Shown: one piece after another, positions 1 to 64,000 of the stretch | Layout of the letters: every line of letters starts with the position of its first letter | How positions within the stretch are numbered: position 1 is the first letter of the stretch | DNA from: Methylopila sp. 73B | GTDB taxonomy: Bacteria; Pseudomonadota; Alphaproteobacteria; Rhizobiales; Methylopilaceae | Reading direction: 5' to 3' | DNA: 64,000 nt | Assembly (NCBI RefSeq): GCF_000526315.1 | Contig: NZ_JAFV01000001.1 | Span: 3,102,501 to 3,166,500 of the forward strand | Program-made: the position numbers and the translations under genes | Notes under the pieces: model-generated | The model's input: only the letters and a program-made list of their open reading frames with translations | Database searches by the model: none | What the model was told of the DNA's origin: nothing

Positions 1-1
1 C

Positions 2-1651
2 ACCACGACCCGGCACGGCGACCGCGAGGTCGTGAAGATGCGCCAGTTTGTGAAGGTCTCCTCCAGCCTCGCCCAGCAGCCGACGGAGTTCGCGTCCAGG
101 GTTCCGACCTTCGACCCGCTCAAGGTGCTGGCCGAAGCGCCCCAGGACCGGGCGACCCAGCCGACCGATTCCGAGGGCGATCTGTCCTTCACGGTGAAGG
201 ACCTCGCGTCGACCTCGATCGCGGTCGACGAAGGGCCGACCATCCCGCCGATCGAGGTGCGGGCCCGCGTGCGCGAGGCCGCCGCGCTGGAGCTCGCCTC
301 ACGTTTCGCGCCCACGCTCGAGCTGACGCCCGGCGCCCAGAGCCGGCTGGCCTACGCCCCCGAGGCGGTGTCCTCGATCGCGAGCCCGTTCGATCCCCGC
401 CCCATCGCCGCCAACGTGACCCTGGTCGCGAAATCCGCGCCGACGCTCGACGTCGACGTCGCGACCGGCCCCGGCGAGCGGGCGGTCCCGATCGCGGTCG
501 ACGGCTCGCTGGAAACCGCGCTGGTGCGCGACGGCGGCGCCGCGCTCGACGACGCCCGCGCCATCGCGCAGCGATTCGCGGGCCGCGACGGCTACGGCGT
601 CGCCTCGGTGAAGGCGGGGCAGAAGCTCAAGGTGCTGATGGGCCGGTCCGCCGCCCCCGGCCTCAACCGGCTCCAGCCCGTGCGGGTCAGCCTGTTCGAC
701 GGGAGCGGCGAGCATCTGGGCTCGGTCGCGCTGTCGGACCAGGGCGACTACGTCGCGGTCGCCGACGCCTCCGACCTCGCCGACGAGCCTACCGCGGAAG
801 AGATCGCGGACGAGGTCGAACGGCCCGGCACCCCCGGCCGGATGCGGCTCTACAACGGCCTCTACGAAGCGGCGCTCAAGAATGAGGTGCCGAAGGAGAT
901 CGTGGACGAGATGGTCCGCATCGTCTCCTACGACGTGGACTTCAACCGGCCGGTCGGCCCGAGCGATTCGTTCGAGGTGTTCTACGACGCCGACGAGGAG
1001 CAGGCGGGCGCGCCGGAGGTCACCTACATGGCGCTCAGCCTCGCGGGCGAGCAGCGCCGGTTCTATCGTTTCGAGACCGAGGACGACGGCCTCGCCGACT
1101 ATTACGACGAGGGCGGCAAGTCCGCCCGCAAGTTCCTGATGCGCAAGCCGATGAACGGCGGCGTCATGCGCTCCGGCTTCGGCTTCCGGCGCCACCCCGT
1201 GCTCGGCTACTCCAAGATGCACACGGGCGTGGACTGGTCCGCCCCGGTCGGCACGCCGATCGTGGCCTCCGGCAACGGCACGGTGGAGAAGGCGGGCTGG
1301 ACCAACGGCTACGGCCGTCAGGTCAAGCTGGTGCACACCAACGGCTACGAGACCACCTACAATCACATGTCCGGCATCGCCCGCGGGGTGAACCCCGGGA
1401 CCGCGGTGCGGCAGGGCCAGGTGATCGGCTACGTCGGCTCTTCCGGCCTCTCGACCGGCGCCCACCTGCATTACGAGGTTCTGGTCAACGGCCGCTTCGT
1501 CAATCCGATGAAGGTGAAGCTGCCGCGCGGCCGCGAGCTCGACGGCCGGCTGCTCGCCGCCTTCGAGCGCGAACGCGAACGCGTCGACGGCATGCTGGGC
1601 CGCAACTCCGCGGCCGCCGGCAAGCCCAGCGGCGACGTCGAGGGCGGCTGA
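2..1651 (+). CDS. M23 family metallopeptidase, 5' end outside the window
   Basis: The frame is open from the first bases, so the gene starts upstream; the GTG at 32 and ATG at 38 are probably internal codons. The C-terminal third is a peptidase M23 (LytM) domain with the motifs GFGFRRHPVLGYSKMHTGVD and THLHYEVLVNG-like GAHLHYEVLVNG, which carry the zinc ligands (H..D and H-x-H). This family cleaves peptidoglycan cross-bridges in the periplasm. The region before it is the long linker usual in rhizobial M23 proteins. The visible part is about 540 residues. Domain assignment is secure; substrate and cell-cycle role are not visible. It converges on clpB. Confidence 0.88.
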   Translation, partial: TTTRHGDREVVKMRQFVKVSSSLAQQPTEFASRVPTFDPLKVLAEAPQDRATQPTDSEGDLSFTVKDLASTSIAVDEGPTIPPIEVRARVREAAALELASRFAPTLELTPGAQSRLAYAPEAVSSIASPFDPRPIAANVTLVAKSAPTLDVDVATGPGERAVPIAVDGSLETALVRDGGAALDDARAIAQRFAGRDGYGVASVKAGQKLKVLMGRSAAPGLNRLQPVRVSLFDGSGEHLGSVALSDQGDYVAVADASDLADEPTAEEIADEVERPGTPGRMRLYNGLYEAALKNEVPKEIVDEMVRIVSYDVDFNRPVGPSDSFEVFYDADEEQAGAPEVTYMALSLAGEQRRFYRFETEDDGLADYYDEGGKSARKFLMRKPMNGGVMRSGFGFRRHPVLGYSKMHTGVDWSAPVGTPIVASGNGTVEKAGWTNGYGRQVKLVHTNGYETTYNHMSGIARGVNPGTAVRQGQVIGYVGSSGLSTGAHLHYEVLVNGRFVNPMKVKLPRGRELDGRLLAAFERERERVDGMLGRNSAAAGKPSGDVEGG

Positions 1652-1713
1652 GGCCGCGCGCACGCCCGTGAACCGGGCGCGTCCCGGCCTACTTTGGGAG
1701 ACACGAAGGGCGA

Positions 1714-1736
1714 CGGCCGGGTTGGTCTCCCGGCCG
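1714..1736. terminator. GC-rich hairpin between convergent genes
   Basis: An 8-bp perfect inverted repeat (CGGCCGGG at 1714-1721 and CCCGGCCG at 1729-1736) with a 7-nt loop lies between the M23 gene stop and the clpB stop. No clear T-tract follows on either strand, so it is only a terminator-like structure. Confidence 0.4.
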
Positions 1737-1751
1737 CCGCCGTTTGCGTGA

Positions 1752-4352
<2,601 letters not shown>

Positions 4353-4511
4353 CAATCCCTCCTCTGGTGAGCGCGCCGGATCGCTCCGCTGCCTGTCGCC
4401 AAGCCTCCGCGGCGGGAAACCCGTTCGGTGTCCGCCGACGCCTCAATCGTCTCCGCCGGTCCGGCGGACGGAACGCCCCGCTTGAGCGGCTGCGTCCAAG
4501 ACCGATATGGG

Positions 4512-4529
4512 TGTTGCCATTTGGCAACA
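4512..4529. promoter_or_regulatory. Palindrome TGTTGCCA-TT-TGGCAACA between clpB and the MOSC gene
   Basis: A perfect palindrome with 8-bp arms and a 2-bp centre lies in the divergent intergenic region, 59 bp before the MOSC ATG and 160 bp before clpB. Its size and symmetry fit a homodimeric HTH regulator. The TTG-N8-CAA core resembles sites of some CRP/FNR-family proteins, but the regulator is unknown. Confidence 0.5.
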
Positions 4530-4588
4530 AAAGGGGATGGTAGCGGTCTTGGCGCGCTTTTCCTTGATCAGCATCAGGATCGTCTCGA

Positions 4589-5365
4589 ATGCCTCCAACC
4601 ATCGGCCGGATCGCGGCGCTGCGGCGCTACCCCGTGAAGGGCCTGTCGCCCGACGACCTCGAGGCGATCGACGTGCTTCCCGGCCAGCCGATCGCGGGCG
4701 ACCGGAGCTTCGCCATCGAGAACGGCCCGTCCGGCTTCGATCCGGCGGCGCCGGCCTTCATTCCAAAACAGCGCTTCCTCTGTCTCATGAAGAACGCGCG
4801 GCTTGCGGGACTTGCGACCGCGTTCGATCTCGCCACCTCGACCCTCACCGTGCGGCGCGGCGAGGACACGGCGCTGACGGCCGACCTGTCGTCCGAGGAT
4901 GGCCGCGCCGCGACGGCCGCCTGGTTCACCGAGTTCATGGACGGCGAGCTGAACGGTCCGCTCGCGGTGCTTCCCGCGCCGGGCGGCCACACGTTCTCCG
5001 ACACGGCGAAGGGCTTTCTCTCGCTGATCAACCACGCGAGCGTGACGGCCGTCGGCGCGATGGTGGGTGCGGCGGTCGATCCGCTCCGCTTCCGGGGCAA
5101 CCTGGAGATCAAGGGTTTCGACGCGTGGGAGGAGCTCGACTGGGCCGGACGCGAGCTGGTCTCCGGAGAGGTGCGCATGACGGTGGTCAAACGCACGGCG
5201 CGTTGCGCCGCGACCAACGTGAACCCGGCGACCGCCGAACGCGACCTCAAGATACCGGTCACACTGATGAAGAGCTTCGGCCACGCCGACTGCGGCGTCT
5301 ACGTGGAGGTGACGACGCCGGGCCGGCTGGAGGTGGGCGCGCCGATCGCGCTCGCTGCGGCTTAA
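4589..5365 (+). CDS. MOSC domain-containing protein (YcbX-like)
   Basis: This 258-residue protein starts with the MOSC N-terminal beta-barrel signature (IGRIAALRRYPVKGLSPDD) and continues into a MOSC domain, including the late FGHADCGVYVEV segment with a conserved Cys (AHADCGVY type). MOSC proteins bind molybdenum cofactor sulfurated species and deliver Moco or act in N-hydroxylated base reduction like YcbX. There is no C-terminal ferredoxin domain, unlike E. coli YcbX, so its electron partner is unknown. The window also encodes a Moco enzyme (IorAB), but far away. It converges on the MFS gene with a 16-bp gap. Confidence 0.82.
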   Translation: MPPTIGRIAALRRYPVKGLSPDDLEAIDVLPGQPIAGDRSFAIENGPSGFDPAAPAFIPKQRFLCLMKNARLAGLATAFDLATSTLTVRRGEDTALTADLSSEDGRAATAAWFTEFMDGELNGPLAVLPAPGGHTFSDTAKGFLSLINHASVTAVGAMVGAAVDPLRFRGNLEIKGFDAWEELDWAGRELVSGEVRMTVVKRTARCAATNVNPATAERDLKIPVTLMKSFGHADCGVYVEVTTPGRLEVGAPIALAAA

Positions 5366-5381
5366 GACCGGCGCGGCCCGC

Positions 5382-6671
5382 TTACGCCGGAGCGGGCGTC
5401 GGCGCGCCGGGTCCGCTCGCGGCGCCCCCGCGGACGTGCCCCGACTCGGGCTCGAGCGGCATCAGCCGCATGGTGGCGAGGAAGACCGCGAGCGCGACCA
5501 GCGCCACAGCGCCGTGGCCGAGGAAGGCGACGCCGTAGCCGGTGAAGCCTGTCTCGATTCCGAGCGCGGACAACCACGCCCGGCCGTCTTGCACGAGATA
5601 GCCCGCGGCTGTGGTGCTGAGGCTCGCGCCGATCCCCTGCACCGTCATCACCGCGCCGAGACCGACGTTGAACCGGCCGGTGCCGCGCAACATGCGGGCG
5701 ACGAGCGCGGGCGTCACCACGCTGAGGATGCCGGCGCCCACTCCGTCGAGCATCTGCACGGGGATCGCGATCCAGGCGTCGGTCACAGAGGCGGCCACGA
5801 TCCCGCGGATCGGCAGCGCGACGAGGGCTGCGAGCAGCAGTGGCGCGTAGCCGTAGCGCTCCGCGATCCGCGCGGCGAACAGCGCCATCGGCACCATCAC
5901 CGCCTGGGCGACGATGATGGCGACGCTGGTCCAGAACACGGCGTTGCCGAGGCCGAGCGCTTCGATGCGCTGACCGACCAACGGCAGCATCGGCGCGTTG
6001 CCGAAATGGAAGAGCATCAGGATGAGGCCGAAGATCAGGAGCGCCGGCGTCTTGAGCAGGACCGAGAATCCCGACGCGCCGTCATGTTTCGCGCTCTTGT
6101 CGAGGCCTCGGGCGACGTCGTGGTCGATCGCGCTCTCCTTGATCGCGAGCGTCGCCGCGATCGACCCGACCGCCATCGTGATCATCACGAAGAACACCGC
6201 CTGGATGCCGACGAGGTAGGAGAAGCCCGCGCAGGCCACCGCCGCGACGACGTTGCCGCCGTGGTTGGCCGCTTCGTTGCGGCCGATCTGGTGAGAGAAT
6301 TCCTTCGGTCCGACGATCCCCAGCGTCATCGCGGCGATCGCGGGCGGGATCACGGCGCCCACGACCCCGGTGAGGACCTGGCTGATCGAGACGACGGGAA
6401 AGCTCGGGAAATATAGGATCGCGAGGCAAGCGGCGGTCACCGCGAGCGCGGCGATCAGCGTGACCATGCGCTTACGCCGGGTGGCGTCGACGAAGGCGCC
6501 CATGGGCGTCGTCGCGATCATGCCGGCGAGGCCGCCGATGGTCAGGACGTAGCCGATGTCGATCGCCGACCAGCCCTGACCCTGCAGGAAGATCGCGAGA
6601 TAGGGACCGAGCCCGTCCCGGACGTCGGCCAGGAGGAAGTTGAGCGTGGTGAGCGCGGCGATCGTGTTCAT
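5382..6671 (-). CDS. MFS transporter
   Basis: This 429-residue protein has about 11-12 hydrophobic segments and the MFS loop 2-3 pattern (GAFVDATRRKRMV, residues about 59-71). The major facilitator superfamily moves small solutes or drugs by proton coupling across the inner membrane. The substrate cannot be inferred from sequence or from the neighbours (MOSC gene and DUF4167 gene). The C-terminus is short, Gly/Pro/Ala-rich and cytoplasmic. Confidence 0.85.
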   Translation of the reverse strand: MNTIAALTTLNFLLADVRDGLGPYLAIFLQGQGWSAIDIGYVLTIGGLAGMIATTPMGAFVDATRRKRMVTLIAALAVTAACLAILYFPSFPVVSISQVLTGVVGAVIPPAIAAMTLGIVGPKEFSHQIGRNEAANHGGNVVAAVACAGFSYLVGIQAVFFVMITMAVGSIAATLAIKESAIDHDVARGLDKSAKHDGASGFSVLLKTPALLIFGLILMLFHFGNAPMLPLVGQRIEALGLGNAVFWTSVAIIVAQAVMVPMALFAARIAERYGYAPLLLAALVALPIRGIVAASVTDAWIAIPVQMLDGVGAGILSVVTPALVARMLRGTGRFNVGLGAVMTVQGIGASLSTTAAGYLVQDGRAWLSALGIETGFTGYGVAFLGHGAVALVALAVFLATMRLMPLEPESGHVRGGAASGPGAPTPAPA

Positions 6672-6782
6672 GGCGACGTTTTCCGGAGCAGGAAGCGCCC
6701 CGTTGATCCTCGATCAACGCCGCGTGGTGGCCGAGATGGCGCGCACGGCATGGTCGCCAAGATCGACCTTTGCACCTGCGAC

Positions 6783-6817
6783 AAAAAGGGCCGGAGCGTC
6801 GCCGCTCCGGCCCTTTT
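6783..6817 (-). terminator. Intrinsic terminator of the DUF4167 gene
   Basis: A 15-bp perfect stem (6784-6798 with 6803-6817) and 4-nt loop end in a T run on the minus strand, 20 bp after the DUF4167 stop codon. Flanking A and T runs would let it work in both directions. Confidence 0.88.
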
Positions 6818-6837
6818 CAAACGTGGGTCTCGAACCG

Positions 6838-7881
6838 TCAGTCGGTGGCGACGTCCGACGGCGGGGGAGCGTCGCCGGCCATCGCCGGCGCGCCGTCCTC
6901 GCCGGCCGCGCCGCGGCCGTAACGCCCGTAGCGACGGCGGCGGCCGCGGGCCGGCGCCCGGCCCTCGCCCTGCTCGTCGGTCGAGATCGCCTCGTCGACG
7001 GGCGCCGCGGCGAGCGGAGCCTCCGCGACCCCGGCCGCCTTCGGCGCTTCGGGCTCGCCCACGAAGGCGGGAGGCGTGGGAGCGGGAGCCGCCGCGACCG
7101 GGGCCGGAGCGGGCGCCGGGGCCGGCTGCGGCGCGCCGCCGGTGATGAAGGCCGGAAGCGCGTTGGCCGCCGGCTCGTCGTCCGCCGCTTCGGGACGCAG
7201 GGCGCGCGGCTGCTGGTCCTTGCGGTCACGCCGGTCGTTGCGGTCGAACCGACGCGGCTGGTCGCCGAAGCCGCCCTGTCCGGCGACGTTCTGGCCCCCG
7301 GCGTTCGGACCAGAGGCGTTCGGACCGCCGCTCTGAGCGTTCTGGCCGCCGCCGGCGTTGGAGTTGGCGTAAGGATTCTGGCCGCCGCCATAGTTCTGGC
7401 CGCCGCCCTGGGGCCGGCCGTTCTGATGGCGCTGTCCGCCGCCCTGGCGCTCCGCGCCATAGGACGGCTGGCTGTTGTTTTGGCCGTTCGGCTGAGCGTA
7501 ACCGTTCGGGTCGCCGCCCTCGAGGCTGTCGTCGTCCTCGTCCGGGTCGGCGAAGTCGTCGGCGTCGGCGCGCACGAAGGTCTGGTGGGGCTGATACTGC
7601 GCCTGCGCCGCCGCCAGCAGCCGGTAATAGTGCTCGGCGTGCTGCATGTAGTTCTCGGCGGCGACCGGATCGCCCGAGGACGTCGCGTCGCGCGACAGCT
7701 GAACGTACTTGTCCGCGATGGTGCCCGCGGTGCCGCGGATTTTTACGTCGGGACCGTTCGACTCGTAGCTGCGGGTCAGCGGGTTCGGGCCCTTGCCGCC
7801 TCCGCCGCCGCCACCGCCGCCTCCACCACCGCCGCCGCCGCGGTTGCGCCCGCGGAGGCGCTTCGCTTGTCCTTGCCTCAT
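6838..7881 (-). CDS. DUF4167 domain-containing protein
   Basis: This 347-residue protein has the alphaproteobacterial DUF4167 domain at its N-terminus (MRQGQAKRLRGRN, then NPLTRSYESNGPDVKIRG and a helical segment through about residue 100). The rest is a low-complexity Asn/Gln/Gly tail followed by a Pro/Ala-rich region and a basic end. A run of 15 glycines lies at about residues 15-29. The domain's function is unknown; the basic start and disordered tail suggest nucleic-acid binding, which is inference. The ATG at 7881 is chosen because it begins the conserved MRxGQxKRxRGR motif; the frame remains open 165 bases upstream without similarity to the family. Confidence 0.88.
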   Translation of the reverse strand: MRQGQAKRLRGRNRGGGGGGGGGGGGGGGKGPNPLTRSYESNGPDVKIRGTAGTIADKYVQLSRDATSSGDPVAAENYMQHAEHYYRLLAAAQAQYQPHQTFVRADADDFADPDEDDDSLEGGDPNGYAQPNGQNNSQPSYGAERQGGGQRHQNGRPQGGGQNYGGGQNPYANSNAGGGQNAQSGGPNASGPNAGGQNVAGQGGFGDQPRRFDRNDRRDRKDQQPRALRPEAADDEPAANALPAFITGGAPQPAPAPAPAPVAAAPAPTPPAFVGEPEAPKAAGVAEAPLAAAPVDEAISTDEQGEGRAPARGRRRRYGRYGRGAAGEDGAPAMAGDAPPPSDVATD

Positions 7882-8252
7882 GGCGTTCAAATCAGCACTC
7901 GTTCTGGATTGAGGGCCCGTCAAGGCCGGGGACCGAGACCGGATCCGGGCGCGCGCTGATACTCCCGCCGAGGCGGGGCGTCCAACCCGGCCGCCCTGCG
8001 CCGCCTGCCGAAGCTGGCGCGCAAAGCAACCCGGCGTCCGCTGCAAAGCCGAAGCCCTGCGCGGCGATCAGGCGCGATCGAAGCGGTGCGTCGATCTTTC
8101 GAGTCCGGTCGCCGGTAGATCCGTGCGGACGCGGTTTCGAAATTATCCGTCCGTCGCTCTCATGCCCCGTTCTCGCGAACTAGGCGGGCGTCAGACGATT
8201 CCGATAGGTAAGATAGCGGCTCGACCTTCGCTTTCCAAGGGGTTTTTACCGC
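7882..8252. other. 371-bp intergenic region upstream of the DUF4167 gene
   Basis: No gene-like reading frame is supported here. The region holds one plausible sigma-70 promoter facing the DUF4167 gene and otherwise an unremarkable GC-rich leader of about 320 bases. Confidence 0.5.
8210..8238 (-). promoter_or_regulatory. Candidate sigma-70 promoter for the DUF4167 gene
   Basis: On the minus strand TTGGAA (8238-8233) and TATCTT (8215-8210) are separated by exactly 17 bases. The segment is more AT-rich than its surroundings. It would give a long leader of over 300 bases before the ATG at 7881. Confidence 0.45.
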
Positions 8253-9104
8253 TTACGTCGCCGCCCCAAGGACCAGCGCCCTCGGGACGCCGCCGAGATC
8301 GATCCGCGCGGCGCCGTCGACCCGCAGGCCGGCTTGGCTGGCGAGGCGCGCCACGTCGGTTTCCTGGCCGGCGCCGAGCTCAAGCACGGCGGCTCCGCCC
8401 GTGTTGAGGCGCGCGGGCAGGTCCGCGACGATGGCGCGGTAGGCGTCGAGGCCGTCGGCGCCGCCGTCGAGCGCGCGGGCGGGATCGTGCTCCCGCACCT
8501 CGCGGTCGAGCCCGGCCATGTCGGCGCTTGCGATGTAGGGCGGATTCGAGACGACGAGATCGAAGCGGCTCCCGAGCGCCGTCGCCCAGTCGCCGACGAC
8601 GACGCGCGCGCGCGCCCCCAGGCCGAGGCGTTCGGCGTTGGCGCGCGCGGCGCGGGCGGCGCCGAACGAGCGGTCGACGCCCAGCCCGGTGGCGCGCGGA
8701 AGTTCGGACAGCAGCGCCAGCAGGATGCAGCCCGAGCCGACCCCGAGGTCGAGAACCGCGATCGGCCGATCGCGCCCGCCGACGGCGTCGAGCGCCGCCT
8801 GCACAATCGTCTCGGTGTCGCCGCGGGGGGCGAGGGTCTCGGGCGCGAGCGTGAAGTCGAGCCCCCAGAACTCGCGGCGGCCGAGGATGCGGTCGACGGG
8901 CTCGCCGCCGAGACGCCTCCGAATCAGGCCTTCCAGCCGCGCGAGGGCGTGGACGTCCGCCGCATCGCTGGCTCTGGCGATCAGTCGCGCGGCGTCGAGG
9001 CCGAAAGCCTCGCGGGCGAGCGCCCGGGCGTCGGCCTCGGGCGTGTCGATCCCGGCCGCGGCGAACCGCGACGCGGCGGCGCGCGCGGCCTCGCCCAGCG
9101 TCAC
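8253..9104 (-). CDS. prmC: Release factor glutamine methyltransferase PrmC
   Basis: This 283-residue enzyme methylates the Gln of the GGQ motif of release factors 1 and 2 with S-adenosylmethionine. The SAM-binding motif DLGVGSG is at 119-125 and the catalytic NPPY at 187-190, after an N-terminal helical release-factor-binding domain. The start is a GTG that overlaps the prfA stop (GTGA), so PrmC is translationally coupled to its own substrate. Length and motifs are normal. Confidence 0.95.
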
Positions 9105-10189
9105 GCCGCCGCGTCCTCCGAGGCCAGAAGCCGGGCGCGCTGCTCGGCCGACAGGGCGTCGATCAGCTCGCCGAGGGCGGTTCCCTCCATCACGGCGTCG
9201 AGCTTGTAGAGCGTGAGGTTGATGCGGTGGTCGGTGACGCGGCCCTGCGGAAAATTGTAGGTGCGGATGCGCTCGGACCGGTCGCCGGAGCCGACCTGGA
9301 CCCGGCGGGCGTCGGCGCGCGCGCCGTCCACCCGCTCGCGCTCGATGTCGTAGAGCTTGGCGCGCAGCAGCGCGATGGCGCGGGCGCGGTTGCGGTGCTG
9401 CGAGCGCTCGTCCTGCACGGCGACCGCGATGCCGGTGGGCAGATGCGTCACGCGCACCGCCGACTCGGTCTTGTTGACGTGCTGGCCGCCCGCGCCCTGC
9501 GCCCGGTAGACGTCGAACCGTAGCTCCGAGTCGTCGAGCGCGACGTCGACCTCCTCCGCCTCCGGCAGCACCGCGACGGTGGCGGCGGAGGTGTGGATGC
9601 GGCCGGAGCCTTCGGTCGCCGGCACGCGCTGCACGCGGTGGACGCCGGATTCGTACTTCATGCGCCCGAACACGCCCCTGCCGGCGATCTCGGCCACGAT
9701 CTCCTTGTACCCGCCCATGGCGCCTTCGCTGGTCGACAGCACCTCGACCTTCCAGCCGCAGGCGTCGGCGTAGCGCTGGTACATGCGGAACAGGTCGCCG
9801 GCGAACAGCGCCGCCTCGTCGCCGCCGGTGCCGGCCCGCACCTCGAGGATGACGCCGCGCGCGTCCGCCTCGTCCTTCGGCAGCAGCTCGATCTGAAGCG
9901 CCTCGGCCGCGTCGTCCCGGCGACCACGGGCCTCGTCGAGTTCGGCGCGGGCGAGGTCGCGCATCTCGGCGTCCGTCCCGCCGTCCGCGACGAGATGTTC
10001 GAGGTCCTGGATCTCGTCTTCAGTCGCGCGCAGGGCGCGGATCGCCTCGACCACGGGTTCGAGCTCGGCGCGCTCGCGGCCGAGCCGCGCGAGTTCGGCG
10101 CCCTCGGTCGTCTGCCCGAGCGCATGGTCGACCGCCGCGAAGCGCTCGACGAGAGCCTCAAGCTTGTCTCTGGGGAGTTCGACGCTCAC
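9101..10189 (-). CDS. prfA: Peptide chain release factor 1
   Basis: This 362-residue RF1 has the anticodon-like tripeptide PAT at 190-192, the form of PxT that reads UAA and UAG, and the peptidyl-hydrolysis GGQ at 234-236, nearly the E. coli positions. The frame is open for 78 codons upstream, but the GTG at 10189 overlaps the ptsP stop as GTGA and gives the normal RF1 N-terminus, so it is chosen. It is the middle gene of ptsP-prfA-prmC. Confidence 0.96.
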
Positions 10190-12456
10190 GGCTCGATCTG
10201 AAGCCCCCGGGACCGCGCGTAATCGCCGAGCTCCGCGCGCAGCGAATGCCCGCCGTCGAACCGCTCGAGGCGCGGGCGCACGAAGTTCGCGACGTCGCCG
10301 GCGTCGAGGTCCAGCAGCATGGCCTTCACCGGGCCGATCGCGGCCGGCGAGACCGACATCGAGCGGTAGCCGATGGCGACCAGCGCCATGGCCTCGAGCG
10401 GCCGGGCGGCGATCTCGCCGCACAGCGTCACCGGCTTGCCGGCGGCGCCCGCGACCGCCGTCACCCGCGCGAGCGCCCTCAGGAACGCGACGTCGAGCGG
10501 ATCGAAGCGGGCGGAAACCTTGGCGTTGCCGCGGTCGACCGCGAACAGGAACTGCATCAGGTCGTTGGAGCCGACCGAGAGGAAATCGACACGGCGGACG
10601 ATCTCCTCCAGCTGGAACAGCAGCGACGGCACCTCGACCATGACGCCGAGACGCACCTTCGCGGGCGCCTCGAAGCCGTGCGCCGCGAGGCGGACCTGCT
10701 CCCGCTCGACGATCGCCTTCGCCTCGTCGAACTCCGAGACGCAGGACACCATCGGGAACATGATCTTCAGATCGCGCCCGCCCGCCGCGCGCAGCAGCGC
10801 GCGGATCTGGGTGCGCAGCAGCGCCGGGCGGTCGAGGCCGAGCCGGATCGCGCGCCAGCCGAGCGCCGGGTTCTCCTCCGGCTCCAGGCGCATGTAGGGG
10901 AGGACCTTGTCGCCGCCGACGTCGAGCGTGCGGAAGGTGACCGGCTTTTCGCCGGCGGCGTCGAGAACTGCGCGGTAGAGCGCTTCCTGCGCGGCCGTCT
11001 TCGGCAGCGAGGGCGCGACCATGAACTGCAGCTCGGTGCGGAACAGGCCGATGCCCGCGGCGTTGGTCTCGGGGATGTGCGGCAGGTCGACCAGCAGGCC
11101 GGCGTTCAGCAACAGCGCCACCTCGACGCCGTCCCGCGTGCGGAACGGACGGTCGCGGAGCGCGCGGTACTGCTCCTGCTTGCGGGCGCGGAAGCGGACC
11201 TTGTCGGCGTAGGCGCGCTCGACGTCGGGCGTCGGGCGAACGTGCACCTCGCCGGAAAAGCCGTCGACAATGATCGGGTCGCCCGCCTCGGCGAGGCCGG
11301 TCGCGTTCTCGAGCTGGCCGATGGCCGCGATCCCGAGCGCCCGGGCGACGATCGCCACATGGCTCGAGCCGGAGCCCTCCTCGAGCACGAGGCCGCGCAG
11401 CCGCGTCCGGTCATACTCCAGCAGCGCCGCCGGGCCCATGGAACGGGCGACCACGATGGCGTTCTCCGGCAGCTCCTCCCGCGGCCGGGAGGCGTGGTCC
11501 GGCGACGCCAGCTCGCGCAGCAGGCGGTGCGCGAGGTCGTCGAGGTCGTGCAGCCGTTCGCGCAGATAGGGGTCGGTCTGCCGCTGCATGCGCGCGCGGG
11601 TGTCGGACTGGACCCGCTCGACGGCGGCCTCGGCGGTGAGGCCCGTCATCACCGCCTCGTGCAGGCGCTTCCCCCAGCCGCGGTCGTGGGCGAACATGCG
11701 GAAGGTCTCGAGCACGTCGCGGTGCTCGCCGGCGCGGGCGACGTCGCCGTCGTCCAGCAGCACGTCGATCGACGCGCGCAGCCGCACGAGGCCCTCGTCG
11801 AGGCGCTTCAGCTCCTTGTTCACGTCCTCGGCGATGAAGTTCTTCACGACGATCTTCGGCTCGTGCAGAACCACGTGGCCGAGACCGATGCCGTCGGACA
11901 GCGAGACGCCCGCCGAGTGCGCCGGCCTGCGGCCGACCGTCTCGGCCCCGCCGGGACCGGACAGCTCGCCGCTCGCCACCATCTCGGCGATGACCATCGC
12001 GGTGGTCTGGAGCGCCTCCACCTCCTCGTCGGAGTAGGTGCGATGGGCCTTGTTCTGGACGACGAGCACGCCGAGCGTGTTGCCCGAGCGCAGGATCGGG
12101 ACGCCCATGAAGGAGTGGTAGATCTCCTCGCCCGTCTCCGGCTTGTAGGAGAACGAGGGATGCGCCTGGGCGTCGGACAGGTTGACCGACTCGGCCTCGT
12201 CCGCGACGAGGCCCACGAGGCCCTCGCCCTTGCGCATGGTGGTGCGGTGGACCGCATCCCGGTTCAGGCCTTCGGTGGCGAACAGCTCGAGATCGTTATC
12301 CGACCGTAGCACGTAGACCGAGCAGACCTCGGCCACCATGTTGGCGGCGATCAGCACCACGATCCGGTCAAGACGCTCCTGCGCCGTGACCGGGTCCGCC
12401 ATGACCTCCCGCAGCCGGCGCAAAAGCACGCGCGGGCCGCCATACGCGCCTCGCAT
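10186..12456 (-). CDS. ptsP: Phosphoenolpyruvate-protein phosphotransferase PtsP (EI-Ntr)
   Basis: This 756-residue enzyme I of the nitrogen-related PTS has an N-terminal GAF domain (about 20-165), the enzyme I N-domain (about 190-310), the phosphohistidine swivelling domain with His366 in [15 protein letters not shown], and a C-terminal PEP-binding barrel. It passes phosphate from PEP to NPr and then EIIA-Ntr, a regulatory rather than sugar-importing chain; the GAF domain senses glutamine in studied relatives. It is first in an operon with prfA and prmC, overlapping prfA by 4 bases. Confidence 0.95.
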
Positions 12457-12548
12457 CTTCCGCTCTCCGGGTGGGGGGCTTTGCGCCCTTCAACGCCCCC
12501 GCGCAGCTTGAGTCGTGTGGTTGCTGGAGGCCCGACGGCGTCGGCGCG

Positions 12549-13802
12549 TCAGGCCTTGTCGAGCCCGTATACCGAATGGAGCGTTCGAACGGCAAGCTCG
12601 GCGTAGGCCGCGTCGATCAGCACAGAGATCTTGATCTCCGAGGTCGTTATCGCACGGATGTTGACGCCGCGCTTCGCGAGCGCCTCGAACGCCTGCGCGG
12701 CGACGCCCGCGTGGCTGCGCATGCCGATGCCGATGACCGACACCTTGCACACGTCGGCGTTGGTGTTGAGCTCGCTGAACCCGATCTCGGCCTTCTTGGA
12801 CTCGAGGATCTGGAGCGTCCGCTCCTGGTCCCCGGTCGGCAGGGTGAAGGTGATGTCGGTGGTTCGGCCGTCCTCGGAGATGTTCTGGACGATCATGTCC
12901 ACGTTGATCGCAGCCTCGGCGAGCGGTCCGAACACGCCCGCGGCGACGCCCGGCTTGTCCTCCACCCGGCGGAGCGTGATCTGGGCCTCGTCTTTGGAAT
13001 AGGCGATGCCGGTGACGACCTGTTGTTCCACGATCTCGTCCTCGTCGCAGATAAGCGTTCCGGGGGGCAGGCCGTTCGGGCCGACCTGCGGCGCGTCCGG
13101 CGCGTCGAAGCTCGAGCGCACGAACACCCGGACCTTGTGCACCATGGCCATCTCGACCGAGCGCACCTGAAGAACCTTGGCCCCGAGCGAGGCCATTTCC
13201 AGCATCTCCTCGAAGGCGATGCGCTCCATGCGCTGCGCCTTCGGCACGATGCGGGGGTCGGTGGTGTAGACCCCGTCGACGTCGGTGTAGATGTCGCAGC
13301 GATCGGCGCCCACAGCGGCGGCCACCGCGACCGCGCTGGTGTCCGACCCGCCGCGGCCGAGAGTCGCGATCCGGTTGTCCGGCGCGATGCCCTGGAAGCC
13401 CGCGATCACCGGCACCTGACCGTCCGTCATGCGCGAGATCAGCGCCGAGCCGTCGATCGAGTCGATGCGGGCCGAGCCATGGGTCCCGTCGGTGCGCAGC
13501 GGGATCTGCCAGCCCTGGAACGAGCGCGCCGGAACGCCCATGTCCTGCAGCACGATCGCCAGCAGGCCCGAGGTCACCTGTTCGCCGGACGCAACGATCG
13601 CGTCGTACTCGCGGGCGTCGTGGATCGCCGAGGCTTCGCGGGTCCAGGCCACGAGCTGATTGGTCGCGCCGGCCATGGCCGAGACCACGACCGCCACCTC
13701 GTTGCCGGCGTCGACCTCGCGCTTCACGTGAGCGCCGACGTTGCGGATGCGATCGACGGTCGCGACGGACGTGCCGCCAAACTTCATCACTATGCGGGCC
13801 AT
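12549..13802 (-). CDS. lysC: Aspartate kinase
   Basis: This 417-residue enzyme phosphorylates aspartate, the first step to lysine, threonine, methionine and diaminopimelate. The kinase signature KFGGTS lies at residues 7-12, and two C-terminal ACT domains provide end-product feedback. The frame runs 232 codons further upstream across ubiG, but the family N-terminus MARIVMKFGG fixes the start at 13802. It is divergent from ubiG with a 117-bp gap that should carry both promoters. Confidence 0.96.
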   Translation of the reverse strand: MARIVMKFGGTSVATVDRIRNVGAHVKREVDAGNEVAVVVSAMAGATNQLVAWTREASAIHDAREYDAIVASGEQVTSGLLAIVLQDMGVPARSFQGWQIPLRTDGTHGSARIDSIDGSALISRMTDGQVPVIAGFQGIAPDNRIATLGRGGSDTSAVAVAAAVGADRCDIYTDVDGVYTTDPRIVPKAQRMERIAFEEMLEMASLGAKVLQVRSVEMAMVHKVRVFVRSSFDAPDAPQVGPNGLPPGTLICDEDEIVEQQVVTGIAYSKDEAQITLRRVEDKPGVAAGVFGPLAEAAINVDMIVQNISEDGRTTDITFTLPTGDQERTLQILESKKAEIGFSELNTNADVCKVSVIGIGMRSHAGVAAQAFEALAKRGVNIRAITTSEIKISVLIDAAYAELAVRTLHSVYGLDKA

Positions 13803-13919
13803 CGAACTGATCAGTCTCGGAAAAACGGTCGGAGGCGGCGGGGGCTGGGTCCGCCGACGAAAAAGGCGCGTATAGATAGCCGCGACCCCGAGCCGACACA
13901 ACGCCGGAGACGACGCCCG

Positions 13920-14663
13920 ATGACGACGCCCCACGCCGCAAGCCTCGACCGCGACGAGGTGGCGCGCTTCGACGCGCTGGCCCAGCGCTGGTGGGACCTC
14001 GACGGGCCGATGAAGCCCTTGCACAAATTCAACCCCGCCCGCGTCGCCATCTTCCGGGACGCCATCTGCGCCCGCTTCCGCCGCGACGCCTCCGCCGTAC
14101 GGCCGCTCGAGGGTTTGCGGCTGCTCGACGTCGGTTGCGGCGCGGGCGTGCTGGCGGAGCCGCTCGCGCGCCTCGGCGCCGAGGTGACCGGGGTCGATCC
14201 GGCGCCCGAGCTGATCCCCGTGGCCGCGGCCCACGCCGCCGAACAGGGCCTTGCGATCGCCTACCGGGCGGCCGCCGCCGAAGAACTTCTGGCCAACGGC
14301 GAGAGCTTCGACGTCGTGGTGGCCTCCGAGGTGATCGAGCACGTGAACGACGTGCCCGCCTTCGTCGCGGCGCTCGCGGACCTTGTTCGCCCCGGCGGCC
14401 TCGCGCTGTTCTCGACGCTGAACCGCACCCCCCTCGCCCACGCCCTGGCGATCGTCGCCGCCGAATACGTGCTGCGCTGGCTGCCGCGGGGCACGCATTC
14501 CTACGAGAAGTTCGTCACGCCCGACGAGCTCTCGGCGGCGGCCCGGGCGGCCGGACTGGAGCCCACGGACCTGCGCGGCATCAAGTTTAACCCGCTCAAG
14601 AACAGCTGGGGCGTGAGCGACGACACGCTGGTGAACTACACGCTCGCCGCCGGCAAAAGCTGA
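13920..14663 (+). CDS. ubiG: Ubiquinone biosynthesis O-methyltransferase UbiG
   Basis: This 247-residue SAM-dependent methyltransferase carries out both O-methylations of the ubiquinone ring. It has the family start (RFDALAQRWWDLDGPMKPLH), SAM motif LLDVGCGAG near residue 70, and the C-terminal GIKFNPLKNSWGVSDDT block typical of UbiG. The reading frame is open far upstream, but the ATG at 13920 begins the conserved region. It converges on the diguanylate cyclase gene with 15 bp between stops. Confidence 0.95.
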   Translation: MTTPHAASLDRDEVARFDALAQRWWDLDGPMKPLHKFNPARVAIFRDAICARFRRDASAVRPLEGLRLLDVGCGAGVLAEPLARLGAEVTGVDPAPELIPVAAAHAAEQGLAIAYRAAAAEELLANGESFDVVVASEVIEHVNDVPAFVAALADLVRPGGLALFSTLNRTPLAHALAIVAAEYVLRWLPRGTHSYEKFVTPDELSAAARAAGLEPTDLRGIKFNPLKNSWGVSDDTLVNYTLAAGKS

Positions 14664-14678
14664 ACCGGACGCGCCCGC

Positions 14679-15926
14679 TCAGGCCCCGGCGACCACGGTG
14701 TCGCGGCCCGCGCGCTTGGCCTCGTAAAGCCGCGCGTCCGCCTTCCGCAGCGTCGCCATCAGGTCTCCGACGCCCGGCGTCGAGGTCGCGACGCCCACGC
14801 TGATCGTCACGCGGCGGTCGGGCGTCCCGACGAAGGCGTCGGCGACGGCGGCGCGCAGCCGCTCGCCGAGCGCCGCGGCGGCGGCGGCGTCGAGCCGTTC
14901 GGCCACGACGACGAACTCTTCGCCGCCGTAGCGGAACACGCGGTCTCCCGCCCGCACCGCGCCGATCAGCGCCCGTCCAACGGCGGCGAGGATCTCGTCG
15001 CCGGCTTCATGGCCGAACCGGTCGTTCGCCTGCTTGAAATGGTCGACGTCCACCATCGCAAGGCTCACCGGCCAGGGGTCGATCCGGCGGCGCTCCAGCC
15101 GCTTGCGCCGCAGGTCCTCGAAGGCGCTTCGGGTGGCGGCGCCGGTCAGCGGATCGACCGCGGCGCGCGCCAGCAGGTCCTCGTAGCGCGTGCGGTAGGT
15201 CAGGGCGTCGAACACGTCCCAGATCCGGCGGCGCGCGAAGGCCGGACGCTCGGTCGGCTCCACATAGCGCAGGTAGATCGCGATGAAGACGCTGTAGACC
15301 GCGGCCGCCCCCATCTTCGCGGCCCAGCCGCCGCCGAGCGCGCTGAAGGGGATGCCCGTGACCCAGTGCAGCACCGGGAAGAACGCGAGCTGGTCGAAGG
15401 TCAGGACCAGCGCCGAACTGACGAGAAGCGCCGGGAAGGCCTGACGCCGGAACAGCCGCATCAGCCGTTCGAACACCAGGATCAGCGCGATGATGTCGAC
15501 GAACAGCAGCAGGGTGCCCCAGATCATGAGCACGCCGATCTGGTCGATAAAACGCAGGTCGGCCTGGTAGCCGGGCAGCGGCGCCAGCGTCTCGTGCTGC
15601 CGCAGGATCAACGCCAGCGCCACCAGCAGCAGGTTGCCGATCATCAGTCCGTAGATCGGCTGCCGCGCCGTCTCCGCGTCCTCGCGGATGTAGAGCAGCA
15701 GGAACATCATCAGCTTGCCGGAGAACAGCACGGTCGAGCCGGGCGAGAGCAGGCCGAACGGCAGCTCGATGAAGAACACGGCCGCGAGATAGGTCTCGAG
15801 GAAGTGCATCACCCCGAGCGCGCAGACGAACAGGCCGACGCCGTAGGCGAACCGGGCCCGGAGCAGCGCGGCCATGACCGCGAAGTACACCAGGGCCTGA
15901 AGCGACAGGAGCAGAACGCCGTTCAT
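14679..15926 (-). CDS. Membrane-anchored GGDEF diguanylate cyclase
   Basis: This 415-residue protein has about six to seven hydrophobic segments in residues 1-210, then a GGDEF domain with the active-site variant YGGEEF near residue 345. GGEEF is a catalytically competent form, so it should make cyclic di-GMP from GTP. The N-terminal membrane region resembles a sensor of the MASE type, but I cannot name it. It stands alone. Confidence 0.88.
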   Translation of the reverse strand: MNGVLLLSLQALVYFAVMAALLRARFAYGVGLFVCALGVMHFLETYLAAVFFIELPFGLLSPGSTVLFSGKLMMFLLLYIREDAETARQPIYGLMIGNLLLVALALILRQHETLAPLPGYQADLRFIDQIGVLMIWGTLLLFVDIIALILVFERLMRLFRRQAFPALLVSSALVLTFDQLAFFPVLHWVTGIPFSALGGGWAAKMGAAAVYSVFIAIYLRYVEPTERPAFARRRIWDVFDALTYRTRYEDLLARAAVDPLTGAATRSAFEDLRRKRLERRRIDPWPVSLAMVDVDHFKQANDRFGHEAGDEILAAVGRALIGAVRAGDRVFRYGGEEFVVVAERLDAAAAAALGERLRAAVADAFVGTPDRRVTISVGVATSTPGVGDLMATLRKADARLYEAKRAGRDTVVAGA

Positions 15927-16120
15927 GTGCGCAGGGGATCTCGGGCGTGGGGACGGCGGAGACGACCGCCGCGTTTTTCATTGGCCGAACGCGGCCGCGG
16001 CGCAAGTCCGCGCCTCGTGAAAAGGGGATCGCCCGATCAACGGCCCGCGTGCTAGACGCCGCGCTCAGCTTCGATCGCTGGCCGCGCGCCTTGTGTTCTT
16101 CCGCCGCCGAGAGTCGCCGC

Positions 16121-16519
16121 ATGACATGTTCGTTCCGCTTCGCCGCCGGCCTCGTCGGCGCGTTGGCTCTTCCCGGCGCCGCGCACGCGGCGAAATCGGT
16201 CGCCGACCAGATGCTCGCGCTCGATCTCGACACGCGGATCGAGCAGCGCTGCAACGCCCGCGCGATGGGTGAGATCAGCCGCGCCGACCGCGCGATGCGT
16301 CCCGACGAGCTGGTCGCCTACGCCTTCAAGGACAGCGAGGTGAAGGGCGACGTGGTGCATGCGCCGGGGGCCGCGGTGCGCAGCGGAAACGCCTGGTACC
16401 GCTTGTCTTATGTCTGCCGCACCACGCCGGACGGCCTCGACGTGCTGTCGCTGAGCTTCACACTCGGGGCCGAAATCCCGCGTTCGGAATGGGAGGACCA
16501 CCAGCTCGTTCCGCAGTGA
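16121..16519 (+). CDS. DUF930 domain-containing secreted protein
   Basis: This 132-residue protein has a signal peptide (MTCSFRFAAGLVGALALPGAAHA) and the DUF930 pattern: a LDxxTRIEQRC start, a central GAAVRSGNAWYRLSYVC and a final LGAEIPRSEWEDHQL. Conserved Cys pairs suggest a disulfide in the periplasm. Function is unknown. The frame extends upstream to 15947, but the ATG at 16121 gives a clean signal sequence. GGDEF gene lies divergently upstream. Confidence 0.8.
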   Translation: MTCSFRFAAGLVGALALPGAAHAAKSVADQMLALDLDTRIEQRCNARAMGEISRADRAMRPDELVAYAFKDSEVKGDVVHAPGAAVRSGNAWYRLSYVCRTTPDGLDVLSLSFTLGAEIPRSEWEDHQLVPQ

Positions 16520-16625
16520 CGCCGGCCGTTAACGGATTGATAACCATCCCGGCGTCCTTTAACGGTCATCAAGGGTCGTGGGCCCCGCCTCTGGCGGGCC
16601 TGCATTTGAGGGGGGACCACCCGGC

Positions 16626-17423
16626 ATGACGAAGCGCGCATTCCGCGCTGGCGTCGTCGCCGCCGCTGCCTTTGGCGCGGTCGGCTGCGCGCAGCACCCG
16701 AAGCCGCAGATCGTGAAAGTGAGCCTCAACGGAGGCGAACGGGACTGCCTCGCGCGAGCCATGTATTTCGAATCCCATCGGGGCAGCGACGAGGGCATGC
16801 TCGCCGTCGGCACGGTGGTCCAGAACCGCCTCAAGTCGGGAAAGTACGGCGCCAGCTACTGCGACGTCGTCGGCCAGAAGGGCCAGTTCGCCCCCGGCGT
16901 CATGACCCGCAGCATGGACGACAGCGGCGCCGAGCGCGCCCGACGCGTGGCCGAGCAGGTCGCCGCCGGCAAGCGCCATCCGGGCGTCCGCGGCGCGATG
17001 TTCTTCCACACCGCCGGCCTCAGGTTCCCCTACCCCAACATGCGCTACGTGCTCGTGGCCGGCGGCAACGCCTTCTACGAGAAGCGCAGCGTCGACAGCA
17101 TCGCCCAGGCCCGCGAGAACGCCCGTTCGCGCAGCCTTGCGCTCGCCTACGCCAAGGCGGATCCGACCGCCGAAGCGAAGCCGATCGTGGTCGCGGCGCT
17201 GATCTCGCGGGACGAGCCGGCGGAGACCCCGGCCCGCGTCGAGACCGCCGCTCGCCCCGAGGCGCCGATCCGCGTCGAGACCCATGTGGTCCGCGCGGCG
17301 GCTCCCGCCCGCACCGAGATCGCGGCGGCGCCCGCCTTCCCCGCGTTCGATCCGCCGCCCGCCTTCGCCCCGACGCCGGCGGCGGCCGCAGCGGCCTTCG
17401 CCGAGCCAGTCGCGGCGCGCTGA
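16626..17423 (+). CDS. SleB-type cell wall hydrolase, probable lipoprotein
   Basis: This 265-residue protein has a short hydrophobic leader ending in GAVGC, a likely lipobox with Cys at about residue 21. The Hydrolase_2 (SleB) domain occupies about 38-160, with ERDCLARAMYFESHRGS containing the likely catalytic Glu and a final FFHTAGLRFPYPNMR block. The last 80 residues are a Pro/Ala/Glu/Arg-rich low-complexity tail. It probably cleaves peptidoglycan. The ATG at 16626 is chosen for the leader; the frame is open from 16578. Confidence 0.85.
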   Translation: MTKRAFRAGVVAAAAFGAVGCAQHPKPQIVKVSLNGGERDCLARAMYFESHRGSDEGMLAVGTVVQNRLKSGKYGASYCDVVGQKGQFAPGVMTRSMDDSGAERARRVAEQVAAGKRHPGVRGAMFFHTAGLRFPYPNMRYVLVAGGNAFYEKRSVDSIAQARENARSRSLALAYAKADPTAEAKPIVVAALISRDEPAETPARVETAARPEAPIRVETHVVRAAAPARTEIAAAPAFPAFDPPPAFAPTPAAAAAAFAEPVAAR

Positions 17424-17700
17424 CGCCACGGCGTTCGCGCGCGCGCTCGAGGCTCGGATGTGGCGCAGAACAACGCCCGCCTCGTCCTCACCGCGCTCTG
17501 TTTTCAGCGCGCCGCGCCAAGCAATTCGCATTGCCTTGCGCTTTCCTCGCTAAAGGGCTATGTTTTCGCCATCGATCTTGTTCGTTGAATTTTGTTTTGC
17601 GCTTTCTGCGCCTGCACGATCTTCCTCTCAAAATCGATGGTACGTGCGTTTCGCTCGTTTCGAGACGCGATGATTCACGCCAACGAAAAAGGAGATCGTT
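17424..17700 (+). promoter_or_regulatory. Long leader and probable promoter region of the cold-shock gene
   Basis: This 277-bp region is AT-richer than its surroundings near its 3' half and holds no gene. A weak sigma-70-like pair, TTGCGC at 17536-17541 and CTATGT at 17558-17563 (16-bp spacer), would give a leader of about 130 bases. Long structured leaders that act as RNA thermosensors are known for cspA-type genes. A strong site AAGGAG precedes the ATG by about 6 bases. Confidence 0.5.
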
Positions 17701-17910
17701 ATGGCGACTGGCACCGTGAAGTTTTTCAACGTCCAGAAGGGCTACGGATTCATTCAGCCGGACGACGGCGCAACGGATGTGTTCGTTCACATTTCGGCCG
17801 TCGAGCGCGCTGGTCTGCACACGATCGTCGAGGGGCAGAAGCTCAGCTTCGAAGTCGTTCGCGACAACCGCTCGGGCAAGAGCGCTGCCGAGAACCTTCA
17901 GGCCGCGTGA
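17701..17910 (+). CDS. Cold-shock protein (CspA family)
   Basis: This 69-residue single OB-fold protein has RNP1 KGYGFIQP and RNP2 VFVHI, the nucleic-acid-binding motifs of CspA. It acts as an RNA chaperone that melts secondary structure. The start MATGTVKFFN is canonical and has a good ribosome site. Its leader and the following terminator indicate a separate transcript. Which Csp paralogue it is cannot be said from the sequence alone. Confidence 0.96.
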   Translation: MATGTVKFFNVQKGYGFIQPDDGATDVFVHISAVERAGLHTIVEGQKLSFEVVRDNRSGKSAAENLQAA

Positions 17911-17973
17911 TTTACGTCGCTTCGGTCCGCGACCACGGATGTACTGGCGCGGCCCGTGACGGCCAAGCGTTGA

Positions 17974-18002
17974 AAGGTCGGGCGTCACGCCCGGCCTTTT
18001 TT
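17974..18002 (+). terminator. Intrinsic terminator after the cold-shock gene
   Basis: A 12-bp stem with one G-U pair (17974-17985 with 17989-18000) and a 3-nt loop is followed by a T run. It lies 63 bp after the cold-shock stop codon. Confidence 0.88.
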
Positions 18003-18030
18003 GTTTTCAGAGGTTCTTAGGAGGGCGGCC

Positions 18031-18255
18031 ATGCAGGTCACCAAGGAGACGCTGTTCAAGGCGTCGAAAGCCGAGATGAAGGGCGACGCCACCACCCGCG
18101 CGGCGCGCGAGATCATCGACCGCGATCGCGCGCAGCAGGACGCCAAGACCGAACGTCTGCGCCTGGCGCGGATGGAGCGGGACGCCGCCGAGCAGGCCGC
18201 CGCGCCCCCGCCGGTCGTGAAGAAGACCCGCAAGCGCGCGGCCTCCGCGGCCTGA
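18031..18255 (+). CDS. Small conserved hypothetical protein
   Basis: This 74-residue, highly charged, mostly helical protein has no recognised domain. The ATG at 18031 follows an AGGAGGG site by 6 bases; the reading frame also opens earlier, but that part would lie in the terminator. The sequence runs from a polar start (MQVTKETLFKASKAEMKGD) through a basic and acidic helix to a Lys/Arg-rich end. It may be co-regulated with the upstream cold-shock gene by read-through. It converges on poxB with 8 bp between stops. Confidence 0.7.
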   Translation: MQVTKETLFKASKAEMKGDATTRAAREIIDRDRAQQDAKTERLRLARMERDAAEQAAAPPPVVKKTRKRAASAA

Positions 18256-18263
18256 GCTTCCGG

Positions 18264-19988
18264 CTAACGGAACAGATTGGTGGAGGCGAGTTCCAGGACC
18301 TCGTCGCCGCGGCCGTTGATGATCGCTTTCAGCATATAAAGGCTGAAGCCCTTCGCCTGCTCCAGCTCGATTTTCGGCGGGATCGACAGCTCCTGCCGCG
18401 CGACGGCCACGTCCACGAGCGCGGGCCCGTCGTGCGCGAAGGCCGCCGACAGCGCGCCCTCGAGCTCCTCGGACGACGTCACGCGAAATCCCTTCAGCCC
18501 GGCGCTCTCGGCCAGCGCGGCGAAGTCCGGATTGTCCAGCGCGACGTTGGTGTCGAGGTAGCCCGCCGCCTTCATCTCCATCTCGACGAAGCCGAGCGAG
18601 CCGTTGTTGAAGACGACGATCTTGATCGGCAGCTTGAGCTGCCGCGCCGAGAGTACGTCCCCCATCAGCATCGCGAAGCCGCCGTCGCCGGACAGCGAGA
18701 TCACCTGCCGGGCGGGGTGCGCCGCCTGCGCGCCGAGCGCCTGCGGCATGGCGTTCGCCATCGAGCCGTGGCGGAACGAACCGACGATCCGCCGCTTCCC
18801 GTTCATCGTGAGATAGCGCGCGGCCCAGACCGTCGGCGTGCCGACGTCCACGGTGAAGACGGCGTCGTCCGCGGCGAGCCGGTCGATGACCTTCGCCACG
18901 TACTGCGGGTGCAGGGGCTTGCCCTTGCCCGCGGGCTCCGCGAGATCGTCCAGCCCCTTCCGCGCGTCGGCGTAATGCTTGAGCGCCTGGTACAGAAACG
19001 CGCGGCTGCGGCCGCTCCCAAGACGGGGCAGCAGCTCGCCGATGGTAGCCTTCACGTCGCCCACGACGCCGAGCGCGAGCTGCGCCCGCCGGCCCAGGGC
19101 GCCGGGGTCGCTGTCGACCTGCACGATCTTCGCCTTCGGCGGATAGAAGTTGCGGTAGGGAAAGTCGCTGCCGAGCATCAGCAGCGTGTCGCAGTCCATC
19201 ATGGCGTGGTAGCCGGACGAGAAGCCGATCAACCCGGTCATGCCGACGTCGAAGGGGTTCGCCCATTCGACGTGCTCCTTGCCCCGCAGCGCGTGGACGA
19301 TCGGCGCGCCGAGCGCGTCCGCGAGGCCCACCACCTCGTCATGCGCGCCCGCGCAGCCGGCGCCGCAAAGCAGCGTCACCTTGTCGGAGCCGTTCAGCAG
19401 ATCCGCGAGCGCGTCGACGTCGGCGAGGTTCGGCAGCAGCCGGGGCTCCGACAGCCGCGGCCAGTCGGCGCGCGCGGCGTCCGGCGCCGGCTTCAGCGCG
19501 ATGTCGCCGGGAATCACCAGCACCGCAACGCCCTTGCGGCCGATCGCCGTGCGCAGCGCCCGGTGCAGAATTTCCGGCATCTGGCGCGGGTCCTGCACCA
19601 TCTCGCAGAACACGCTGCACTCGCGGAAGAGCTCGGTCGGCCGCGTCTCCTGGAAGTACTCCAGCCCGATCTCGCTGGAGGGAATGTGCGCCGCAATCGC
19701 GAGCACCGGCGCGTGGTTGCGCTGGCAGTCGTAAAGGCCGTTGATCAGGTGGAGGTTGCCCGGGCCGCAGCTGCCGGCGCAGACCGCGAGCTCGCCGGTG
19801 ACGGCGGCCTCCGCGCCGGCCGCGAAGGCCGCGACCTCCTCGTGGCGGACGTGCATCCACTCGATGGTCTTCAGCCGCCGCAGGCTGTCGTTCATGGCGT
19901 TCAGGCTGTCGCCCGTCACGCCCCAGATTCGCTTCACGCCCGCGTTGGCGAGCGTTGCGACAAGCAGGTCGGCGATGGTCTGGCTCAC
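18264..19988 (-). CDS. poxB: Thiamine pyrophosphate enzyme, pyruvate dehydrogenase (quinone) type
   Basis: This 574-residue ThDP- and FAD-dependent enzyme matches PoxB, which oxidises pyruvate to acetate and CO2 and passes electrons to ubiquinone at the membrane. The N-terminal Pyr domain includes the catalytic Glu in [14 protein letters not shown], the central FAD-type domain follows, and the PP domain has [11 protein letters not shown] followed by the N..N ThDP-Mg motif ([10 protein letters not shown]). The C-terminus lacks a clear amphipathic membrane helix, so an acetolactate-like activity cannot be fully excluded. Start is GTG with an AAGGA site. Confidence 0.88.
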
Positions 19989-20179
19989 GGGCGGCGTCCT
20001 TCGGTCTGACGGCTCGTGGGGATAGGCGCGCCGCAGCGCGACGGTTCCCTCAGGGCAGCCTTGCGCGGGGCGACGGAGCCCGGTCGCCGTACGACACCGG
20101 AGCGTCTCGCAGCGATCGCCTGTCGGCCCGTCAGGTCAGACATCGTCCGCCGGGCTGTCTTGGGAGGCGTCCGGCGCGT

Positions 20180-20413
20180 TCAGTCGTCGTCGGCGTTGAT
20201 CTGGCCCAGCGGCGCGTCGGCCTGCTCGTTGGCCTGCGCCCGATCCACCGCGTCGATCGCCGCCTGGATCTCCGTTAGCCGCGTCATGGCGGCGATGGGC
20301 AGTCCGGGGAGGCCGAGTTTGGCGTAGCGCCGGACATGGCGCCGGCGACGTTCGACCAGCGTCTCCCGGAAGGCCGCGAGATCGTCCTGCGGCTGGGCGA
20401 CGAGGCTCTTCAT
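20180..20413 (-). CDS. Small hypothetical protein, second gene of a two-gene unit
   Basis: This 77-residue protein is basic in its first half (a RRRRHVRRY stretch) and acidic at the end, with helix-forming residues between. Its ATG overlaps the stop of the upstream phasin-like gene as ATGA, which supports a real coupled gene. No domain is recognised. A longer reading frame upstream is in the wrong register to be a fusion. Confidence 0.65.
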   Translation of the reverse strand: MKSLVAQPQDDLAAFRETLVERRRRHVRRYAKLGLPGLPIAAMTRLTEIQAAIDAVDRAQANEQADAPLGQINADDD

Positions 20414-20658
20414 AACGTCGTCAGGCGAAGGGCGTTCGCCTGCACGATGGCGCGGTAGTCGTCGATCATCTGGCTGAAGGAGCCTCCCGCCATCAGGGCC
20501 GAACCGCTGCGTCCCGCAGCGGCGAGCTTCTCGGACAGCATCAGCGCGGTTTCGTCCACGGCGTCCGTTCCGCCGCGCGCGACCTTGAGCACGCGCAGGC
20601 CGATCACTTCCTGACACTCCGCGGTGAGCAGCGCCATTTTGTAGAAGGTGGAGAACAT
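20410..20658 (-). CDS. Phasin-like small protein
   Basis: This 82-residue protein resembles short phasin-like proteins (KMALLTAECQEVIGLRVLKVA, then MLSEKLAAA). Phasins coat polyhydroxyalkanoate granules, but several short relatives have no known role. The ATG at 20658 follows a GAGGAA site, which favours it over the ATG at 20688. The gene is the first of a two-gene unit facing poxB and lies 190 bp from the left end of the integrated element. Confidence 0.65.
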   Translation of the reverse strand: MFSTFYKMALLTAECQEVIGLRVLKVARGGTDAVDETALMLSEKLAAAGRSGSALMAGGSFSQMIDDYRAIVQANALRLTTL

Positions 20659-20848
20659 GGTGCGTTCCTCTCGGCAGAGCGCGACCATTCACGGGCTGCT
20701 GGGTCACAACGGTATCCAGGCATGGACGTTCCGGCGATCATCGCAACTCGCCTTTGCGAAGCGCGCAGGCCAGTCTTGCGCCAGCGTGCGTCGGACAGCG
20801 TCCGGTCCAGAACCGGGCCGTGGAGCCGTTGAATGATTAAGGGATTTG

Positions 20849-20872
20849 CTGGTGCTGCGAGAGAGGATTGAA
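20849..20872. repeat. attL core repeat (24 bp)
   Basis: This sequence is identical to 38419-38442 and equals the 3' end of tRNA-Thr including its encoded CCA (CTGGTGCTGCGAGAGAGG..., 24 bases in all). It is the displaced tRNA end left by integration. The rest of the tRNA is absent on this side. Confidence 0.92.
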
Positions 20873-20940
20873 TTCACAACTTCAAAATGTGTTTGTGTAA
20901 TCTCAATGGCTTAGTTGTATGACTGGACGGGTTTTGTTAG

Positions 20941-20972
20941 TTTGTAAGTGGCGATCTTTGTAAGTCGCCACT
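20941..20972. repeat. Paired TTTGTAAGT repeats and hairpin near attL
   Basis: TTTGTAAGT occurs at 20941-20949 and 20957-20965. The second overlaps an inverted repeat AGTGGCGA (20947-20954) with TCGCCACT (20965-20972). The same TTTGTAA word occurs twice next to attR, so these are candidate integrase arm-type sites. Confidence 0.5.
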
Positions 20973-21035
20973 CGCCGCGGAAGTGATATCCGCGCGGGGC
21001 GTCGGCATCGCCGATCCGACCCCCTCCTTGAGGCC

Positions 21036-21926
21036 TTAGAGCGGCCAGACTAACGGTTGCCAATGCTCGGGATTAGCTGACGCCCCAAATTTCGTAACTT
21101 CAACCGATGCGGGGCCAATCTTCTCAGTTACCGCTACAACAGCGTCCCGCCCGATAACATCACCGACAACAACATGATATTGGGGTGCGTGAGTATTAGA
21201 TAACAATCTAACGCTGGCTAATAAATATAGATGGTCTATTGTTCCGAATGCAAACGTCGATAAATCGTAACCGCTTTTATCATTAGCTTGTTGAGCATCC
21301 GTCGAACCTCCAACAATATAAGAAACGTTATGCTTTGTGCCCATGATGTAGGGCAGGCAAAATGGATGAAAATCGTTTGGTGTAAGAGACGTCAAGACTT
21401 GACAGTAGCCGATTTTCGCAATCATTCTTCCGAATTCATAAGGTGAATGTCGGAATTTAAAGGTTAACTTTCCTGGATATAATTTTTCTAAAGCTTTAAG
21501 ACGTAGATTGTCATCTATAACAACTAATTCCCATGATGCGGAAGTGTCGAGTGTCACAGGCGCACCTATCAGTATTCCAGCCCGCGAGATCCTGTAAAAT
21601 ACCATAGGTCCCGGATGCTGCGCGCTCGGTATCTGACGAACCAATGAGGGATCGTCAGGGTCTGGCATTTCGATGTAGCCCTTACGCCTCTTTTTATGGC
21701 GGCTAGGTGCATTGAACGCCTCGCGAGCGTCGCCCCACATGCCCCGCAGCACGGCTGTCTCAAAACGAGAAGTCATCTTGGCGCAATCGCGACAACTTGC
21801 TCTTTCCAGAATGTGCGCGCCGCCAAGCGCGAAGGGCATGACGTGCTCGTCGGTAAGTTCGACGTCATCCTTTCCACAATAGATGCACGCGCCGAACGAC
21901 GGATAACGTGTAGGACCGTGCGACAT
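21036..21926 (-). CDS. HNH endonuclease family protein, low-GC cargo
   Basis: This 296-residue protein has an N-terminal HNH-type core: ACIYCGKDD with paired Cys, then TDEHVMPFALGG carrying the DEH active-site start, and SCRDCAKMTSRFE with a second Cys pair. The remaining 230 residues are a mixed alpha/beta domain I do not recognise. Base composition is clearly more AT-rich than the rest of the window, which points to separate acquisition. It is the outermost gene at the attL end, where satellites and prophages often carry defence or exclusion cargo. A role in phage defence is inference. Confidence 0.75.
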   Translation of the reverse strand: MSHGPTRYPSFGACIYCGKDDVELTDEHVMPFALGGAHILERASCRDCAKMTSRFETAVLRGMWGDAREAFNAPSRHKKRRKGYIEMPDPDDPSLVRQIPSAQHPGPMVFYRISRAGILIGAPVTLDTSASWELVVIDDNLRLKALEKLYPGKLTFKFRHSPYEFGRMIAKIGYCQVLTSLTPNDFHPFCLPYIMGTKHNVSYIVGGSTDAQQANDKSGYDLSTFAFGTIDHLYLLASVRLLSNTHAPQYHVVVGDVIGRDAVVAVTEKIGPASVEVTKFGASANPEHWQPLVWPL

Positions 21927-21968
21927 GTGCTGCCTAGCTCGCGAGATCGTGGGGCAGAGAATACAGGA

Positions 21969-21991
21969 ACGCCCGCCTTCAAGGCGGGCGT
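21969..21991 (-). terminator. Hairpin after the early gene operon
   Basis: An 11-bp perfect inverted repeat (21969-21979 with 21981-21991) lies 9 bp after the stop of the 108-residue gene. The minus strand continues with a moderately T-rich segment. It probably ends the operon before the HNH nuclease gene. Confidence 0.6.
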
Positions 21992-22000
21992 CTGTCGTCG

Positions 22001-22327
22001 TTAGGCAGCCTCGGGCTGCACTCCGTAGCTATCGCTTCGATATTGATCGCGCGCAGCCCGCACAAGCTGCAGCATGGCGGGCGACAGCTTCTTAGGCGGC
22101 TGGCCGATCCGTTCGCCGAATTGATCGGCCATGGCCCAAAGCCGGCGACGCCTCTGCAAAGCCGCAGTGCGTTCATTCCGCCACACACGGTTCGCGGGAT
22201 CGAGGATGATCTTCGCGTCGGCACGCGCGAGGTCGACGGCCAAGAGCTTCGCGCTCGCCTTAAGGTTCTGACGCCGCAGCGAGGGCGTCAGAACCGCCAG
22301 AAAGCCAGCGGGCGGGAGAGCGGTCAC
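22001..22327 (-). CDS. Element-encoded hypothetical protein, 108 residues
   Basis: This basic helical protein has no recognised domain. The start is GTG and overlaps the upstream 68-residue gene as GTGA, which supports a coupled pair. The central segment (RTAALQRRRRLWAMADQFGERIGQPPKKL) could bind nucleic acid, but this is only composition. It ends 10 bp before a terminator hairpin. Confidence 0.6.
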   Translation of the reverse strand: MTALPPAGFLAVLTPSLRRQNLKASAKLLAVDLARADAKIILDPANRVWRNERTAALQRRRRLWAMADQFGERIGQPPKKLSPAMLQLVRAARDQYRSDSYGVQPEAA

Positions 22328-22530
22328 GCCCTAGCCTCCTGCACGATTTCCCTCAGCAGCATCTTCGCAAGCGTCTCCGCAGGCGTTCCGCCGAGCTGCG
22401 TCATCTTCGTGCGGCCCGTGCTCTTTTCGCGGACCGTGATCATGCCGTCGCTCACCTCATACGTTCCGAAATGGGTGATGACGCCGCCCGAAGGCTTGGT
22501 GCTCGTTTCGATCGAGATTTCAAAGCTCAT
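22324..22530 (-). CDS. Element-encoded small protein, 68 residues
   Basis: This short protein (MSFEISIETSTKPSGGV start) is predicted mostly beta in its first half and helical at the end (ETLAKMLLREIVQEA). No family is recognised. It overlaps the next gene by 4 bases (GTGA). The ribosome site is weak. Confidence 0.6.
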   Translation of the reverse strand: MSFEISIETSTKPSGGVITHFGTYEVSDGMITVREKSTGRTKMTQLGGTPAETLAKMLLREIVQEARA

Positions 22531-22600
22531 CGTTTAGTCTCGTGGTGCTGGCCGCAGCGCGCCAACGCTCGCGGCTGGTTGAGGTCTGCTAGGCTTCAGG

Positions 22601-22628
22601 ACGACGCCGGCCGAAAGGTCGGCGTCGT
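22601..22628. terminator. Hairpin between early genes of the element
   Basis: A 12-bp stem with one G-U pair (22601-22612 with 22617-22628) and a GAAA/TTTC loop lies between the 164-residue and 68-residue genes. On the plus strand it is followed by TTTCTC. It may separate two transcripts on the minus strand. The 110 bases between the genes hold nothing else recognisable. Confidence 0.55.
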
Positions 22629-22641
22629 TTCTCGTGGGGAC

Positions 22642-23136
22642 TCAGTCCAAGCCGACTTCGCCCTTGACTGACGTCGCCTCGAAGTCGCGGCGCGTCCTCT
22701 TGGTCAGCCCGCGCTTGATGGCGTCGAGCTTCACGGCCTCTCGGAGGGCGGTCGCTTTCGCCGCCGGGTCCGTGAGGTCCGCATCCTTCAGCCGCTCGAT
22801 GGCGGCGTTGATCTCCTGCCATTTGAAGGCGTTGACGACGGCCGCGATCAAGCTGGCGGCCTCCGCCAAGTTCTCGACGGCGCGCTCTGCGTCCTTCCAA
22901 TCGCTTCGCCATCCGATCGTCACGCCGATTTCGGCAAGCAGTTCTTCGGCCCTCGCCCACGCCGGGCCGGGAGCGTCGAATAGCCCCCGCTCTTCGAGGT
23001 CGATCACGTCGTCGGACATCGTGAAGGCGGTGAAGTCGCCGATGATGTAGTCGGTCGCCGCGTCGGGCATCGTCGCCCTAGTCTGTTTCAGCCGAGCGCG
23101 GCGCTCACGCGCTCGCTCAGTCGACGATTTGGCCAT
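22642..23136 (-). CDS. Element-encoded hypothetical protein, 164 residues
   Basis: This highly charged, mainly helical protein starts with a basic segment (MAKSSTERARERRARLKQTR) and continues with an acidic region and amphipathic helices. No domain is recognised. The ATG at 23136 has a good GAGGAA site. Immediately upstream is a palindromic operator-like repeat, so it is probably the first gene of a regulated transcript. Confidence 0.65.
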   Translation of the reverse strand: MAKSSTERARERRARLKQTRATMPDAATDYIIGDFTAFTMSDDVIDLEERGLFDAPGPAWARAEELLAEIGVTIGWRSDWKDAERAVENLAEAASLIAAVVNAFKWQEINAAIERLKDADLTDPAAKATALREAVKLDAIKRGLTKRTRRDFEATSVKGEVGLD

Positions 23137-23151
23137 CTCGTTTCCTCAGTC

Positions 23152-23184
23152 GTTGCATTTCATGCAACGTATATGAGATGCAAC
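23152..23184. promoter_or_regulatory. Operator-like GTTGCAT/ATGCAAC repeats
   Basis: GTTGCAT (23152-23158) and ATGCAAC (23162-23168) form an inverted repeat with 3-nt spacing, and a further ATGCAAC lies at 23178-23184, 16 bases after the previous half-site. They sit directly upstream of the 164-residue gene and look like binding sites for a dimeric element-encoded regulator. Confidence 0.55.
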
Positions 23185-23226
23185 GCGTGGAGCGCAAGAT
23201 GGGTCAGCCGATTTTCTTGCAGGCCC

Positions 23227-24717
23227 TCAGGGACTCGCCAGCGCCCGCTTCAGCCGGGCCGGCAGTTGGGAGCCCGAAGGTCCCGAACGCCCGCCCTCGG
23301 CCCTCCCTGAGTCACGCAGCCGCCAAGGCGGCGTCCTGCAGGCGCAGGTGCTCGATCGTGGCGCGGGTGACGTCAGGAAGGATCGACTCGGGCCACACTT
23401 CGCCCACCTCGCCGAGCGCCCGCATGATCGCGTCGCGGTCGAAGTCGCCGGTGACAGGGCACGGCTCAAGGCCGGCGGCGACCACGGCTGCAAGCAGCTC
23501 CGGGCGGGGCTCCACGCCGGCACCAGCGAGGGCGCGCGCGGCGCTCTGCCAGCTCGGCGGGGCGAGGGCGTCCACAAGCTGGTCATAGACGGCGTCATCA
23601 ATGAAGAGGTCAGGCACTGCGGTAGTTCCCCGATGAGTGATGACGCTTTGATCAGTCCGTTCGTTGAAGACGTCAACCGTATTTTGGTTACGTAGAAACA
23701 CGTAGATGACAGCAAGTAAGTCACTAAAGACTTATCTTTATTTCGTCCTTTCTGGCTTTCGTTAATTCGTCCACGCCGGGACGGGGCGTAATTGCTGCGC
23801 CACGCCTCATAGAGACGCTTGGCCTCGCGCCCGACGTCTTGGGTGTAGCTGATCGCCTTCCCCTGATAGCCGAGGCTTCGGAGCACGCGGCACCGATCGC
23901 GAAGCGCTCGCAGGCCGGGACGGGCAAGGCGCACGTCCTTCGCGACGTAGGCGATCCAGCCGGCGTCAGGGTCGGGGCGAACCTGCGCCATCTTCGGCAT
24001 GCCGCCGCCGCCCGCCTTCCTGAGCGCCCTGCGCGCCCGCGCACGGGTCCGCTTGTCGGTCGGGAGCGTCAGCAGCCCGTGGAGATGCGGGCGGCCATCC
24101 TGCGTTTCCTCGATCACGACGACGAAGGGGATCGTCTGCCCGAACTCACGCTTCAGGTGGTGCGCCACGCGCCGGCGCAGCCAGTCGAGCGCCGAGGGCT
24201 GATGGAGCGCCTTGGCGGCGACGTCAGGGTGAAGGTTCAGGCTGAAGTCGCAGAGCGTCCCGAGCGCCTGCGCGCCGGCATACAGCCAGTCCAGTAGCTC
24301 GCCCTCGGTGATCTCGTCCCACGGGGCGGGGGTGCGATGGCGGACGACACGGGGCGCGCCGGTGGTAGGGTCTTTGCGGAGGCTCGGGCCTTGGAAGATG
24401 TCGCTGTAGTGCTGCGGGGACTTGGTGCGCTTGGGCTTGGTGGTGGTGAGCGTGGGGGTGTCGAGGGAGGCTAAGAGGGCGTCTATGGAGGTGACGACAT
24501 CTATTATTACTGAAGCGACGTCCTGAGCGCCCTCCTGAGCCGGCAGCGGAGTCCCAAGACGATCACGGGCAAAGCGTCCGTCGCGGAATAGGTCCGAACG
24601 GTGCCGCCGATTTACGAATTTCCGAACTTTCGACGGTGCGCGCACCGGCGCGAGCGTCGTCGCAAGCACAGTTTCGCCTGCGCTCGGCGCGTGGATCGTG
24701 GTATGATTGAGGGGCAA
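23227..24717 (-). CDS. HUH-type rolling-circle replication initiator (Rep-like)
   Basis: Residues 150-310 carry the three motifs of single-tyrosine HUH Rep proteins: motif 1 FSLNLHP (158-164), the metal-binding HLH at 211-213 in PHLHGLL, and Tyr257 with Lys260 in GWIAYVAKD. Such enzymes nick an origin and start rolling-circle replication. The start is unsure: the frame opens at a TTG (24717), and residues 1-130 look disordered. The last 180 residues are probably not native, because from about 23770 the frame runs antisense-like through the next gene; another frame offers the plausible end GVDELTKARKDEIKISL, stopping at 23724, so a frameshift is possible. Confidence 0.65.
   Translation of the reverse strand: MPLNHTTIHAPSAGETVLATTLAPVRAPSKVRKFVNRRHRSDLFRDGRFARDRLGTPLPAQEGAQDVASVIIDVVTSIDALLASLDTPTLTTTKPKRTKSPQHYSDIFQGPSLRKDPTTGAPRVVRHRTPAPWDEITEGELLDWLYAGAQALGTLCDFSLNLHPDVAAKALHQPSALDWLRRRVAHHLKREFGQTIPFVVVIEETQDGRPHLHGLLTLPTDKRTRARARRALRKAGGGGMPKMAQVRPDPDAGWIAYVAKDVRLARPGLRALRDRCRVLRSLGYQGKAISYTQDVGREAKRLYEAWRSNYAPSRRGRINESQKGRNKDKSLVTYLLSSTCFYVTKIRLTSSTNGLIKASSLIGELPQCLTSSLMTPSMTSLWTPSPRRAGRAPRAPSLVPAWSPARSCLQPWSPPALSRALSPATSTATRSCGRSARWAKCGPSRSFLTSPAPRSSTCACRTPPWRLRDSGRAEGGRSGPSGSQLPARLKRALASP
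23312..23701 (-). CDS. Element-encoded hypothetical acidic protein
   Basis: This frame encodes up to 129 residues of acidic, protein-like composition (PDLFIDDAVYDQLVDALAPPSWQ and DFDRDAIMRALGEVGEVWPE). No domain is recognised. Two starts are possible: GTG at 23701 and GTG at 23617, the latter with a GGGGAA site 9 bases upstream and beginning at the better-looking part. It lies inside the 3' extension of the Rep frame in a different register and is judged the real gene there. Confidence 0.6.
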   Translation of the reverse strand: MFLRNQNTVDVFNERTDQSVITHRGTTAVPDLFIDDAVYDQLVDALAPPSWQSAARALAGAGVEPRPELLAAVVAAGLEPCPVTGDFDRDAIMRALGEVGEVWPESILPDVTRATIEHLRLQDAALAAA

Positions 24718-24730
24718 GAGAGAACTGCTG

Positions 24731-24760
24731 AGCCCTCGATCGTTGGCGCGATCGAGGGCT
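24731..24760. other. Perfect 12-bp hairpin between the RHH and Rep genes
   Basis: AGCCCTCGATCG (24731-24742) and its exact complement (24749-24760) enclose a TTGGCG loop. On the plus strand TTCCTTTT follows; on the minus strand, the coding direction, no T-tract follows. It begins 10 bp after the RHH gene stop and ends 13 bp before the Rep start. It may be a terminator or part of a Rep nicking origin. Confidence 0.6.
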
Positions 24761-24770
24761 TTCCTTTTGG

Positions 24771-25250
24771 TCAGTGCACCTCGCCGAGCGCGGCGCGGAA
24801 CTGCCGGACGATGTCGGTCGCGAGGTCGGTCGTCATCGTGAATTTCGTCTCGCGGTCGGGCGACTTCACTTGAACGATGAAGCCTCGCCCCTTCCGAACG
24901 ACGGTGAACGTGTGCCCGCCCTCGACGGCAAGGCGGTGCCCGCCGTCGTCGGCGCGGTCGCGCACGTTCTGAATAATCATCGCCAGCGCGCGCGCCTTCG
25001 AGGCGTCGCTGAAGTCGACGACGTGCGTCTCGTCCTCGCCAGCGAGCAGACGCAGCGCGCCACCCTCCGCGCGGGCGAGGCGGAAGCCGGGCGTGTGGTC
25101 GAGCGTCACGTCGGCGGCGAACTCGGCGTTGATCCAGCGGGCGATCAGCTCGGCGTTCGAGACGCCGTGAACTTCGGCGAGGTGATTGATCTGCGCGATG
25201 CGGCTGGCGTGCAGAGAGACAGTGGAGCGGGGGCGGCTGGCGGTCGTCAC
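24771..25250 (-). CDS. Ribbon-helix-helix-like DNA-binding protein of the element
   Basis: This 159-residue protein begins with a short strand and two helices (RSTVSLHASRIAQINHLAEV then VSNAELIARWINAEF) that fit the ribbon-helix-helix pattern of CopG/Arc-type regulators. The remaining 110 residues form an unrecognised alpha/beta domain. The start is GTG at 25250 with a GAGGG site 6 bases upstream; the frame extends further but without support. Direct repeats just upstream could be its own operators. It probably regulates the element's transcription. Confidence 0.6.
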   Translation of the reverse strand: MTTASRPRSTVSLHASRIAQINHLAEVHGVSNAELIARWINAEFAADVTLDHTPGFRLARAEGGALRLLAGEDETHVVDFSDASKARALAMIIQNVRDRADDGGHRLAVEGGHTFTVVRKGRGFIVQVKSPDRETKFTMTTDLATDIVRQFRAALGEVH

Positions 25251-25262
25251 GGGGTACCCTCT

Positions 25263-25287
25263 ATTTAACGGTAGTCCATTTAAACGG
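25263..25287. promoter_or_regulatory. Direct repeats upstream of the RHH gene
   Basis: ATTTAACGG (25263-25271) and ATTTAAACGG (25278-25287) are spaced 15 bases apart in an AT-rich patch 13 bp before the RHH gene GTG. RHH proteins commonly bind such short repeats, so autoregulation is plausible. Confidence 0.4.
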
Positions 25288-25428
25288 AGGATGAGGGCGT
25301 GAATATGGCGGTGTCGTATATTCTTCTGCGCCGCAGGCGAGCCCGCCAGCGGCCTTGATAGGGTGCCAAGGTCCACGGGGAGCCCCGGCACTACACGCCC
25401 GCGAACGGGCTCCTGAGGGCGTCGTCGG

Positions 25429-27939
25429 TCAGTAGCGACGGCGCGCCGTGTCCAGAAGACCGCCCGGCCGCAGGGACTTCAGCAGTTCCGAATTTACAAG
25501 ACCGCGCATCTGGCCTTCGACTTCCGCGCCGATCCGCTTGGCGAGGTCGTCGTTCTCCTCCAGCGTGCCGCCGCTGGCGTTGACCGTGATGCTCGGCGCC
25601 ATGGTGATGACGTTGGAGGTCGGCGCAGCAGCGCCGGCGGGCGCTATCGGCCTCGGCATGATCGGAGTGGGTAACGCCGGCAGCGCAGCCGGGACGAAGG
25701 ACGGCGCGCCGACGATGCCGCCATCGGCGTAGCCCTTCGCGCTACGGTGCAGGCGTTCGAGGTTGTCGACGCCGATGCGCCGCGTCGCCTCCTTCGAGAC
25801 GACATACTCGCCGCGATGCACGATGCCGGCCGGCTCATATTTGCCGCCGTCGCCGGTGAAGCCGCCATCGGAGAACGTCAGCAGGTTGGAAAGAAAGCCG
25901 AGGAAGCCGCCGCCAGCGCCGGTCTGGCCTTGAGGCATGGCGAACGCGTTCTGGAAGAGGCGTTGCACGATCATCTCTAGAAGCTGATCGGCGACGCGCT
26001 TCAACGCGCTGCCGAACGCGTCCGCCGCCGAGACGCCAGCCGTAAGGTCGGCGACGAGCCCCTGCGTGGCGTTCAAGCCGATGCCCTCCAGCTCGCGCCG
26101 GGTGCGGGTGAGCTCCTGAAGGCGCTGCTCGCCCGCCTCGCGCTTTTTGTCGACGAGGTCCTGAGCCGCCTTGAGCCGGTAAAGCTCGGCGACCTTGGCG
26201 GCGATGGCCTGTCCCTCCTTCGAGTGCAGGTCGACGCCCGCCTGTTGCAACGCCTGAAGCGTCTTCTGTTCCTGCTCGGTCTTGCCGAGCTGGTCGGCTT
26301 CGAGCCCGAGCGCCTCCGTCACGCGCTTCACGGCTTCGGCCTGCCGATCGGCAGCCTGTTCGGCCTGCGTGCGGGCGGTCTTCTCGGTGTTCAGTCGCAC
26401 CGTGACGTCGTCGCCGGCCTGCGGCTGGCGGCGGAAGCCGAGCACGCGGTCGGCGTCATAAGCCTGCGTGTTGACGCCCTCGGACTGGTTGCCGCCGAGC
26501 ACCTTCACGCGGCCCCGATCGTCATAGCCCTCGAAGAAGCCGACGTGGCCCTGTCCGCCCGAGCCGCGCTTCAGGATGACGATGTCGCCCGCCTGCGGCT
26601 TGGTCGTCTCCTCGCCGTAGGACAGGAACGAGCGGGCGGCGCGCGAGCCGGTGCCCTTGATCCCGCGCTCGGCGAGGATCGCGTTCACGAAGTCGGCGCA
26701 CCACTCGCGCAGCTCTCCAGAGAAGGTCTGTCCGGTCTTGCTGAGCAGCGATCGGATTTCGCCGTCGTTCGCTCGCTCCGTCAGTCCGCTGTAGCGCTTG
26801 GCGGTCTCATAGATCGAGCCCGAGGCCGATCCGACAGGCATGCCCTGCGGCGGCAGCGTGATGTCGTCGAGCTTGCCCGACGCCTCGCGGGCAGACTTGC
26901 CGAGCTTATCGAGCGCGCCGATGGCGGTCGCGAAGCGCGAGCCGACAGCCCTGCCGACGTCCGCGCCTTCGCCCTGGGGGATCATGGTGAGGCCGGCGGC
27001 GGCCGGGTCGCCGCCGAACCAATCGTTCAGCTTGCGGAAGACGACGCTGTTGCCGATCGACGCGAGCCCGCCTTCGAGCATGCTGATGAAGCTGCCGACG
27101 CCCGAGGCCCAATCCTCGATGTAGCCGGCGATCTCGACGACGCCGCTCTTGAAGTTGCCGCTGACGATGTCGACGAGCTTCTGAAACTTCCGGTCCAGCT
27201 CCACGGCCTTATCGACCACGTCATCCTTGATGACGACGCCAGTCGCGCGGGCTTCCTCGCGCAGGCGCGTGATGCCGGCCGCGCCCTGATCGAGGAAGCG
27301 CACGAACTGTTCGCCGCCGGTGCCGCCGAAAATCTCGTCGGAAACGCGGATGCGTGATGCGGTGTCGAGCTGTTTGATCCGGCCGATGATCTCGACGAAC
27401 AGCGCCGCCGGGTCCTTTAGCTTCCGCCCCAACTCTTCGGACGTGTATCTGAGACGCTTGAAAGCCTCCGCACCGGAGCCCCCGCCGTTGAGGGCGAATT
27501 CGTCGCCTCGGATGTTCAGCTCCTTCAGCCCGTCCGTGAGCGCGTCGATACTGACGCCGGACTGCCGGGCAGCGAAGGACAGCTCTTGGAACGCGGCCGT
27601 GCCGACGCCGGCCTTTTCGGCTTCGCGCTTCAGCTCGGCGACACTGCTGATCGCGGTCTTGGCGGCGGCCGTGACGGCGGCGAGCCCGCCCGCCAGCGCG
27701 CCGGCCGCGAAGCCCTTGCCGAAGTCGATGCCCTTCGCTCCGATCGTCGCCAGCGCCCTGTTCGCGTTCTCGGCGGCGGCGCGGGTGTCGCCCTCGATCC
27801 GCTTGCGGGCGTTGGCGGCGTGGTCGCCTACTTCGCGGAAGCCCCGCTGCGACGTAACGGCGGCCTTCTTGAGCTGCTTTTCGAGGCCGTCAATGCGCGC
27901 GTCTACGAGGACGAGAAGGCGCTGTTCTTCCGTAGCCAA
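25429..27939 (-). CDS. Tail tape-measure protein with embedded CHAP-like hydrolase domain
   Basis: This 836-residue protein has an N-terminal coiled coil, a hydrophobic segment (about 74-100), phage tape-measure repeats (GVGTAAFQELSFAARQSGVS at 111-130) and a C-terminal Gly-rich GGYADGGIVG region typical of small-phage tape measures. Residues about 390-505 form a TIGR02594/CHAP-like peptidoglycan hydrolase domain with Cys414 in WCADFV and His465 in GHVGFFEGYD. Tape measures set tail length and help DNA entry; the hydrolase would locally open the wall. TTG start at 27939 has an AAGGAAA site. It follows TerL by 12 bp. No tail tube gene is present nearby. Confidence 0.85.
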   Translation of the reverse strand: MATEEQRLLVLVDARIDGLEKQLKKAAVTSQRGFREVGDHAANARKRIEGDTRAAAENANRALATIGAKGIDFGKGFAAGALAGGLAAVTAAAKTAISSVAELKREAEKAGVGTAAFQELSFAARQSGVSIDALTDGLKELNIRGDEFALNGGGSGAEAFKRLRYTSEELGRKLKDPAALFVEIIGRIKQLDTASRIRVSDEIFGGTGGEQFVRFLDQGAAGITRLREEARATGVVIKDDVVDKAVELDRKFQKLVDIVSGNFKSGVVEIAGYIEDWASGVGSFISMLEGGLASIGNSVVFRKLNDWFGGDPAAAGLTMIPQGEGADVGRAVGSRFATAIGALDKLGKSAREASGKLDDITLPPQGMPVGSASGSIYETAKRYSGLTERANDGEIRSLLSKTGQTFSGELREWCADFVNAILAERGIKGTGSRAARSFLSYGEETTKPQAGDIVILKRGSGGQGHVGFFEGYDDRGRVKVLGGNQSEGVNTQAYDADRVLGFRRQPQAGDDVTVRLNTEKTARTQAEQAADRQAEAVKRVTEALGLEADQLGKTEQEQKTLQALQQAGVDLHSKEGQAIAAKVAELYRLKAAQDLVDKKREAGEQRLQELTRTRRELEGIGLNATQGLVADLTAGVSAADAFGSALKRVADQLLEMIVQRLFQNAFAMPQGQTGAGGGFLGFLSNLLTFSDGGFTGDGGKYEPAGIVHRGEYVVSKEATRRIGVDNLERLHRSAKGYADGGIVGAPSFVPAALPALPTPIMPRPIAPAGAAAPTSNVITMAPSITVNASGGTLEENDDLAKRIGAEVEGQMRGLVNSELLKSLRPGGLLDTARRRY

Positions 27940-27951
27940 TTCTTGATTTCC

Positions 27952-29553
27952 TTAGATCACGTAGAGACCGCGGCGGCGGTAGGGGGATGAGGTTTCGACA
28001 GCCGCGAACGCGCGACCGACAGCCATCGCAGCAGCCTGCGCGCCGTCGATCCGCTCTCGGCTTTTCTCCTTGTCGAAAAGGATGCTGCCGGTGTGGTCGG
28101 CCTTCACGGCGATGTTCGCGAAGTTCCAGCGAAGGACAGGGTGCGCCCCATGCCGGAAGCGGCCCGCGATGACAGCGCGTTCCAACTCCTTTACGGCCGG
28201 GACCATGCTGACGGCTCCCTGCCGCATCTCGACGGCCGGCAAGCCATCCTCGGCGAGGTCGGTCATCATGCGGCCGGCACGCCAAGGGTCGAAGGCGATC
28301 TCACGGACGTTGAAGCGGTCGCAAAGCTCGCGAATGCGCGCCTCGACGCGGCGATAATCGACCGCGTTGCCCGGCGTGGCCTCGATGAAGCCCTCGCGAG
28401 CCCAATCGACATAGGGAACGCGATCCTGCTCGGCGCGGGCGCGCAAGCTGTCCCTCGGGCAAAAGAAGAACGGCACGACGGCGTAACCGTCCGGCCCGTC
28501 GCGGAACGCCGCGACGACGGCCGTCAAATCCTGATTGGTCGACAGGTCGACGCCGAGCCAGCACGGAGCGCGGTCGCGCGCCCACTGGTCGAGGTCGGCG
28601 TCGGTGATCGGGGTCGCGCCACGATCGTAGATCGCCATCTCGACGAACGGCGCGGCCGAATGGTCGAGCCAAACATTCAAGTGAAGCTGACGGAACGCCT
28701 CGCGGTCGCCGGGACGGTTCTCGGCCTCGCGAGCGAGCTGGCGCAGCCCCTCAATGTCGGGATAAGGCGGCGAGCACGACAGGCCGGGATTGACCGCACG
28801 CCACACGGCTTCGTCGCGCCAGTCGTCGTCGGCCGACGCCTCGAACAGGATCGGAAGCGTCGCGGGGTCGTCAATGTCACCACGCGCGACCTTCCGAGCA
28901 TAATCGACAATGTCGTGTGCGACGTTCTCATGCCCCCGCCCGGCGGTCGTGGCGACGACGAGCAGCGAGCCCGGCGCCTTCGGCAGGCCCGAGCGAAGCA
29001 CGTCCCATAGGTCGCGCTTAGGCCAAGCATGAAGTTCGTCGGCGAGCACGAAGACCGGCGTGCGACCGTGCTGGGTGCCGGCGTCAGCCGAGATGCTTTC
29101 GAGGAACGAAGCGTCCCGCTTGTGCGTCAGCCGGTTGCGGCTATCGACGATGCGGGTCGCGCGCGACGTCGAGTCGTGCGACCGGATGATGCCGCAGGCT
29201 TCGGTGAACGCGAGCCGCGCTTGCTTGCGGTCGGCCGCTGCCGAGATGACTTCGCCGCCCGGCACGCGCTCAGGGCCGATCGCATGCAGAAGCGCCAGCG
29301 CCGCAGCGATCGACGTCTTGCGGTTGCCGCGCGGCAGCAGAAGAACGACGGTCTTCACCACGCGCGAGCCGTCTTCGTGACGCGGCCCATAGACCCGCCG
29401 CACGATACGTTCCTGCCACGGGTCGAGCGCGAAGGCGCGGCCCGGCGCGCGGCTCTTCGGATGCCGGAGCGCTCGCAAGAACCGCACGGCCCGCTCGCCG
29501 TAGCCGAACGGGTCGGCGATCGGCGAGCCGTCAAAGACCCAAGTCGGCGTCAT
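27952..29553 (-). CDS. Terminase large subunit
   Basis: This 533-residue protein has the packaging ATPase with a Walker A variant GNRKTS at 76-81 (LLPRGNRKTS), Walker B VFVLADE with Asp-Glu near 172-173, and a C-terminal RNase H-like nuclease beginning LGVDLSTNQDLTAVV with the first catalytic Asp. The family is HK97/P27-associated Terminase_1. It drives DNA into the head and cuts it. Its ATG overlaps the TerS gene by 23 bases. Confidence 0.94.
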   Translation of the reverse strand: MTPTWVFDGSPIADPFGYGERAVRFLRALRHPKSRAPGRAFALDPWQERIVRRVYGPRHEDGSRVVKTVVLLLPRGNRKTSIAAALALLHAIGPERVPGGEVISAAADRKQARLAFTEACGIIRSHDSTSRATRIVDSRNRLTHKRDASFLESISADAGTQHGRTPVFVLADELHAWPKRDLWDVLRSGLPKAPGSLLVVATTAGRGHENVAHDIVDYARKVARGDIDDPATLPILFEASADDDWRDEAVWRAVNPGLSCSPPYPDIEGLRQLAREAENRPGDREAFRQLHLNVWLDHSAAPFVEMAIYDRGATPITDADLDQWARDRAPCWLGVDLSTNQDLTAVVAAFRDGPDGYAVVPFFFCPRDSLRARAEQDRVPYVDWAREGFIEATPGNAVDYRRVEARIRELCDRFNVREIAFDPWRAGRMMTDLAEDGLPAVEMRQGAVSMVPAVKELERAVIAGRFRHGAHPVLRWNFANIAVKADHTGSILFDKEKSRERIDGAQAAAMAVGRAFAAVETSSPYRRRGLYVI

Positions 29554-29932
29554 CGGCGGCGGTTTGATCTTCTCGGATGGAGGGGCGCGAGCGGGACACG
29601 GGCGTAAGGCCTAGCTCAGCGGCGAGCAGCCGGGCGCGCGTCATGGCGTCGGACTGGATCTTCACGGCCGGGTGCGCACGCAAGCCGGTCGCGGTCGTCG
29701 TCGTCAGGCCGTCGGCGTCGATCGTGCGCTGAGCAATCCGAACCTGTCCGATCGCGAGGCAATAGTTCTCGACGGAGCCCATGTCGGCGTCGGTGAGAAT
29801 GCGGCGCTCAACGAGCAGCGGCATGATGCGCCGCCATTCCGCCTTCGCGTCCTTCGTCAGCCAGGTCGGCGCACGCGGCACGTCGGCGACCGCTGCGGCG
29901 TCCTGCCGAAGCGCGGGCTTCGGCCCCCTCAC
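29531..29932 (-). CDS. Terminase small subunit, P27 family
   Basis: This 133-residue protein matches P27-type TerS: MRGPKPAL start, the helical WLTKDAKAEWRRIMPLL segment and DMGSVENYCLAIGQ. TerS recognises the packaging site on DNA and feeds it to TerL. The GTG start overlaps the preceding head-closure gene as GTGA. If the element is a satellite, its own TerS would give packaging specificity for its own genome. Confidence 0.9.
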   Translation of the reverse strand: MRGPKPALRQDAAAVADVPRAPTWLTKDAKAEWRRIMPLLVERRILTDADMGSVENYCLAIGQVRIAQRTIDADGLTTTTATGLRAHPAVKIQSDAMTRARLLAAELGLTPVSRSRPSIREDQTAADDADLGL

Positions 29933-30252
29933 GACAGGCCCCGCACGGTGCAGCGCACCTCATGCCCGCCACGACGGCCAAGCTCTTTGATCTCGACGAC
30001 GTCGAGCGTCCGCCCCTCATGAACGATGCGGTGCGCCACCGTCAGGCCGGGCAGGAAGCGCATGCGGAAGACAAGCGACGTGACGGCGGCGACGCCGGAC
30101 GCCTCGACGCTCTCGCTGGCGGTCTGCTCGACGAGCTGCCCGCGCATCGCCTTCACGGTCTCCCACTGCTCGGCGGTCTCGCCGAGGTCGTTCGTGACGA
30201 CGCCCGCGAGGCACTGGATCGTCAGCCGCTCGCGCAGCGCGCCCGCCCTCAT
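29929..30252 (-). CDS. Head closure (head-tail joining) protein
   Basis: This 107-residue protein fits the phage head-tail joining family: an RAGALRERLTIQ start, a WETVKAMRGQLVEQTASESVEA middle and a C-terminal RTLDVVEIKELG strand. It plugs the portal channel after packaging and forms the interface to the tail. ATGA and GTGA overlaps tie it to its neighbours. Confidence 0.88.
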   Translation of the reverse strand: MRAGALRERLTIQCLAGVVTNDLGETAEQWETVKAMRGQLVEQTASESVEASGVAAVTSLVFRMRFLPGLTVAHRIVHEGRTLDVVEIKELGRRGGHEVRCTVRGLS

Positions 30253-30650
30253 GACTGCGCCACCACGTCGAAGGCGACGACGGCCCGCACGGTGTCCTTC
30301 GCGGCGTCACGGGTGACATGCTGGCCGGCGATCTTGGCGCGGCAGCGCCGCAGGCCCGGCACGCGCCAGACGCCAACGGGCAGCGCCGCGCGGATGGCGG
30401 CGGCGATCAACTTGGCCTCGCCGGTGCCGGTGCTCGCGCTCCAAACCACGACGTCGAAGCTGACGAGGTCGTGGAAGCTCTCGTCGAGGTCGGCCGGGAA
30501 GCTGGCGCTCTCGCCGAGGCGGATCGCGGGGAAGCGTTCGGGACGGCCGTGCTCGTCGGCGATGTTCGTCGCCGGCACGAGCGAGGTCACGCCGGGCGCG
30601 GCCCTGAGCGCGGCGACGACGTGCCGTTGAAGGGCAAGCTCGGCGCTCAC
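30249..30650 (-). CDS. Tail terminator/completion protein, DUF3168 type
   Basis: This 133-residue protein resembles DUF3168 proteins, the HK97 gp10-neighbouring tail-terminator group: LALQRHVVAALRA start, FPAIRLGESASFPADLDESFHDL and a C-terminal VRAVVAFDVVAQS strand. It would cap the tail end at the head-tail junction. The GTG at 30650 overlaps the upstream gene stop as GTGA and is chosen over a start 12 bases earlier. Confidence 0.82.
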   Translation of the reverse strand: MSAELALQRHVVAALRAAPGVTSLVPATNIADEHGRPERFPAIRLGESASFPADLDESFHDLVSFDVVVWSASTGTGEAKLIAAAIRAALPVGVWRVPGLRRCRAKIAGQHVTRDAAKDTVRAVVAFDVVAQS

Positions 30651-31060
30651 GGGCGGCCCCACAGGGCGCGGATGATCTTGCCCGCCTCGCGGGTGATGCG
30701 GCGGCGGTTGCGCTGGAAACGGATGCGCATCGCCGGCAGCAGGAACTTGTTCGGCTGCTGGTGCTGCGTGCCAAGCTCCTGCGCGAAGGCGTAGTCGTAA
30801 GACCCGTCCTGCCCATCCTCGACGGGCTTCGTGGTCGCCGCGCCGCCGGCCACGATCGCGCGGGACAGCTCATGGCGGCCGGGCTCGACGCGGATCGTGC
30901 TGGCGAGGGTGCCGTCGTCGCCGGGCGCGAGCGTCTTGGCGGACGCCGCGACTTCGGCGGCGGCCTTGTCGAGGGTCGGTTGAAGGCCGGTTTTCAGCTC
31001 CTTCGGGATCGAATTGAGCCGCTTTTCCAGCTTCGCGAGCTGCTGATCGATGCTCGCCAT
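30647..31060 (-). CDS. HK97-gp10-type head-tail protein
   Basis: This 137-residue protein fits the HK97-gp10/putative tail-component family: a helical start (SIDQQLAKLEKRLNSIPKEL), ASAKTLAPGDDGTLASTIRVE and a C-terminal YAFAQELGTQHQQPNKFLLPAMR, typical of the group. It belongs to the neck. It starts 1 base after the connector stop. Confidence 0.87.
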   Translation of the reverse strand: MASIDQQLAKLEKRLNSIPKELKTGLQPTLDKAAAEVAASAKTLAPGDDGTLASTIRVEPGRHELSRAIVAGGAATTKPVEDGQDGSYDYAFAQELGTQHQQPNKFLLPAMRIRFQRNRRRITREAGKIIRALWGRP

Positions 31061-31061
31061 G

Positions 31062-31343
31062 TCAGAAAAACCACGTCCGATAGGGGCGCAGGAGGTCGCG
31101 GACCACGGCCGGGATCGGGCTCGTCGCGGCGCTGCGGAAGGTCGGCTCGCCGCCCTCGAAGAGATGTTCGGCGACGTGGCGCACGGCTTCGAGCACCGGC
31201 GCGGGCGAAGAGGCGCTAAGGGTCGCGCCGATATAGGACGAAACCCACGCCTCGGCCGCCTCGATCTTGCGCGTCAGCAGCGCGTCGTCGGCGGCGTCTT
31301 CGATGCCGAGGGATTGCTTTACGTCTTCAACTGAAACAAGCAT
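31062..31343 (-). CDS. Head-tail connector protein (gp6-like)
   Basis: This 93-residue protein has the gp6 adaptor pattern: MLVSVEDVKQSLGIEDAADD, then LLTRKIEAAEAWVSSYIG. Twelve or so copies form the ring below the portal. The ATG at 31343 is taken because it starts the family pattern; the frame opens 35 codons earlier across the divergent membrane-protein gene. Confidence 0.88.
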   Translation of the reverse strand: MLVSVEDVKQSLGIEDAADDALLTRKIEAAEAWVSSYIGATLSASSPAPVLEAVRHVAEHLFEGGEPTFRSAATSPIPAVVRDLLRPYRTWFF

Positions 31344-31362
31344 TCGGTAGTTCTCTATCTCC

Positions 31363-31668
31363 GTGAGCACCGCGAATTTGATCGACACGATGTGGAAGAA
31401 GCGCGCTTTCTGGACGCTCCTCGCCCTACACCTTTTGCCAGTTTTCATGTTCTGGCTTATGTTTGTTGGGAGCGATCTACGTCATCCTGGCTTGCTGCAG
31501 TTTGGGATCAATGGACTTTTGATTTCAGCCACTATCGTTCTCATGTGTTCAATTTTCAGCCCATTATTGATCGGACTTCGGGGATTTTTATTTATCGCAG
31601 TCGATGCGATTGCAGCGTTCTTCCTGCGAGATTGGCTATTCGCCTTATCGATCCTAACAGCCAACTAA
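31363..31668 (+). CDS. Small membrane protein, inverted low-GC insertion in the head module
   Basis: This 101-residue protein (GTG 31363, or 92 residues from ATG 31390) has three hydrophobic segments at about 15-37, 45-65 and 70-95. It is on the plus strand, opposite to all its neighbours, and is far more AT-rich. It interrupts the late operon between the HTH gene and the connector gene. No family is recognised. A moron such as a superinfection-exclusion protein is a reasonable guess. No good ribosome site is visible. Confidence 0.6.
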   Translation: MSTANLIDTMWKKRAFWTLLALHLLPVFMFWLMFVGSDLRHPGLLQFGINGLLISATIVLMCSIFSPLLIGLRGFLFIAVDAIAAFFLRDWLFALSILTAN

Positions 31669-31677
31669 AAACTCTAT

Positions 31678-32067
31678 TTAGGCGCAATCTTGCGCGTGAC
31701 GGGGGCGCCGGTCTTCTATCGAGACGGCCGAAGTTGCTTGATACCCCCCGCCGCTCTTCCTCGGCCCCTTGCCGGTGAGTTGGGGGCGCTCGGTGACGGC
31801 ACGGCCGATCGTCCAGCCGAGACGCAGGCGCGAGCGCAGGGTGAAAGCCGAGAGGCCGCTAAGCTTCGCCCACTCGGCGACGGTGAGGGATCGCCCGTCG
31901 AAGCGATAGCGTTGGCTAGGTCGACCGTGGGTGAGCACGGGGATCTCGATCGCTTCAGCGACAGGCCAGCCGCGACCGATGCGCTTCCTGATCGTCTCAG
32001 ACGGGATGCCGTAATCGAGCGCCCACTCCTCGACGGGTTGGGTGATGCCTTCGTGCGTGAGGATCAC
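31678..32067 (-). CDS. Protein with two tandem HTH-like repeats, coupled to HNH
   Basis: This 129-residue protein has two copies of the same helical unit: ITQPVEEWALDYGIPSETIR...GWPVAEAI (about 8-40) and LTVAEWAKLSGLSAFTLRSR...GWTIGRAV (about 58-95). The pattern W-A-x-x-x-G-I/L-x-x-x-T-I/L-x-x-R is typical of small HTH units found with homing or HNH endonucleases. Its GTG overlaps the HNH stop as GTGA, so it may guide or regulate that nuclease. The C-terminus is disordered. Confidence 0.6.
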   Translation of the reverse strand: MILTHEGITQPVEEWALDYGIPSETIRKRIGRGWPVAEAIEIPVLTHGRPSQRYRFDGRSLTVAEWAKLSGLSAFTLRSRLRLGWTIGRAVTERPQLTGKGPRKSGGGYQATSAVSIEDRRPRHAQDCA

Positions 32068-32429
32068 GACATAGACCTTTCTTCGGATTGGATCGGCCCG
32101 TTGTGGCAAGGCGCGCAGACGGGTTCCCAGTTGGAGCGACGCCAGAAGAGCTTCTGAGCCGTCGCCAGCTCGGGAGCCGTGCGGGCGGCGCTCATGCGGT
32201 GCGGGGTCTTGTGGTTGACGACGGTGGAGGGCGCTCCGCAGCGTGTGCAGACGGGGTGCGCAGCGAGGAAGGCGACGCTCTCGGTGCGCCACTTCGTGCC
32301 ATAGCCTCGGGCATTGGCGTTCGGCCGTGCGCGGTCGTGCTGCGCCTTACGGGCACGCTGACAGGCGCAGACGGTGCCGGCCGCGACGACACGGCCACAG
32401 ACGCAGATGCGGGGCGGACGCGAGGGCAT
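32064..32429 (-). CDS. HNH endonuclease (phage packaging-associated)
   Basis: This 121-residue protein has paired Cys motifs (CVCGRVV...CACQRARK; CTRCGAP...CAPCHNG), YGTKWR and the VNHKTPHR His core of HK97 gp74-like HNH nucleases. These nick DNA and stimulate terminase in HK97-type phages. Its ATG overlaps the stop of the 51-residue gene as TGATG. Confidence 0.88.
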   Translation of the reverse strand: MPSRPPRICVCGRVVAAGTVCACQRARKAQHDRARPNANARGYGTKWRTESVAFLAAHPVCTRCGAPSTVVNHKTPHRMSAARTAPELATAQKLFWRRSNWEPVCAPCHNGPIQSEERSMS

Positions 32430-32584
32430 CAGAACGCCTCGCAGGAATAGGGGTGCGACCGCGCATCCTTGACCGCTTTCAACCGCTTCTGAGCGTCGGG
32501 GGCACGGAGGATGCTTTTCGGTGTTCGGCCGGTCGCGGAGCCGTCATGGAGCGCCCCCGGTAGGACGTGAGAGGGCGTCGTCAT
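32429..32584 (-). CDS. 51-residue protein between TAC-like and HNH genes
   Basis: This short gene is supported by overlaps on both sides: ATGA with the TAC-like gene stop and TGATG with the HNH start. It encodes a polar protein (MTTPSHVLPGALHDG start; KRLKAVKDARSHPYSCEAF end). No family is recognised. The position is that of a tail-chaperone partner, but sequence does not confirm it. Confidence 0.55.
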   Translation of the reverse strand: MTTPSHVLPGALHDGSATGRTPKSILRAPDAQKRLKAVKDARSHPYSCEAF

Positions 32585-33117
32585 GCTAGCGCCCTCAAAG
32601 CTTCGATGCCGGCCTTGCGCTCTTCCGGGGTGGGAAGATCGGCGGCAGCGTCGGTGTTGTCGGTCGCGCCGCCGAACAGCGTCGCCAGCAGCTTGCGGCG
32701 GACGTTGTAGGCGGCGAGGATTTCGGCGGGCGAAGCCGCATAGGTTTCGGCCGGCGTCCAGCCGAGAACGCCCGTGCCGAGGCCGAAAAGCTGGTGGTGG
32801 AGGTCGACGAGGGCGATGGGCTTGCCGGTCGGCTTGCCCTTGCCCGTGGGCTGCTCGCCGAGGTCCGCAAGCTGCGTGAGATGCAGCAGCAGGTCGGGCG
32901 CAAGGCGCATGGCGTCGTGAACGGTGACGGCCGGGACGGTGTCGACGTGCTCGGCAAGGATCGCCGCCGTCGCCGAGATGCTGCCCTGAGCGAGCAGTGC
33001 GCCGAGCTTCTGAAGCCCATGCTCGCGCTCAAGGCGCGTCGCGGCGCGCAGGGTCGGCCGCAGGCGGATGGAACCGCCCCCGATCTCAACCGTGATATCG
33101 CGCGCCGCGAGCGTCAT
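32581..33117 (-). CDS. Tail assembly chaperone-like protein
   Basis: This 178-residue protein has an N-terminal GGGSIRLRPTLRAATRLERE segment similar in style to GTA gp10-type tail assembly chaperones. Its C-terminal part, GWTPAETYAASPAEILAAYNVRR, recalls the small DUF2376-type chaperone that follows gp10 in gene transfer agents, so this may be a natural fusion of the two. The start at 33117 is 2 bases after the capsid stop. The assignment is by pattern only. Confidence 0.55.
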   Translation of the reverse strand: MTLAARDITVEIGGGSIRLRPTLRAATRLEREHGLQKLGALLAQGSISATAAILAEHVDTVPAVTVHDAMRLAPDLLLHLTQLADLGEQPTGKGKPTGKPIALVDLHHQLFGLGTGVLGWTPAETYAASPAEILAAYNVRRKLLATLFGGATDNTDAAADLPTPEERKAGIEALRALA

Positions 33118-33119
33118 GA

Positions 33120-34271
33120 TCAGCTCGCCTTGATCTTCAGCTTGGTGATCGCCTCGCCGAGCACAACGCGGCCTCCGACACGACGACGAGCGCCGAGCTT
33201 GACGATGCCGTTCGCGTAGCCGGTGACGTCGTCGCGGTGCGGCTGAATTTCGACGCGGTCGGCGATCAGGTAGCCCGACGAGAAATCGCCGAAGGCAATC
33301 GGCGTCGCGCCCGGCGCGATGTTCGGCATGTCTACGGCCTCGACCACGGGCGCGCCCATGATGCTGGCCGGCTGTCCGGCCGAAAGGCCCGGCTGCCAAA
33401 CGTAAGCGCCGTTGCTGTCCTTCAGCTTGCGGACGGTCGCCATCGTCTGACGGTTCATCAGCCAGACGCCGCGCGCGGCATAGGCGGATTTGATGTCGTA
33501 AAAGGTGTCGATCAGATCGTCGCCCTTCAGCGTCGTCGCCGACGTCGTGAAGGTGCGCAATTCCGAGCTCGTCAGGAAGCCTTCGGCCTCAGTCGTGCCG
33601 TTGCCGACCACAAACTGACGAGCTTCCTTCTCGCCGAAGCGCCGGTAGATGTGCGCCGACAGCCACGCATCCATGTTGAAGTTGGCATCTTCGAGCATGA
33701 TCTGAGTGACCGGCACGATCACGGCCATCTCGAAAGCCTTGACGTCGATCTGCTCGAAGCTCGGCTCGCTCTCGGGCTTCGTGCCCGTCTCGCCAGCGAC
33801 CATGCCCGGCTCGACTTCGTTCACGAGGCGCGGGAACTGAAGCAGGCCGCCGGTCATGTTGACCACGGACGCGAAGCGACGCGCGGGCGAGTGCTCGGCG
33901 ATCTTCTCGATAATCTCGGTGCGGACGTCGGGCGGAACGAAGACGCCGCCGGTGGGGTTCGCGCCGGTGAGTCCGAGGGTCTTCAGCTCAGTCGCGTCGC
34001 CGGTGCGCAGATAGCTGTTCAGCGCCTTGCGTTCGACAGACTTCGTCTCGACGTCGCCAGTGAGGATCGCCGGGCGGTTCAGCTTGGCTTCGAGCTTGTC
34101 GAGGCGACCGATGAGCGCCGTGGCTTCGCCGGACTTGGTCTCAACGGCCTTCAGACGGTCGTCGATCGCGTTGCGGAAATCTTCGAGCCCCCTCGCGACG
34201 ACGTCGGTCGCGTCATCGTCGGCGCTCTTGTGTTCGATGTCGCCGAGGATGGCGCGATCGTGGAAAGACAT
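33120..34271 (-). CDS. Major capsid protein, HK97 fold
   Basis: This 383-residue protein has an N-terminal delta-type coiled coil (about 25-66) that is normally removed by the protease, then the HK97 fold: GGVFVPPDVRTEIIEKI, RFASVVNMTGGLLQFPRL and YVWQPGLSAGQPASIMGAPVVE. It builds the icosahedral head. It follows the protease by 15 bases. Length is normal. Confidence 0.95.
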   Translation of the reverse strand: MSFHDRAILGDIEHKSADDDATDVVARGLEDFRNAIDDRLKAVETKSGEATALIGRLDKLEAKLNRPAILTGDVETKSVERKALNSYLRTGDATELKTLGLTGANPTGGVFVPPDVRTEIIEKIAEHSPARRFASVVNMTGGLLQFPRLVNEVEPGMVAGETGTKPESEPSFEQIDVKAFEMAVIVPVTQIMLEDANFNMDAWLSAHIYRRFGEKEARQFVVGNGTTEAEGFLTSSELRTFTTSATTLKGDDLIDTFYDIKSAYAARGVWLMNRQTMATVRKLKDSNGAYVWQPGLSAGQPASIMGAPVVEAVDMPNIAPGATPIAFGDFSSGYLIADRVEIQPHRDDVTGYANGIVKLGARRRVGGRVVLGEAITKLKIKAS

Positions 34272-34286
34272 TTCAGGCAGTTCCTT

Positions 34287-34787
34287 TCAGGTGCGATAGG
34301 CCGAAGCGGCCTTGTGGAGAGCTTCGGCGATCGCGAGAGCGGACGAAGCGGACTTCGCGCCGGTGATCCGTGCGCGAGGATGAGCGGGGTTCTTCACGAC
34401 GCTGATCTCGACGAGGTCGAGCGCGCTGATCACGCGGCCCTTGCCGGCGCGCGGCGTGGAGGCGGTCGTGCGGTAGCCGATGGAAAGTCCGCCGATCTGG
34501 CCGGACGTGATCAGGCCCCGAACAGCTCGGGCGCGGCTGCGCGTCTTTACGTCGAGCTGGCCGGCGACGAGCAGCCCTTCGGGCGTCTCTTTGACTTCGG
34601 TCCAAAGGCCGATGAGGTCTTCGGGATCGTGGGCGAACAGCAGCGGCATGTCGGCGGCGACGTTGAACGCGCCGGGCGTGATGAGGTCGCCGAGCTGGTC
34701 CGGCCCCGCATTGAAGGGCCATGCGACGCCGGTGATCGTGCCGGCCTCGTCGACCGACAGGGCGGCCTTGATCTCAAGCCGTTCCAT
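34287..34787 (-). CDS. Prohead protease (HK97 family, S78)
   Basis: This 166-residue protease has a start EIKAALSVDEAGTITGVAWPFN, a catalytic His in PLLFAHDPEDLIG and a Ser in GLSIGYRT, the S78 pair. It matures the prohead by cleaving scaffold/delta domains. The ATG at 34787 overlaps the preceding stop as TGATG. Confidence 0.92.
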   Translation of the reverse strand: MERLEIKAALSVDEAGTITGVAWPFNAGPDQLGDLITPGAFNVAADMPLLFAHDPEDLIGLWTEVKETPEGLLVAGQLDVKTRSRARAVRGLITSGQIGGLSIGYRTTASTPRAGKGRVISALDLVEISVVKNPAHPRARITGAKSASSALAIAEALHKAASAYRT

Positions 34788-35038
34788 CAGTGCACCGTCT
34801 CGGTCGCACGCGTCTGCAACAGCATCAGGGCGTGGCGCTGCCACGGTGCCCACCGCGTATCGTCAATGTCGTCTGCCGGCAGCTCGACATCCTTGTCGCC
34901 CGCAGAAAGCGCCCGCTCGGCGTCGGCGAGCAGCGTGGCGACGATCGCCCGCCGCAGCGTGGTGATGGCGTGGCGCTCGAAGGCTTCAGTCGAGATGACG
35001 CGGCACAGGCGCAAGAACGCGCCGTCAGTCGAGTGCAT
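34787..35038 (-). CDS. Hypothetical protein between TAC-like and protease genes
   Basis: This 83-residue helical protein (FLRLCRVISTEAFERHAITTLRRAIV) ends with WAPWQRHALMLLQTR. It overlaps the TAC-like gene by 14 bases and the protease by 1 base. In the RcGTA cluster a small orf (g3.5) sits at the same place between portal and protease, but I see no clear similarity. Confidence 0.6.
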   Translation of the reverse strand: MHSTDGAFLRLCRVISTEAFERHAITTLRRAIVATLLADAERALSAGDKDVELPADDIDDTRWAPWQRHALMLLQTRATETVH

Positions 35039-35354
35039 TGGTCGTGTCCTGTTCGGAAGCCGGCCCGCTGTAGAGGGCGGCGAGGAGGTCGGCCGCGATG
35101 AGGAAGGCGGCGACGAGCGGCTTGGTCGCCACGAAGCCGGCGACGATGCTCGCGGCGTCTTCGGCCGGCGTGCCCGCGCCAATGAGCCCGAGGCGCAGCG
35201 TCTCGACGATCTCCGCATGGGCGAAGTGGCCGGTCGGCACGCGATGGATCAGCGAGCCGATCCCGACGCCTGTCGCCTTCTCAAGTTCACCGATGGCGTG
35301 CGGCGTGAGCACGAAGGCGCGCTCGACGTCGAGGGTGGCGCGGAACGGGATCAC
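35025..35354 (-). CDS. GTA gp10-like tail assembly chaperone (TAC_11 type)
   Basis: This 109-residue protein fits the gene-transfer-agent gp10 family: VERAFVLTPHAIGELEKATGVGIGSLIHRV and HAEIVETLRLGLIGAGT. Such proteins normally sit just before the tape-measure gene and help tail assembly; here it is next to the portal. The GTG overlaps the portal stop as GTGA. Confidence 0.65.
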   Translation of the reverse strand: MIPFRATLDVERAFVLTPHAIGELEKATGVGIGSLIHRVPTGHFAHAEIVETLRLGLIGAGTPAEDAASIVAGFVATKPLVAAFLIAADLLAALYSGPASEQDTTNALD

Positions 35355-36580
35355 GCGGCTTCGGCCTCCGGTGCCGATTGGGCGGCCGGGGCCGTGGTGA
35401 TGTTCGGATTGTCGAGGTCGTCGCCGCCGTCGAGCGCCGGGAGGTTCAGGCCCGCGCGGACCTCGTTCTTCGTCATCGCGCCCATGGCGCGATACTGCGC
35501 ATAGGCCGTCGCACGGGTGGCGGCGTCGGCGCGCAGCAGGTCGTCAATGACGAACTCGACGAGATGGGTGCGGCGTTCGTCTTCGCTCAGCAGCAGCCGG
35601 CGGTAGGCGTCCTGCCACGTCCGAAGCCACGGCAGAAGGGTGAGCTGAAGGAACAGCGCGCCCATCTGCTCGGTGTTCCCCCAGGTGGCGCGCCCGAGGT
35701 TGAAAAGCATGCTCGGCGGCACGCGGAAGGCCCGCGCGATCTCGTCGAGCTGGTGCGTGCGCACCTCAAGGAACTGGCTGTCGACGCTGTTGAAGGCGAG
35801 CGGCTGGAACGCCATGCCCTTCTCGAGGATCGCCGTCTTGCCGGACTGCTGCCCGCCATGGGCGGCGTGCCAGCTTTCGGCGATATTCTTCACGCCGTCG
35901 TCGCCAAGGTCTTCCGGGGTCGTCAGGATGCCCGAGGGACGCCCGCCGGCCGCGAACAGACGGCTGGCGTGCTGCTCCATGATCAAGCTGAGCGCGATGG
36001 CCTCGCGGGCGAGATGGACCGGCGACGTGCCCTTGATGCCGTCGAGGCTGAAGGCCGGGATGTGCAGGACTTCGTCGCGCGCGAGGATGCGGTGCGCCGA
36101 GCCGGACGACAGGCGATAGCTGACTTCGCCCGACAGAGCGTCCTGATGGACGGTGACGGCGCGGGGATCGAGGCGCGTGAAGTCATAGACGCGGCCGTCT
36201 TCAAGGCGGTTCGCGAAGGCGTAGCCGTTGCCGTGCAGCAGGGCGTCGGTGGTGAGCTGGGTGCGCAGGGCCGAAGCCGAGACGTCCGCCGACGCGTCGT
36301 CGTGGACAAGCCCATAGGCAGGATGGTCGGAGTCGGGCAGCTTCCCGCCCTTGTCATCGCGGACGTAGAGCTTGGCAGGCAAGTTCCCGACCGTGTCGGC
36401 GATCAGCGAGACGGCGCAGGCGACGGCCGTGCACTGCATCGCCGTCTCGGGCGTGATGACAGGGCCGGCGATCGTGTTCGCGGCGAGGAACTGGTCGAGC
36501 CCCCAGAGATTGAGGATGCTCGGCGCAGACTTCCGCTCGACGGGGCGCTCTCTGCGCCTATGGGATTTCGACTTCGACAA
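35351..36580 (-). CDS. Phage portal protein (HK97 type)
   Basis: This 409-residue protein is a normal HK97-type portal: TAMQCTAVACAVSLIADTVGNLPAKLY, LHGNGYAFANR and RVPPSMLFNLGRATWGNTEQM. The portal ring is the DNA channel of the head. The start is a TTG at 36580; the first 20 residues are basic. It is the first gene of the long minus-strand late operon. Confidence 0.94.
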   Translation of the reverse strand: MSKSKSHRRRERPVERKSAPSILNLWGLDQFLAANTIAGPVITPETAMQCTAVACAVSLIADTVGNLPAKLYVRDDKGGKLPDSDHPAYGLVHDDASADVSASALRTQLTTDALLHGNGYAFANRLEDGRVYDFTRLDPRAVTVHQDALSGEVSYRLSSGSAHRILARDEVLHIPAFSLDGIKGTSPVHLAREAIALSLIMEQHASRLFAAGGRPSGILTTPEDLGDDGVKNIAESWHAAHGGQQSGKTAILEKGMAFQPLAFNSVDSQFLEVRTHQLDEIARAFRVPPSMLFNLGRATWGNTEQMGALFLQLTLLPWLRTWQDAYRRLLLSEDERRTHLVEFVIDDLLRADAATRATAYAQYRAMGAMTKNEVRAGLNLPALDGGDDLDNPNITTAPAAQSAPEAEAA

Positions 36581-36696
36581 GCGCTCAATGGGGCCTTGAT
36601 TGACTACCCCATTATTTTATCAAAGCACAACTCGGTTGGCGCCTGATTTATTTGCTGCCAGAGCGGCAAAATTTGCGTTCTTCCGTCTCGTTTTTG

Positions 36697-38328
36697 CTAG
36701 CGCGCATCTCCACCTATGCAGTGCGAAAGGTCATAGTGTGGAAACTTTGCTATCACCTTCGCCTTCGCCGAGATGTCGACGTCGCCATAATTATCGCCAG
36801 CCGTTTTGGCGGCGTGTCCTTCGATGGCGTCAATTACGCGGCTGTTCACGTCGAGGCCGAACGACACGCTCTTGAAGCGGTGCCGCCATCCATGGTTCGG
36901 CTGAACTTCCATGGGGATCGACGGCACGACTTCCCTGATCCACATCGCCATGCGTTGCGCGGCGTATTTTGAGGCGTGTCGCGTGCCACGGCGTGCAGTC
37001 TTGCCGTTGAAGAAGAGCGGGCCCGGCTCGGCGCGCTTCACGAAGTCGAGGAAGCCCAACTCGACGAGCTGCCGGTGCAGGGGCACGTCGCGAAATTTGC
37101 CCGTCTTGACCGACCCTGCGTCCGGCGTGATGCGCATGAAGGTGACGCCATCTTCGGTCATGATGTCCTGCGTCCGAAGCTGCGTCATCTCCGAGATGCG
37201 CGCGCCTGAGAAGGCGCAAAGCCACGGCGTCCAGCGCTTCGCCGCCGTGACGTGCTCGCTCTCGCGGGTCGCGGGGTTGTCGGAATGCGCCGGCTGATAG
37301 GCGCGAGCTGCCTTCAGGATCGCGTGAGCCTCGTCGAGGGTGAAGCCCTTCGGCCTGTCGAGGGTCTTCTTCGTAACGCGAATCTTGATGCCGGCCGCTG
37401 GATTGGTCGTGCCCTCGGGCAGCTTCCTATTGTCGATCGCCCACGTCAGCACGGCCCGCAGCGCCGCGATGTTCGTGTCGCGCACGGTCTTCGGCGACAG
37501 CTCTTCGAGAAGCTCGTCCTTCCAGTCGAGGACGTTCTGTTTGCTGATGAGGCGGGCGTCATCGTGCCCGAGGAAGCGGACGAAGTTTTTGAAGCCGGGC
37601 GTCCAGCGCTTGCCGGCTTCGGCTCCACCGCCCGACTTCGCCAGCTCCTTCAGATAGCCCGCGAGCAGCCCGAGGATCGACACGGCGTCGCCCTTCGGTT
37701 GAAGGGCAGCGGCCGGTTCAGCTTCCGTGAGAAGACGGTGCGTTGGCTCTGCCTCGGGATCGCCGTCGTCGCGTTCGGCCATTCGCGAAAGCGCCTCATA
37801 CTCGACGCCAGCGAGGTCACGGGCGGCCGATCGGTAGCCCGGCGAGCCATAAGCCAGATTGGCGTGACCACGTTGGCGGTAAGCACCGATGATGTCGCCG
37901 ATCGTCGCCTCGATCTGCTCGTCGGACGCGGTGCCGGCCCTGATCTCACGCAGCGACGAAACGTATGTGTCATCGATGCCGATGCGTGCGAAGGCGGGAA
38001 GGTGGTCTCGCATCACTGCGTCTAGCTGGAGCTGCGACGCGTAGTGACCGCGCGCGAACTCGCCGAGCGACATGGGGCGGTCGCGCATCACGGCCTTCGC
38101 AGGTGCGTGGTCGGCGGCGTGCTTCGCCCTCGCCCAATCGAGCTTGTCGAGGAAGCGGGCGATGACGGCATTGTGGTTGCGCTCCGCGACCGTGAAGCTG
38201 TCGCCATGGGCGTGGCGCAGTTCGCTCTTGCCATCGAGATAGGGGCGCAAGGGCGCGGGGATCGCGAGCCGCGTGTAGTGCCGCCCGTCGAGCGTCTGGA
38301 AATTTTTGAGCCCGGCCCTGCGCGCCAT
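36697..38328 (-). CDS. Tyrosine recombinase integrase
   Basis: This 543-residue integrase has an arm-binding/DUF6538-like N-terminus, a SAM-like core-binding domain (about 215-305) and a catalytic domain with Arg377 (GARISEM), His479 and Arg482 (NHGWRHRF), His505 (GHAAKT) and nucleophile Tyr514. It integrates the element at tRNA-Thr and lies 90 bp from attR, transcribed away from it. All catalytic residues are present, so it is likely active. I saw no excisionase, though a small gene could be missed. Confidence 0.94.
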   Translation of the reverse strand: MARRAGLKNFQTLDGRHYTRLAIPAPLRPYLDGKSELRHAHGDSFTVAERNHNAVIARFLDKLDWARAKHAADHAPAKAVMRDRPMSLGEFARGHYASQLQLDAVMRDHLPAFARIGIDDTYVSSLREIRAGTASDEQIEATIGDIIGAYRQRGHANLAYGSPGYRSAARDLAGVEYEALSRMAERDDGDPEAEPTHRLLTEAEPAAALQPKGDAVSILGLLAGYLKELAKSGGGAEAGKRWTPGFKNFVRFLGHDDARLISKQNVLDWKDELLEELSPKTVRDTNIAALRAVLTWAIDNRKLPEGTTNPAAGIKIRVTKKTLDRPKGFTLDEAHAILKAARAYQPAHSDNPATRESEHVTAAKRWTPWLCAFSGARISEMTQLRTQDIMTEDGVTFMRITPDAGSVKTGKFRDVPLHRQLVELGFLDFVKRAEPGPLFFNGKTARRGTRHASKYAAQRMAMWIREVVPSIPMEVQPNHGWRHRFKSVSFGLDVNSRVIDAIEGHAAKTAGDNYGDVDISAKAKVIAKFPHYDLSHCIGGDAR

Positions 38329-38340
38329 CGTCCGACCCGT

Positions 38341-38360
38341 TTTGTAACCCGCTTTGTAAG
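38341..38360. repeat. TTTGTAA repeats near attR
   Basis: TTTGTAA occurs at 38341-38347 and TTTGTAAG at 38353-38360, 59-78 bases inside the attR core and just upstream of the integrase start. The same word is repeated near attL. Arm-type integrase sites would be expected at these distances. Confidence 0.5.
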
Positions 38361-38419
38361 CGAGTCTGGTCGGCTTCTGTTAGAGGATCAAGGGGCTGAA
38401 GGGCTTCTTGGCAAAAATC

Positions 38420-38494
<75 letters not shown>

Positions 38495-38593
38495 GCCGAG
38501 GGCCGGCGAAGCGGCCGGCTTTAGGCGCGCGGAACCTGCCACAAGGGTCGGACCGGCGCAAGCGCGTGGCGACGACTTAAATCGCCGCGTCGG

Positions 38594-38636
38594 AAAAAAG
38601 CCCGCGGGCCGGCCAGGAGGGGCGGCCGGCCCGCGG
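38594..38636 (-). terminator. Strong intrinsic terminator of iorAB
   Basis: A perfect 13-bp GC stem (38602-38614 with 38624-38636) and 9-nt loop are followed on the minus strand by GCTTTTTT. It begins 10 bp after the iorB stop. Confidence 0.92.
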
Positions 38637-38645
38637 AGATCGGCG

Positions 38646-40868
38646 TCAGGCGCTCTTGAACTTGCGGTCGCCGAGGGGCAGGTCGCGGACACGCTCGCCG
38701 GTGGCGGAGAAGATCGCGTTGGCGAGCGCCGGCGCGAGCGGCGGCACGCCGGGCTCGCCGACGCCCGACGGCTTCTGCTCGGACTTGACCGTGTAGACCT
38801 CGACCTTCGGCATGTCCTCGATCCGGAGCGGCTCGTAGGTGTCGAAGTTTGCCTGCTCGACCTCGCCGTTCTTCAGCGTGATGGCGTTGCGCAGCGCCGC
38901 GCCGAGGCCGAAGCCCACGCCGCCCTCGATCTGCGCCCGCACCACGTCGGGATTGATCACCACGCCGCAGTCCACGGCCGCCACCACGCGGTCGACCTTG
39001 ATCGAGCCGTCCTTCTGGATCGAGACGTCCACCACCTGGGCGACCATGGTGTTGAAGCTCTCGTGCACCGAAACGCCGCGGCCCTTGCCCTTCTCGAGCT
39101 TGGCGCCCCAGCCGGACTTCTCCGCCGCAAGCTTCAGCGCCGCGGTGTGGCGCGGCTTGTCCTTGAGCAGCGCGAGCCGGTACTCGACGGGGTCCTTGCC
39201 GGCGGCGTACGCCAGCTCGTCGATCATGGTCTCGACCACGTGCGCGGTGTGGGTGTGGCCGACCGACCGCCACCACAGCACCGGCACGCCGACCTTCAGG
39301 GTCGTGAGCTCGACCTTCAGGTTCGGCACGGCGTAGGCGAGGTTCGACGCGCCTTCGACCGAGGTCTCGTCGACGCCGTCCTTCACCGCCATGGCCTCGA
39401 GCGCGGTGCCCGAGAAGATCGACTGGCCGGCGACGCGGTGATGCCAGGCGACCGGCATGCCGTCCGCGCCGATCGCGGCGCGCACCTTGTGGGCGTAGAA
39501 CGGCCGGTAGTAGCCGGCCTTGGTGTCGTCCTCGCGGGTCCAGACCAGCTTGATCGGAACCGCGCCGTCGATCGCCTTGGCGATCATCACGGCTTCCGTC
39601 ACGTAGTCCGCGGCCGGCACCGCGCGGCGGCCGAAGCTGCCGCCGGCCCACACCGTCTCGATCGTCACCTGTTCCGGCTTAAGGCCGGTGAGAGCGGCCA
39701 CCGTCGGCTGGTCGATCGCCTGGAACTGCGCGGCGTAGATCAGATGCGCGCGGTCCTTCTTGAGATTGACGACGCAGTTCAGCGGCTCCATCGGCGCGTG
39801 CGCCAGATAGGGGAAGGCGTAGTCCGCCTCGATCACCTTGGCCGCGCCCTTCAGCGCGCCCTCCGCGTCCCCGGTGTTGGTCGCGGTCGCGACGCCGGGC
39901 TTCGCCACCGCGTCCTTGGCCATCGCCAGCAGCTCGTCGGAGCCGCGGTTCTCGGCGGCCGAGAAGTCCCACTCGACCTTCAGCGCGTCGCGGCCCTTGA
40001 AGGCCGCCCAGGTGGACTTCGCCAGCACCACGACGCCCGAGGGGATCTGCACGACCCGCTCGACGCCCTTGACCTTCTTTGCCTCGGCGTCGTCGAAGCT
40101 CTTCACCTTGCCCCCGAAGCGGGGGGGATGGGCGACGGCGGCCGCCAGCATGCCGGGCAGCTTGACGTCCTGGGTGTAGATCGCCGTGCCGTCGGTCTTC
40201 GGGTCGTTGTCGATCCGGTGGAGGCCCTCCTTGCCGATCAGCTTGAACTTCGAGGCGTCCTTGTAGGGCGTCTCCTGCGCCATGCCGGTCGGGGCCGGGA
40301 TCTTGGAGGCGGCCTCGGCGAACTCGCCGTAGGTCCCGCGCTTGCCGGAGGGGTGGGTGAGCACGCCCTTGTCGACGCTGATCTCGCCCTGCGCCACCTG
40401 CCACTTGTCGGCGGCGGCCTTCACCAGCACAGCGCGCGCGGTCGCGCCCGCGGTGCGGTACTGCTCCCAGGAGTTCGCCATGGCGGTGGAGCCGCCGGTG
40501 CCCTGCGCCTTGAAGGCGAGGTTGGCGTAGAGGTTGCCGTCGGCCGGCGCGAACTCGGTGCGCATCTGGCTCCAGTCGGCGTCCATCTCCTCGGCGATGA
40601 GGGTGGCGAGGCCCGTGGTCGGCCCCTGCCCCATGTCGAGGTGCTTGACGACGACGGTGATCGCGCCGTCCGGCGCGACCTTCACGAAGGGGTTGAACTG
40701 CACGACGCCGCCCGCGGCGCCCTGGGCCGCGGCGGGATCGACCTTGAGGCCGACCATCAGGCCGAGGCCGGCGCCGCCGGCGACGGCGAGGAAGCCGCGG
40801 CGGCTGAGGTCGAGCGGCTTCGCGGCGGGGATCTTGGTGTGAGCGGTCGTTTCGCTGTGCGGAATCAT
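38646..40868 (-). CDS. iorB: Isoquinoline 1-oxidoreductase-type molybdopterin subunit
   Basis: This 740-residue protein is the large subunit of an IorAB-type xanthine dehydrogenase family enzyme. It has a twin-arginine leader ([16 protein letters not shown], about 22-38), the aldehyde oxidase/xanthine dehydrogenase Moco domains, and the late [17 protein letters not shown] motif with the likely catalytic Glu. It hydroxylates an aromatic N-heterocycle or oxidises an aldehyde with water as oxygen source; the true substrate is not shown. Start at 40868 rather than 40901 is chosen for a cleaner Tat leader. It is 4 bases downstream of iorA. Confidence 0.88.
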
Positions 40869-40872
40869 GGCG

Positions 40873-41343
40873 TCAGGCCTCCAACCGCTTGGCGGCGTCA
40901 TGGATCGCGGCGCGGACGCGGTGGTAGGTCGCGCAGCGGCAGACGTTGCCGCTCATGGCGGCGTCGATGTCGTCGTCCGTCGGCGTCTTGTTTTCGGTGA
41001 GGAGCGCCGCGGCCGACATCATCTGGCCGGACTGGCAGTAGCCGCACTGGACCACGTCGAGCGCGCGCCAGGCGGCCTGCACGGCCTTGCCTTCCTTCGA
41101 GGCGTCGGCCCCGACGAGGCCCTCGATGGTGACGATCTTGGCGTCGCCGACGTCGCCCGCCATGGTCTGGCAGGAGCGGACGGCCTGGCCGTCCATGTGC
41201 ACGGTGCAGGCGCCGCAGAGCGCTTGGCCGCAGCCGAACTTGGTGCCGGTCAACCCGATGTCGTCGCGGATGACCCAGAGCAGCGGGGTGTCGGCGTCGA
41301 CGTCGACGGACCGCGCCTCGCCGTTGATGTTGAGCTTGATCAT
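40873..41343 (-). CDS. iorA: (2Fe-2S)-binding small subunit of the IorAB-type enzyme
   Basis: This 156-residue protein carries two 2Fe-2S clusters: Cys38, 43, 46 and 58 of the plant-ferredoxin fold and Cys100, 103, 135 and 137 of the helical domain. It passes electrons from the Moco subunit to an acceptor, probably a cytochrome; no FAD subunit is encoded. The frame is open far upstream over panE; the ATG at 41343 begins the family sequence. It lacks its own signal and would be co-exported with IorB. Confidence 0.93.
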
Positions 41344-41459
41344 GTTGGACCTCGTCTGGCGGGCCCATCGGCCCGCGGGCATCGCCGCGCCCTCTCCGGG
41401 GCGCCGCGTCGAAGTGAGCGGATGGTACGCTTCTGATTTGAGAGGTTCCAGACTGCCCG

Positions 41460-41489
41460 CTTGCACGATCCTCCGAGTGTCTTGCACGA
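41460..41489. promoter_or_regulatory. CTTGCACGA direct repeats upstream of iorAB
   Basis: CTTGCACGA occurs at 41460-41468 and 41481-41489, 21 bp apart or two helical turns, in the 288-bp gap between iorA and the ketopantoate-reductase-like gene. It may be an activator site for one of the divergent genes. No promoter is evident to me in the rest of the gap. Confidence 0.35.
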
Positions 41490-41631
41490 AAGGCGTAAGG
41501 GCTTTTGCCGAGGCCAAACCCATCACGGCCATGAATGGCCGGGCGCACGATCCTTGGCTTTTCGCGCGGCGCGCGTTGCGGCCTAATGCGGCCCGCCCGC
41601 CGGACGAGGCCGGCGACCAGGGGTGTTCGGC

Positions 41632-42555
41632 ATGCGCATTCTGATTCTCGGGGCCGGCGGCATAGGCGGCTATTTCGGCGCGCGGCTCGCGGCGGCCGGC
41701 GTCGACGTGACCTTTCTGGTGCGTCCCGCCCGCGCCGAGCGGCTGGCGCGCGACGGCCTCGTGGTGACGAGCACCTACGGCGACGTGACCCAGCGCGTCG
41801 TCGCCGTCACCGCGGCCGTCGAGCCGTTCGACGCCGTGCTGCTCTCCTGCAAGGCCTACGATCTCGACAGCGCGATCGAGGCGATCACGCCGGCCGTCGG
41901 GCCCGACACGCTGGTGCTTCCGCTGCTGAACGGGGTCCGCCACCTCGACGCGCTCGACGCGGCGTTCGGCAAGGAGCGCGTGCTGGGCGGCGTGGCGCTG
42001 ATCGGCGTCACCATGACCGCCGACGGCGCGATCAAGCACCTCAACAAGCTGCAGGGCTTCGTGCTGGGCGCCCGGCTCCCCGAGCAGCAGGCGCGCGCCG
42101 CGGCGCTGCACGCGGAGCTCGAAAAGGGCGGCTTCGCGCCCGAACTGAGCACGGACGTCATGCAGCAGATGTGGGAGAAGTTCACGATGCTCGCGACCTT
42201 CGCCGGCGTCACCTGCCTGATGCGGGCGCCCGTCGGCGCGATCATGCAGGCCGACGACGGCGAGGCGCTCGTCCGGGCGCTGTTCGGCGAGTGCGCGAAC
42301 GTCTCGACGGCGAATGGCCACGCCCCGCGCGAGGCGTTCGTGGCCCAGAGCCTCGGCATGCTGACCGCGCCGGGCTCGCCCGCGACCGCCTCGATGCTGC
42401 GCGACGTCGAGAGCGGCGGCCGCACGGAGCATGACCACATCCTCGGCGACCTGCGCGACCGGGGCCGGGCGGCGGGCGTCGCCGTGCCCACGCTCGCGAT
42501 CGCCTACGCCCACCTGCAGGCCTACGCCGCGCGGAAGGCGATGGAGTCCGCCTGA
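41632..42555 (+). CDS. Ketopantoate reductase family protein
   Basis: This 307-residue NADP-dependent reductase has the Rossmann start [20 protein letters not shown] and the ApbA/PanE C-terminal helical domain, with the catalytic Lys in [15 protein letters not shown]. The family reduces 2-dehydropantoate to pantoate in coenzyme A synthesis, but many paralogues act on other 2-keto acids. With no pantothenate genes nearby, a panE symbol is not safe. ATG 41632 follows AGGGG. It converges on dapF with 3 bp between stops. Confidence 0.85.
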
Positions 42556-42558
42556 TCC

Positions 42559-43452
42559 TTAGGCCGAGACCGCGTCCAGCAGTTCGGCCGTGATCCGGCC
42601 CTCGTGCTCGAGGGTCGCGGGGCCGGACATCAGGATGTGGTCGTCGCCCTCGCGCCAGACGATGCGCAGCGGGCCTCCGGGCAGCGTCACGACGACGTCC
42701 CGGCCGGTGCGGCGGGTGCGCGCGGCCGAGACGGCGGCGGCGCAGGCCGCGGTGCCGCAGGCGAGCGTGAGCCCCGCGCCGCGCTCCCAGACCTTGAGCG
42801 TGATCGCGCTCTTTGAGGTCACCTTGGCGAGCGAGATGTTGGCGCGCTCGGGGAACAGCGGGTGGTTTTCGAGCAGCGGGCCGGACCGGCGCAGATCGAC
42901 CACGGAGAGGTCCTCGACCCAAAAGATCGCGTGCGGGTTGCCGACGTTCGCGACGGAGGGCGAATGCAGCAGCGGGGCGTCGATCGGTCCGAGCTGAAGC
43001 TCGATCGCCCGGGTGTCGGCGAACTCTTCGGCCAGCGGGATGTCGGCCCAGCCGAAGCGCGGCGCGCCCATGTCGACGGTGACCTGGTCCGGCTCCGCGC
43101 CGGCCGAGCACAGCAGCAGGCCGGCGTCGGTTTCGAGCACGAGGTCGCGGACGCCCGCGTCGCGCATGAGCAGCCAGGCCACGCAGCGCGTGCCGTTGCC
43201 GCAGGCCGAAACCTCCGAGCCGTCCGCGTTGTAGATGCGCATGAAGGCGGCGACGCCGTCCAGGCCGGGATGGAGCGCCATGAGCTGGTCGAACCGGGTC
43301 TCGGGGCGCTGCGCGAGCGCCCGCGCGACGGCGGCCGTGACGGAGCCGCCGTCGCGCAGGTCGACCACCAGGATCTCGTTGCCGAGACCGTTCATCTTCG
43401 CGAACGGGCGACCGATCAGCGTGCTTGCAGTGGTGGCGTCCGGCATGGTCAT
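42559..43452 (-). CDS. dapF: Diaminopimelate epimerase
   Basis: This 297-residue enzyme interconverts LL- and meso-diaminopimelate for peptidoglycan and lysine. The two catalytic cysteines are Cys84 (SACGNGTR) and Cys232 (LACGTAAC). The start at ATG 43452 is chosen for its upstream AGGAGG site; an alternative ATG lies two codons later. It works downstream of aspartate kinase, whose gene is elsewhere in this window. Confidence 0.95.
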
Positions 43453-43530
43453 GGCGCGCAGAACCTCCTCGACGGCGGAGACCATCGGGCGCGCACTATA
43501 TGGCCTGCGATGCGCCGGGGCGCGAGAGGG

Positions 43531-43698
43531 CTATTCCACGACAGCGACCGTCGCCTGCGCGAGCGCTGCGGACGTCGAGCCTGCGAACACGTCCGCGCCG
43601 CAACTGACGCCAAGCGCCAGCAGCGCGATCGCGCCTATGCGGGACGGCCAGCACGTGAAAACACGGCGGACGGGATTTCGGGTCGTAATGGCGGTCAT
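43531..43698 (-). CDS. Possible 55-residue exported peptide
   Basis: A short frame with a GGAG ribosome site 6 bases before its ATG encodes a basic start, a hydrophobic core (IGAIALLALGVSCGADVFA) and a short polar end. This is the layout of a signal peptide or small membrane protein. No family is recognised; it could be chance. Confidence 0.4.
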   Translation of the reverse strand: MTAITTRNPVRRVFTCWPSRIGAIALLALGVSCGADVFAGSTSAALAQATVAVVE

Positions 43699-44144
43699 CA
43701 GTCACTCCGACGGGCTTTAAGCCGTGCGTCGCAGGTTGAGCGCTGAGACCTGCGTCGCCTCGGATCGATGAATTCAGGACGCCCGGCCACACATTGGCCA
43801 TGGGGCGCGGTCTGAATGCGGTGCGCTACAAATCGGGAAATACTCCCAACGCGCGCCAAACGCCAGACGTCGACCTGCCGCGCGACGCTCCGCCGCGGTC
43901 GCAGACGGTCGCGCCCCTCGCAACCCCTCGAAGGTTGACGCGCCGCCGCCCGAACCGTATGGAACCGCCACGTCTTGACCGAGAGACGTCCCGCAAGGCC
44001 CCTCGTCCCATGAGTTCCGGGGGTCAACGTCCGCCAGCGCGATGCGCCCGCGGGCGCGCTTTGCGTTGGACGGGGTGATGTCAAAACGTCAACGACGTCG
44101 CCGGATGGTCAATCAATTTTGATTGACGCGCCACAGAGAGCTTG
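43699..44144. other. 446-bp intergenic region before ffh
   Basis: Reading frames here have the low-complexity Arg/Pro composition of non-coding GC-rich DNA, and I support none. The only notable structure is a palindrome at 44108-44127 near the ffh start. Confidence 0.5.
44108..44127. promoter_or_regulatory. Palindrome GTCAATCAA-TT-TTGATTGAC upstream of ffh
   Basis: A perfect palindrome with 9-bp arms ends 17 bp before the ffh ATG. It is AT-rich within a GC-rich region. At this position it would also form a hairpin over or next to the ribosome site, so it may act at the DNA or RNA level. Confidence 0.5.
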
Positions 44145-45698
44145 ATGTTCGACACGCTGACCGACCGCCTGAGCGGCATTCTCGACCGCCTGACCCGACG
44201 CGGCGCCTTGACCGAGGCGGACGTGGCCGAGGCCATGCGCGAGGTGCGCCGGGCGCTGCTCGAGGCCGACGTCGCGCTCGAGGTCGTCCGCTCCTTCGTG
44301 GATCGGGTGAAGGAGCGCGCGGTCGGCGTCGACGTCGTCAAGTCGGTCACGCCCGGCCAGATGGTCGTCAAGATCGTCCATGACGAGCTGGTCGCGATGC
44401 TCGGCTCGGACGCGCAGGGCATCAGCCTCGCGGCCGCGGCCCCCGTGCCGATCCTGATGGTCGGCCTGCAGGGCTCGGGCAAGACCACCTCGACCGCCAA
44501 GATCGCCCGCCGGCTCACCCAGCGCGACAAGCGCAAGGTGCTGATGGCCTCGCTCGACACGCGCCGCCCGGCCGCGATGGAGCAGCTCGCGACGCTGGGC
44601 AAGCAGACCGAGGTCGCGACGCTCCCGATCGTCGCCGGCCAGACCGCGGTGCAGATCGCCCGGCGCGCGATGGAGGCTGGCCGTCTCGGCGGCTACGACG
44701 TGGTGCTGCTCGACACCGCCGGCCGCACCACCCTCGACGAGGCCCTGATGGCCGAGGTCGTCGAGGTCAAGACGATCACCAACCCGCACGAGGTCCTGCT
44801 CGTCGTCGACGCCCTTACCGGCCAGGACGCGGTGACGACGGCGCGCGCCTTCGACCAGGCGGTCGGCGTCACCGGCATCGTGCTGACCCGCGTCGACGGC
44901 GACGGCCGCGGCGGCGCGGCGCTCTCCATGCGCGCGGTCACCGGCAAGCCGATCAAGCTCGTCGGCACAGGCGAGCGCTTCGACGCGGTGGATGAGTTCC
45001 ACCCCGAGCGCATCGCCAACCGCATCCTCGGCATGGGCGACGTGGTCGCGCTCGTCGAGAAGGCTGCGGCCGAGATCGACGCCGAGAAGGCGGCGAAGAC
45101 CGCCGAGCGGATGCGCAAGGGTCAGTTCGACCTGAACGACCTGAAGGACCAGCTGCAGCAGATGCAGCGCATGGGCGGCATGTCCGGCGTGATGTCGCTG
45201 CTGCCGGGCGTCGCCAATCTGAAGAAGCAGATGGCCGGCGCGAACCTCGACGAGGGCATGTTCAAGCGCCAGGCCGCGATCATCGACTCGATGACCAAGG
45301 CCGAGCGCGCCAACCCCGACCTGCTGAAGGCCTCGCGCAAGAAGCGCGTCGCGGCGGGGTCGGGCACGAAGGTCGAGGAGATCAATAAGCTCCTGAAAAT
45401 GCACCGCCAGATGGCGGACATGATGAAGATGATGGGCAAGGCCGGGAAGTCGGGCCGCGGGCCCCTCGCCGGCCTCGGCGCGGCGCTCGGCTTCGGCGGC
45501 GGCGGCGCGCCCGCCATCCCGCCCGAGGCGCTCGATGACCTCAAGAAGGGCAAGATGCCCGAGGGCCTGCCCCCGGGCTTCCCCGGCGGCGGCTTTCCCG
45601 GCGGCGCCGGCGGCCTCCCCCCCGGTTTCCCAGGTCTCGGCGGCGGCCCGAAGCTGCCGGGCCTGGGCGGCTTCCCCGGCCTGGGGAAGAAGAAGTGA
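44145..45698 (+). CDS. ffh: Signal recognition particle protein Ffh
   Basis: This 517-residue GTPase binds 4.5S RNA and signal sequences and targets proteins to FtsY at the membrane. It has an N domain, a G domain with GLQGSGKTT near 107-115 and DTAGR near 190, and a Met-rich M domain. The C-terminal 60 residues are a Gly/Pro-rich extension longer than usual. The ATG at 44145 is preferred to the TTG one codon before. The RNA partner gene lies 5 kb away on the other strand. Confidence 0.97.
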   Translation: MFDTLTDRLSGILDRLTRRGALTEADVAEAMREVRRALLEADVALEVVRSFVDRVKERAVGVDVVKSVTPGQMVVKIVHDELVAMLGSDAQGISLAAAAPVPILMVGLQGSGKTTSTAKIARRLTQRDKRKVLMASLDTRRPAAMEQLATLGKQTEVATLPIVAGQTAVQIARRAMEAGRLGGYDVVLLDTAGRTTLDEALMAEVVEVKTITNPHEVLLVVDALTGQDAVTTARAFDQAVGVTGIVLTRVDGDGRGGAALSMRAVTGKPIKLVGTGERFDAVDEFHPERIANRILGMGDVVALVEKAAAEIDAEKAAKTAERMRKGQFDLNDLKDQLQQMQRMGGMSGVMSLLPGVANLKKQMAGANLDEGMFKRQAAIIDSMTKAERANPDLLKASRKKRVAAGSGTKVEEINKLLKMHRQMADMMKMMGKAGKSGRGPLAGLGAALGFGGGGAPAIPPEALDDLKKGKMPEGLPPGFPGGGFPGGAGGLPPGFPGLGGGPKLPGLGGFPGLGKKK

Positions 45699-45705
45699 AT
45701 TCAGG

Positions 45706-45815
45706 CGTCATCCCGGCCGAAGCGGCGACGCCGCGCAGAGCCGGGATCGTCAGCCGGATGGAACGCAGACCCTGAGAACGATCCCGGCTCGGCCTGACGG
45801 CCGTCCGAGATGACG
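45706..45815. repeat. RIME-like intergenic palindromic repeat, copy 1
   Basis: A roughly 110-bp unit with inverted ends (CGTCATCCCGGCCGA and its near complement) and an inner inverted pair AGCCGGGATCGT/ACGATCCCGGCT lies between ffh and rpsP. A related unit occurs at 47565-47678. It has the look of rhizobial intergenic mosaic elements and forms a large hairpin in RNA. Confidence 0.8.
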
Positions 45816-45839
45816 AACCGACTGGAAGGAAAACAGACA

Positions 45840-46190
45840 ATGGCCCTCAAGATCCGTCTCGCTCGTGGCGGCGCCAAGAAGCGTCCGTTCTATCGCATCG
45901 TGATCGCCGACTCGCGCTACCCGCGCGACGGCCGCTTCATCGAGCGCGTCGGCACCTACAACCCGCTGCTGGCCAAGGACGCCGAGCGGGTCGTGCTCGA
46001 CGCCGAGAAGGTGAAGGAGTGGCTGGCCAAGGGCGCGACCCCGACCGACCGCGTGCACCGCTTCCTCGACCAGGCCGGCCTGCTGAAGCGCGACGCGCGC
46101 AGCAACCTGACCAAGGGCGTCCCGGGCAAGAAGGCCCAGGAGCGCGCCGAGGCCGCCGCCGCCAAGTCAGGCGCCGAAGCCGCCGAGTAA
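45840..46190 (+). CDS. rpsP: 30S ribosomal protein S16
   Basis: This 116-residue protein has the S16 start [21 protein letters not shown] and core [15 protein letters not shown], with the Ala/Glu-rich C-terminal extension of alphaproteobacterial S16. AAGGAAA precedes the ATG. It follows ffh across a palindromic repeat and precedes rimM. Confidence 0.97.
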
Positions 46191-46324
46191 TTTCGGCGGT
46201 TCGAGCGGCGGCGTCCCGAACGACGCCGCTCGAACCGGCTCCGCAATGAGCGAGCGCGTCCCGCGCGCTCGCCGTCGTCCTCCGCGCGCGCTCGCCGCCT
46301 CGGCGGGACGCACAAGGTGATCCC

Positions 46325-46864
46325 ATGCCCCCGTCCCGCCTCGTCCAGATCGGCGTGATCGGCGCCGCCCACGGCGTCCGGGGAGAGGTGCGCGTCAAGG
46401 CCTTCACCGCGGAGCTGACCGCGCTCAAGCGCTACAAGCCCGTCACCGACGAGGCCGGGACCCGCGTGTTCGCGGTCTCGACCCTGCGGCCGCTGAAGGA
46501 CGACATGCTGGTCGTCCGCTTCAAGGGAATCGACAGCCGCGAGCAGGCCGAAGCTCTGAACGGCGTCGGTCTCTACATCTCGCGCGACGAGTTGCCTCCT
46601 GCCGAGGAGGACGAGTTCTACTGGGCCGACCTGATCGGCCTGAAGATGGAGCGCGCGGACGGCGCTCCGATCGGCGAGGTGATCGCCGTGACCAACTTCG
46701 GAGCCGACGACCTGCTGGAGGTCCGTCTCGAGGGCCAGAAGCGCACGGTCTACGTGCCTTTCACGAAGGCGGTCGTCCCCGTGGTGGACGTCGCCGGCGG
46801 CCGCCTGGTCGCCGATCCGCCGGACGGTCTGCTGGACGAACCGACGGACGGCGAGCAGGCCTGA
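46325..46864 (+). CDS. rimM: Ribosome maturation factor RimM
   Basis: This 179-residue protein binds S19 and helps mature the 30S head. It has the N-terminal VQIGVIGAAHGVRGEVRVKAF and the PRC-barrel part with EDEFYWADLIGLKM. In related genomes trmD and rplS follow, but here recR converges 63 bp after the stop. Confidence 0.95.
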   Translation: MPPSRLVQIGVIGAAHGVRGEVRVKAFTAELTALKRYKPVTDEAGTRVFAVSTLRPLKDDMLVVRFKGIDSREQAEALNGVGLYISRDELPPAEEDEFYWADLIGLKMERADGAPIGEVIAVTNFGADDLLEVRLEGQKRTVYVPFTKAVVPVVDVAGGRLVADPPDGLLDEPTDGEQA

Positions 46865-46927
46865 GCGGACGATAGCCCTTGCACGCACGTCCCACAAACT
46901 GCGAGTCTCGAGCCGACCTGACGCCGT

Positions 46928-47533
46928 TCAGAACGTCGTGCGGCTGCGGATCGCGGCGGCTAGCGTGCCGTCGTCGAGATAGTCGAGCTCGCCGCCCACC
47001 GGCACGCCGTGGGCGAGGCGCGTCACCCGCACGCCGGTCTCGGACAGGGCGTCGGTGACATAGTGCGCCGTGGTCTGGCCCTCGACAGTGGCGTTCACCG
47101 CGAGGATCACCTCCGTCACCTTCTCCGCCATGGCCCGCTCGACGAGCGTTCCGATGTTGAGGTCCTCGGGCCCCCGCCCGTCGAGCGGCGACAGCGTGCC
47201 GCCGAGCACGTGGTAGCGCGACGACACCGCGCCCGAACGCTCCAGCGCCCAGAGATCGGACACGTCCTCGACGACCACGATCACCGTGCTGTCGCGCTTC
47301 GCGTCGCGGCAGATGGCGCATGGATCCTGGGTGTCGACGTTGGCGCAGACGGAGCAGGTCGCGACCCGCTGGCAGGCCACCCGCATCGCGTCCGACAGCG
47401 GCTCCAGCAACTTGTCCTTGCGCGTCAGCAGATGCAGCGCCGCCCGCCGCGCCGAGCGGGGGCCAAGCCCCGGCAGCTTCGCCAGCAGCTGGATCAGGCG
47501 TTCGATCTCGGGGCCGGCGGCGGAGCGGGACAT
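46928..47533 (-). CDS. recR: Recombination protein RecR
   Basis: This 201-residue protein has the helix-hairpin-helix start ([24 protein letters not shown]), the four-Cys zinc finger ([22 protein letters not shown]) and a Toprim domain. It loads RecA in the RecFOR gap-repair pathway. It is the third gene of dnaX-ybaB-recR, separated from ybaB by a palindromic repeat. Confidence 0.96.
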
Positions 47534-47564
47534 AAAGGCGCTTTCGGAAGCGATGGCCGCCGCG

Positions 47565-47678
47565 CGTCATCCCGGCCGGAGCGCAGCGGAGAGCCGGGAT
47601 CGTCGTTCGCCGAGGTCCCGCCTTACAGGCTCGCCTCCGCACGGTCCCGGCTCGGCCTTCGGCCGTCCGGGACGACGA
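47565..47678. repeat. RIME-like intergenic palindromic repeat, copy 2
   Basis: About 114 bp with the same inverted ends (CGTCATCCCGGCCGG) and inner AGCCGGGATCGT segment as the unit at 45706-45815. It lies between ybaB and recR and may separate or stabilise the two parts of the transcript. Confidence 0.78.
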
Positions 47679-47684
47679 CGCAGC

Positions 47685-48005
47685 TCAGAACAGCTTCATG
47701 CCCGGAGGGATCGGCAGGCCCGCGGTGAGGCCGGACATCTTCTCCTGCATCGCGGCTTCCGCCTTCGACTTGGCGTCCGCATGCGCGGCGACGATCAGGT
47801 CCTCGAGGATCTCGACGTCCTCGGGCTTCAGCAGCGAGGGGTCGATCTTCAGGCCGCGCAGGTCGCCCTTCGCCGTCAGGGTGAGCTGGACAAGGCCGCC
47901 GCCGGCCGCGCCCTGCACCGTCACCTGTTCGAGCTCGGCCTGGGCGTCCTGCATCTTCTGCTGGAGCTCCTTGGCCTTGGCCATCATGCCCATGATGTCG
48001 CGCAA
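47685..48005 (-). CDS. YbaB/EbfC family nucleoid-associated protein
   Basis: This 106-residue protein fits the YbaB family ([46 protein letters not shown]). It binds DNA as a dimer. The TTG at 48005 is chosen because it gives the family start and has a GGGAG site; an ATG lies four codons later. It sits between dnaX and recR as in most bacteria. Confidence 0.93.
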
Positions 48006-48020
48006 CGGCTCGTCTCCCGC

Positions 48021-49817
48021 TTAGAAATCGTCGATGTCGTCGTCCGCCGCAGGTAGGGCGTCGACCGCCGCGGCGTCAAGGTCAGCCGTCTCAGGCTCGG
48101 GCTTGCGGGCGCGCACGTCCACGATCACCGCGCCCGGCATCCGGTCCAGGATGGCGCGCACATGCGGGTGGGCCTGCACGCCCTCCAGCCGGGCCGCGGC
48201 CTCCGCCTGCTCGCGCTCGTGAATGGTGGGCGCGCCTTCGCCGGCGGCGACCGCCACCATCCAGCGCTGGCCGGTCCACTCCTGCAGCTTCTTCGAGATC
48301 GCGCCGGCGAGGTCGGAGGTCGCGTCCGGCGTCGGCTGGAACTCCAGCACGCCGTCCTCGAACCGCACCACCCGCACCTGCCGCAGCAGCGCGGCGTGCA
48401 GCTGGATCTCGCGCTCGCGCGCCGCCAGCGCCACCAGGTCCTCGAACCGCGACAGCCGCATGGTCGGCTGAACCTGCGCCTGCTGCGCGCGCGGCGGGGC
48501 CTGCGCGGCCTCGGGCGCCATCTCGCGCGCCGCCGCCGCGCCGGAGCTCATGCGCGCGGGCGCCATGGCCTCGGGACCGCGGGAGCCGCCGGACGGCCCC
48601 ATCGGGGGGCCGCCCCGCTGCGGCGCCAAGGGCTGGGTCGAGGGCTGGGGCAGCGCCGTCCCCGCGCCGTCCAGCATGCGGATCGCCTCCTCCGGCGTCG
48701 GCAGGTCGGCCACATGGGCGAGGCGCACCAGCACCATGTCGGCGGCCTGCGCCGGCTTAGGCGCGACCTGCACTTCGGAAATGCCCTTGAGCAGCATCTG
48801 CCAGGCGCGCGACAGCACGCGCATCGACAGCCGCTCGGCGAAGTCGCGGCCGCGCAGGCGCTCCGCCTCGCTGAGCGAGGGGTCGTCGGCGGCCTTGGGC
48901 GCGAGCTTGATGCGGGTGACGAGATGGACCGTCTCGGCGAGGTCGGTCAGCACCGCGACCGGGTCGGCGCCGACGTCGTACTGCCCGCGAAACCCGTCGA
49001 GCGCAGAGGCGGTGTCGCCGCGCATGACGGCGTCGAACAGGTCGAGCACGCCGGCGCGGTCGGCGAGGCCCAGCATGCCGCGCACGGCTTCGGCCCGCAC
49101 GTCGCCCTGGCCGTGGGCGATCGCCTGGTCGAGCAGCGAGAGCGCGTCGCGCACCGAGCCCTCGGCCGCCCGCGACACGACCGCGAGCGCCTCGTCCTCG
49201 ACGGCGACGTTCTCCTTGTCGCAGATGCGCTTGAGGTGCGCCGACAGCTCGTCCGCCGCGACCCGCCGCAGCGAGAACGACTGGCAACGCGACAGCACCG
49301 TCACCGGCACCTTGCGGATCTCCGTCGTCGCGAACACGAACTTCACGTGCGGCGGCGGCTCCTCGAGGGTCTTCAGAAAAGCGTTGAAGGCGCTCGTCGA
49401 GAGCATGTGCACTTCGTCGATGATGAAGACCTTGTAGCGCGCCATGACGGGCGCGTAGTGCACGGTCTCCAGGATCTGCCGCACGTCGGCGACGCCGGTG
49501 TGGCTCGCGGCGTCCATCTCGACCACGTCGACGTGGCGCGACTCCATGATGGCTTCGCAGTGCACGCCGGGGACGGACAGGTCGACCGTCGGCCCGCCGC
49601 CGCCCTCCGCGGTCTCGTAGTTCAGCGCGCGCGCGAGGATGCGAGCGGTCGTCGTCTTGCCGACGCCGCGCACGCCCGTGAGGATCCAGGCCTGCGCGAT
49701 GCGGCCGGAGGCGAAGGCGTTGGTGAGGGTTCGGACCATCGGCTCCTGGCCGATCAGGTCCTCGAAGCGCTGGGGACGGTATTTGCGGGCGAGGACGCGG
49801 TAGGGGGTCGCGCTCAT
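48021..49817 (-). CDS. dnaX: DNA polymerase III subunit gamma/tau
   Basis: This 598-residue clamp-loader ATPase has Walker A GVRGVGKTT near 47-55, FIIDEVHMLS, and a long Pro/Ala-rich tau linker before a C-terminal polymerase-binding domain. The zinc-finger Cys cluster of E. coli DnaX is mostly missing (one Cys in GVHCEAIMESRHVDVVEMD), which is usual in Hyphomicrobiales. First gene of dnaX-ybaB-recR; the 4.5S RNA gene lies just upstream on the same strand. Confidence 0.96.
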   Translation of the reverse strand: MSATPYRVLARKYRPQRFEDLIGQEPMVRTLTNAFASGRIAQAWILTGVRGVGKTTTARILARALNYETAEGGGGPTVDLSVPGVHCEAIMESRHVDVVEMDAASHTGVADVRQILETVHYAPVMARYKVFIIDEVHMLSTSAFNAFLKTLEEPPPHVKFVFATTEIRKVPVTVLSRCQSFSLRRVAADELSAHLKRICDKENVAVEDEALAVVSRAAEGSVRDALSLLDQAIAHGQGDVRAEAVRGMLGLADRAGVLDLFDAVMRGDTASALDGFRGQYDVGADPVAVLTDLAETVHLVTRIKLAPKAADDPSLSEAERLRGRDFAERLSMRVLSRAWQMLLKGISEVQVAPKPAQAADMVLVRLAHVADLPTPEEAIRMLDGAGTALPQPSTQPLAPQRGGPPMGPSGGSRGPEAMAPARMSSGAAAAREMAPEAAQAPPRAQQAQVQPTMRLSRFEDLVALAAREREIQLHAALLRQVRVVRFEDGVLEFQPTPDATSDLAGAISKKLQEWTGQRWMVAVAAGEGAPTIHEREQAEAAARLEGVQAHPHVRAILDRMPGAVIVDVRARKPEPETADLDAAAVDALPAADDDIDDF

Positions 49818-49901
49818 GCGCCGCCCTCGGCGCGGCGGGCGGCGGAACAGTCGCGGCCTGCCGTCATCGAAGCGCCTCGTCTCTTCTCGAAGGATGAGGG
49901 T

Positions 49902-49996
49902 GGGAGGTCGGACGACGACCCGTATCGGTCTCGTTGGGGCTGCTTCCTTTCGGACCTGACCCGGTTGGCGAGGAACACGTCCATCACCAACCTCCC
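49902..49996 (-). ncRNA. ffs: 4.5S RNA, signal recognition particle
   Basis: The minus strand carries the invariant domain IV core GGTCAGGTCCGAAAGGAAGC and long complementary ends (GGGAGGT at the 5' end, ACCTCCC at the 3' end), giving a hairpin of about 95 bases. It binds Ffh. The ends are estimated from pairing. The position upstream of dnaX is common. Confidence 0.93.
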
Positions 49997-50002
49997 ATGC
50001 GC

Positions 50003-50031
50003 TATATGCCCGCCGGGGCCGCGCCTTGCAA
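50003..50031 (-). promoter_or_regulatory. Promoter of the 4.5S RNA gene
   Basis: On the minus strand TTGCAA (50031-50026) and CATATA (50008-50003) are 17 bases apart, and the RNA 5' end falls 7 bases after the -10. It overlaps the leader of the divergent nudC gene. Confidence 0.65.
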
Positions 50032-50068
50032 GGGCGCCGCGCGCCCGAACCGAAGCCGAGAGCCCGCC

Positions 50069-51019
50069 ATGAACGACCTCCCCTCTCATCGACAGGCCCC
50101 GGACGCCCCCGCCGACCTCGGCTACGCCGGCCTGGCGCTCGACCGCTGCGGCGAGGCCCGCGAGGACATGGGCTTTCTGGCGGCGGCGGAAGCGGACCCC
50201 GCCGCGCGCATGGCGCTGTTCATCGGCTCCCGCGCGGTGCTGCGGGCGGCGGGCGGCGGGACGCTCGACCCGCTGTTCGACCGCGCCCTGGCCGAGGCGC
50301 TCGGCCCCGTGGAACGCACGGTGTTCCTTGGCCGCGACGCTTCGGGGCCGGTGTTCGCCGCCCATCTCGACGACGGCGTGGAGACCGCCGTCGGGCGCGC
50401 CGACGACCTCGCGCTCGAAGACCTGCGCGCCGTCGCGACCGACGGACGTCTGGCGGGAGCCGCGCTGGCGCTCGCCGGCTACGCCAAGAGCATGCTGCTC
50501 TGGCACGAGCGGCACGGCTTCTGCGCCAGCTGCGGCGCGAAGACCGCGATGCGCGGCGGCGGCTGGAAGCGCGAATGCCCGGCCTGCGGCGCGCTGCACT
50601 TCCCCCGCACCGATCCGGTCGTCATCATGCTAGTGACGCGCGGCGACCGCTGCCTGCTCGGCCGACAGCCCCGCTTCGCGCCTGGCATGTGGTCCTGCCT
50701 CGCGGGCTTCGTGGAGCCGGGCGAGACCATCGAGGCGGCGGTGCGCCGCGAGACGCGGGAGGAGGCTGGCGTCACGGTCGGCCGCGTCGCCTACGCGCTG
50801 TCGCAGCCCTGGCCGTTCCCGTCCCAGCTGATGCTGGGGCTCGTGGCCGAGGCGCTCACCGAGGAGATCACGCCGGACCTCGAGGAGTTGGAGGACGCGC
50901 GCTGGTTCTCACGCGAGGATGTCCGGCAGATGCTGGCCGGCGGGCATCCCGCCGGCTGGTTCGCGCCGCCGCCAGCGGCGATCGCCCATCATTTGCTGCG
51001 GCTTTTCGCGCAGAATTGA
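50069..51019 (+). CDS. nudC: NAD(+) diphosphatase NudC
   Basis: This 316-residue Nudix enzyme hydrolyses NAD(H) and can remove NAD caps from RNA. It has the zinc site Cys152, 155, 170 and 173, the Nudix box GFVEPGETIEAAVRRETREEAG (about 213-234) and the NudC-specific SQPWPFPSQLM. The frame is open upstream through the 4.5S RNA locus, but the ATG at 50069 gives the normal length. Confidence 0.95.
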   Translation: MNDLPSHRQAPDAPADLGYAGLALDRCGEAREDMGFLAAAEADPAARMALFIGSRAVLRAAGGGTLDPLFDRALAEALGPVERTVFLGRDASGPVFAAHLDDGVETAVGRADDLALEDLRAVATDGRLAGAALALAGYAKSMLLWHERHGFCASCGAKTAMRGGGWKRECPACGALHFPRTDPVVIMLVTRGDRCLLGRQPRFAPGMWSCLAGFVEPGETIEAAVRRETREEAGVTVGRVAYALSQPWPFPSQLMLGLVAEALTEEITPDLEELEDARWFSREDVRQMLAGGHPAGWFAPPPAAIAHHLLRLFAQN

Positions 51020-51113
51020 CGCCCGAACGAAGAATTCGAACCTCGTCCGAAGGCGTGCGGCTTGGAATTGGGGCCGGGTCCCATTTTCTTAACCTCGATG
51101 CGCCATCAGTGGG

Positions 51114-52586
51114 ATGTACGGAGCCGCGACCCGGTTTCCGACGCCGCACGAGGACGCCGTGGCAGCGATCCAGGACTGGAGACTGACGACGCCGCGACCG
51201 ACGGATGGGGACCGCCCCGCCGCCGCGCCCGCAGCGCTGTTCGCGTCGCTGAAACGCGGCGTCGGCCTGATCGCGATCTGCGCCGTGGTCGGCGTCGCGC
51301 TTGCGCTCGCCTTCGTGCTGCTGTCCTCCCCTCGCTACACCGCCGTCGGCCGCATTCTCGTCGATCCCACCGGCCGCCAGATCCTCGGCGCGGACAACGC
51401 GCAATCGGGCGCCGCCGACACGAGCGCGATCGAAGCCGAAAGCCAGACCTACGTGCTGACCTCGCGCGACGTGCTCGACAAGGTCATCGCCCGCGAGAAG
51501 CTCGACGAGAACCCTCTGTTCGGCAAACGCCCGGCGGGCCTCGGCCAGACGCTGCTCGGCCTCGCCGGCGTCAAGCGCGCGTCGGATCCGCGTGAACTCG
51601 CCCTGCGCGAACTGGAGCGCTCGGTCACCGGCGCGCGCGCGCCAGGCTCCTTCATCATCACGGTGACCGCCACCACCAAGGATCCCGCGCTGTCGGAGCG
51701 CATCGCGCAGTCGGTGATGGACGTCTACGTCGAGGAGGACGTCAACGCCCGCGTCGCGGTCGCCCGCCGCGCGGGCGGCGAACTCGAAGGCCGCCTCGGC
51801 GAGCTGCGGGCCCGCGTCCGCGACGCCGAGCAGCGTTACGAGACGCTCCGTCGCGAGAAGGGCCTCGTCACCAACGACGGCAAGCCGCTCGTGGAGCAGC
51901 GCCTGACGGAGCTCTCCACGCAGCTCTCCACGACCGACTCGCGGGTCAACGAACTCACGGCCGCGCTCGAGCAGATGCGCCGCGTCCAGCGCGGCCAGGC
52001 CGACATCGACTCGATCCCGGAATCCATGCGCTCCGGCACGATCGAAACCCTGCGCACGCGTTACGCCGCGCAGCGCCAGGCCGACGCAGATCTCGGCCAG
52101 CAGCTCGGCGCGCGTCATCCCGACCGCCGCGCCGCCACCGCCCGCGTCGCCGAGGCCCGCCGCCTGTTCGAGGAGGAAATCGCGACGATCATCCGCGCAA
52201 CCACGGGCGAGCTGGACCGCGCCAAGGGCTTCCGGACCAGCCTAACGCAGCGGATGACCGCGCTGAAGGCCGAGGTCTCCGAGACCAACGACGCCTCGCT
52301 CGAGCTGCGCGACCTGATGCGCGACGTCGAGGCGAACCGCGGCATCTACGAGGCCGCCCTCGCCCGCTCGCGCGAACTCGACGAGCAGCGCCGCCTGAAC
52401 GCCTCGAACACCCGCGTCATCAGCCGCGCCGCGCGGCCCATGGAGCCGAGCGGTCCGCCGGCCCCGCTGATGATCATCGCCGGCCTGCTGCTCGGCCTCG
52501 GCGTCGGCTGCACGCTCGCCTGGCTGCGGGATCAGCTCCGCGCTCGCTCCGCCGCGGCGCCGGAGCTTCCGGCGCGCGTGCGGTGA
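51114..52586 (+). CDS. Wzz/GumC-type polysaccharide chain-length protein
   Basis: This 490-residue inner-membrane protein has a transmembrane segment at about 50-72, a Wzz domain (YTAVGRILVDPTGRQ), long periplasmic coiled coils (about 215-430) and a second membrane segment near 455-475. It lacks the cytoplasmic tyrosine kinase domain of some relatives. It would control exopolysaccharide chain length and export together with the polymerase-like protein encoded next, whose start overlaps its stop (GTGA). Confidence 0.88.
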   Translation: MYGAATRFPTPHEDAVAAIQDWRLTTPRPTDGDRPAAAPAALFASLKRGVGLIAICAVVGVALALAFVLLSSPRYTAVGRILVDPTGRQILGADNAQSGAADTSAIEAESQTYVLTSRDVLDKVIAREKLDENPLFGKRPAGLGQTLLGLAGVKRASDPRELALRELERSVTGARAPGSFIITVTATTKDPALSERIAQSVMDVYVEEDVNARVAVARRAGGELEGRLGELRARVRDAEQRYETLRREKGLVTNDGKPLVEQRLTELSTQLSTTDSRVNELTAALEQMRRVQRGQADIDSIPESMRSGTIETLRTRYAAQRQADADLGQQLGARHPDRRAATARVAEARRLFEEEIATIIRATTGELDRAKGFRTSLTQRMTALKAEVSETNDASLELRDLMRDVEANRGIYEAALARSRELDEQRRLNASNTRVISRAARPMEPSGPPAPLMIIAGLLLGLGVGCTLAWLRDQLRARSAAAPELPARVR

Positions 52587-53827
52587 GCCTCGCGGCCGCC
52601 GCGACGCCGGCCGCCGTTCCCGCCGAGGAGGCGGGCGCCCGCATCGCCCGCGCGGTCGTGCTCGGCACGCTGCTGTTCAACTTCGGGCTCGCCTTCGTCA
52701 ACGCGAACCTCGCGCGCACCGGCGCCGGCGCGGTGATCGGCGCCGAGCTCGTGCTGATCGGCGTCGCCCTCGCGCTGATCCGGGACCGGACGCAGGCGTT
52801 CTACGCCATCATGGCCGCGCTACTCGGCTACCTGATCTTCCTGATGACCCTGCGGGCGAACTACGACCCCAAGGTCGTGCGCGACCTGATGATCCCGCTG
52901 GTCTTCTACTTCCTGGGCTCGACGCGCGGCTCGCTCGAGTCCGGCGACAAGGTCGCCACGGCGGCGATCGTCGCTGTGGCGGCCGGCGCGGTGTTCGAGT
53001 GGGCGTTCCTCGACGTCTACATCCGCTACTTCGACGTGCTCGGCTATTTCGTGGCCAAGGGCACCGTCGATCCCGCCGCCGCCCAGGGCGTGGAGCATGG
53101 CCTGTTCATCTCGGGCATGCGGTTCGAGGGCCGCACCCTGCTGCCGTTCCTCGGCGAGCACCGCGTCTCGTCAGTGTTCCTGGAGCCGGTCTCCGTCGGC
53201 AACTTCGGCGCGATCGTCTTCGGCTGGGTGCTGCTACGGGACGCCCGGCGGCCGTGGGCGCTGATCTGGAAGACCACGCTGATCTTCGTGTCGCTGGTGC
53301 TCGGCGACGCCCGCTTCGGCGTTTACCTCTGCGGCCTGGTGCTCGCGATCTACCTCATCGCGCCGGTGGTGCGGCCCGGAGCGCTGTTCGTCGCGCCCTT
53401 CCTCGCGATCATCGCGATCTTCAGCTACGCGGCGATCAAGGTCGGCGTGCCGTGGGACAACACCACCAGCGGCCGCTTTCTGTTGAGCGGGCAGTTGATG
53501 TCCCGGCTCGACCTCGCGGGCGCCTTCGGCATGGGCCCGGCGACCGAGAACTTCGACGACAGCGGCTACGCCTACATCCTGTCGCGGGTCGGCGTGATCG
53601 GCGCGGCGGCGCTTTGGGCCGCGCTCGTCTTCGGCGCGCCCGCGGAGCGCATGGACGCCTGGCGCTACAAGGCCTTCGTCTGCCTGTACCTGACGCTGCT
53701 GATGGCGATCAGCACCTCCGCCGTGACCATCAAGACCGGCGGCCTGCTGTGGTTCCTGCTCGGCTGTTCGGCCTACGGCGCGACGCCCGCGCCGCGCACC
53801 ATGTCGGGCGGGCTCGGCGCGCGGTAG
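52583..53827 (+). CDS. Exopolysaccharide polymerase-like membrane protein
   Basis: This 414-residue protein has about 10-11 membrane segments and a large periplasmic loop around 150-210 (FLGEHRVSSVFLEPVSVGNFGA), the layout of O-antigen/GumE-type polymerases. No catalytic motif is diagnostic, so the call rests on topology and on translational coupling to the Wzz-like gene. Its last 55 bases overlap the convergent acyltransferase gene. Confidence 0.7.
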   Translation: MSLAAAATPAAVPAEEAGARIARAVVLGTLLFNFGLAFVNANLARTGAGAVIGAELVLIGVALALIRDRTQAFYAIMAALLGYLIFLMTLRANYDPKVVRDLMIPLVFYFLGSTRGSLESGDKVATAAIVAVAAGAVFEWAFLDVYIRYFDVLGYFVAKGTVDPAAAQGVEHGLFISGMRFEGRTLLPFLGEHRVSSVFLEPVSVGNFGAIVFGWVLLRDARRPWALIWKTTLIFVSLVLGDARFGVYLCGLVLAIYLIAPVVRPGALFVAPFLAIIAIFSYAAIKVGVPWDNTTSGRFLLSGQLMSRLDLAGAFGMGPATENFDDSGYAYILSRVGVIGAAALWAALVFGAPAERMDAWRYKAFVCLYLTLLMAISTSAVTIKTGGLLWFLLGCSAYGATPAPRTMSGGLGAR

Positions 53828-54939
53828 CCCCGCGGCGCGAGACGCCTGGCGAGGCGCTCGCCGCCCTTCAGCTGCATCGCGGCGAGCATCAGCCGCCCCT
53901 TGAACGAGAGGCCGCGGGTGAGCCGCCAAATCGGCGCCGACTGCGCGCCGAAATCCGCCTTGTAGGGGTGGTCGCCGATGGTGAAGTCGAACACCCGCTC
54001 GCCGCGCGCGACGCAGTCCGCGATCGCGTCCTCGATCATCAGCAGCCCCACGGAGTAGTTCCGCCAGTTGCCCACGTCGAAGCCCGTCAGCAGCAGGTGG
54101 CAGGCGTCGCCGTGCACCATCGCGAAGCCGCAGGCGATGGTCGCGCCGTCGAGCCGCATCTGGTAGGCGCGGACGGTGCCGCTGTCCTTGAGCGAGCCGT
54201 AGAAGGCTCGGAACGCCTCGCTCTTGAGCGGATCGGCCACGCCGGTCTCCGCGAACCGCGGTTCGCGCAGGAGGCGGATCTGCTCGATCGTGGCGGCGAC
54301 GAAGCCGGGCTCGCTCTCGGCGAGGGTCTCCAGCCGGCCGATCCGGCCGAGCTTGCGGCGCTTCTTGTCGAGCGACCGCCGGGTCGTCCCGTTCATGGTC
54401 GCGTTGCGCCACTCCGAGAACGGTCCGAAAAGCGGCACGGGATGGGCGGAATAGGCCATCTTCACCCGCCGCGCGGCCAGAAGCCGGTCGAAGCTCCGCA
54501 GCGCGGCGTCGGGCACCTTCGGGATGAACAGCGCGTCGGCGGCCTTCAGCGCGTCGTCGACGTCGCAGCGCAGCATGGGGTCGAGACCCGCCTCGAACTC
54601 GGGCGCCTGGACGACGCAGCAGTAATCGAGCGAGCCGATGTCGGCATAGGCGACGACCCTAAGCCCGAACCGATAGCGCAGAACCAACGGCGCCAGAGCG
54701 ACAAGAGCGGCGGTCTCGGCGTCGCGCACGGTCAGGATGAAGGGATCGGCCAGCGGCGCGCGCCGGATGGCGGCGTAGGTCGCGTCGAGCCAGGCCGGCG
54801 ACTGGAAGCCCGAGGCAGCGGACCGCTCGAACAGCCGCCGGTATTCCTTGGAATGAAAGTCGAAGTCGCGCTCGACGCGAACCTGCCACCGCCGCCTTGA
54901 AGACATCGCCATGCGGTCGCCGACCTCGTTCGTCTGCAC
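53773..54939 (-). CDS. BioF2-like GNAT acyltransferase, polysaccharide-linked
   Basis: This 388-residue protein has two GNAT-like halves of the BioF2/CelD type; the second includes MRLDGATIACGFAMVHGDACHLLL and NYSVGLLMIEDAI. Relatives acetylate or otherwise acylate exopolysaccharide or cellulose. Its location, tail to tail with the Wzz-like and polymerase-like genes, supports that role. The convergent 55-bp overlap is unusual but both frames look real. ATG 54939; an ATG ten codons in (54909) is an alternative. Confidence 0.8.
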   Translation of the reverse strand: MQTNEVGDRMAMSSRRRWQVRVERDFDFHSKEYRRLFERSAASGFQSPAWLDATYAAIRRAPLADPFILTVRDAETAALVALAPLVLRYRFGLRVVAYADIGSLDYCCVVQAPEFEAGLDPMLRCDVDDALKAADALFIPKVPDAALRSFDRLLAARRVKMAYSAHPVPLFGPFSEWRNATMNGTTRRSLDKKRRKLGRIGRLETLAESEPGFVAATIEQIRLLREPRFAETGVADPLKSEAFRAFYGSLKDSGTVRAYQMRLDGATIACGFAMVHGDACHLLLTGFDVGNWRNYSVGLLMIEDAIADCVARGERVFDFTIGDHPYKADFGAQSAPIWRLTRGLSFKGRLMLAAMQLKGGERLARRLAPRGYRAPSPPDMVRGAGVAP

Positions 54940-55032
54940 AGCGTTTGCCCGTTAAACGCGTCTTCTGGAACAATGACACGTCGCCGCGCCGCGCGCGAGA
55001 TCAACGAATCATTATCCCTAACGCGACGCGGT

Positions 55033-55734
55033 TCACGCCGTGCGCGCGAAGTTTTCGTCGAACGCATAGCCGGCTCCCCGCACCGTGCGGATCGGGTCCT
55101 GCTGGCGGCCGCGGTTGATGGCCTTGCGCAGCCGGCCGACATGGACGTCGACGGTGCGCTCGTCGATGTAGACGTCACGGCCCCAGACGCCGTCGAGCAG
55201 CTGCTCGCGCGTGAAGACGCGGCCCGCCGACTGCATCAGGAACTCGAGCAACCGGAACTCCGTCGGCCCGAGGTGGATCTCGCGGGTCTGGCGGCGGACG
55301 CGGTGCGAGCCGCGGTCGAGCTCGATGTCGCCCGCCTTCAGCACGTCGGCGACGTGCTCGGGCTTTGCACGCCGCAGCAGCGCCCGCACCCGCGCGACGA
55401 GCTCCGGCACCGAGAACGGCTTGGTGACGTAGTCGTCCGCCCCAGTCGCGAGGCCGCGGATGCGCTCCGCCTCCTCGCCGCGGGCGGTGAGCATGATGAT
55501 CGGCAGCCGCTCGGTCTCCGGCCGCGAACGCAGCCGCCGGCAGAGCTCGATGCCCGACAGGCCCGGCAGCATCCAGTCGAGCAGCACGAGGTCCGGCGCC
55601 TGCTCGCGCAGCCGCGTCTCGGCCTCGTCGCCGCGGGCGACCGCCTCGACCGCATAGCCCTCGGCTTCGAGGTTGTAGGTGAGGAGCAGCGTCAGCGGCT
55701 CCTCGTCCTCGACGATCATCACGCGGGGGGTCAT
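55033..55734 (-). CDS. phoB: Phosphate regulon response regulator PhoB
   Basis: This 233-residue OmpR-family regulator has the receiver domain with phospho-acceptor Asp53 (LLDWMLPG) and a winged-helix DNA-binding domain (LGPTEFRLLEFL; RTVDVHVGRLRKAI; GAGYAF). It binds Pho boxes when phosphate is scarce. ATG 55734 is preferred to one three codons earlier. It is the last gene of the pst-pho cluster. Confidence 0.95.
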   Translation of the reverse strand: MTPRVMIVEDEEPLTLLLTYNLEAEGYAVEAVARGDEAETRLREQAPDLVLLDWMLPGLSGIELCRRLRSRPETERLPIIMLTARGEEAERIRGLATGADDYVTKPFSVPELVARVRALLRRAKPEHVADVLKAGDIELDRGSHRVRRQTREIHLGPTEFRLLEFLMQSAGRVFTREQLLDGVWGRDVYIDERTVDVHVGRLRKAINRGRQQDPIRTVRGAGYAFDENFARTA

Positions 55735-55750
55735 CCGATGCACGCCTTCC

Positions 55751-56464
55751 TCAGTCGAAGCTGATCGCGGCGCTGGCCAGGTCGCCCTTCGGTCGTTCGT
55801 CGGTCACGGCTTCGCCGTGCACGAGATAGTAGACCGTTTCGGCCACGTTGGTGGCGTGGTCGCCGATGCGCTCGATGTTCTTGGCGCAGAACAGCAGATG
55901 GGCGCAGAAGCCGATGTTGCGCGGATCTTCCATCATGTAGGTCAGCAGCTCGCGGAACAGCGAGTTGTAGAGGGCGTCGATGTCGCCGTCGCGCTTCCAC
56001 ACCTCCATCGCCCGACGCTCGTCGCGCTGGGTGTAGGCGTCGAGCACCTCCTTTAACTGCGCGAGCGTGAGGTCGGCGATGTGGGCGACGCCGCCGGCTA
56101 GCTTCGGCGGCTGGAACTGGCCTTCGAGCGCGACGACGCGCTTCGCGATGTTCTTGGCGAGGTCGCCGATACGCTCGAGATCGTTCGCGATGCGCAAAGC
56201 CGCCACGACCTCTCGGAGGTCGATCGCGACCGGCGCGCGCTTGGCGATCGTGAGAATGCCGTTCTCTTCGATTTCATGCTGCAGCCGGTCGATCGAGCGG
56301 TCCCACTCGATCACCCGCCTGGCGAGCGGGATGTCGCGGCGCAGAAGCGCCTCGATCGACTCCCCGACGAGCTTCTCGCAGAGGCCGCCCATCTCCGCGA
56401 GCTTGTCGCCAAGCGTCTGCAGGTCGGCGTCGAACGAGCTGACGATGTGGTCGGTCATTGCCAT
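55751..56464 (-). CDS. phoU: Phosphate transport accessory protein PhoU
   Basis: This 237-residue all-helical protein has two PhoU repeats with the metal-binding patterns ERIGDLAKNIAKR and ERIGDHATNVAE. It links PstB and PhoR to switch off signalling when phosphate is plentiful. The frame is open through pstB upstream, but the ATG at 56464 gives the family start MAMTDHIVSSFD. Confidence 0.96.
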   Translation of the reverse strand: MAMTDHIVSSFDADLQTLGDKLAEMGGLCEKLVGESIEALLRRDIPLARRVIEWDRSIDRLQHEIEENGILTIAKRAPVAIDLREVVAALRIANDLERIGDLAKNIAKRVVALEGQFQPPKLAGGVAHIADLTLAQLKEVLDAYTQRDERRAMEVWKRDGDIDALYNSLFRELLTYMMEDPRNIGFCAHLLFCAKNIERIGDHATNVAETVYYLVHGEAVTDERPKGDLASAAISFD

Positions 56465-56490
56465 TGTCGATGTCCCCTGTCGCCGTCGGA

Positions 56491-57309
56491 TCAGCCGAAG
56501 CGGCCGGTGATGTAGTCCTGCGTGCGCTTGTCGTTCGGGCTTGTGAAGATGCGCTCGGTCGGGCCCGTCTCGACGATGACGCCGAGATGGAAGAAAGCGG
56601 TGCGCTGCGAGACGCGCGCGGCCTGCTGCATCGAGTGCGTCACGATCACGATCGTGAAGTTCTGGCGCAGTTCGTCGATCAGCTCCTCGATCTTCGCCGT
56701 CGCGATCGGGTCGAGCGCAGAGCAGGGCTCGTCCATCAGGATGACCTCGGGGCTCACGGCGATCGCGCGGGCGATGCAGAGGCGCTGCTGCTGGCCGCCG
56801 GACAGACCGGTGCCGCCGTCCTGCAGACGGTCCTTGACCTCGTTCCAGAGGCTCGCCTTGCGCAGGGCCTGCTCGACGATCTCGTCCAGCTCGGCCTTGG
56901 AGCGGGCGAGGCCGTGGATGCGGGGTCCGTAGGCGATGTTCTCGTAGATCGACTTCGGGAACGGGTTCGGCTTCTGGAACACCATCCCGACGCGGGCGCG
57001 GAGCTGCACCACGTCGAGGCTCGGATCGTAGATGTCCTGGTCGTCGATCTTGATCGAGCCGACGACGCGGCACGAGGCGATCGTGTCGTTCATCCGGTTG
57101 ATGCAGCGCAGGAACGTGGACTTGCCGCAGCCCGACGGGCCGATGAAGGCCATCACGGCGCGCTCGGGGATGTCGAGCGAGACGTCCTTCAGCGCGTGCT
57201 TTTCCGCGTAGTAGACGTTGACGTCCTTGGCGACGATCTTGGGATCGCCGGCGGGGAGCGTGGCGGAGGCCGTCGGTTTCGGCCGGGCGGCGGTCGCGGT
57301 CGCGTCCAT
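56491..57309 (-). CDS. pstB: Phosphate ABC transporter ATP-binding protein PstB
   Basis: This 272-residue ATPase has Walker [10 protein letters not shown], signature [14 protein letters not shown], Walker B VILMDEP and the usual PstB segments ([19 protein letters not shown]). It powers the PstSCAB importer. The ATG at 57309 follows GGAGTAA. It is 23 bp from pstA. Confidence 0.97.
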
Positions 57310-57332
57310 GGGTCTTACTCCGTTGGGTCCGG

Positions 57333-59174
57333 TCACCAGCGGCGCTCGAAGCGCTTGCGGAGGACGATGGCGAGCCCGTTCATGACGAACAGGAAGAACA
57401 GGAGGACGAGGATGGCGGCGGAGGTCTTCGCTTGGAAGGCCACCTCCGGCAGGTCCGACCAGAGATAGATCTGGACCGGCAGCGCTGTCGTCGCCGAGGT
57501 GAAGCTCGTCGGCACGTCGACGATGAACGCCACCATGCCGATGAGGAGCAGCGGCGCGGTCTCGCCCAGCGCGTGCGCCATGCCGATGATCGTGCCGGTC
57601 ATGATGCCGGGCATCGCCAGCGGCAGGGTGTGGTGAAACACCGCCTGCTGGTGCGAGGCGCCGACGCCGAGCGCGGCCTCGCGGATCGACGGGGGCACCG
57701 CCTTCAGAGCCGCGCGGCTCGCGATGATGATCGTCGGCAGCACCAGCAGGGCGAGCACGAAGCCGCCCACCACCGCCGACGACCTCGGCATCCCGAAGAA
57801 GTTCAGGAACACGGCGAGGCCGAGAAGGCCGTAGACGATCGACGGCACGGCCGCGAGATTGTTGATGTTGATCTCGATGATGTCCGTCCACCGGTTCTTC
57901 GGGGCGAACTCCTCAAGGTAGATCGCGGCGCCGACGCCGATCGGCAGGCAGATCACCAGCGTCACCGCCATCGTGAAGATGGAGCCGACGAGCGCGCCCA
58001 GAATGCCGGCCTGCTCGGCCTCGCGGCTGTCGCCCGAGGTGAGGAAGCCCCAGTTGAATCCGGTCTCGACGAGCCCCTTGGCCTTCAGCGTCTCGAGCCA
58101 GGCGATCTGCTGGTCATTGACGCGGCGGGAGTTCTCGGGGGTCTCGTACTCCAGCAGCGTCCAGGCGCCCGCCTGAGCGGCGTCCAGGCTCTTCAGCGGC
58201 GTGAGCGCCCGGCCCTCGACCCGGTCGGCGGCGAGGCTCGTGATCTTCACGATGCCGCCGTTGATCGCCAGCAGCCGGCTCGGCAGCTTCTCGTCGAGCG
58301 TCTCGGCGCCGCCCGCGTCCTTGAAGCGCGCCTCGAAGTCGGCGGCCTCGCCGGCGAGCGTCTCCATCTGGGCCTGAAGACTCTGGGCGTCGCTGTCGAT
58401 CTTGGCCAGCGCGTTCTGGGCGATCGTGATCCGGGTGGCGTCGCCGCCGCCTTGCGCCTCGCGCAGCGCCAACTCGGCCGAAGGCCTGTCCGCGAGGATG
58501 CCGTCCCGCAGCGTGCGGATGCGATCCACCTCGAACCGCCGCTTGCGCGCGGTCTCGGACAGCTCGGACTTGATCTTGGCGAGATCGTTCGCGAAGGCCG
58601 GCGTCGACGTCGTCACCGCCACGTCGCCGGAGGTCGCGGAGGGCGTCGCGACGGCCTCGCCGGTCTCCTCGACGACATCGGTCACCACGCCCTTGTAGTA
58701 GAGGTCGGCGTCGTCGGAGACGAGCGCGCGGGTCTTCACCGTCCGCCCGATCTGGGCCGGATCGGCCATTACCTGCTTGCGGAGCTCGTCGGCGGCGCCG
58801 CTGGAGATCAGTCCGTTCAGCTCACGCCGGGGAGCCCGGCCGGAGACCTCCGGAAAGAAGCCCTGATAGACCTCCCGGAGCGGCTTCAGGTAGTCGCCTC
58901 GCGCGAGCGAGGCGGCCTGCCGGGACCCGTCGGGATCGACGGTCTCGGCCGTGACCGACACGTCGAGCACGAGGTGGGTGACGGTGAAGGCGGGCAGCGC
59001 CTTGGTGACGATGTCGGCGAGCAGCACCACGAGGAACAGGGCGGCGAAGGCGATCGCCCCGACGCCGTAGGCCTTGAAGCGGGCTTCCGCGCGGTAGCGC
59101 TTGCGGACCCGGGCGCGGGCTTCGTCCGCGTCCACGCGATGGCCCAAACCGGAGAGGGCGGTCATCTCAGTCAT
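57333..59174 (-). CDS. pstA: Phosphate ABC transporter permease PstA with long periplasmic insert
   Basis: The C-terminal 230 residues (from about 388) are a normal PstA permease with six membrane segments and the EAA loop [21 protein letters not shown]. The first membrane segment is at 36-56, followed by about 330 periplasmic residues of DUF3333 type. Within this, 193-287 is a strong coiled coil, so the protein is 613 residues against the usual 280-450. Its start overlaps pstC by 8 bases. Confidence 0.93.
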
Positions 59175-60546
59175 ACTGCTCTCGGTATCTCTGGACGATG
59201 CGGAGCGCGATGAAGTTCAGCACCAGCGTGAAGAAGAAGAGCACGAAGCCGAGCGCAAAGGCCGAAAGCGTCTTGGCGCTGTCGAACTCCTGGTCGCCGA
59301 CGAGCAGCGTCTTGATCTGCACGGTGACGGTGGTGACCGCCTCGAGCGGATTGAAGGTGAGATTGCCCGCGAGGCCGGCCGCCATCACCACGATCATGGT
59401 CTCGCCGACGGCGCGGGAGATCGCGAGCATGAAGGCGGAGACGATGCCGGGCAGGGCCGCCGGCAGGATCACCTTCTTAATGGTCTCCGACTTGGTCGCG
59501 CCCATGCCGTAGGAGCCGTCGCGCAGCGACTGCGGCACCGCGTTGATCACGTCGTCGGAGAGCGACGAGACGAAGGGGATGATCATGACGCCCATGACGA
59601 GCCCCGCCGCGAGCGCGCTCTCGGAGGCGACGTTCAGCCCCAAGGCCTCGCCGGTCGAGCGGATGAAGGGCGCGACGGTGAGGGCGGCGAAGAAGCCGAA
59701 CACCACGGTGGGCACGCCCGCCAGCACCTCGAGGACCGGCTTCACGACCCCGCGGACCCGGGGGCTCGCGTACTCCGCCATGAAGATCGCGGCGAACAGG
59801 CCGATCGGGCCGGCGACCGACATGGCGATCAGCATGATCAGCGTGGTGCCCGCGAACAGCGGCACGGCGCCGAAGGCGCCCGAGGCGCCGACCTGGTCGG
59901 CGCGGATCGCGGTCTGCGGCGACCACTGCAGGCCGAACAGGAAGTCGTACCAGGGGTACTTGGCGAAGAAGCGCAGCGTCTCGAACAGCACCGAGAACAC
60001 GATGCCGACCGTGGTCAGCACCGCGACCGCCGAGCAGGCGATCAACAGCACCTTCACGAAGCGTTCGACGCCGTTGCGGGCGCGGAACTGCGGCTCGAGC
60101 TGGCGCGCGCCCCAGGCGAAGCCGATCAACGCCAGGCCGAGGCCGACGATCAGCAGCGCCCATTCGGAGAGCCCGCGCCACAGCGCGTAGGTCTCGCCCG
60201 CGGCGCGGACGCCGGGCGCGACCTCGTTGGTCTGCACGCCGTCGGCGACCAGGAGGATCTCTCGGAGCCGGGAGGCGTAGGCGAGCCCGTCGGCGGGCGC
60301 GAGATCCGCCGGCAGCGCCGACATGCCAGCCCACTCCACGACGCGGTGGGCGAAGACGAGCCAGAGGATGAACCAGAGCAGCATCGGCGCGATGGCCGAC
60401 ACCGCGAGATAGGCGCCGTGGTAGCTCGGCAGCGAGTGCATGCGCGACGCGCCGCCGGCCATGGCGAAGGTGACGCCCTTTTGCCGCCCGACGACGTAGG
60501 CGCCGGCCGCCACGAGGACGAGGCCGAGGAGGTAGATGAGGGTCAT
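59167..60546 (-). CDS. pstC: Phosphate ABC transporter permease PstC
   Basis: This 459-residue permease has about eight membrane segments; the conserved core lies in its second half (GLFAAIFMAEYASPRVRG; RDGSYGMGATKSETIKKVILPAALPG). The N-terminus, with a first segment at 2-19 and a second near 48-66, is the longer form seen in alphaproteobacteria. It pairs with PstA. A hairpin lies between it and pstS. Confidence 0.94.
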   Translation of the reverse strand: MTLIYLLGLVLVAAGAYVVGRQKGVTFAMAGGASRMHSLPSYHGAYLAVSAIAPMLLWFILWLVFAHRVVEWAGMSALPADLAPADGLAYASRLREILLVADGVQTNEVAPGVRAAGETYALWRGLSEWALLIVGLGLALIGFAWGARQLEPQFRARNGVERFVKVLLIACSAVAVLTTVGIVFSVLFETLRFFAKYPWYDFLFGLQWSPQTAIRADQVGASGAFGAVPLFAGTTLIMLIAMSVAGPIGLFAAIFMAEYASPRVRGVVKPVLEVLAGVPTVVFGFFAALTVAPFIRSTGEALGLNVASESALAAGLVMGVMIIPFVSSLSDDVINAVPQSLRDGSYGMGATKSETIKKVILPAALPGIVSAFMLAISRAVGETMIVVMAAGLAGNLTFNPLEAVTTVTVQIKTLLVGDQEFDSAKTLSAFALGFVLFFFTLVLNFIALRIVQRYREQYD

Positions 60547-60600
60547 CCGACGATGGCTCCGCCCGTAGGCTCGGAGGGGAAACGGTAGGTCTCAAACGGA

Positions 60601-60632
60601 CGCGACGCCGGATCGCTCGATCCGGCGTCGCG
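60601..60632 (-). terminator. Hairpin between pstS and pstC
   Basis: A perfect 14-bp stem (60601-60614 with 60619-60632) and 4-nt loop begins 12 bp after the pstS stop. No T-tract follows, so it may protect the 3' end of pstS RNA or partly attenuate transcription, giving more PstS than permease. Confidence 0.7.
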
Positions 60633-60644
60633 CGAAGCGCAGCG

Positions 60645-61703
60645 TCAGGAAGCCGGCGCGCCGATGGTCGCGAGCTTCTTGGCCGCGTCCTCGGCGGTGG
60701 TGGCCATCTCCTTGGGGAGCGGCACAAGGCCCTTCTCCGTCAGGTAGCCTTCCTCGCCCATCGCCTTGTCGGAGGCGTACTCGCCGATGAACTCCTTGAG
60801 GCCCGGGATCACGCCCACGTGCTGCTTCTTGAAGTAGACGTAGAGGGGACGCGAGACCTTGTACGTGCCGTCGGCGATCGCCTCGAAGGTCGGGGCCTTG
60901 CCCTCGACCGTCGCGCCCTTGATCTGCGAGCCGTTCTCCTCGAGGAACGAGTACCCGAAGATGCCGACGGCCTTCGGGTTCGCCTCGAGCTTCTGGACGA
61001 TCAGGTTGTCGTTCTCGCCGGCGTCGATGTAGGCGCCGTCTTCACGGATGGTCTTCCACGAGCGGTCGAACGCCTTGGCGTCGGACTTCTTCAGAGCCGC
61101 GAGGCTCTCGACCTTCTCTGCGCCCTTCTCCATCACGAGCTCCAGGAACGCGTCGCGCGTGCCGGAGGTCGGCGGGGGACCGAGGACTTCGATCTTCTCG
61201 GCCGGGAGCGACGGGTCGATGTCGTTCCAGGTCTTGTAGGGGTTCGCGACCGGCTTGCCGTCCGGGCCCGGCACTTCCTTCGCGAGCGCCAGGAAGAGCT
61301 GCTGGCGGGTCACCTTGAAGTCGGGCCCCTTCTTCGAGTTCGCGAGCACGATGCCGTCGAAGCCAATCTTCAGCTCGACGATCTCGGTGACGCCGTTCTT
61401 CTGGCAGTCGTCGAACTCGGACTTCTTGATCGCGCGCGAGGCGTTCGCGGCGTCGGGGTGACCGGCGCCGACGCCGGCGCAGAACAGCTTGAGGCCGCCG
61501 CCGGTGCCGGTCGACTCGACCACCGGGGTCTTGAACTGGCCGCCCTTGCCGAACTGTTCGGCGGCGGCGGTCGTGAAGGGATACACCGTCGACGAGCCGA
61601 CGATGCGGATCTGATCGCGCGACTGCGCCTGGGCGGCGCCGGCCGCCCCGAAAACGCCCGCGAACGCAAGCGCGAGCGCGCTGGTCATCGTGAAGAGCTT
61701 CAC
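60645..61703 (-). CDS. pstS: Periplasmic phosphate-binding protein PstS
   Basis: This 352-residue protein has a signal peptide (cleavage after AAQA, about residue 26) and the PstS start IRIVGSSTVYPFTTAAAEQF, then VESTGTGGGLKLFCAG and PPPTSGTRDAFLELV, the phosphate-binding loops. It delivers phosphate to PstCA. It is the first gene after the Pho box. Confidence 0.95.
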   Translation of the reverse strand: MKLFTMTSALALAFAGVFGAAGAAQAQSRDQIRIVGSSTVYPFTTAAAEQFGKGGQFKTPVVESTGTGGGLKLFCAGVGAGHPDAANASRAIKKSEFDDCQKNGVTEIVELKIGFDGIVLANSKKGPDFKVTRQQLFLALAKEVPGPDGKPVANPYKTWNDIDPSLPAEKIEVLGPPPTSGTRDAFLELVMEKGAEKVESLAALKKSDAKAFDRSWKTIREDGAYIDAGENDNLIVQKLEANPKAVGIFGYSFLEENGSQIKGATVEGKAPTFEAIADGTYKVSRPLYVYFKKQHVGVIPGLKEFIGEYASDKAMGEEGYLTEKGLVPLPKEMATTAEDAAKKLATIGAPAS

Positions 61704-61842
61704 GCTGCCTCTCCTGTGTGAGACGCCCTGTCGGACGCCGAAACCATGTCATGGAGGCGGCCCCGACGCCGAGGCGAGACCGCGCGCCCCGCGTTCGATC
61801 GCGGGGTCGAGCAGGACCCTAGCGACGCGGCATATCTCTTCT

Positions 61843-61871
61843 ATGACGCCTGGATGACAGATGGATGACAG
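61843..61871 (-). promoter_or_regulatory. Pho box with three repeats upstream of pstS
   Basis: On the minus strand CTGTCAT (61871-61865), CTGTCAT (61860-61854) and GCGTCAT (61849-61843) are spaced exactly 11 bp apart, the PhoB-binding pattern. A possible -10 (GATATG) follows about 6 bases after. It is 140 bp from the pstS ATG, so PhoB should activate pstS and the genes downstream. Confidence 0.9.
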
Positions 61872-61888
61872 CCGCCGCGCCGGGCTGT

Positions 61889-63271
61889 TCAGCTGGCCTT
61901 GGCGAGAGCGGGCGGCGCCGGCGCGGGAACGGCCGCGGGGATCGTCACGGTGAAGGTCGCGCCCGCGCCGAGCTCGCTCTGGATCGCGAGCTGGCCGCCG
62001 TGCCGCTGCAGCACGTGCTTGACCAGGGCCAGACCGAGGCCGGTCCCGCCCTTCTCGCGGCTGTGGGACACGTCGGGCCGGTAGAACCGCTCGGTGAGAC
62101 GCGGCAGATGCTCCGGCGCGATGCCCGGGCCGTAGTCCCGGACGGCCAGCCGGACGCCCTCTCCTGCGGTCGCGATCGTCACCTCGACGCGCTTGCCGTC
62201 GTCGCCGTACTTGATGGCGTTCTCGACGAGGTTCTCGACCACCCGGGTGAGTTCGTCGCGGTCGCCCGTGGCGAGCGCGGGCCCGTCCGTGAGCAGCGTC
62301 ACCTCGACGCCGCGCTCCTCGGCTAGCGGGCTAAGCGCATCGACCACGTTGCGGGCGACGGCCACGACGTCGACCACGTCGCGCGGGCGCACATGGGCCT
62401 TGAGCTCGATGCGCGACAGCGAGAGCAGGTCGTCGATCAGCCGCGACATGCGGTTCGCCTGCGTGCGCATGATGGCGAGAAACTTCTCGCGGGCCACGGC
62501 GTCGTTCTTCGCCGGTCCCTGCAGCGTCTCCACGAAGCCCAGCAGCGAGGCCAGCGGCGTGCGCAGCTCGTGGCTGGCGTTGGCCACGAAGTCGGCGCGC
62601 ATGCGCTCGGAGCGGCGCTGTTCGGTCAGGTCGCGAAAGGCCACGACGATCGCGGAGGGCGCCCCGTCCTCGCCGCCGGCGGACGCGACATGCGCTTCGA
62701 TCCAGCGCTCGACGGGCACGCGCTCGGCGTAGGCCACAACCTGCGGACGCCGGGTCTTGGCCGCGGCCTTCACCGCCTCCAGCACCTCGGGCGCGCGCAC
62801 GGCGAAGGAAATCGGGTCGCCGGCGCGGATCGCCGGCAGCGCGGCCAGAGCGTGCGCGTTGAAGGCGAGCGTCACGCCGCGCCTGTCGAGCACCACCGTC
62901 GGATCGGGGAGGCCGGACAGCAGGGTCAGCGACTGGGGGCTCACCGCCTCCGGAGCGGGCGCGGCCCGGCGCGCGGGAGCAGCGAAGCTGCGCCGGCGCG
63001 GAGCGACCACCGTCACGACGCCGATGAGGACGAAGGCCAGCAGCGCCTCCAGCGGCCGCACCCGTCCAAGCGCCGCGAAGACCATGAGCACCGCCGCCGT
63101 CGCGCCCAGCGTCCAGCCGGCGCGCGCGAGCCGCGCGGCGGGGCGGTCGGACTTGGCGGCGGGCGAAACGTCGTCGGGAAGCTGCGGCATGGGGCGGGCG
63201 ATCGTGGCCTTGCGTGCGGCGTACTGGATGAATCGCAATAGGACGCCACCTGCGTGACGGCGCCAAGACAT
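61889..63271 (-). CDS. phoR: Phosphate regulon sensor histidine kinase PhoR
   Basis: This 460-residue kinase has two membrane segments (about 53-70 and 76-90), a PAS-like domain (about 115-215), the phospho-acceptor His234 in NASHELRTPL, and an HATPase domain (ENLVENAIKYGDDGKR; GTGLGLALVKHVL). It phosphorylates PhoB. The start is uncertain: an ATG at 63190 (433 residues) also fits. It precedes the Pho box by 17 bp and pstS by about 190 bp. Confidence 0.93.
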   Translation of the reverse strand: MSWRRHAGGVLLRFIQYAARKATIARPMPQLPDDVSPAAKSDRPAARLARAGWTLGATAAVLMVFAALGRVRPLEALLAFVLIGVVTVVAPRRRSFAAPARRAAPAPEAVSPQSLTLLSGLPDPTVVLDRRGVTLAFNAHALAALPAIRAGDPISFAVRAPEVLEAVKAAAKTRRPQVVAYAERVPVERWIEAHVASAGGEDGAPSAIVVAFRDLTEQRRSERMRADFVANASHELRTPLASLLGFVETLQGPAKNDAVAREKFLAIMRTQANRMSRLIDDLLSLSRIELKAHVRPRDVVDVVAVARNVVDALSPLAEERGVEVTLLTDGPALATGDRDELTRVVENLVENAIKYGDDGKRVEVTIATAGEGVRLAVRDYGPGIAPEHLPRLTERFYRPDVSHSREKGGTGLGLALVKHVLQRHGGQLAIQSELGAGATFTVTIPAAVPAPAPPALAKAS

Positions 63272-63300
63272 GAGGGCACCAAGACATGAGGATGCGACCT

Positions 63301-64000
63301 ATGACGAAGAAACCCGAGGCGGGCGAGACCAAAAAGAAGACCGCCGCCGAGGCTCTGCTGGACGAGGTCGTGCCCGAGGGCGCCGGCGAAGCGCCCAAGG
63401 TCATGCTCGACGGCGTCGAGGTGGATCTCGACGCGGCCGACCTGCCCCCCAAGGTCGAGACCGGCGCCTTCCGCAGCGGCGGCTTCCCCTACGAGGAGTC
63501 CTATTCGCACAAGGCCTACAGCGAGACGCTGCGGCTCCTCCAGATTGAGCTACTCAAGCTGCAGGCCTGGGCGAAGACCGAGAACGAGCGAATCGTCGTG
63601 GTGTTCGAGGGCCGCGACAGCGCGGGAAAGGGCGGCACCATCCACCGCATCTCCCAGCACCTCAATCCGCGGAGCCTGAAGGTCGTCGCGCTCGGCAAGC
63701 CGACGCCGGTCGAGGCGGGCCAGTGGTACTTCCAGCGCTATCTGGCGGAGATGCCGACCGCGGGCGAGATCGCCCTGTTCGACCGCTCCTGGTACAACCG
63801 CGCGGGCGTCGAGCCGGTCATGGGCTTCTGCACGGCGGAGGAGACCGCCCGCTTCCTGGACGAGGCGCCGCGCGTGGAGCGCCTGCTGGTGGACGACGGC
63901 GTGCGGCTGTTCAAGTTCTGGCTGACGATCGGCCGCGAGATGCAGATCAAGCGGCTGCACGACCGCCGGCACGATCCGCTGAAGCGCTGGAAGCTCTCGC
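63301..64000 (+). CDS. ppk2: Polyphosphate kinase 2, 3' end outside the window
   Basis: The frame is open to the end of the window. After about 75 disordered residues comes the PPK2 domain: FEGRDSAGKGGTI (Walker A), LFDRSWYNRAGVEPVMGF (Walker B), and FWLTIGREMQIKRLHDRRHDPLKRWKLS. PPK2 enzymes use polyphosphate to make nucleoside triphosphates or the reverse. It is divergent from phoR with about 30-110 bp between starts, so the pho genes and polyphosphate metabolism are linked. Confidence 0.93.
   Translation, partial: MTKKPEAGETKKKTAAEALLDEVVPEGAGEAPKVMLDGVEVDLDAADLPPKVETGAFRSGGFPYEESYSHKAYSETLRLLQIELLKLQAWAKTENERIVVVFEGRDSAGKGGTIHRISQHLNPRSLKVVALGKPTPVEAGQWYFQRYLAEMPTAGEIALFDRSWYNRAGVEPVMGFCTAEETARFLDEAPRVERLLVDDGVRLFKFWLTIGREMQIKRLHDRRHDPLKRWKLS

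Follow-up and report, generated by a model that had tools for sequence, protein, structure and literature searches.

A capsid-forming satellite of Methylopila sp. 73B that encodes its own tape measure protein and probably builds a chimeric tail

The genome of Methylopila sp. 73B carries an integrated element of 17.6 kb (positions 20849-38442 of the window, the 64-kb stretch of DNA that was analysed) which encodes its own head, neck and packaging proteins together with a tape measure protein (TMP) and two chaperone-like proteins. As neither a tail tube nor a tip was found, its particles are probably completed with parts of another phage. We consider it probable that the element is a capsid-forming phage satellite which places its own TMP on the tube and tip of a helper, giving a chimeric tail; its status as a satellite is well supported. 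A sequence-only reading of this DNA had proposed a satellite of the cf-PICI type; the satellite stands, whereas the assumption that whole helper tails are taken needs revising, given that a tape measure is encoded within the element itself.

Integration and mobility of the element

Both ends of the element are marked by an identical 24-bp direct repeat, one copy (38419-38442) at the 3' end of a tRNA-Thr (GGT) gene (38420-38494, minus strand; ARAGORN) and the distal copy at 20849-20872. The tRNA gene is the integration target and is kept intact. The same site is empty in two sister genomes (G002 and G008; loci L212 and L213), where the tRNA-Thr gene is intact and the flanks match with the element absent between them; repeat and empty sites agree with the location and limits first proposed. 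A second family member occupies a tRNA-Gln gene in this genome. Of 85 family loci tested, 5 have repeats of 17-67 bp at a tRNA gene. Together with the empty sister sites, these features of the sequence support mobility.

All genes of the element lie on the minus strand. An integrase and a Rep of its own, also claimed in the sequence-only reading, were recovered as a tyrosine integrase of 543 aa (36697-38328; phrog_1, E 3.9e-25; PF00589 just under the cut-off) and a replication protein of the ORF2/G2P type (23723-24717; PF23343, E 1.2e-6). A frameshift of Rep in the window was considered because the frame, open to 23227, runs on past the homologous part; the frames of L040 and L036 are likewise open past it. 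Gene transfer agents (GTAs) are conserved, non-mobile chromosomal clusters with a complete tail, while the element has an integrase, att repeats and empty sister sites; a GTA-like cluster is present elsewhere in the same genome, at about 1.84-1.85 Mb.

Head, neck and packaging genes

Profile matches bear out the portal, protease, capsid, four neck proteins, TerS, TerL and HNH that had been recognized from the sequence alone. These are the portal (409 aa, 35351-36580; PF04860, E 2.4e-94), the prohead protease (34287-34787, with a longer start possible at 34853; PF04586, E 3.5e-18), the HK97-fold major capsid protein (383 aa, 33120-34271; PF05065, E 3.1e-69), an HNH endonuclease (32064-32429; phrog_2323, E 9.3e-18), a gp6-like head-tail connector (31062-31448; PF05135, E 6.9e-12), an HK97 gp10-like neck protein (30647-31060; PF04883, E 2.1e-7), a gp17-like tail terminator/completion protein (30249-30662; PF11367, E 9.7e-17; phrog_176), head closure protein Hc1 (29929-30252; PF05521, E 4.4e-16), TerS (29531-29932; PF05119, E 1.9e-27) and TerL (27952-29553; phrog_9, E 3.6e-140). 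All of these frames are open, and none of the head genes in the window is broken. Several genes are under purifying selection when measured against the related locus L044, with dN/dS values of 0.21 for the portal, 0.15 for HNH and 0.18 for neck1; TerL gave 0.21 against L045. Whole-gene values against L044 of 0.60 for TMP, 0.76 for the capsid protein and 0.87 for a ribbon-helix-helix-like (RHH-like) protein count against the favoured reading.

An 83-aa protein (34787-35038) has no significant profile, and neither has one of 51 aa (32429-32584) with homologues in L039 and L040. A DNA-binding-like protein in which a helix-turn-helix (HTH) was seen by eye (31678-32067) matches phrog_3377, an HNH endonuclease family (E 1.3e-18), and is the only protein touched by a search for anti-phage genes, through a 28-residue match to mad1 (E 3.3e-5). 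The RHH-like protein (24771-25250, assigned by eye), of 159-206 aa depending on the start, is the longest protein of the element with no significant match and recurs in the family (23 matches in 147 loci, window counted), as does a small protein with an ALGExGxIWPxSI-like motif (23312-23617; 38 matches with the window). Proteins of no assigned function are encoded at 22642-23070, with homologues in five other loci, and, as a pair, at 22324-22530 and 22001-22327 (together 22001-22530). A cargo-like HNH_5 protein (21036-21926; PF14279, E 2.3e-8) occupies an AT-rich stretch of 50.5% GC. A scan for promoters and terminators gave nothing decisive, with four of five promoter-like matches falling in the AT-rich end.

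A tape measure protein and two chaperone-like proteins

The element had been described as tailless, with no tail genes past the neck. This holds for tube, tip, fibre and a separate lysis gene, none of which was matched in Pfam and PHROGs scans of the element proteins (labels of TMP and TAC11 aside), scans that tip proteins outside these two collections could escape; it does not hold for TMP, TAC11 and TACb. A tail-less element is rejected because the ORF at 25429-27939, which directly follows TerL and was overlooked earlier, encodes a TMP of 836 aa (phrog_10574, E 8.6e-102) with a central CHAP-type wall hydrolase domain (PF05257, E 7.7e-9). Residues 288-524 of this protein additionally hit phrog_1259, labelled "baseplate hub subunit and tail lysozyme", and there are hits to families labelled "endolysin"; we read these as the CHAP and C-terminal parts of TMP. 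Among the phage records searched with it, 1,300 match a part of TMP and none matches over 80% of it.

An ordinary cf-PICI-like satellite could take complete helper tails, its TMP and chaperones being leftovers of an ancestral phage that stay outside the particle. Whole-tail capture is the mode published for cf-PICIs (PMC10690885), and the additional tail genes of some relatives suggest an origin from a phage through gene loss. Against leftover status, TMP is the largest gene of the element (14% of its length) and is still open, and its N-terminus is under purifying selection (residues 1-374 against L044: dN 0.067, dS 0.273). Of 58 TMPs of the family compared with Pfam, 21 match PhageMin_Tail, 13 TMP_3 and 2 TMP_2, as if TMP had been swapped, not lost. 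The place of TMP is also kept, within three genes of TerL and in the marker order portal, capsid, TerL, TMP, in 84 of 84 four-marker loci, a figure that speaks to position and not to retention because TMP is itself one of the markers. We regard leftover status as unlikely.

TAC11 (109 aa, 35025-35354) is a GTA-gp10-type protein matching PF11836 "Phage_TAC_11" (E 7e-18) and phrog_8985, and its AlphaFold model is helical with two short strands (pLDDT 90.1). TACb (178 aa, 32581-33117) matches phrog_7493, and PF09550 and PF11836 below the cut-off; its model is mostly helix (pLDDT 89.2), and no match was found among 50,697 phage records at E 0.01. Foldseek searches of the PDB with both models returned nothing at E <= 0.001, chaperones included, so that the chaperone role rests on the name of the Pfam model and on the family context, which suggest that both proteins act as tail assembly chaperones.

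Either of them might be a hidden tail tube, or the element might even be a complete minimal phage whose tube and tip are made of unrecognized proteins. Several small proteins have no profile match, and both the PF11836 description and phrog_8985 read "tail tube protein" for TAC11. TACb starts 2 bp past the capsid stop, in the slot held by the tube gene in some relatives. The hidden tube is disfavoured because both models are mostly helical. Moreover, TAC11 is present in 39 of the 44 loci that have a tube gene, and therefore is not the tube in those loci. Autonomous siphophages have genes for tail tube, tip/hub, receptor binding and lysis, a set not found in the element once the labels assigned to TMP and TAC11 are set aside. 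At 51 to 206 aa, its unassigned proteins are short compared with what a siphophage hub would need, and the longest unlabelled protein in the structural block of the 84 loci has 241 aa. A complete minimal phage is very unlikely. Longer unlabelled proteins do occur outside the structural block, for example one of 532 aa in L041 that looks helicase-like by eye.

The family in Alphaproteobacteria

Including the window, 144 family loci were called, and nearly all relatives found are alphaproteobacterial. Portal, capsid, TerL and TMP are all present in 84 of the 144, and 26 of these also have a tube gene. Where capsid and TACb co-occur (124 loci), the two genes abut (<60 bp) in 45 loci with no tube match, and 41 have a tube gene. 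Tube presence follows lineage, with 6 changes on a portal tree of 101 rows compared with about 30 after shuffling; the tube-less state is therefore not recent decay. Among 108 representatives of the unassigned proteins, one matched a baseplate wedge (gp25) and one a tail fibre (88 aa, L110). Additional tail parts thus occur in a few relatives, and some members have gpI- or gpM-like tail genes. Tip profiles from the resident GTA and prophage detected no tip protein in the family except two gpM-class matches, a comparison of low power, since in a control the GTA and prophage profiles failed to detect each other. The closest phage portals among the matches listed are about 37% identical.

These data bear on whether the element is a degenerate prophage, stripped of its tail genes and in the course of being lost. 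In favour of this, tube and tip were not found, and full phages of similar modules have them. Degenerate prophages have core genes that are broken or partly deleted and show no conserved reduced form, yet here the reduced gene set recurs across many genera and the tube state changes rarely on the portal tree. The loci seen include no close relative in which a tail-tip module joins this gene set, and no broken head gene; the sequence-only reading had named these two findings as refuting the satellite. Open head genes, the order shared by all 84 loci, purifying selection and the empty sister sites make this explanation very unlikely.

The tail might also be donated by the host's own GTA and not by a phage. 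Iterated profiles from resident g10-, g10.1- and g11-like genes, so named from gene order, reach family proteins of all three kinds, 136 TAC11, 132 TACb and 84 TMP. Of the 18 genomes in which TACb matches strongly (E <= 1e-28), 17 have a g15-like gene; in the remaining genomes the count is 249 of 379 (one-sided Fisher p 0.006). When genomes of the genus are set aside, the counts are 12 of 13 and 241 of 371 (p 0.03). The test ignores phylogeny and uses a "strong" threshold picked after the fact. Against a GTA donor, no g15 match was found in G474, where TACb matches strongly, and the gpI- or gpM-like genes of some members point to phage helpers; we give this donor a very low probability.

A proposed satellite with a chimeric tail

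In the favoured reading, the satellite would excise from tRNA-Thr once induced and would rely on genes of its own for replication (Rep), for the head and for packaging (TerS, TerL and HNH). It would contribute the inner and head-proximal tail, namely TMP, the two chaperones, the tail terminator and the neck; TMP would set tail length and bring the wall-cutting CHAP domain, and the chaperones would hold the tape measure. A flexible-tailed helper would supply the tube, the tip with its receptor-binding proteins, and lysis, and the resulting particles would join a head made by the satellite to a chimeric tail. By extension, Alphaproteobacteria may hold a large satellite family graded by how much tail is built, in which members lacking a tube gene borrow tube and tip, those with one borrow just the tip, all set tail length with a private TMP, some add a wall-cutting domain and some finish on a domesticated GTA tail, a generalization that we think quite unlikely to hold as a whole. 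The family further suggests that, among the "prophages" and viral contigs of 14-20 kb in Alphaproteobacteria, some are satellites and not defective phages.

Comparison with known satellites

The cf-PICIs (Alqurainy et al., 2023), described in PMC10690885 and PMC11389934 as having their own head genes and a helper-dependent tail, share portal, protease, capsid, connectors, TerS, TerL and HNH with the element. As to dependence on a helper for the whole tail, the element carries TMP and two chaperone-like proteins, with no tube or tip found, and part of its family has a tail tube; putative tmp genes are reported for some sampled cf-PICIs as well (PMC12987554, legend of Extended Data Fig. 10). An AlpA homologue and Pri-Rep are given as cf-PICI signature genes (PMC10448857); neither was matched in Pfam/PHROGs scans of the element proteins, which carry the ORF2/G2P-type Rep (PF23343) instead. 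Satellites of E. coli reported in PMC10448857 have capsid, decoration, TMP and baseplate component genes, and resemble the element in combining a capsid with a putative tape measure while most tail genes are absent; as described there, they lack the terminase, protease and head-tail adapter that the element has. The Streptomyces phage satellites MulchRoom and MiniFlayer likewise have their own capsid and packaging genes and depend on helpers, but these are virulent, and PMC10690885 reports no known tail component for MulchRoom and no obvious replicase.

A precedent for the tail is offered by the PLEs of Vibrio cholerae, which were shown experimentally to replace the helper's TMP and tail assembly chaperone with their own while using its tube and baseplate (PMC12987554). 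According to the same source, PLE11 virions contain the satellite TMP and a baseplate hub protein, and deletion of tmp lowers transduction of PLE1 by 96% and of PLE4 by 99%. The element shares TMP and chaperone-like genes with them, a likeness known here from genes. PLEs differ in using contractile helper tails, in encoding a baseplate hub protein, which was not found in the element, and in taking and remodelling the helper capsid (PMC10945586), whereas the element has its own head. Supplying tail parts itself could benefit a satellite through control of tail length, wall digestion or escape from defences aimed at the helper, and a series with and without tube would allow a direct test of which parts a helper must provide and what a satellite gains from providing the others. 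So far the PLEs are the one satellite family with reported chimeric tails (PMC12987554, 2026); if our reading is correct, the principle would extend to satellites with their own heads, to another bacterial class and to a natural series in which some members have a tube and others lack it.

Insertion and gene content of the element

The element is flanked by a 24-bp direct repeat (38419-38442 and 20849-20872), one copy of which (38419-38442) is the 3' end of tRNA-Thr (38420-38494). In the genus (13 genomes, counting the own one), two sisters match the right flank, G002 (97%) and G008 (95%); in the stretches fetched from both, the tRNA-Thr is intact and no element lies between the flanks, the left flank picking up again past the tRNA-Thr after about 0.7 kb in G008 and 1.7-2 kb in G002. 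Because of these empty sites with an intact tRNA-Thr, the 17.6 kb is an insertion, and the element placed in tRNA-Thr by the sequence-only reading is borne out by the repeat at both ends and the empty sister sites.

Pfam and PHROGs scans covered 24 element ORFs plus two flanking ORFs. From the integrase, the order is portal, a GTA-gp10-type chaperone-like protein (TAC11, 35025-35354), an 83-aa unknown, protease, capsid, a chaperone-like 178-aa protein (TACb, 32581-33117), a 51-aa unknown, HNH, an HTH-like protein, gp6 connector, gp10-like neck, gp17-like terminator, Hc1, TerS, TerL and the tape measure protein (TMP, 25429-27939), followed by a ribbon-helix-helix-like protein (by eye), an ORF2/G2P type Rep, small unknowns and an HNH_5 protein in the AT-rich end. 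The same reading had called the element tailless: TAC11 and TMP labels aside, the 24 ORFs yielded no gene for a tube, tip, fibre or separate lysis function, but the TMP, with 836 aa and a CHAP domain the biggest gene of the element, had been overlooked. The matches of this protein to the PHROG 'baseplate hub subunit and tail lysozyme' and to three 'endolysin' PHROGs are assigned to the CHAP domain and the C-terminal region. TAC11 is a 'tail tube protein' in the Pfam description and in phrog_8985, yet Pfam names the model itself Phage_TAC_11; AlphaFold predicts helices and two short strands for TAC11 (pLDDT 90.1), a fold unlike a tail tube, and that role is disfavoured.

The stretch 21001-22000, which contains the HNH_5 protein, has a GC content of 50.5%, against about 65-70% nearby, and this AT-rich end is probably recent cargo. 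The Rep frame is open well beyond its homologous part (23227-23723), overlapping a small recurrent gene (23312-23617) in a different frame, and the Rep frames of the related loci L040 and L036 are likewise open there. The small protein of this gene near Rep carries an ALGExGxIWPxSI-like motif and has 37 other hits.

A family of related loci

A DNA search revealed other capsid genes in the own genome, and a TMP search matching loci in the genus. The gene order of the element is repeated in four of eight fetched regions (L036, in the own genome, L039, L040 and L041); L042 holds a TMP homologue in a different setting, and L037, L038 and L043 are by eye a GTA-like cluster and prophages. L036 is an 18-kb element (G000:C1 931256-949319) with a 22-bp repeat at a tRNA-Gln 3' end; its TMP has 1116 aa and, by eye, a lysozyme-like stretch. 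A major tail protein (phrog_158) lies between capsid and TACb in L036 and L041, and L036 also encodes a gpM-like minor tail protein (phrog_14); the window, L039 and L040 gave no match of either type.

Of 397 genomes in the order, 26 have a TACb match at E <= 1e-5, and 18 of them reach E <= 1e-28; in the class 6 of 289 do at E <= 1e-5. Both counts include the own genome, besides which the five class matches are weak or partial. In 50,697 phage records TACb had zero matches at E 0.01. The TACb search yielded 64 loci in genome_contigs (by record title 58 alphaproteobacterial, three MAGs named only Proteobacteria and three Pseudomonas) and, in IMG/VR, the best 80 of 217. Gene calls for 147 loci (the window, L036, L041 and 144 from this search) came from a basic codon-usage caller that had been trained on the window and may miss genes of other composition; excluding the three Pseudomonas loci, which show ordinary phage order, left 144 for counting. 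These are records rather than independent events, several elements being duplicated (e.g., L044/L108 and L041/L091). Portal, capsid, TerL and TMP are all present in 84 of the 144, in that order and with TMP at most three genes from TerL in 84/84. A phrog_158-like tube gene accompanies these markers in 26 of the 84, and a gpI-like gene for tail assembly in 18. Of 85 loci tested, 5 carry repeats (17-67 bp, at tRNA genes) that enclose spans of 14.1-18.1 kb, many loci being incomplete, such that a miss says little. The element thus belongs to a family and is no isolated remnant. A subgroup including Bradyrhizobium (L049, L052, L075, L119, L133 and others) carries the gpI-like gene between portal and TAC11, neck1 downstream of TerL and often a second TAC11.

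Tube slot and TACb

Capsid and TACb are both present in 124 loci, and 41 of these contain a tube gene; the others show no tube match and a capsid-TACb gap below 60 bp (45), of 60-299 bp (16) or longer (22). Many longer-gap loci contain a 125-150 aa family that adjoins tube genes in other members and whose representative matches phrog_5707 (function unknown). In L149 and L150 the gap holds a 169-aa protein, tube-like by eye, and both were scored as tube on a quick tree built from 101 portal rows, 37 labelled tube and 64 without. The tube label requires six changes on this tree (shuffled mean 30); strong branches impose at least three of them, and the four rows closest to the window all lack a tube. 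TACb itself is predicted to be mostly helical (pLDDT 89) and is therefore disfavoured as the tube. In four genomes (G353, G304, G582 and G597) it matches two separate pieces, N half and C half, as if two chaperones, apart or frameshifted in other genomes, had been joined to form TACb.

Tape measures and tip genes

Median TMP length is 746 aa in 58 tube-less loci and 920 aa in 29 tube-bearing ones. Domains were scanned in 58 of 68 clusters, from 85 TMPs; the 58 are spread over several TMP families, and wall-domain matches, which may share a protein, comprise VanY (7), Hydrolase_2 (4), M15_4, CHAP and phage lysozyme (1 each). Given these several families and varied matches, the TMP is a changeable part, with a recognised, putatively wall-cutting domain in a minority of members, the window included. 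Against L044, the G008 locus, TMP residues 1-374 are 90% identical (dN 0.067, dS 0.273) and residues 522-834 are 51% identical; whole-gene dN/dS is 0.60.

In the search for tip genes, unlabelled proteins of 60 aa or more that lie inside the structural block or immediately follow it were gathered; these 231 formed 135 clusters, from which 108 representatives were scanned, singletons below 75 aa being omitted. Tail functions were matched by a gpI-like assembly protein, by one 88-aa fibre protein in L110 and by a single baseplate wedge of gp25 type; no hub family appeared among the families listed, 25 of the 67 PHROGs and 25 of the 28 Pfam families matched. Unlabelled proteins inside the block reach 241 aa at most; larger ones beside it are mostly host genes by eye, and L041 and L091 have one of 532 aa there that looks helicase-like. 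HMMs of the resident GTA and prophage tip proteins detected no tip protein in the family besides two gpM-class hits; this search adds little, since in a control even the GTA and prophage profiles failed to find one another.

Possible tail donors

A helper prophage had been proposed as something to look for, and candidates are present, their types assigned by eye: the gene calls show two prophages with flexible tails, at about 0.67-0.70 Mb and 3.87-3.89 Mb, another prophage of Mu-like type, and, close to 1.84-1.85 Mb, a GTA-like cluster with a PF13550 protein in a 1340-aa frame. The only phrog_158 match in the own genome is at L036. A g15-like gene occurs in 17 of 18 genomes with TACb at E <= 1e-28 versus 249 of 379 others, a comparison with one exception, a threshold set afterwards and kinship ignored; it weakly supports the GTA as a possible tail donor.

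Comparison with published satellites

No description of this alphaproteobacterial family was found in the literature searched, with most subscription journals outside its coverage, and the family may already be in print. Published cf-PICIs are described as encoding their own capsid, connectors, terminases and HNH and needing helper tails (PMC10690885), and AlpA and Pri-Rep are among their signature genes (PMC10448857). Unlike them, the element has no detected AlpA or Pri-Rep, both sought among its proteins, and for this reason it is not classed as a cf-PICI. The PLEs of Vibrio cholerae encode a TMP and a TAC; PLE11 virions contain PLE11's own TMP and hub protein, and tmp deletion lowers transduction by 96% in PLE1 and 99% in PLE4 (PMC12987554). 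The legend of Extended Data Fig. 10 of the same work reports putative tmp genes among the cf-PICIs sampled; the proposed mechanism therefore has a demonstrated precedent, and TMP-bearing cf-PICIs had already been noticed. The element probably works like a cf-PICI with a PLE-like tail substitution.
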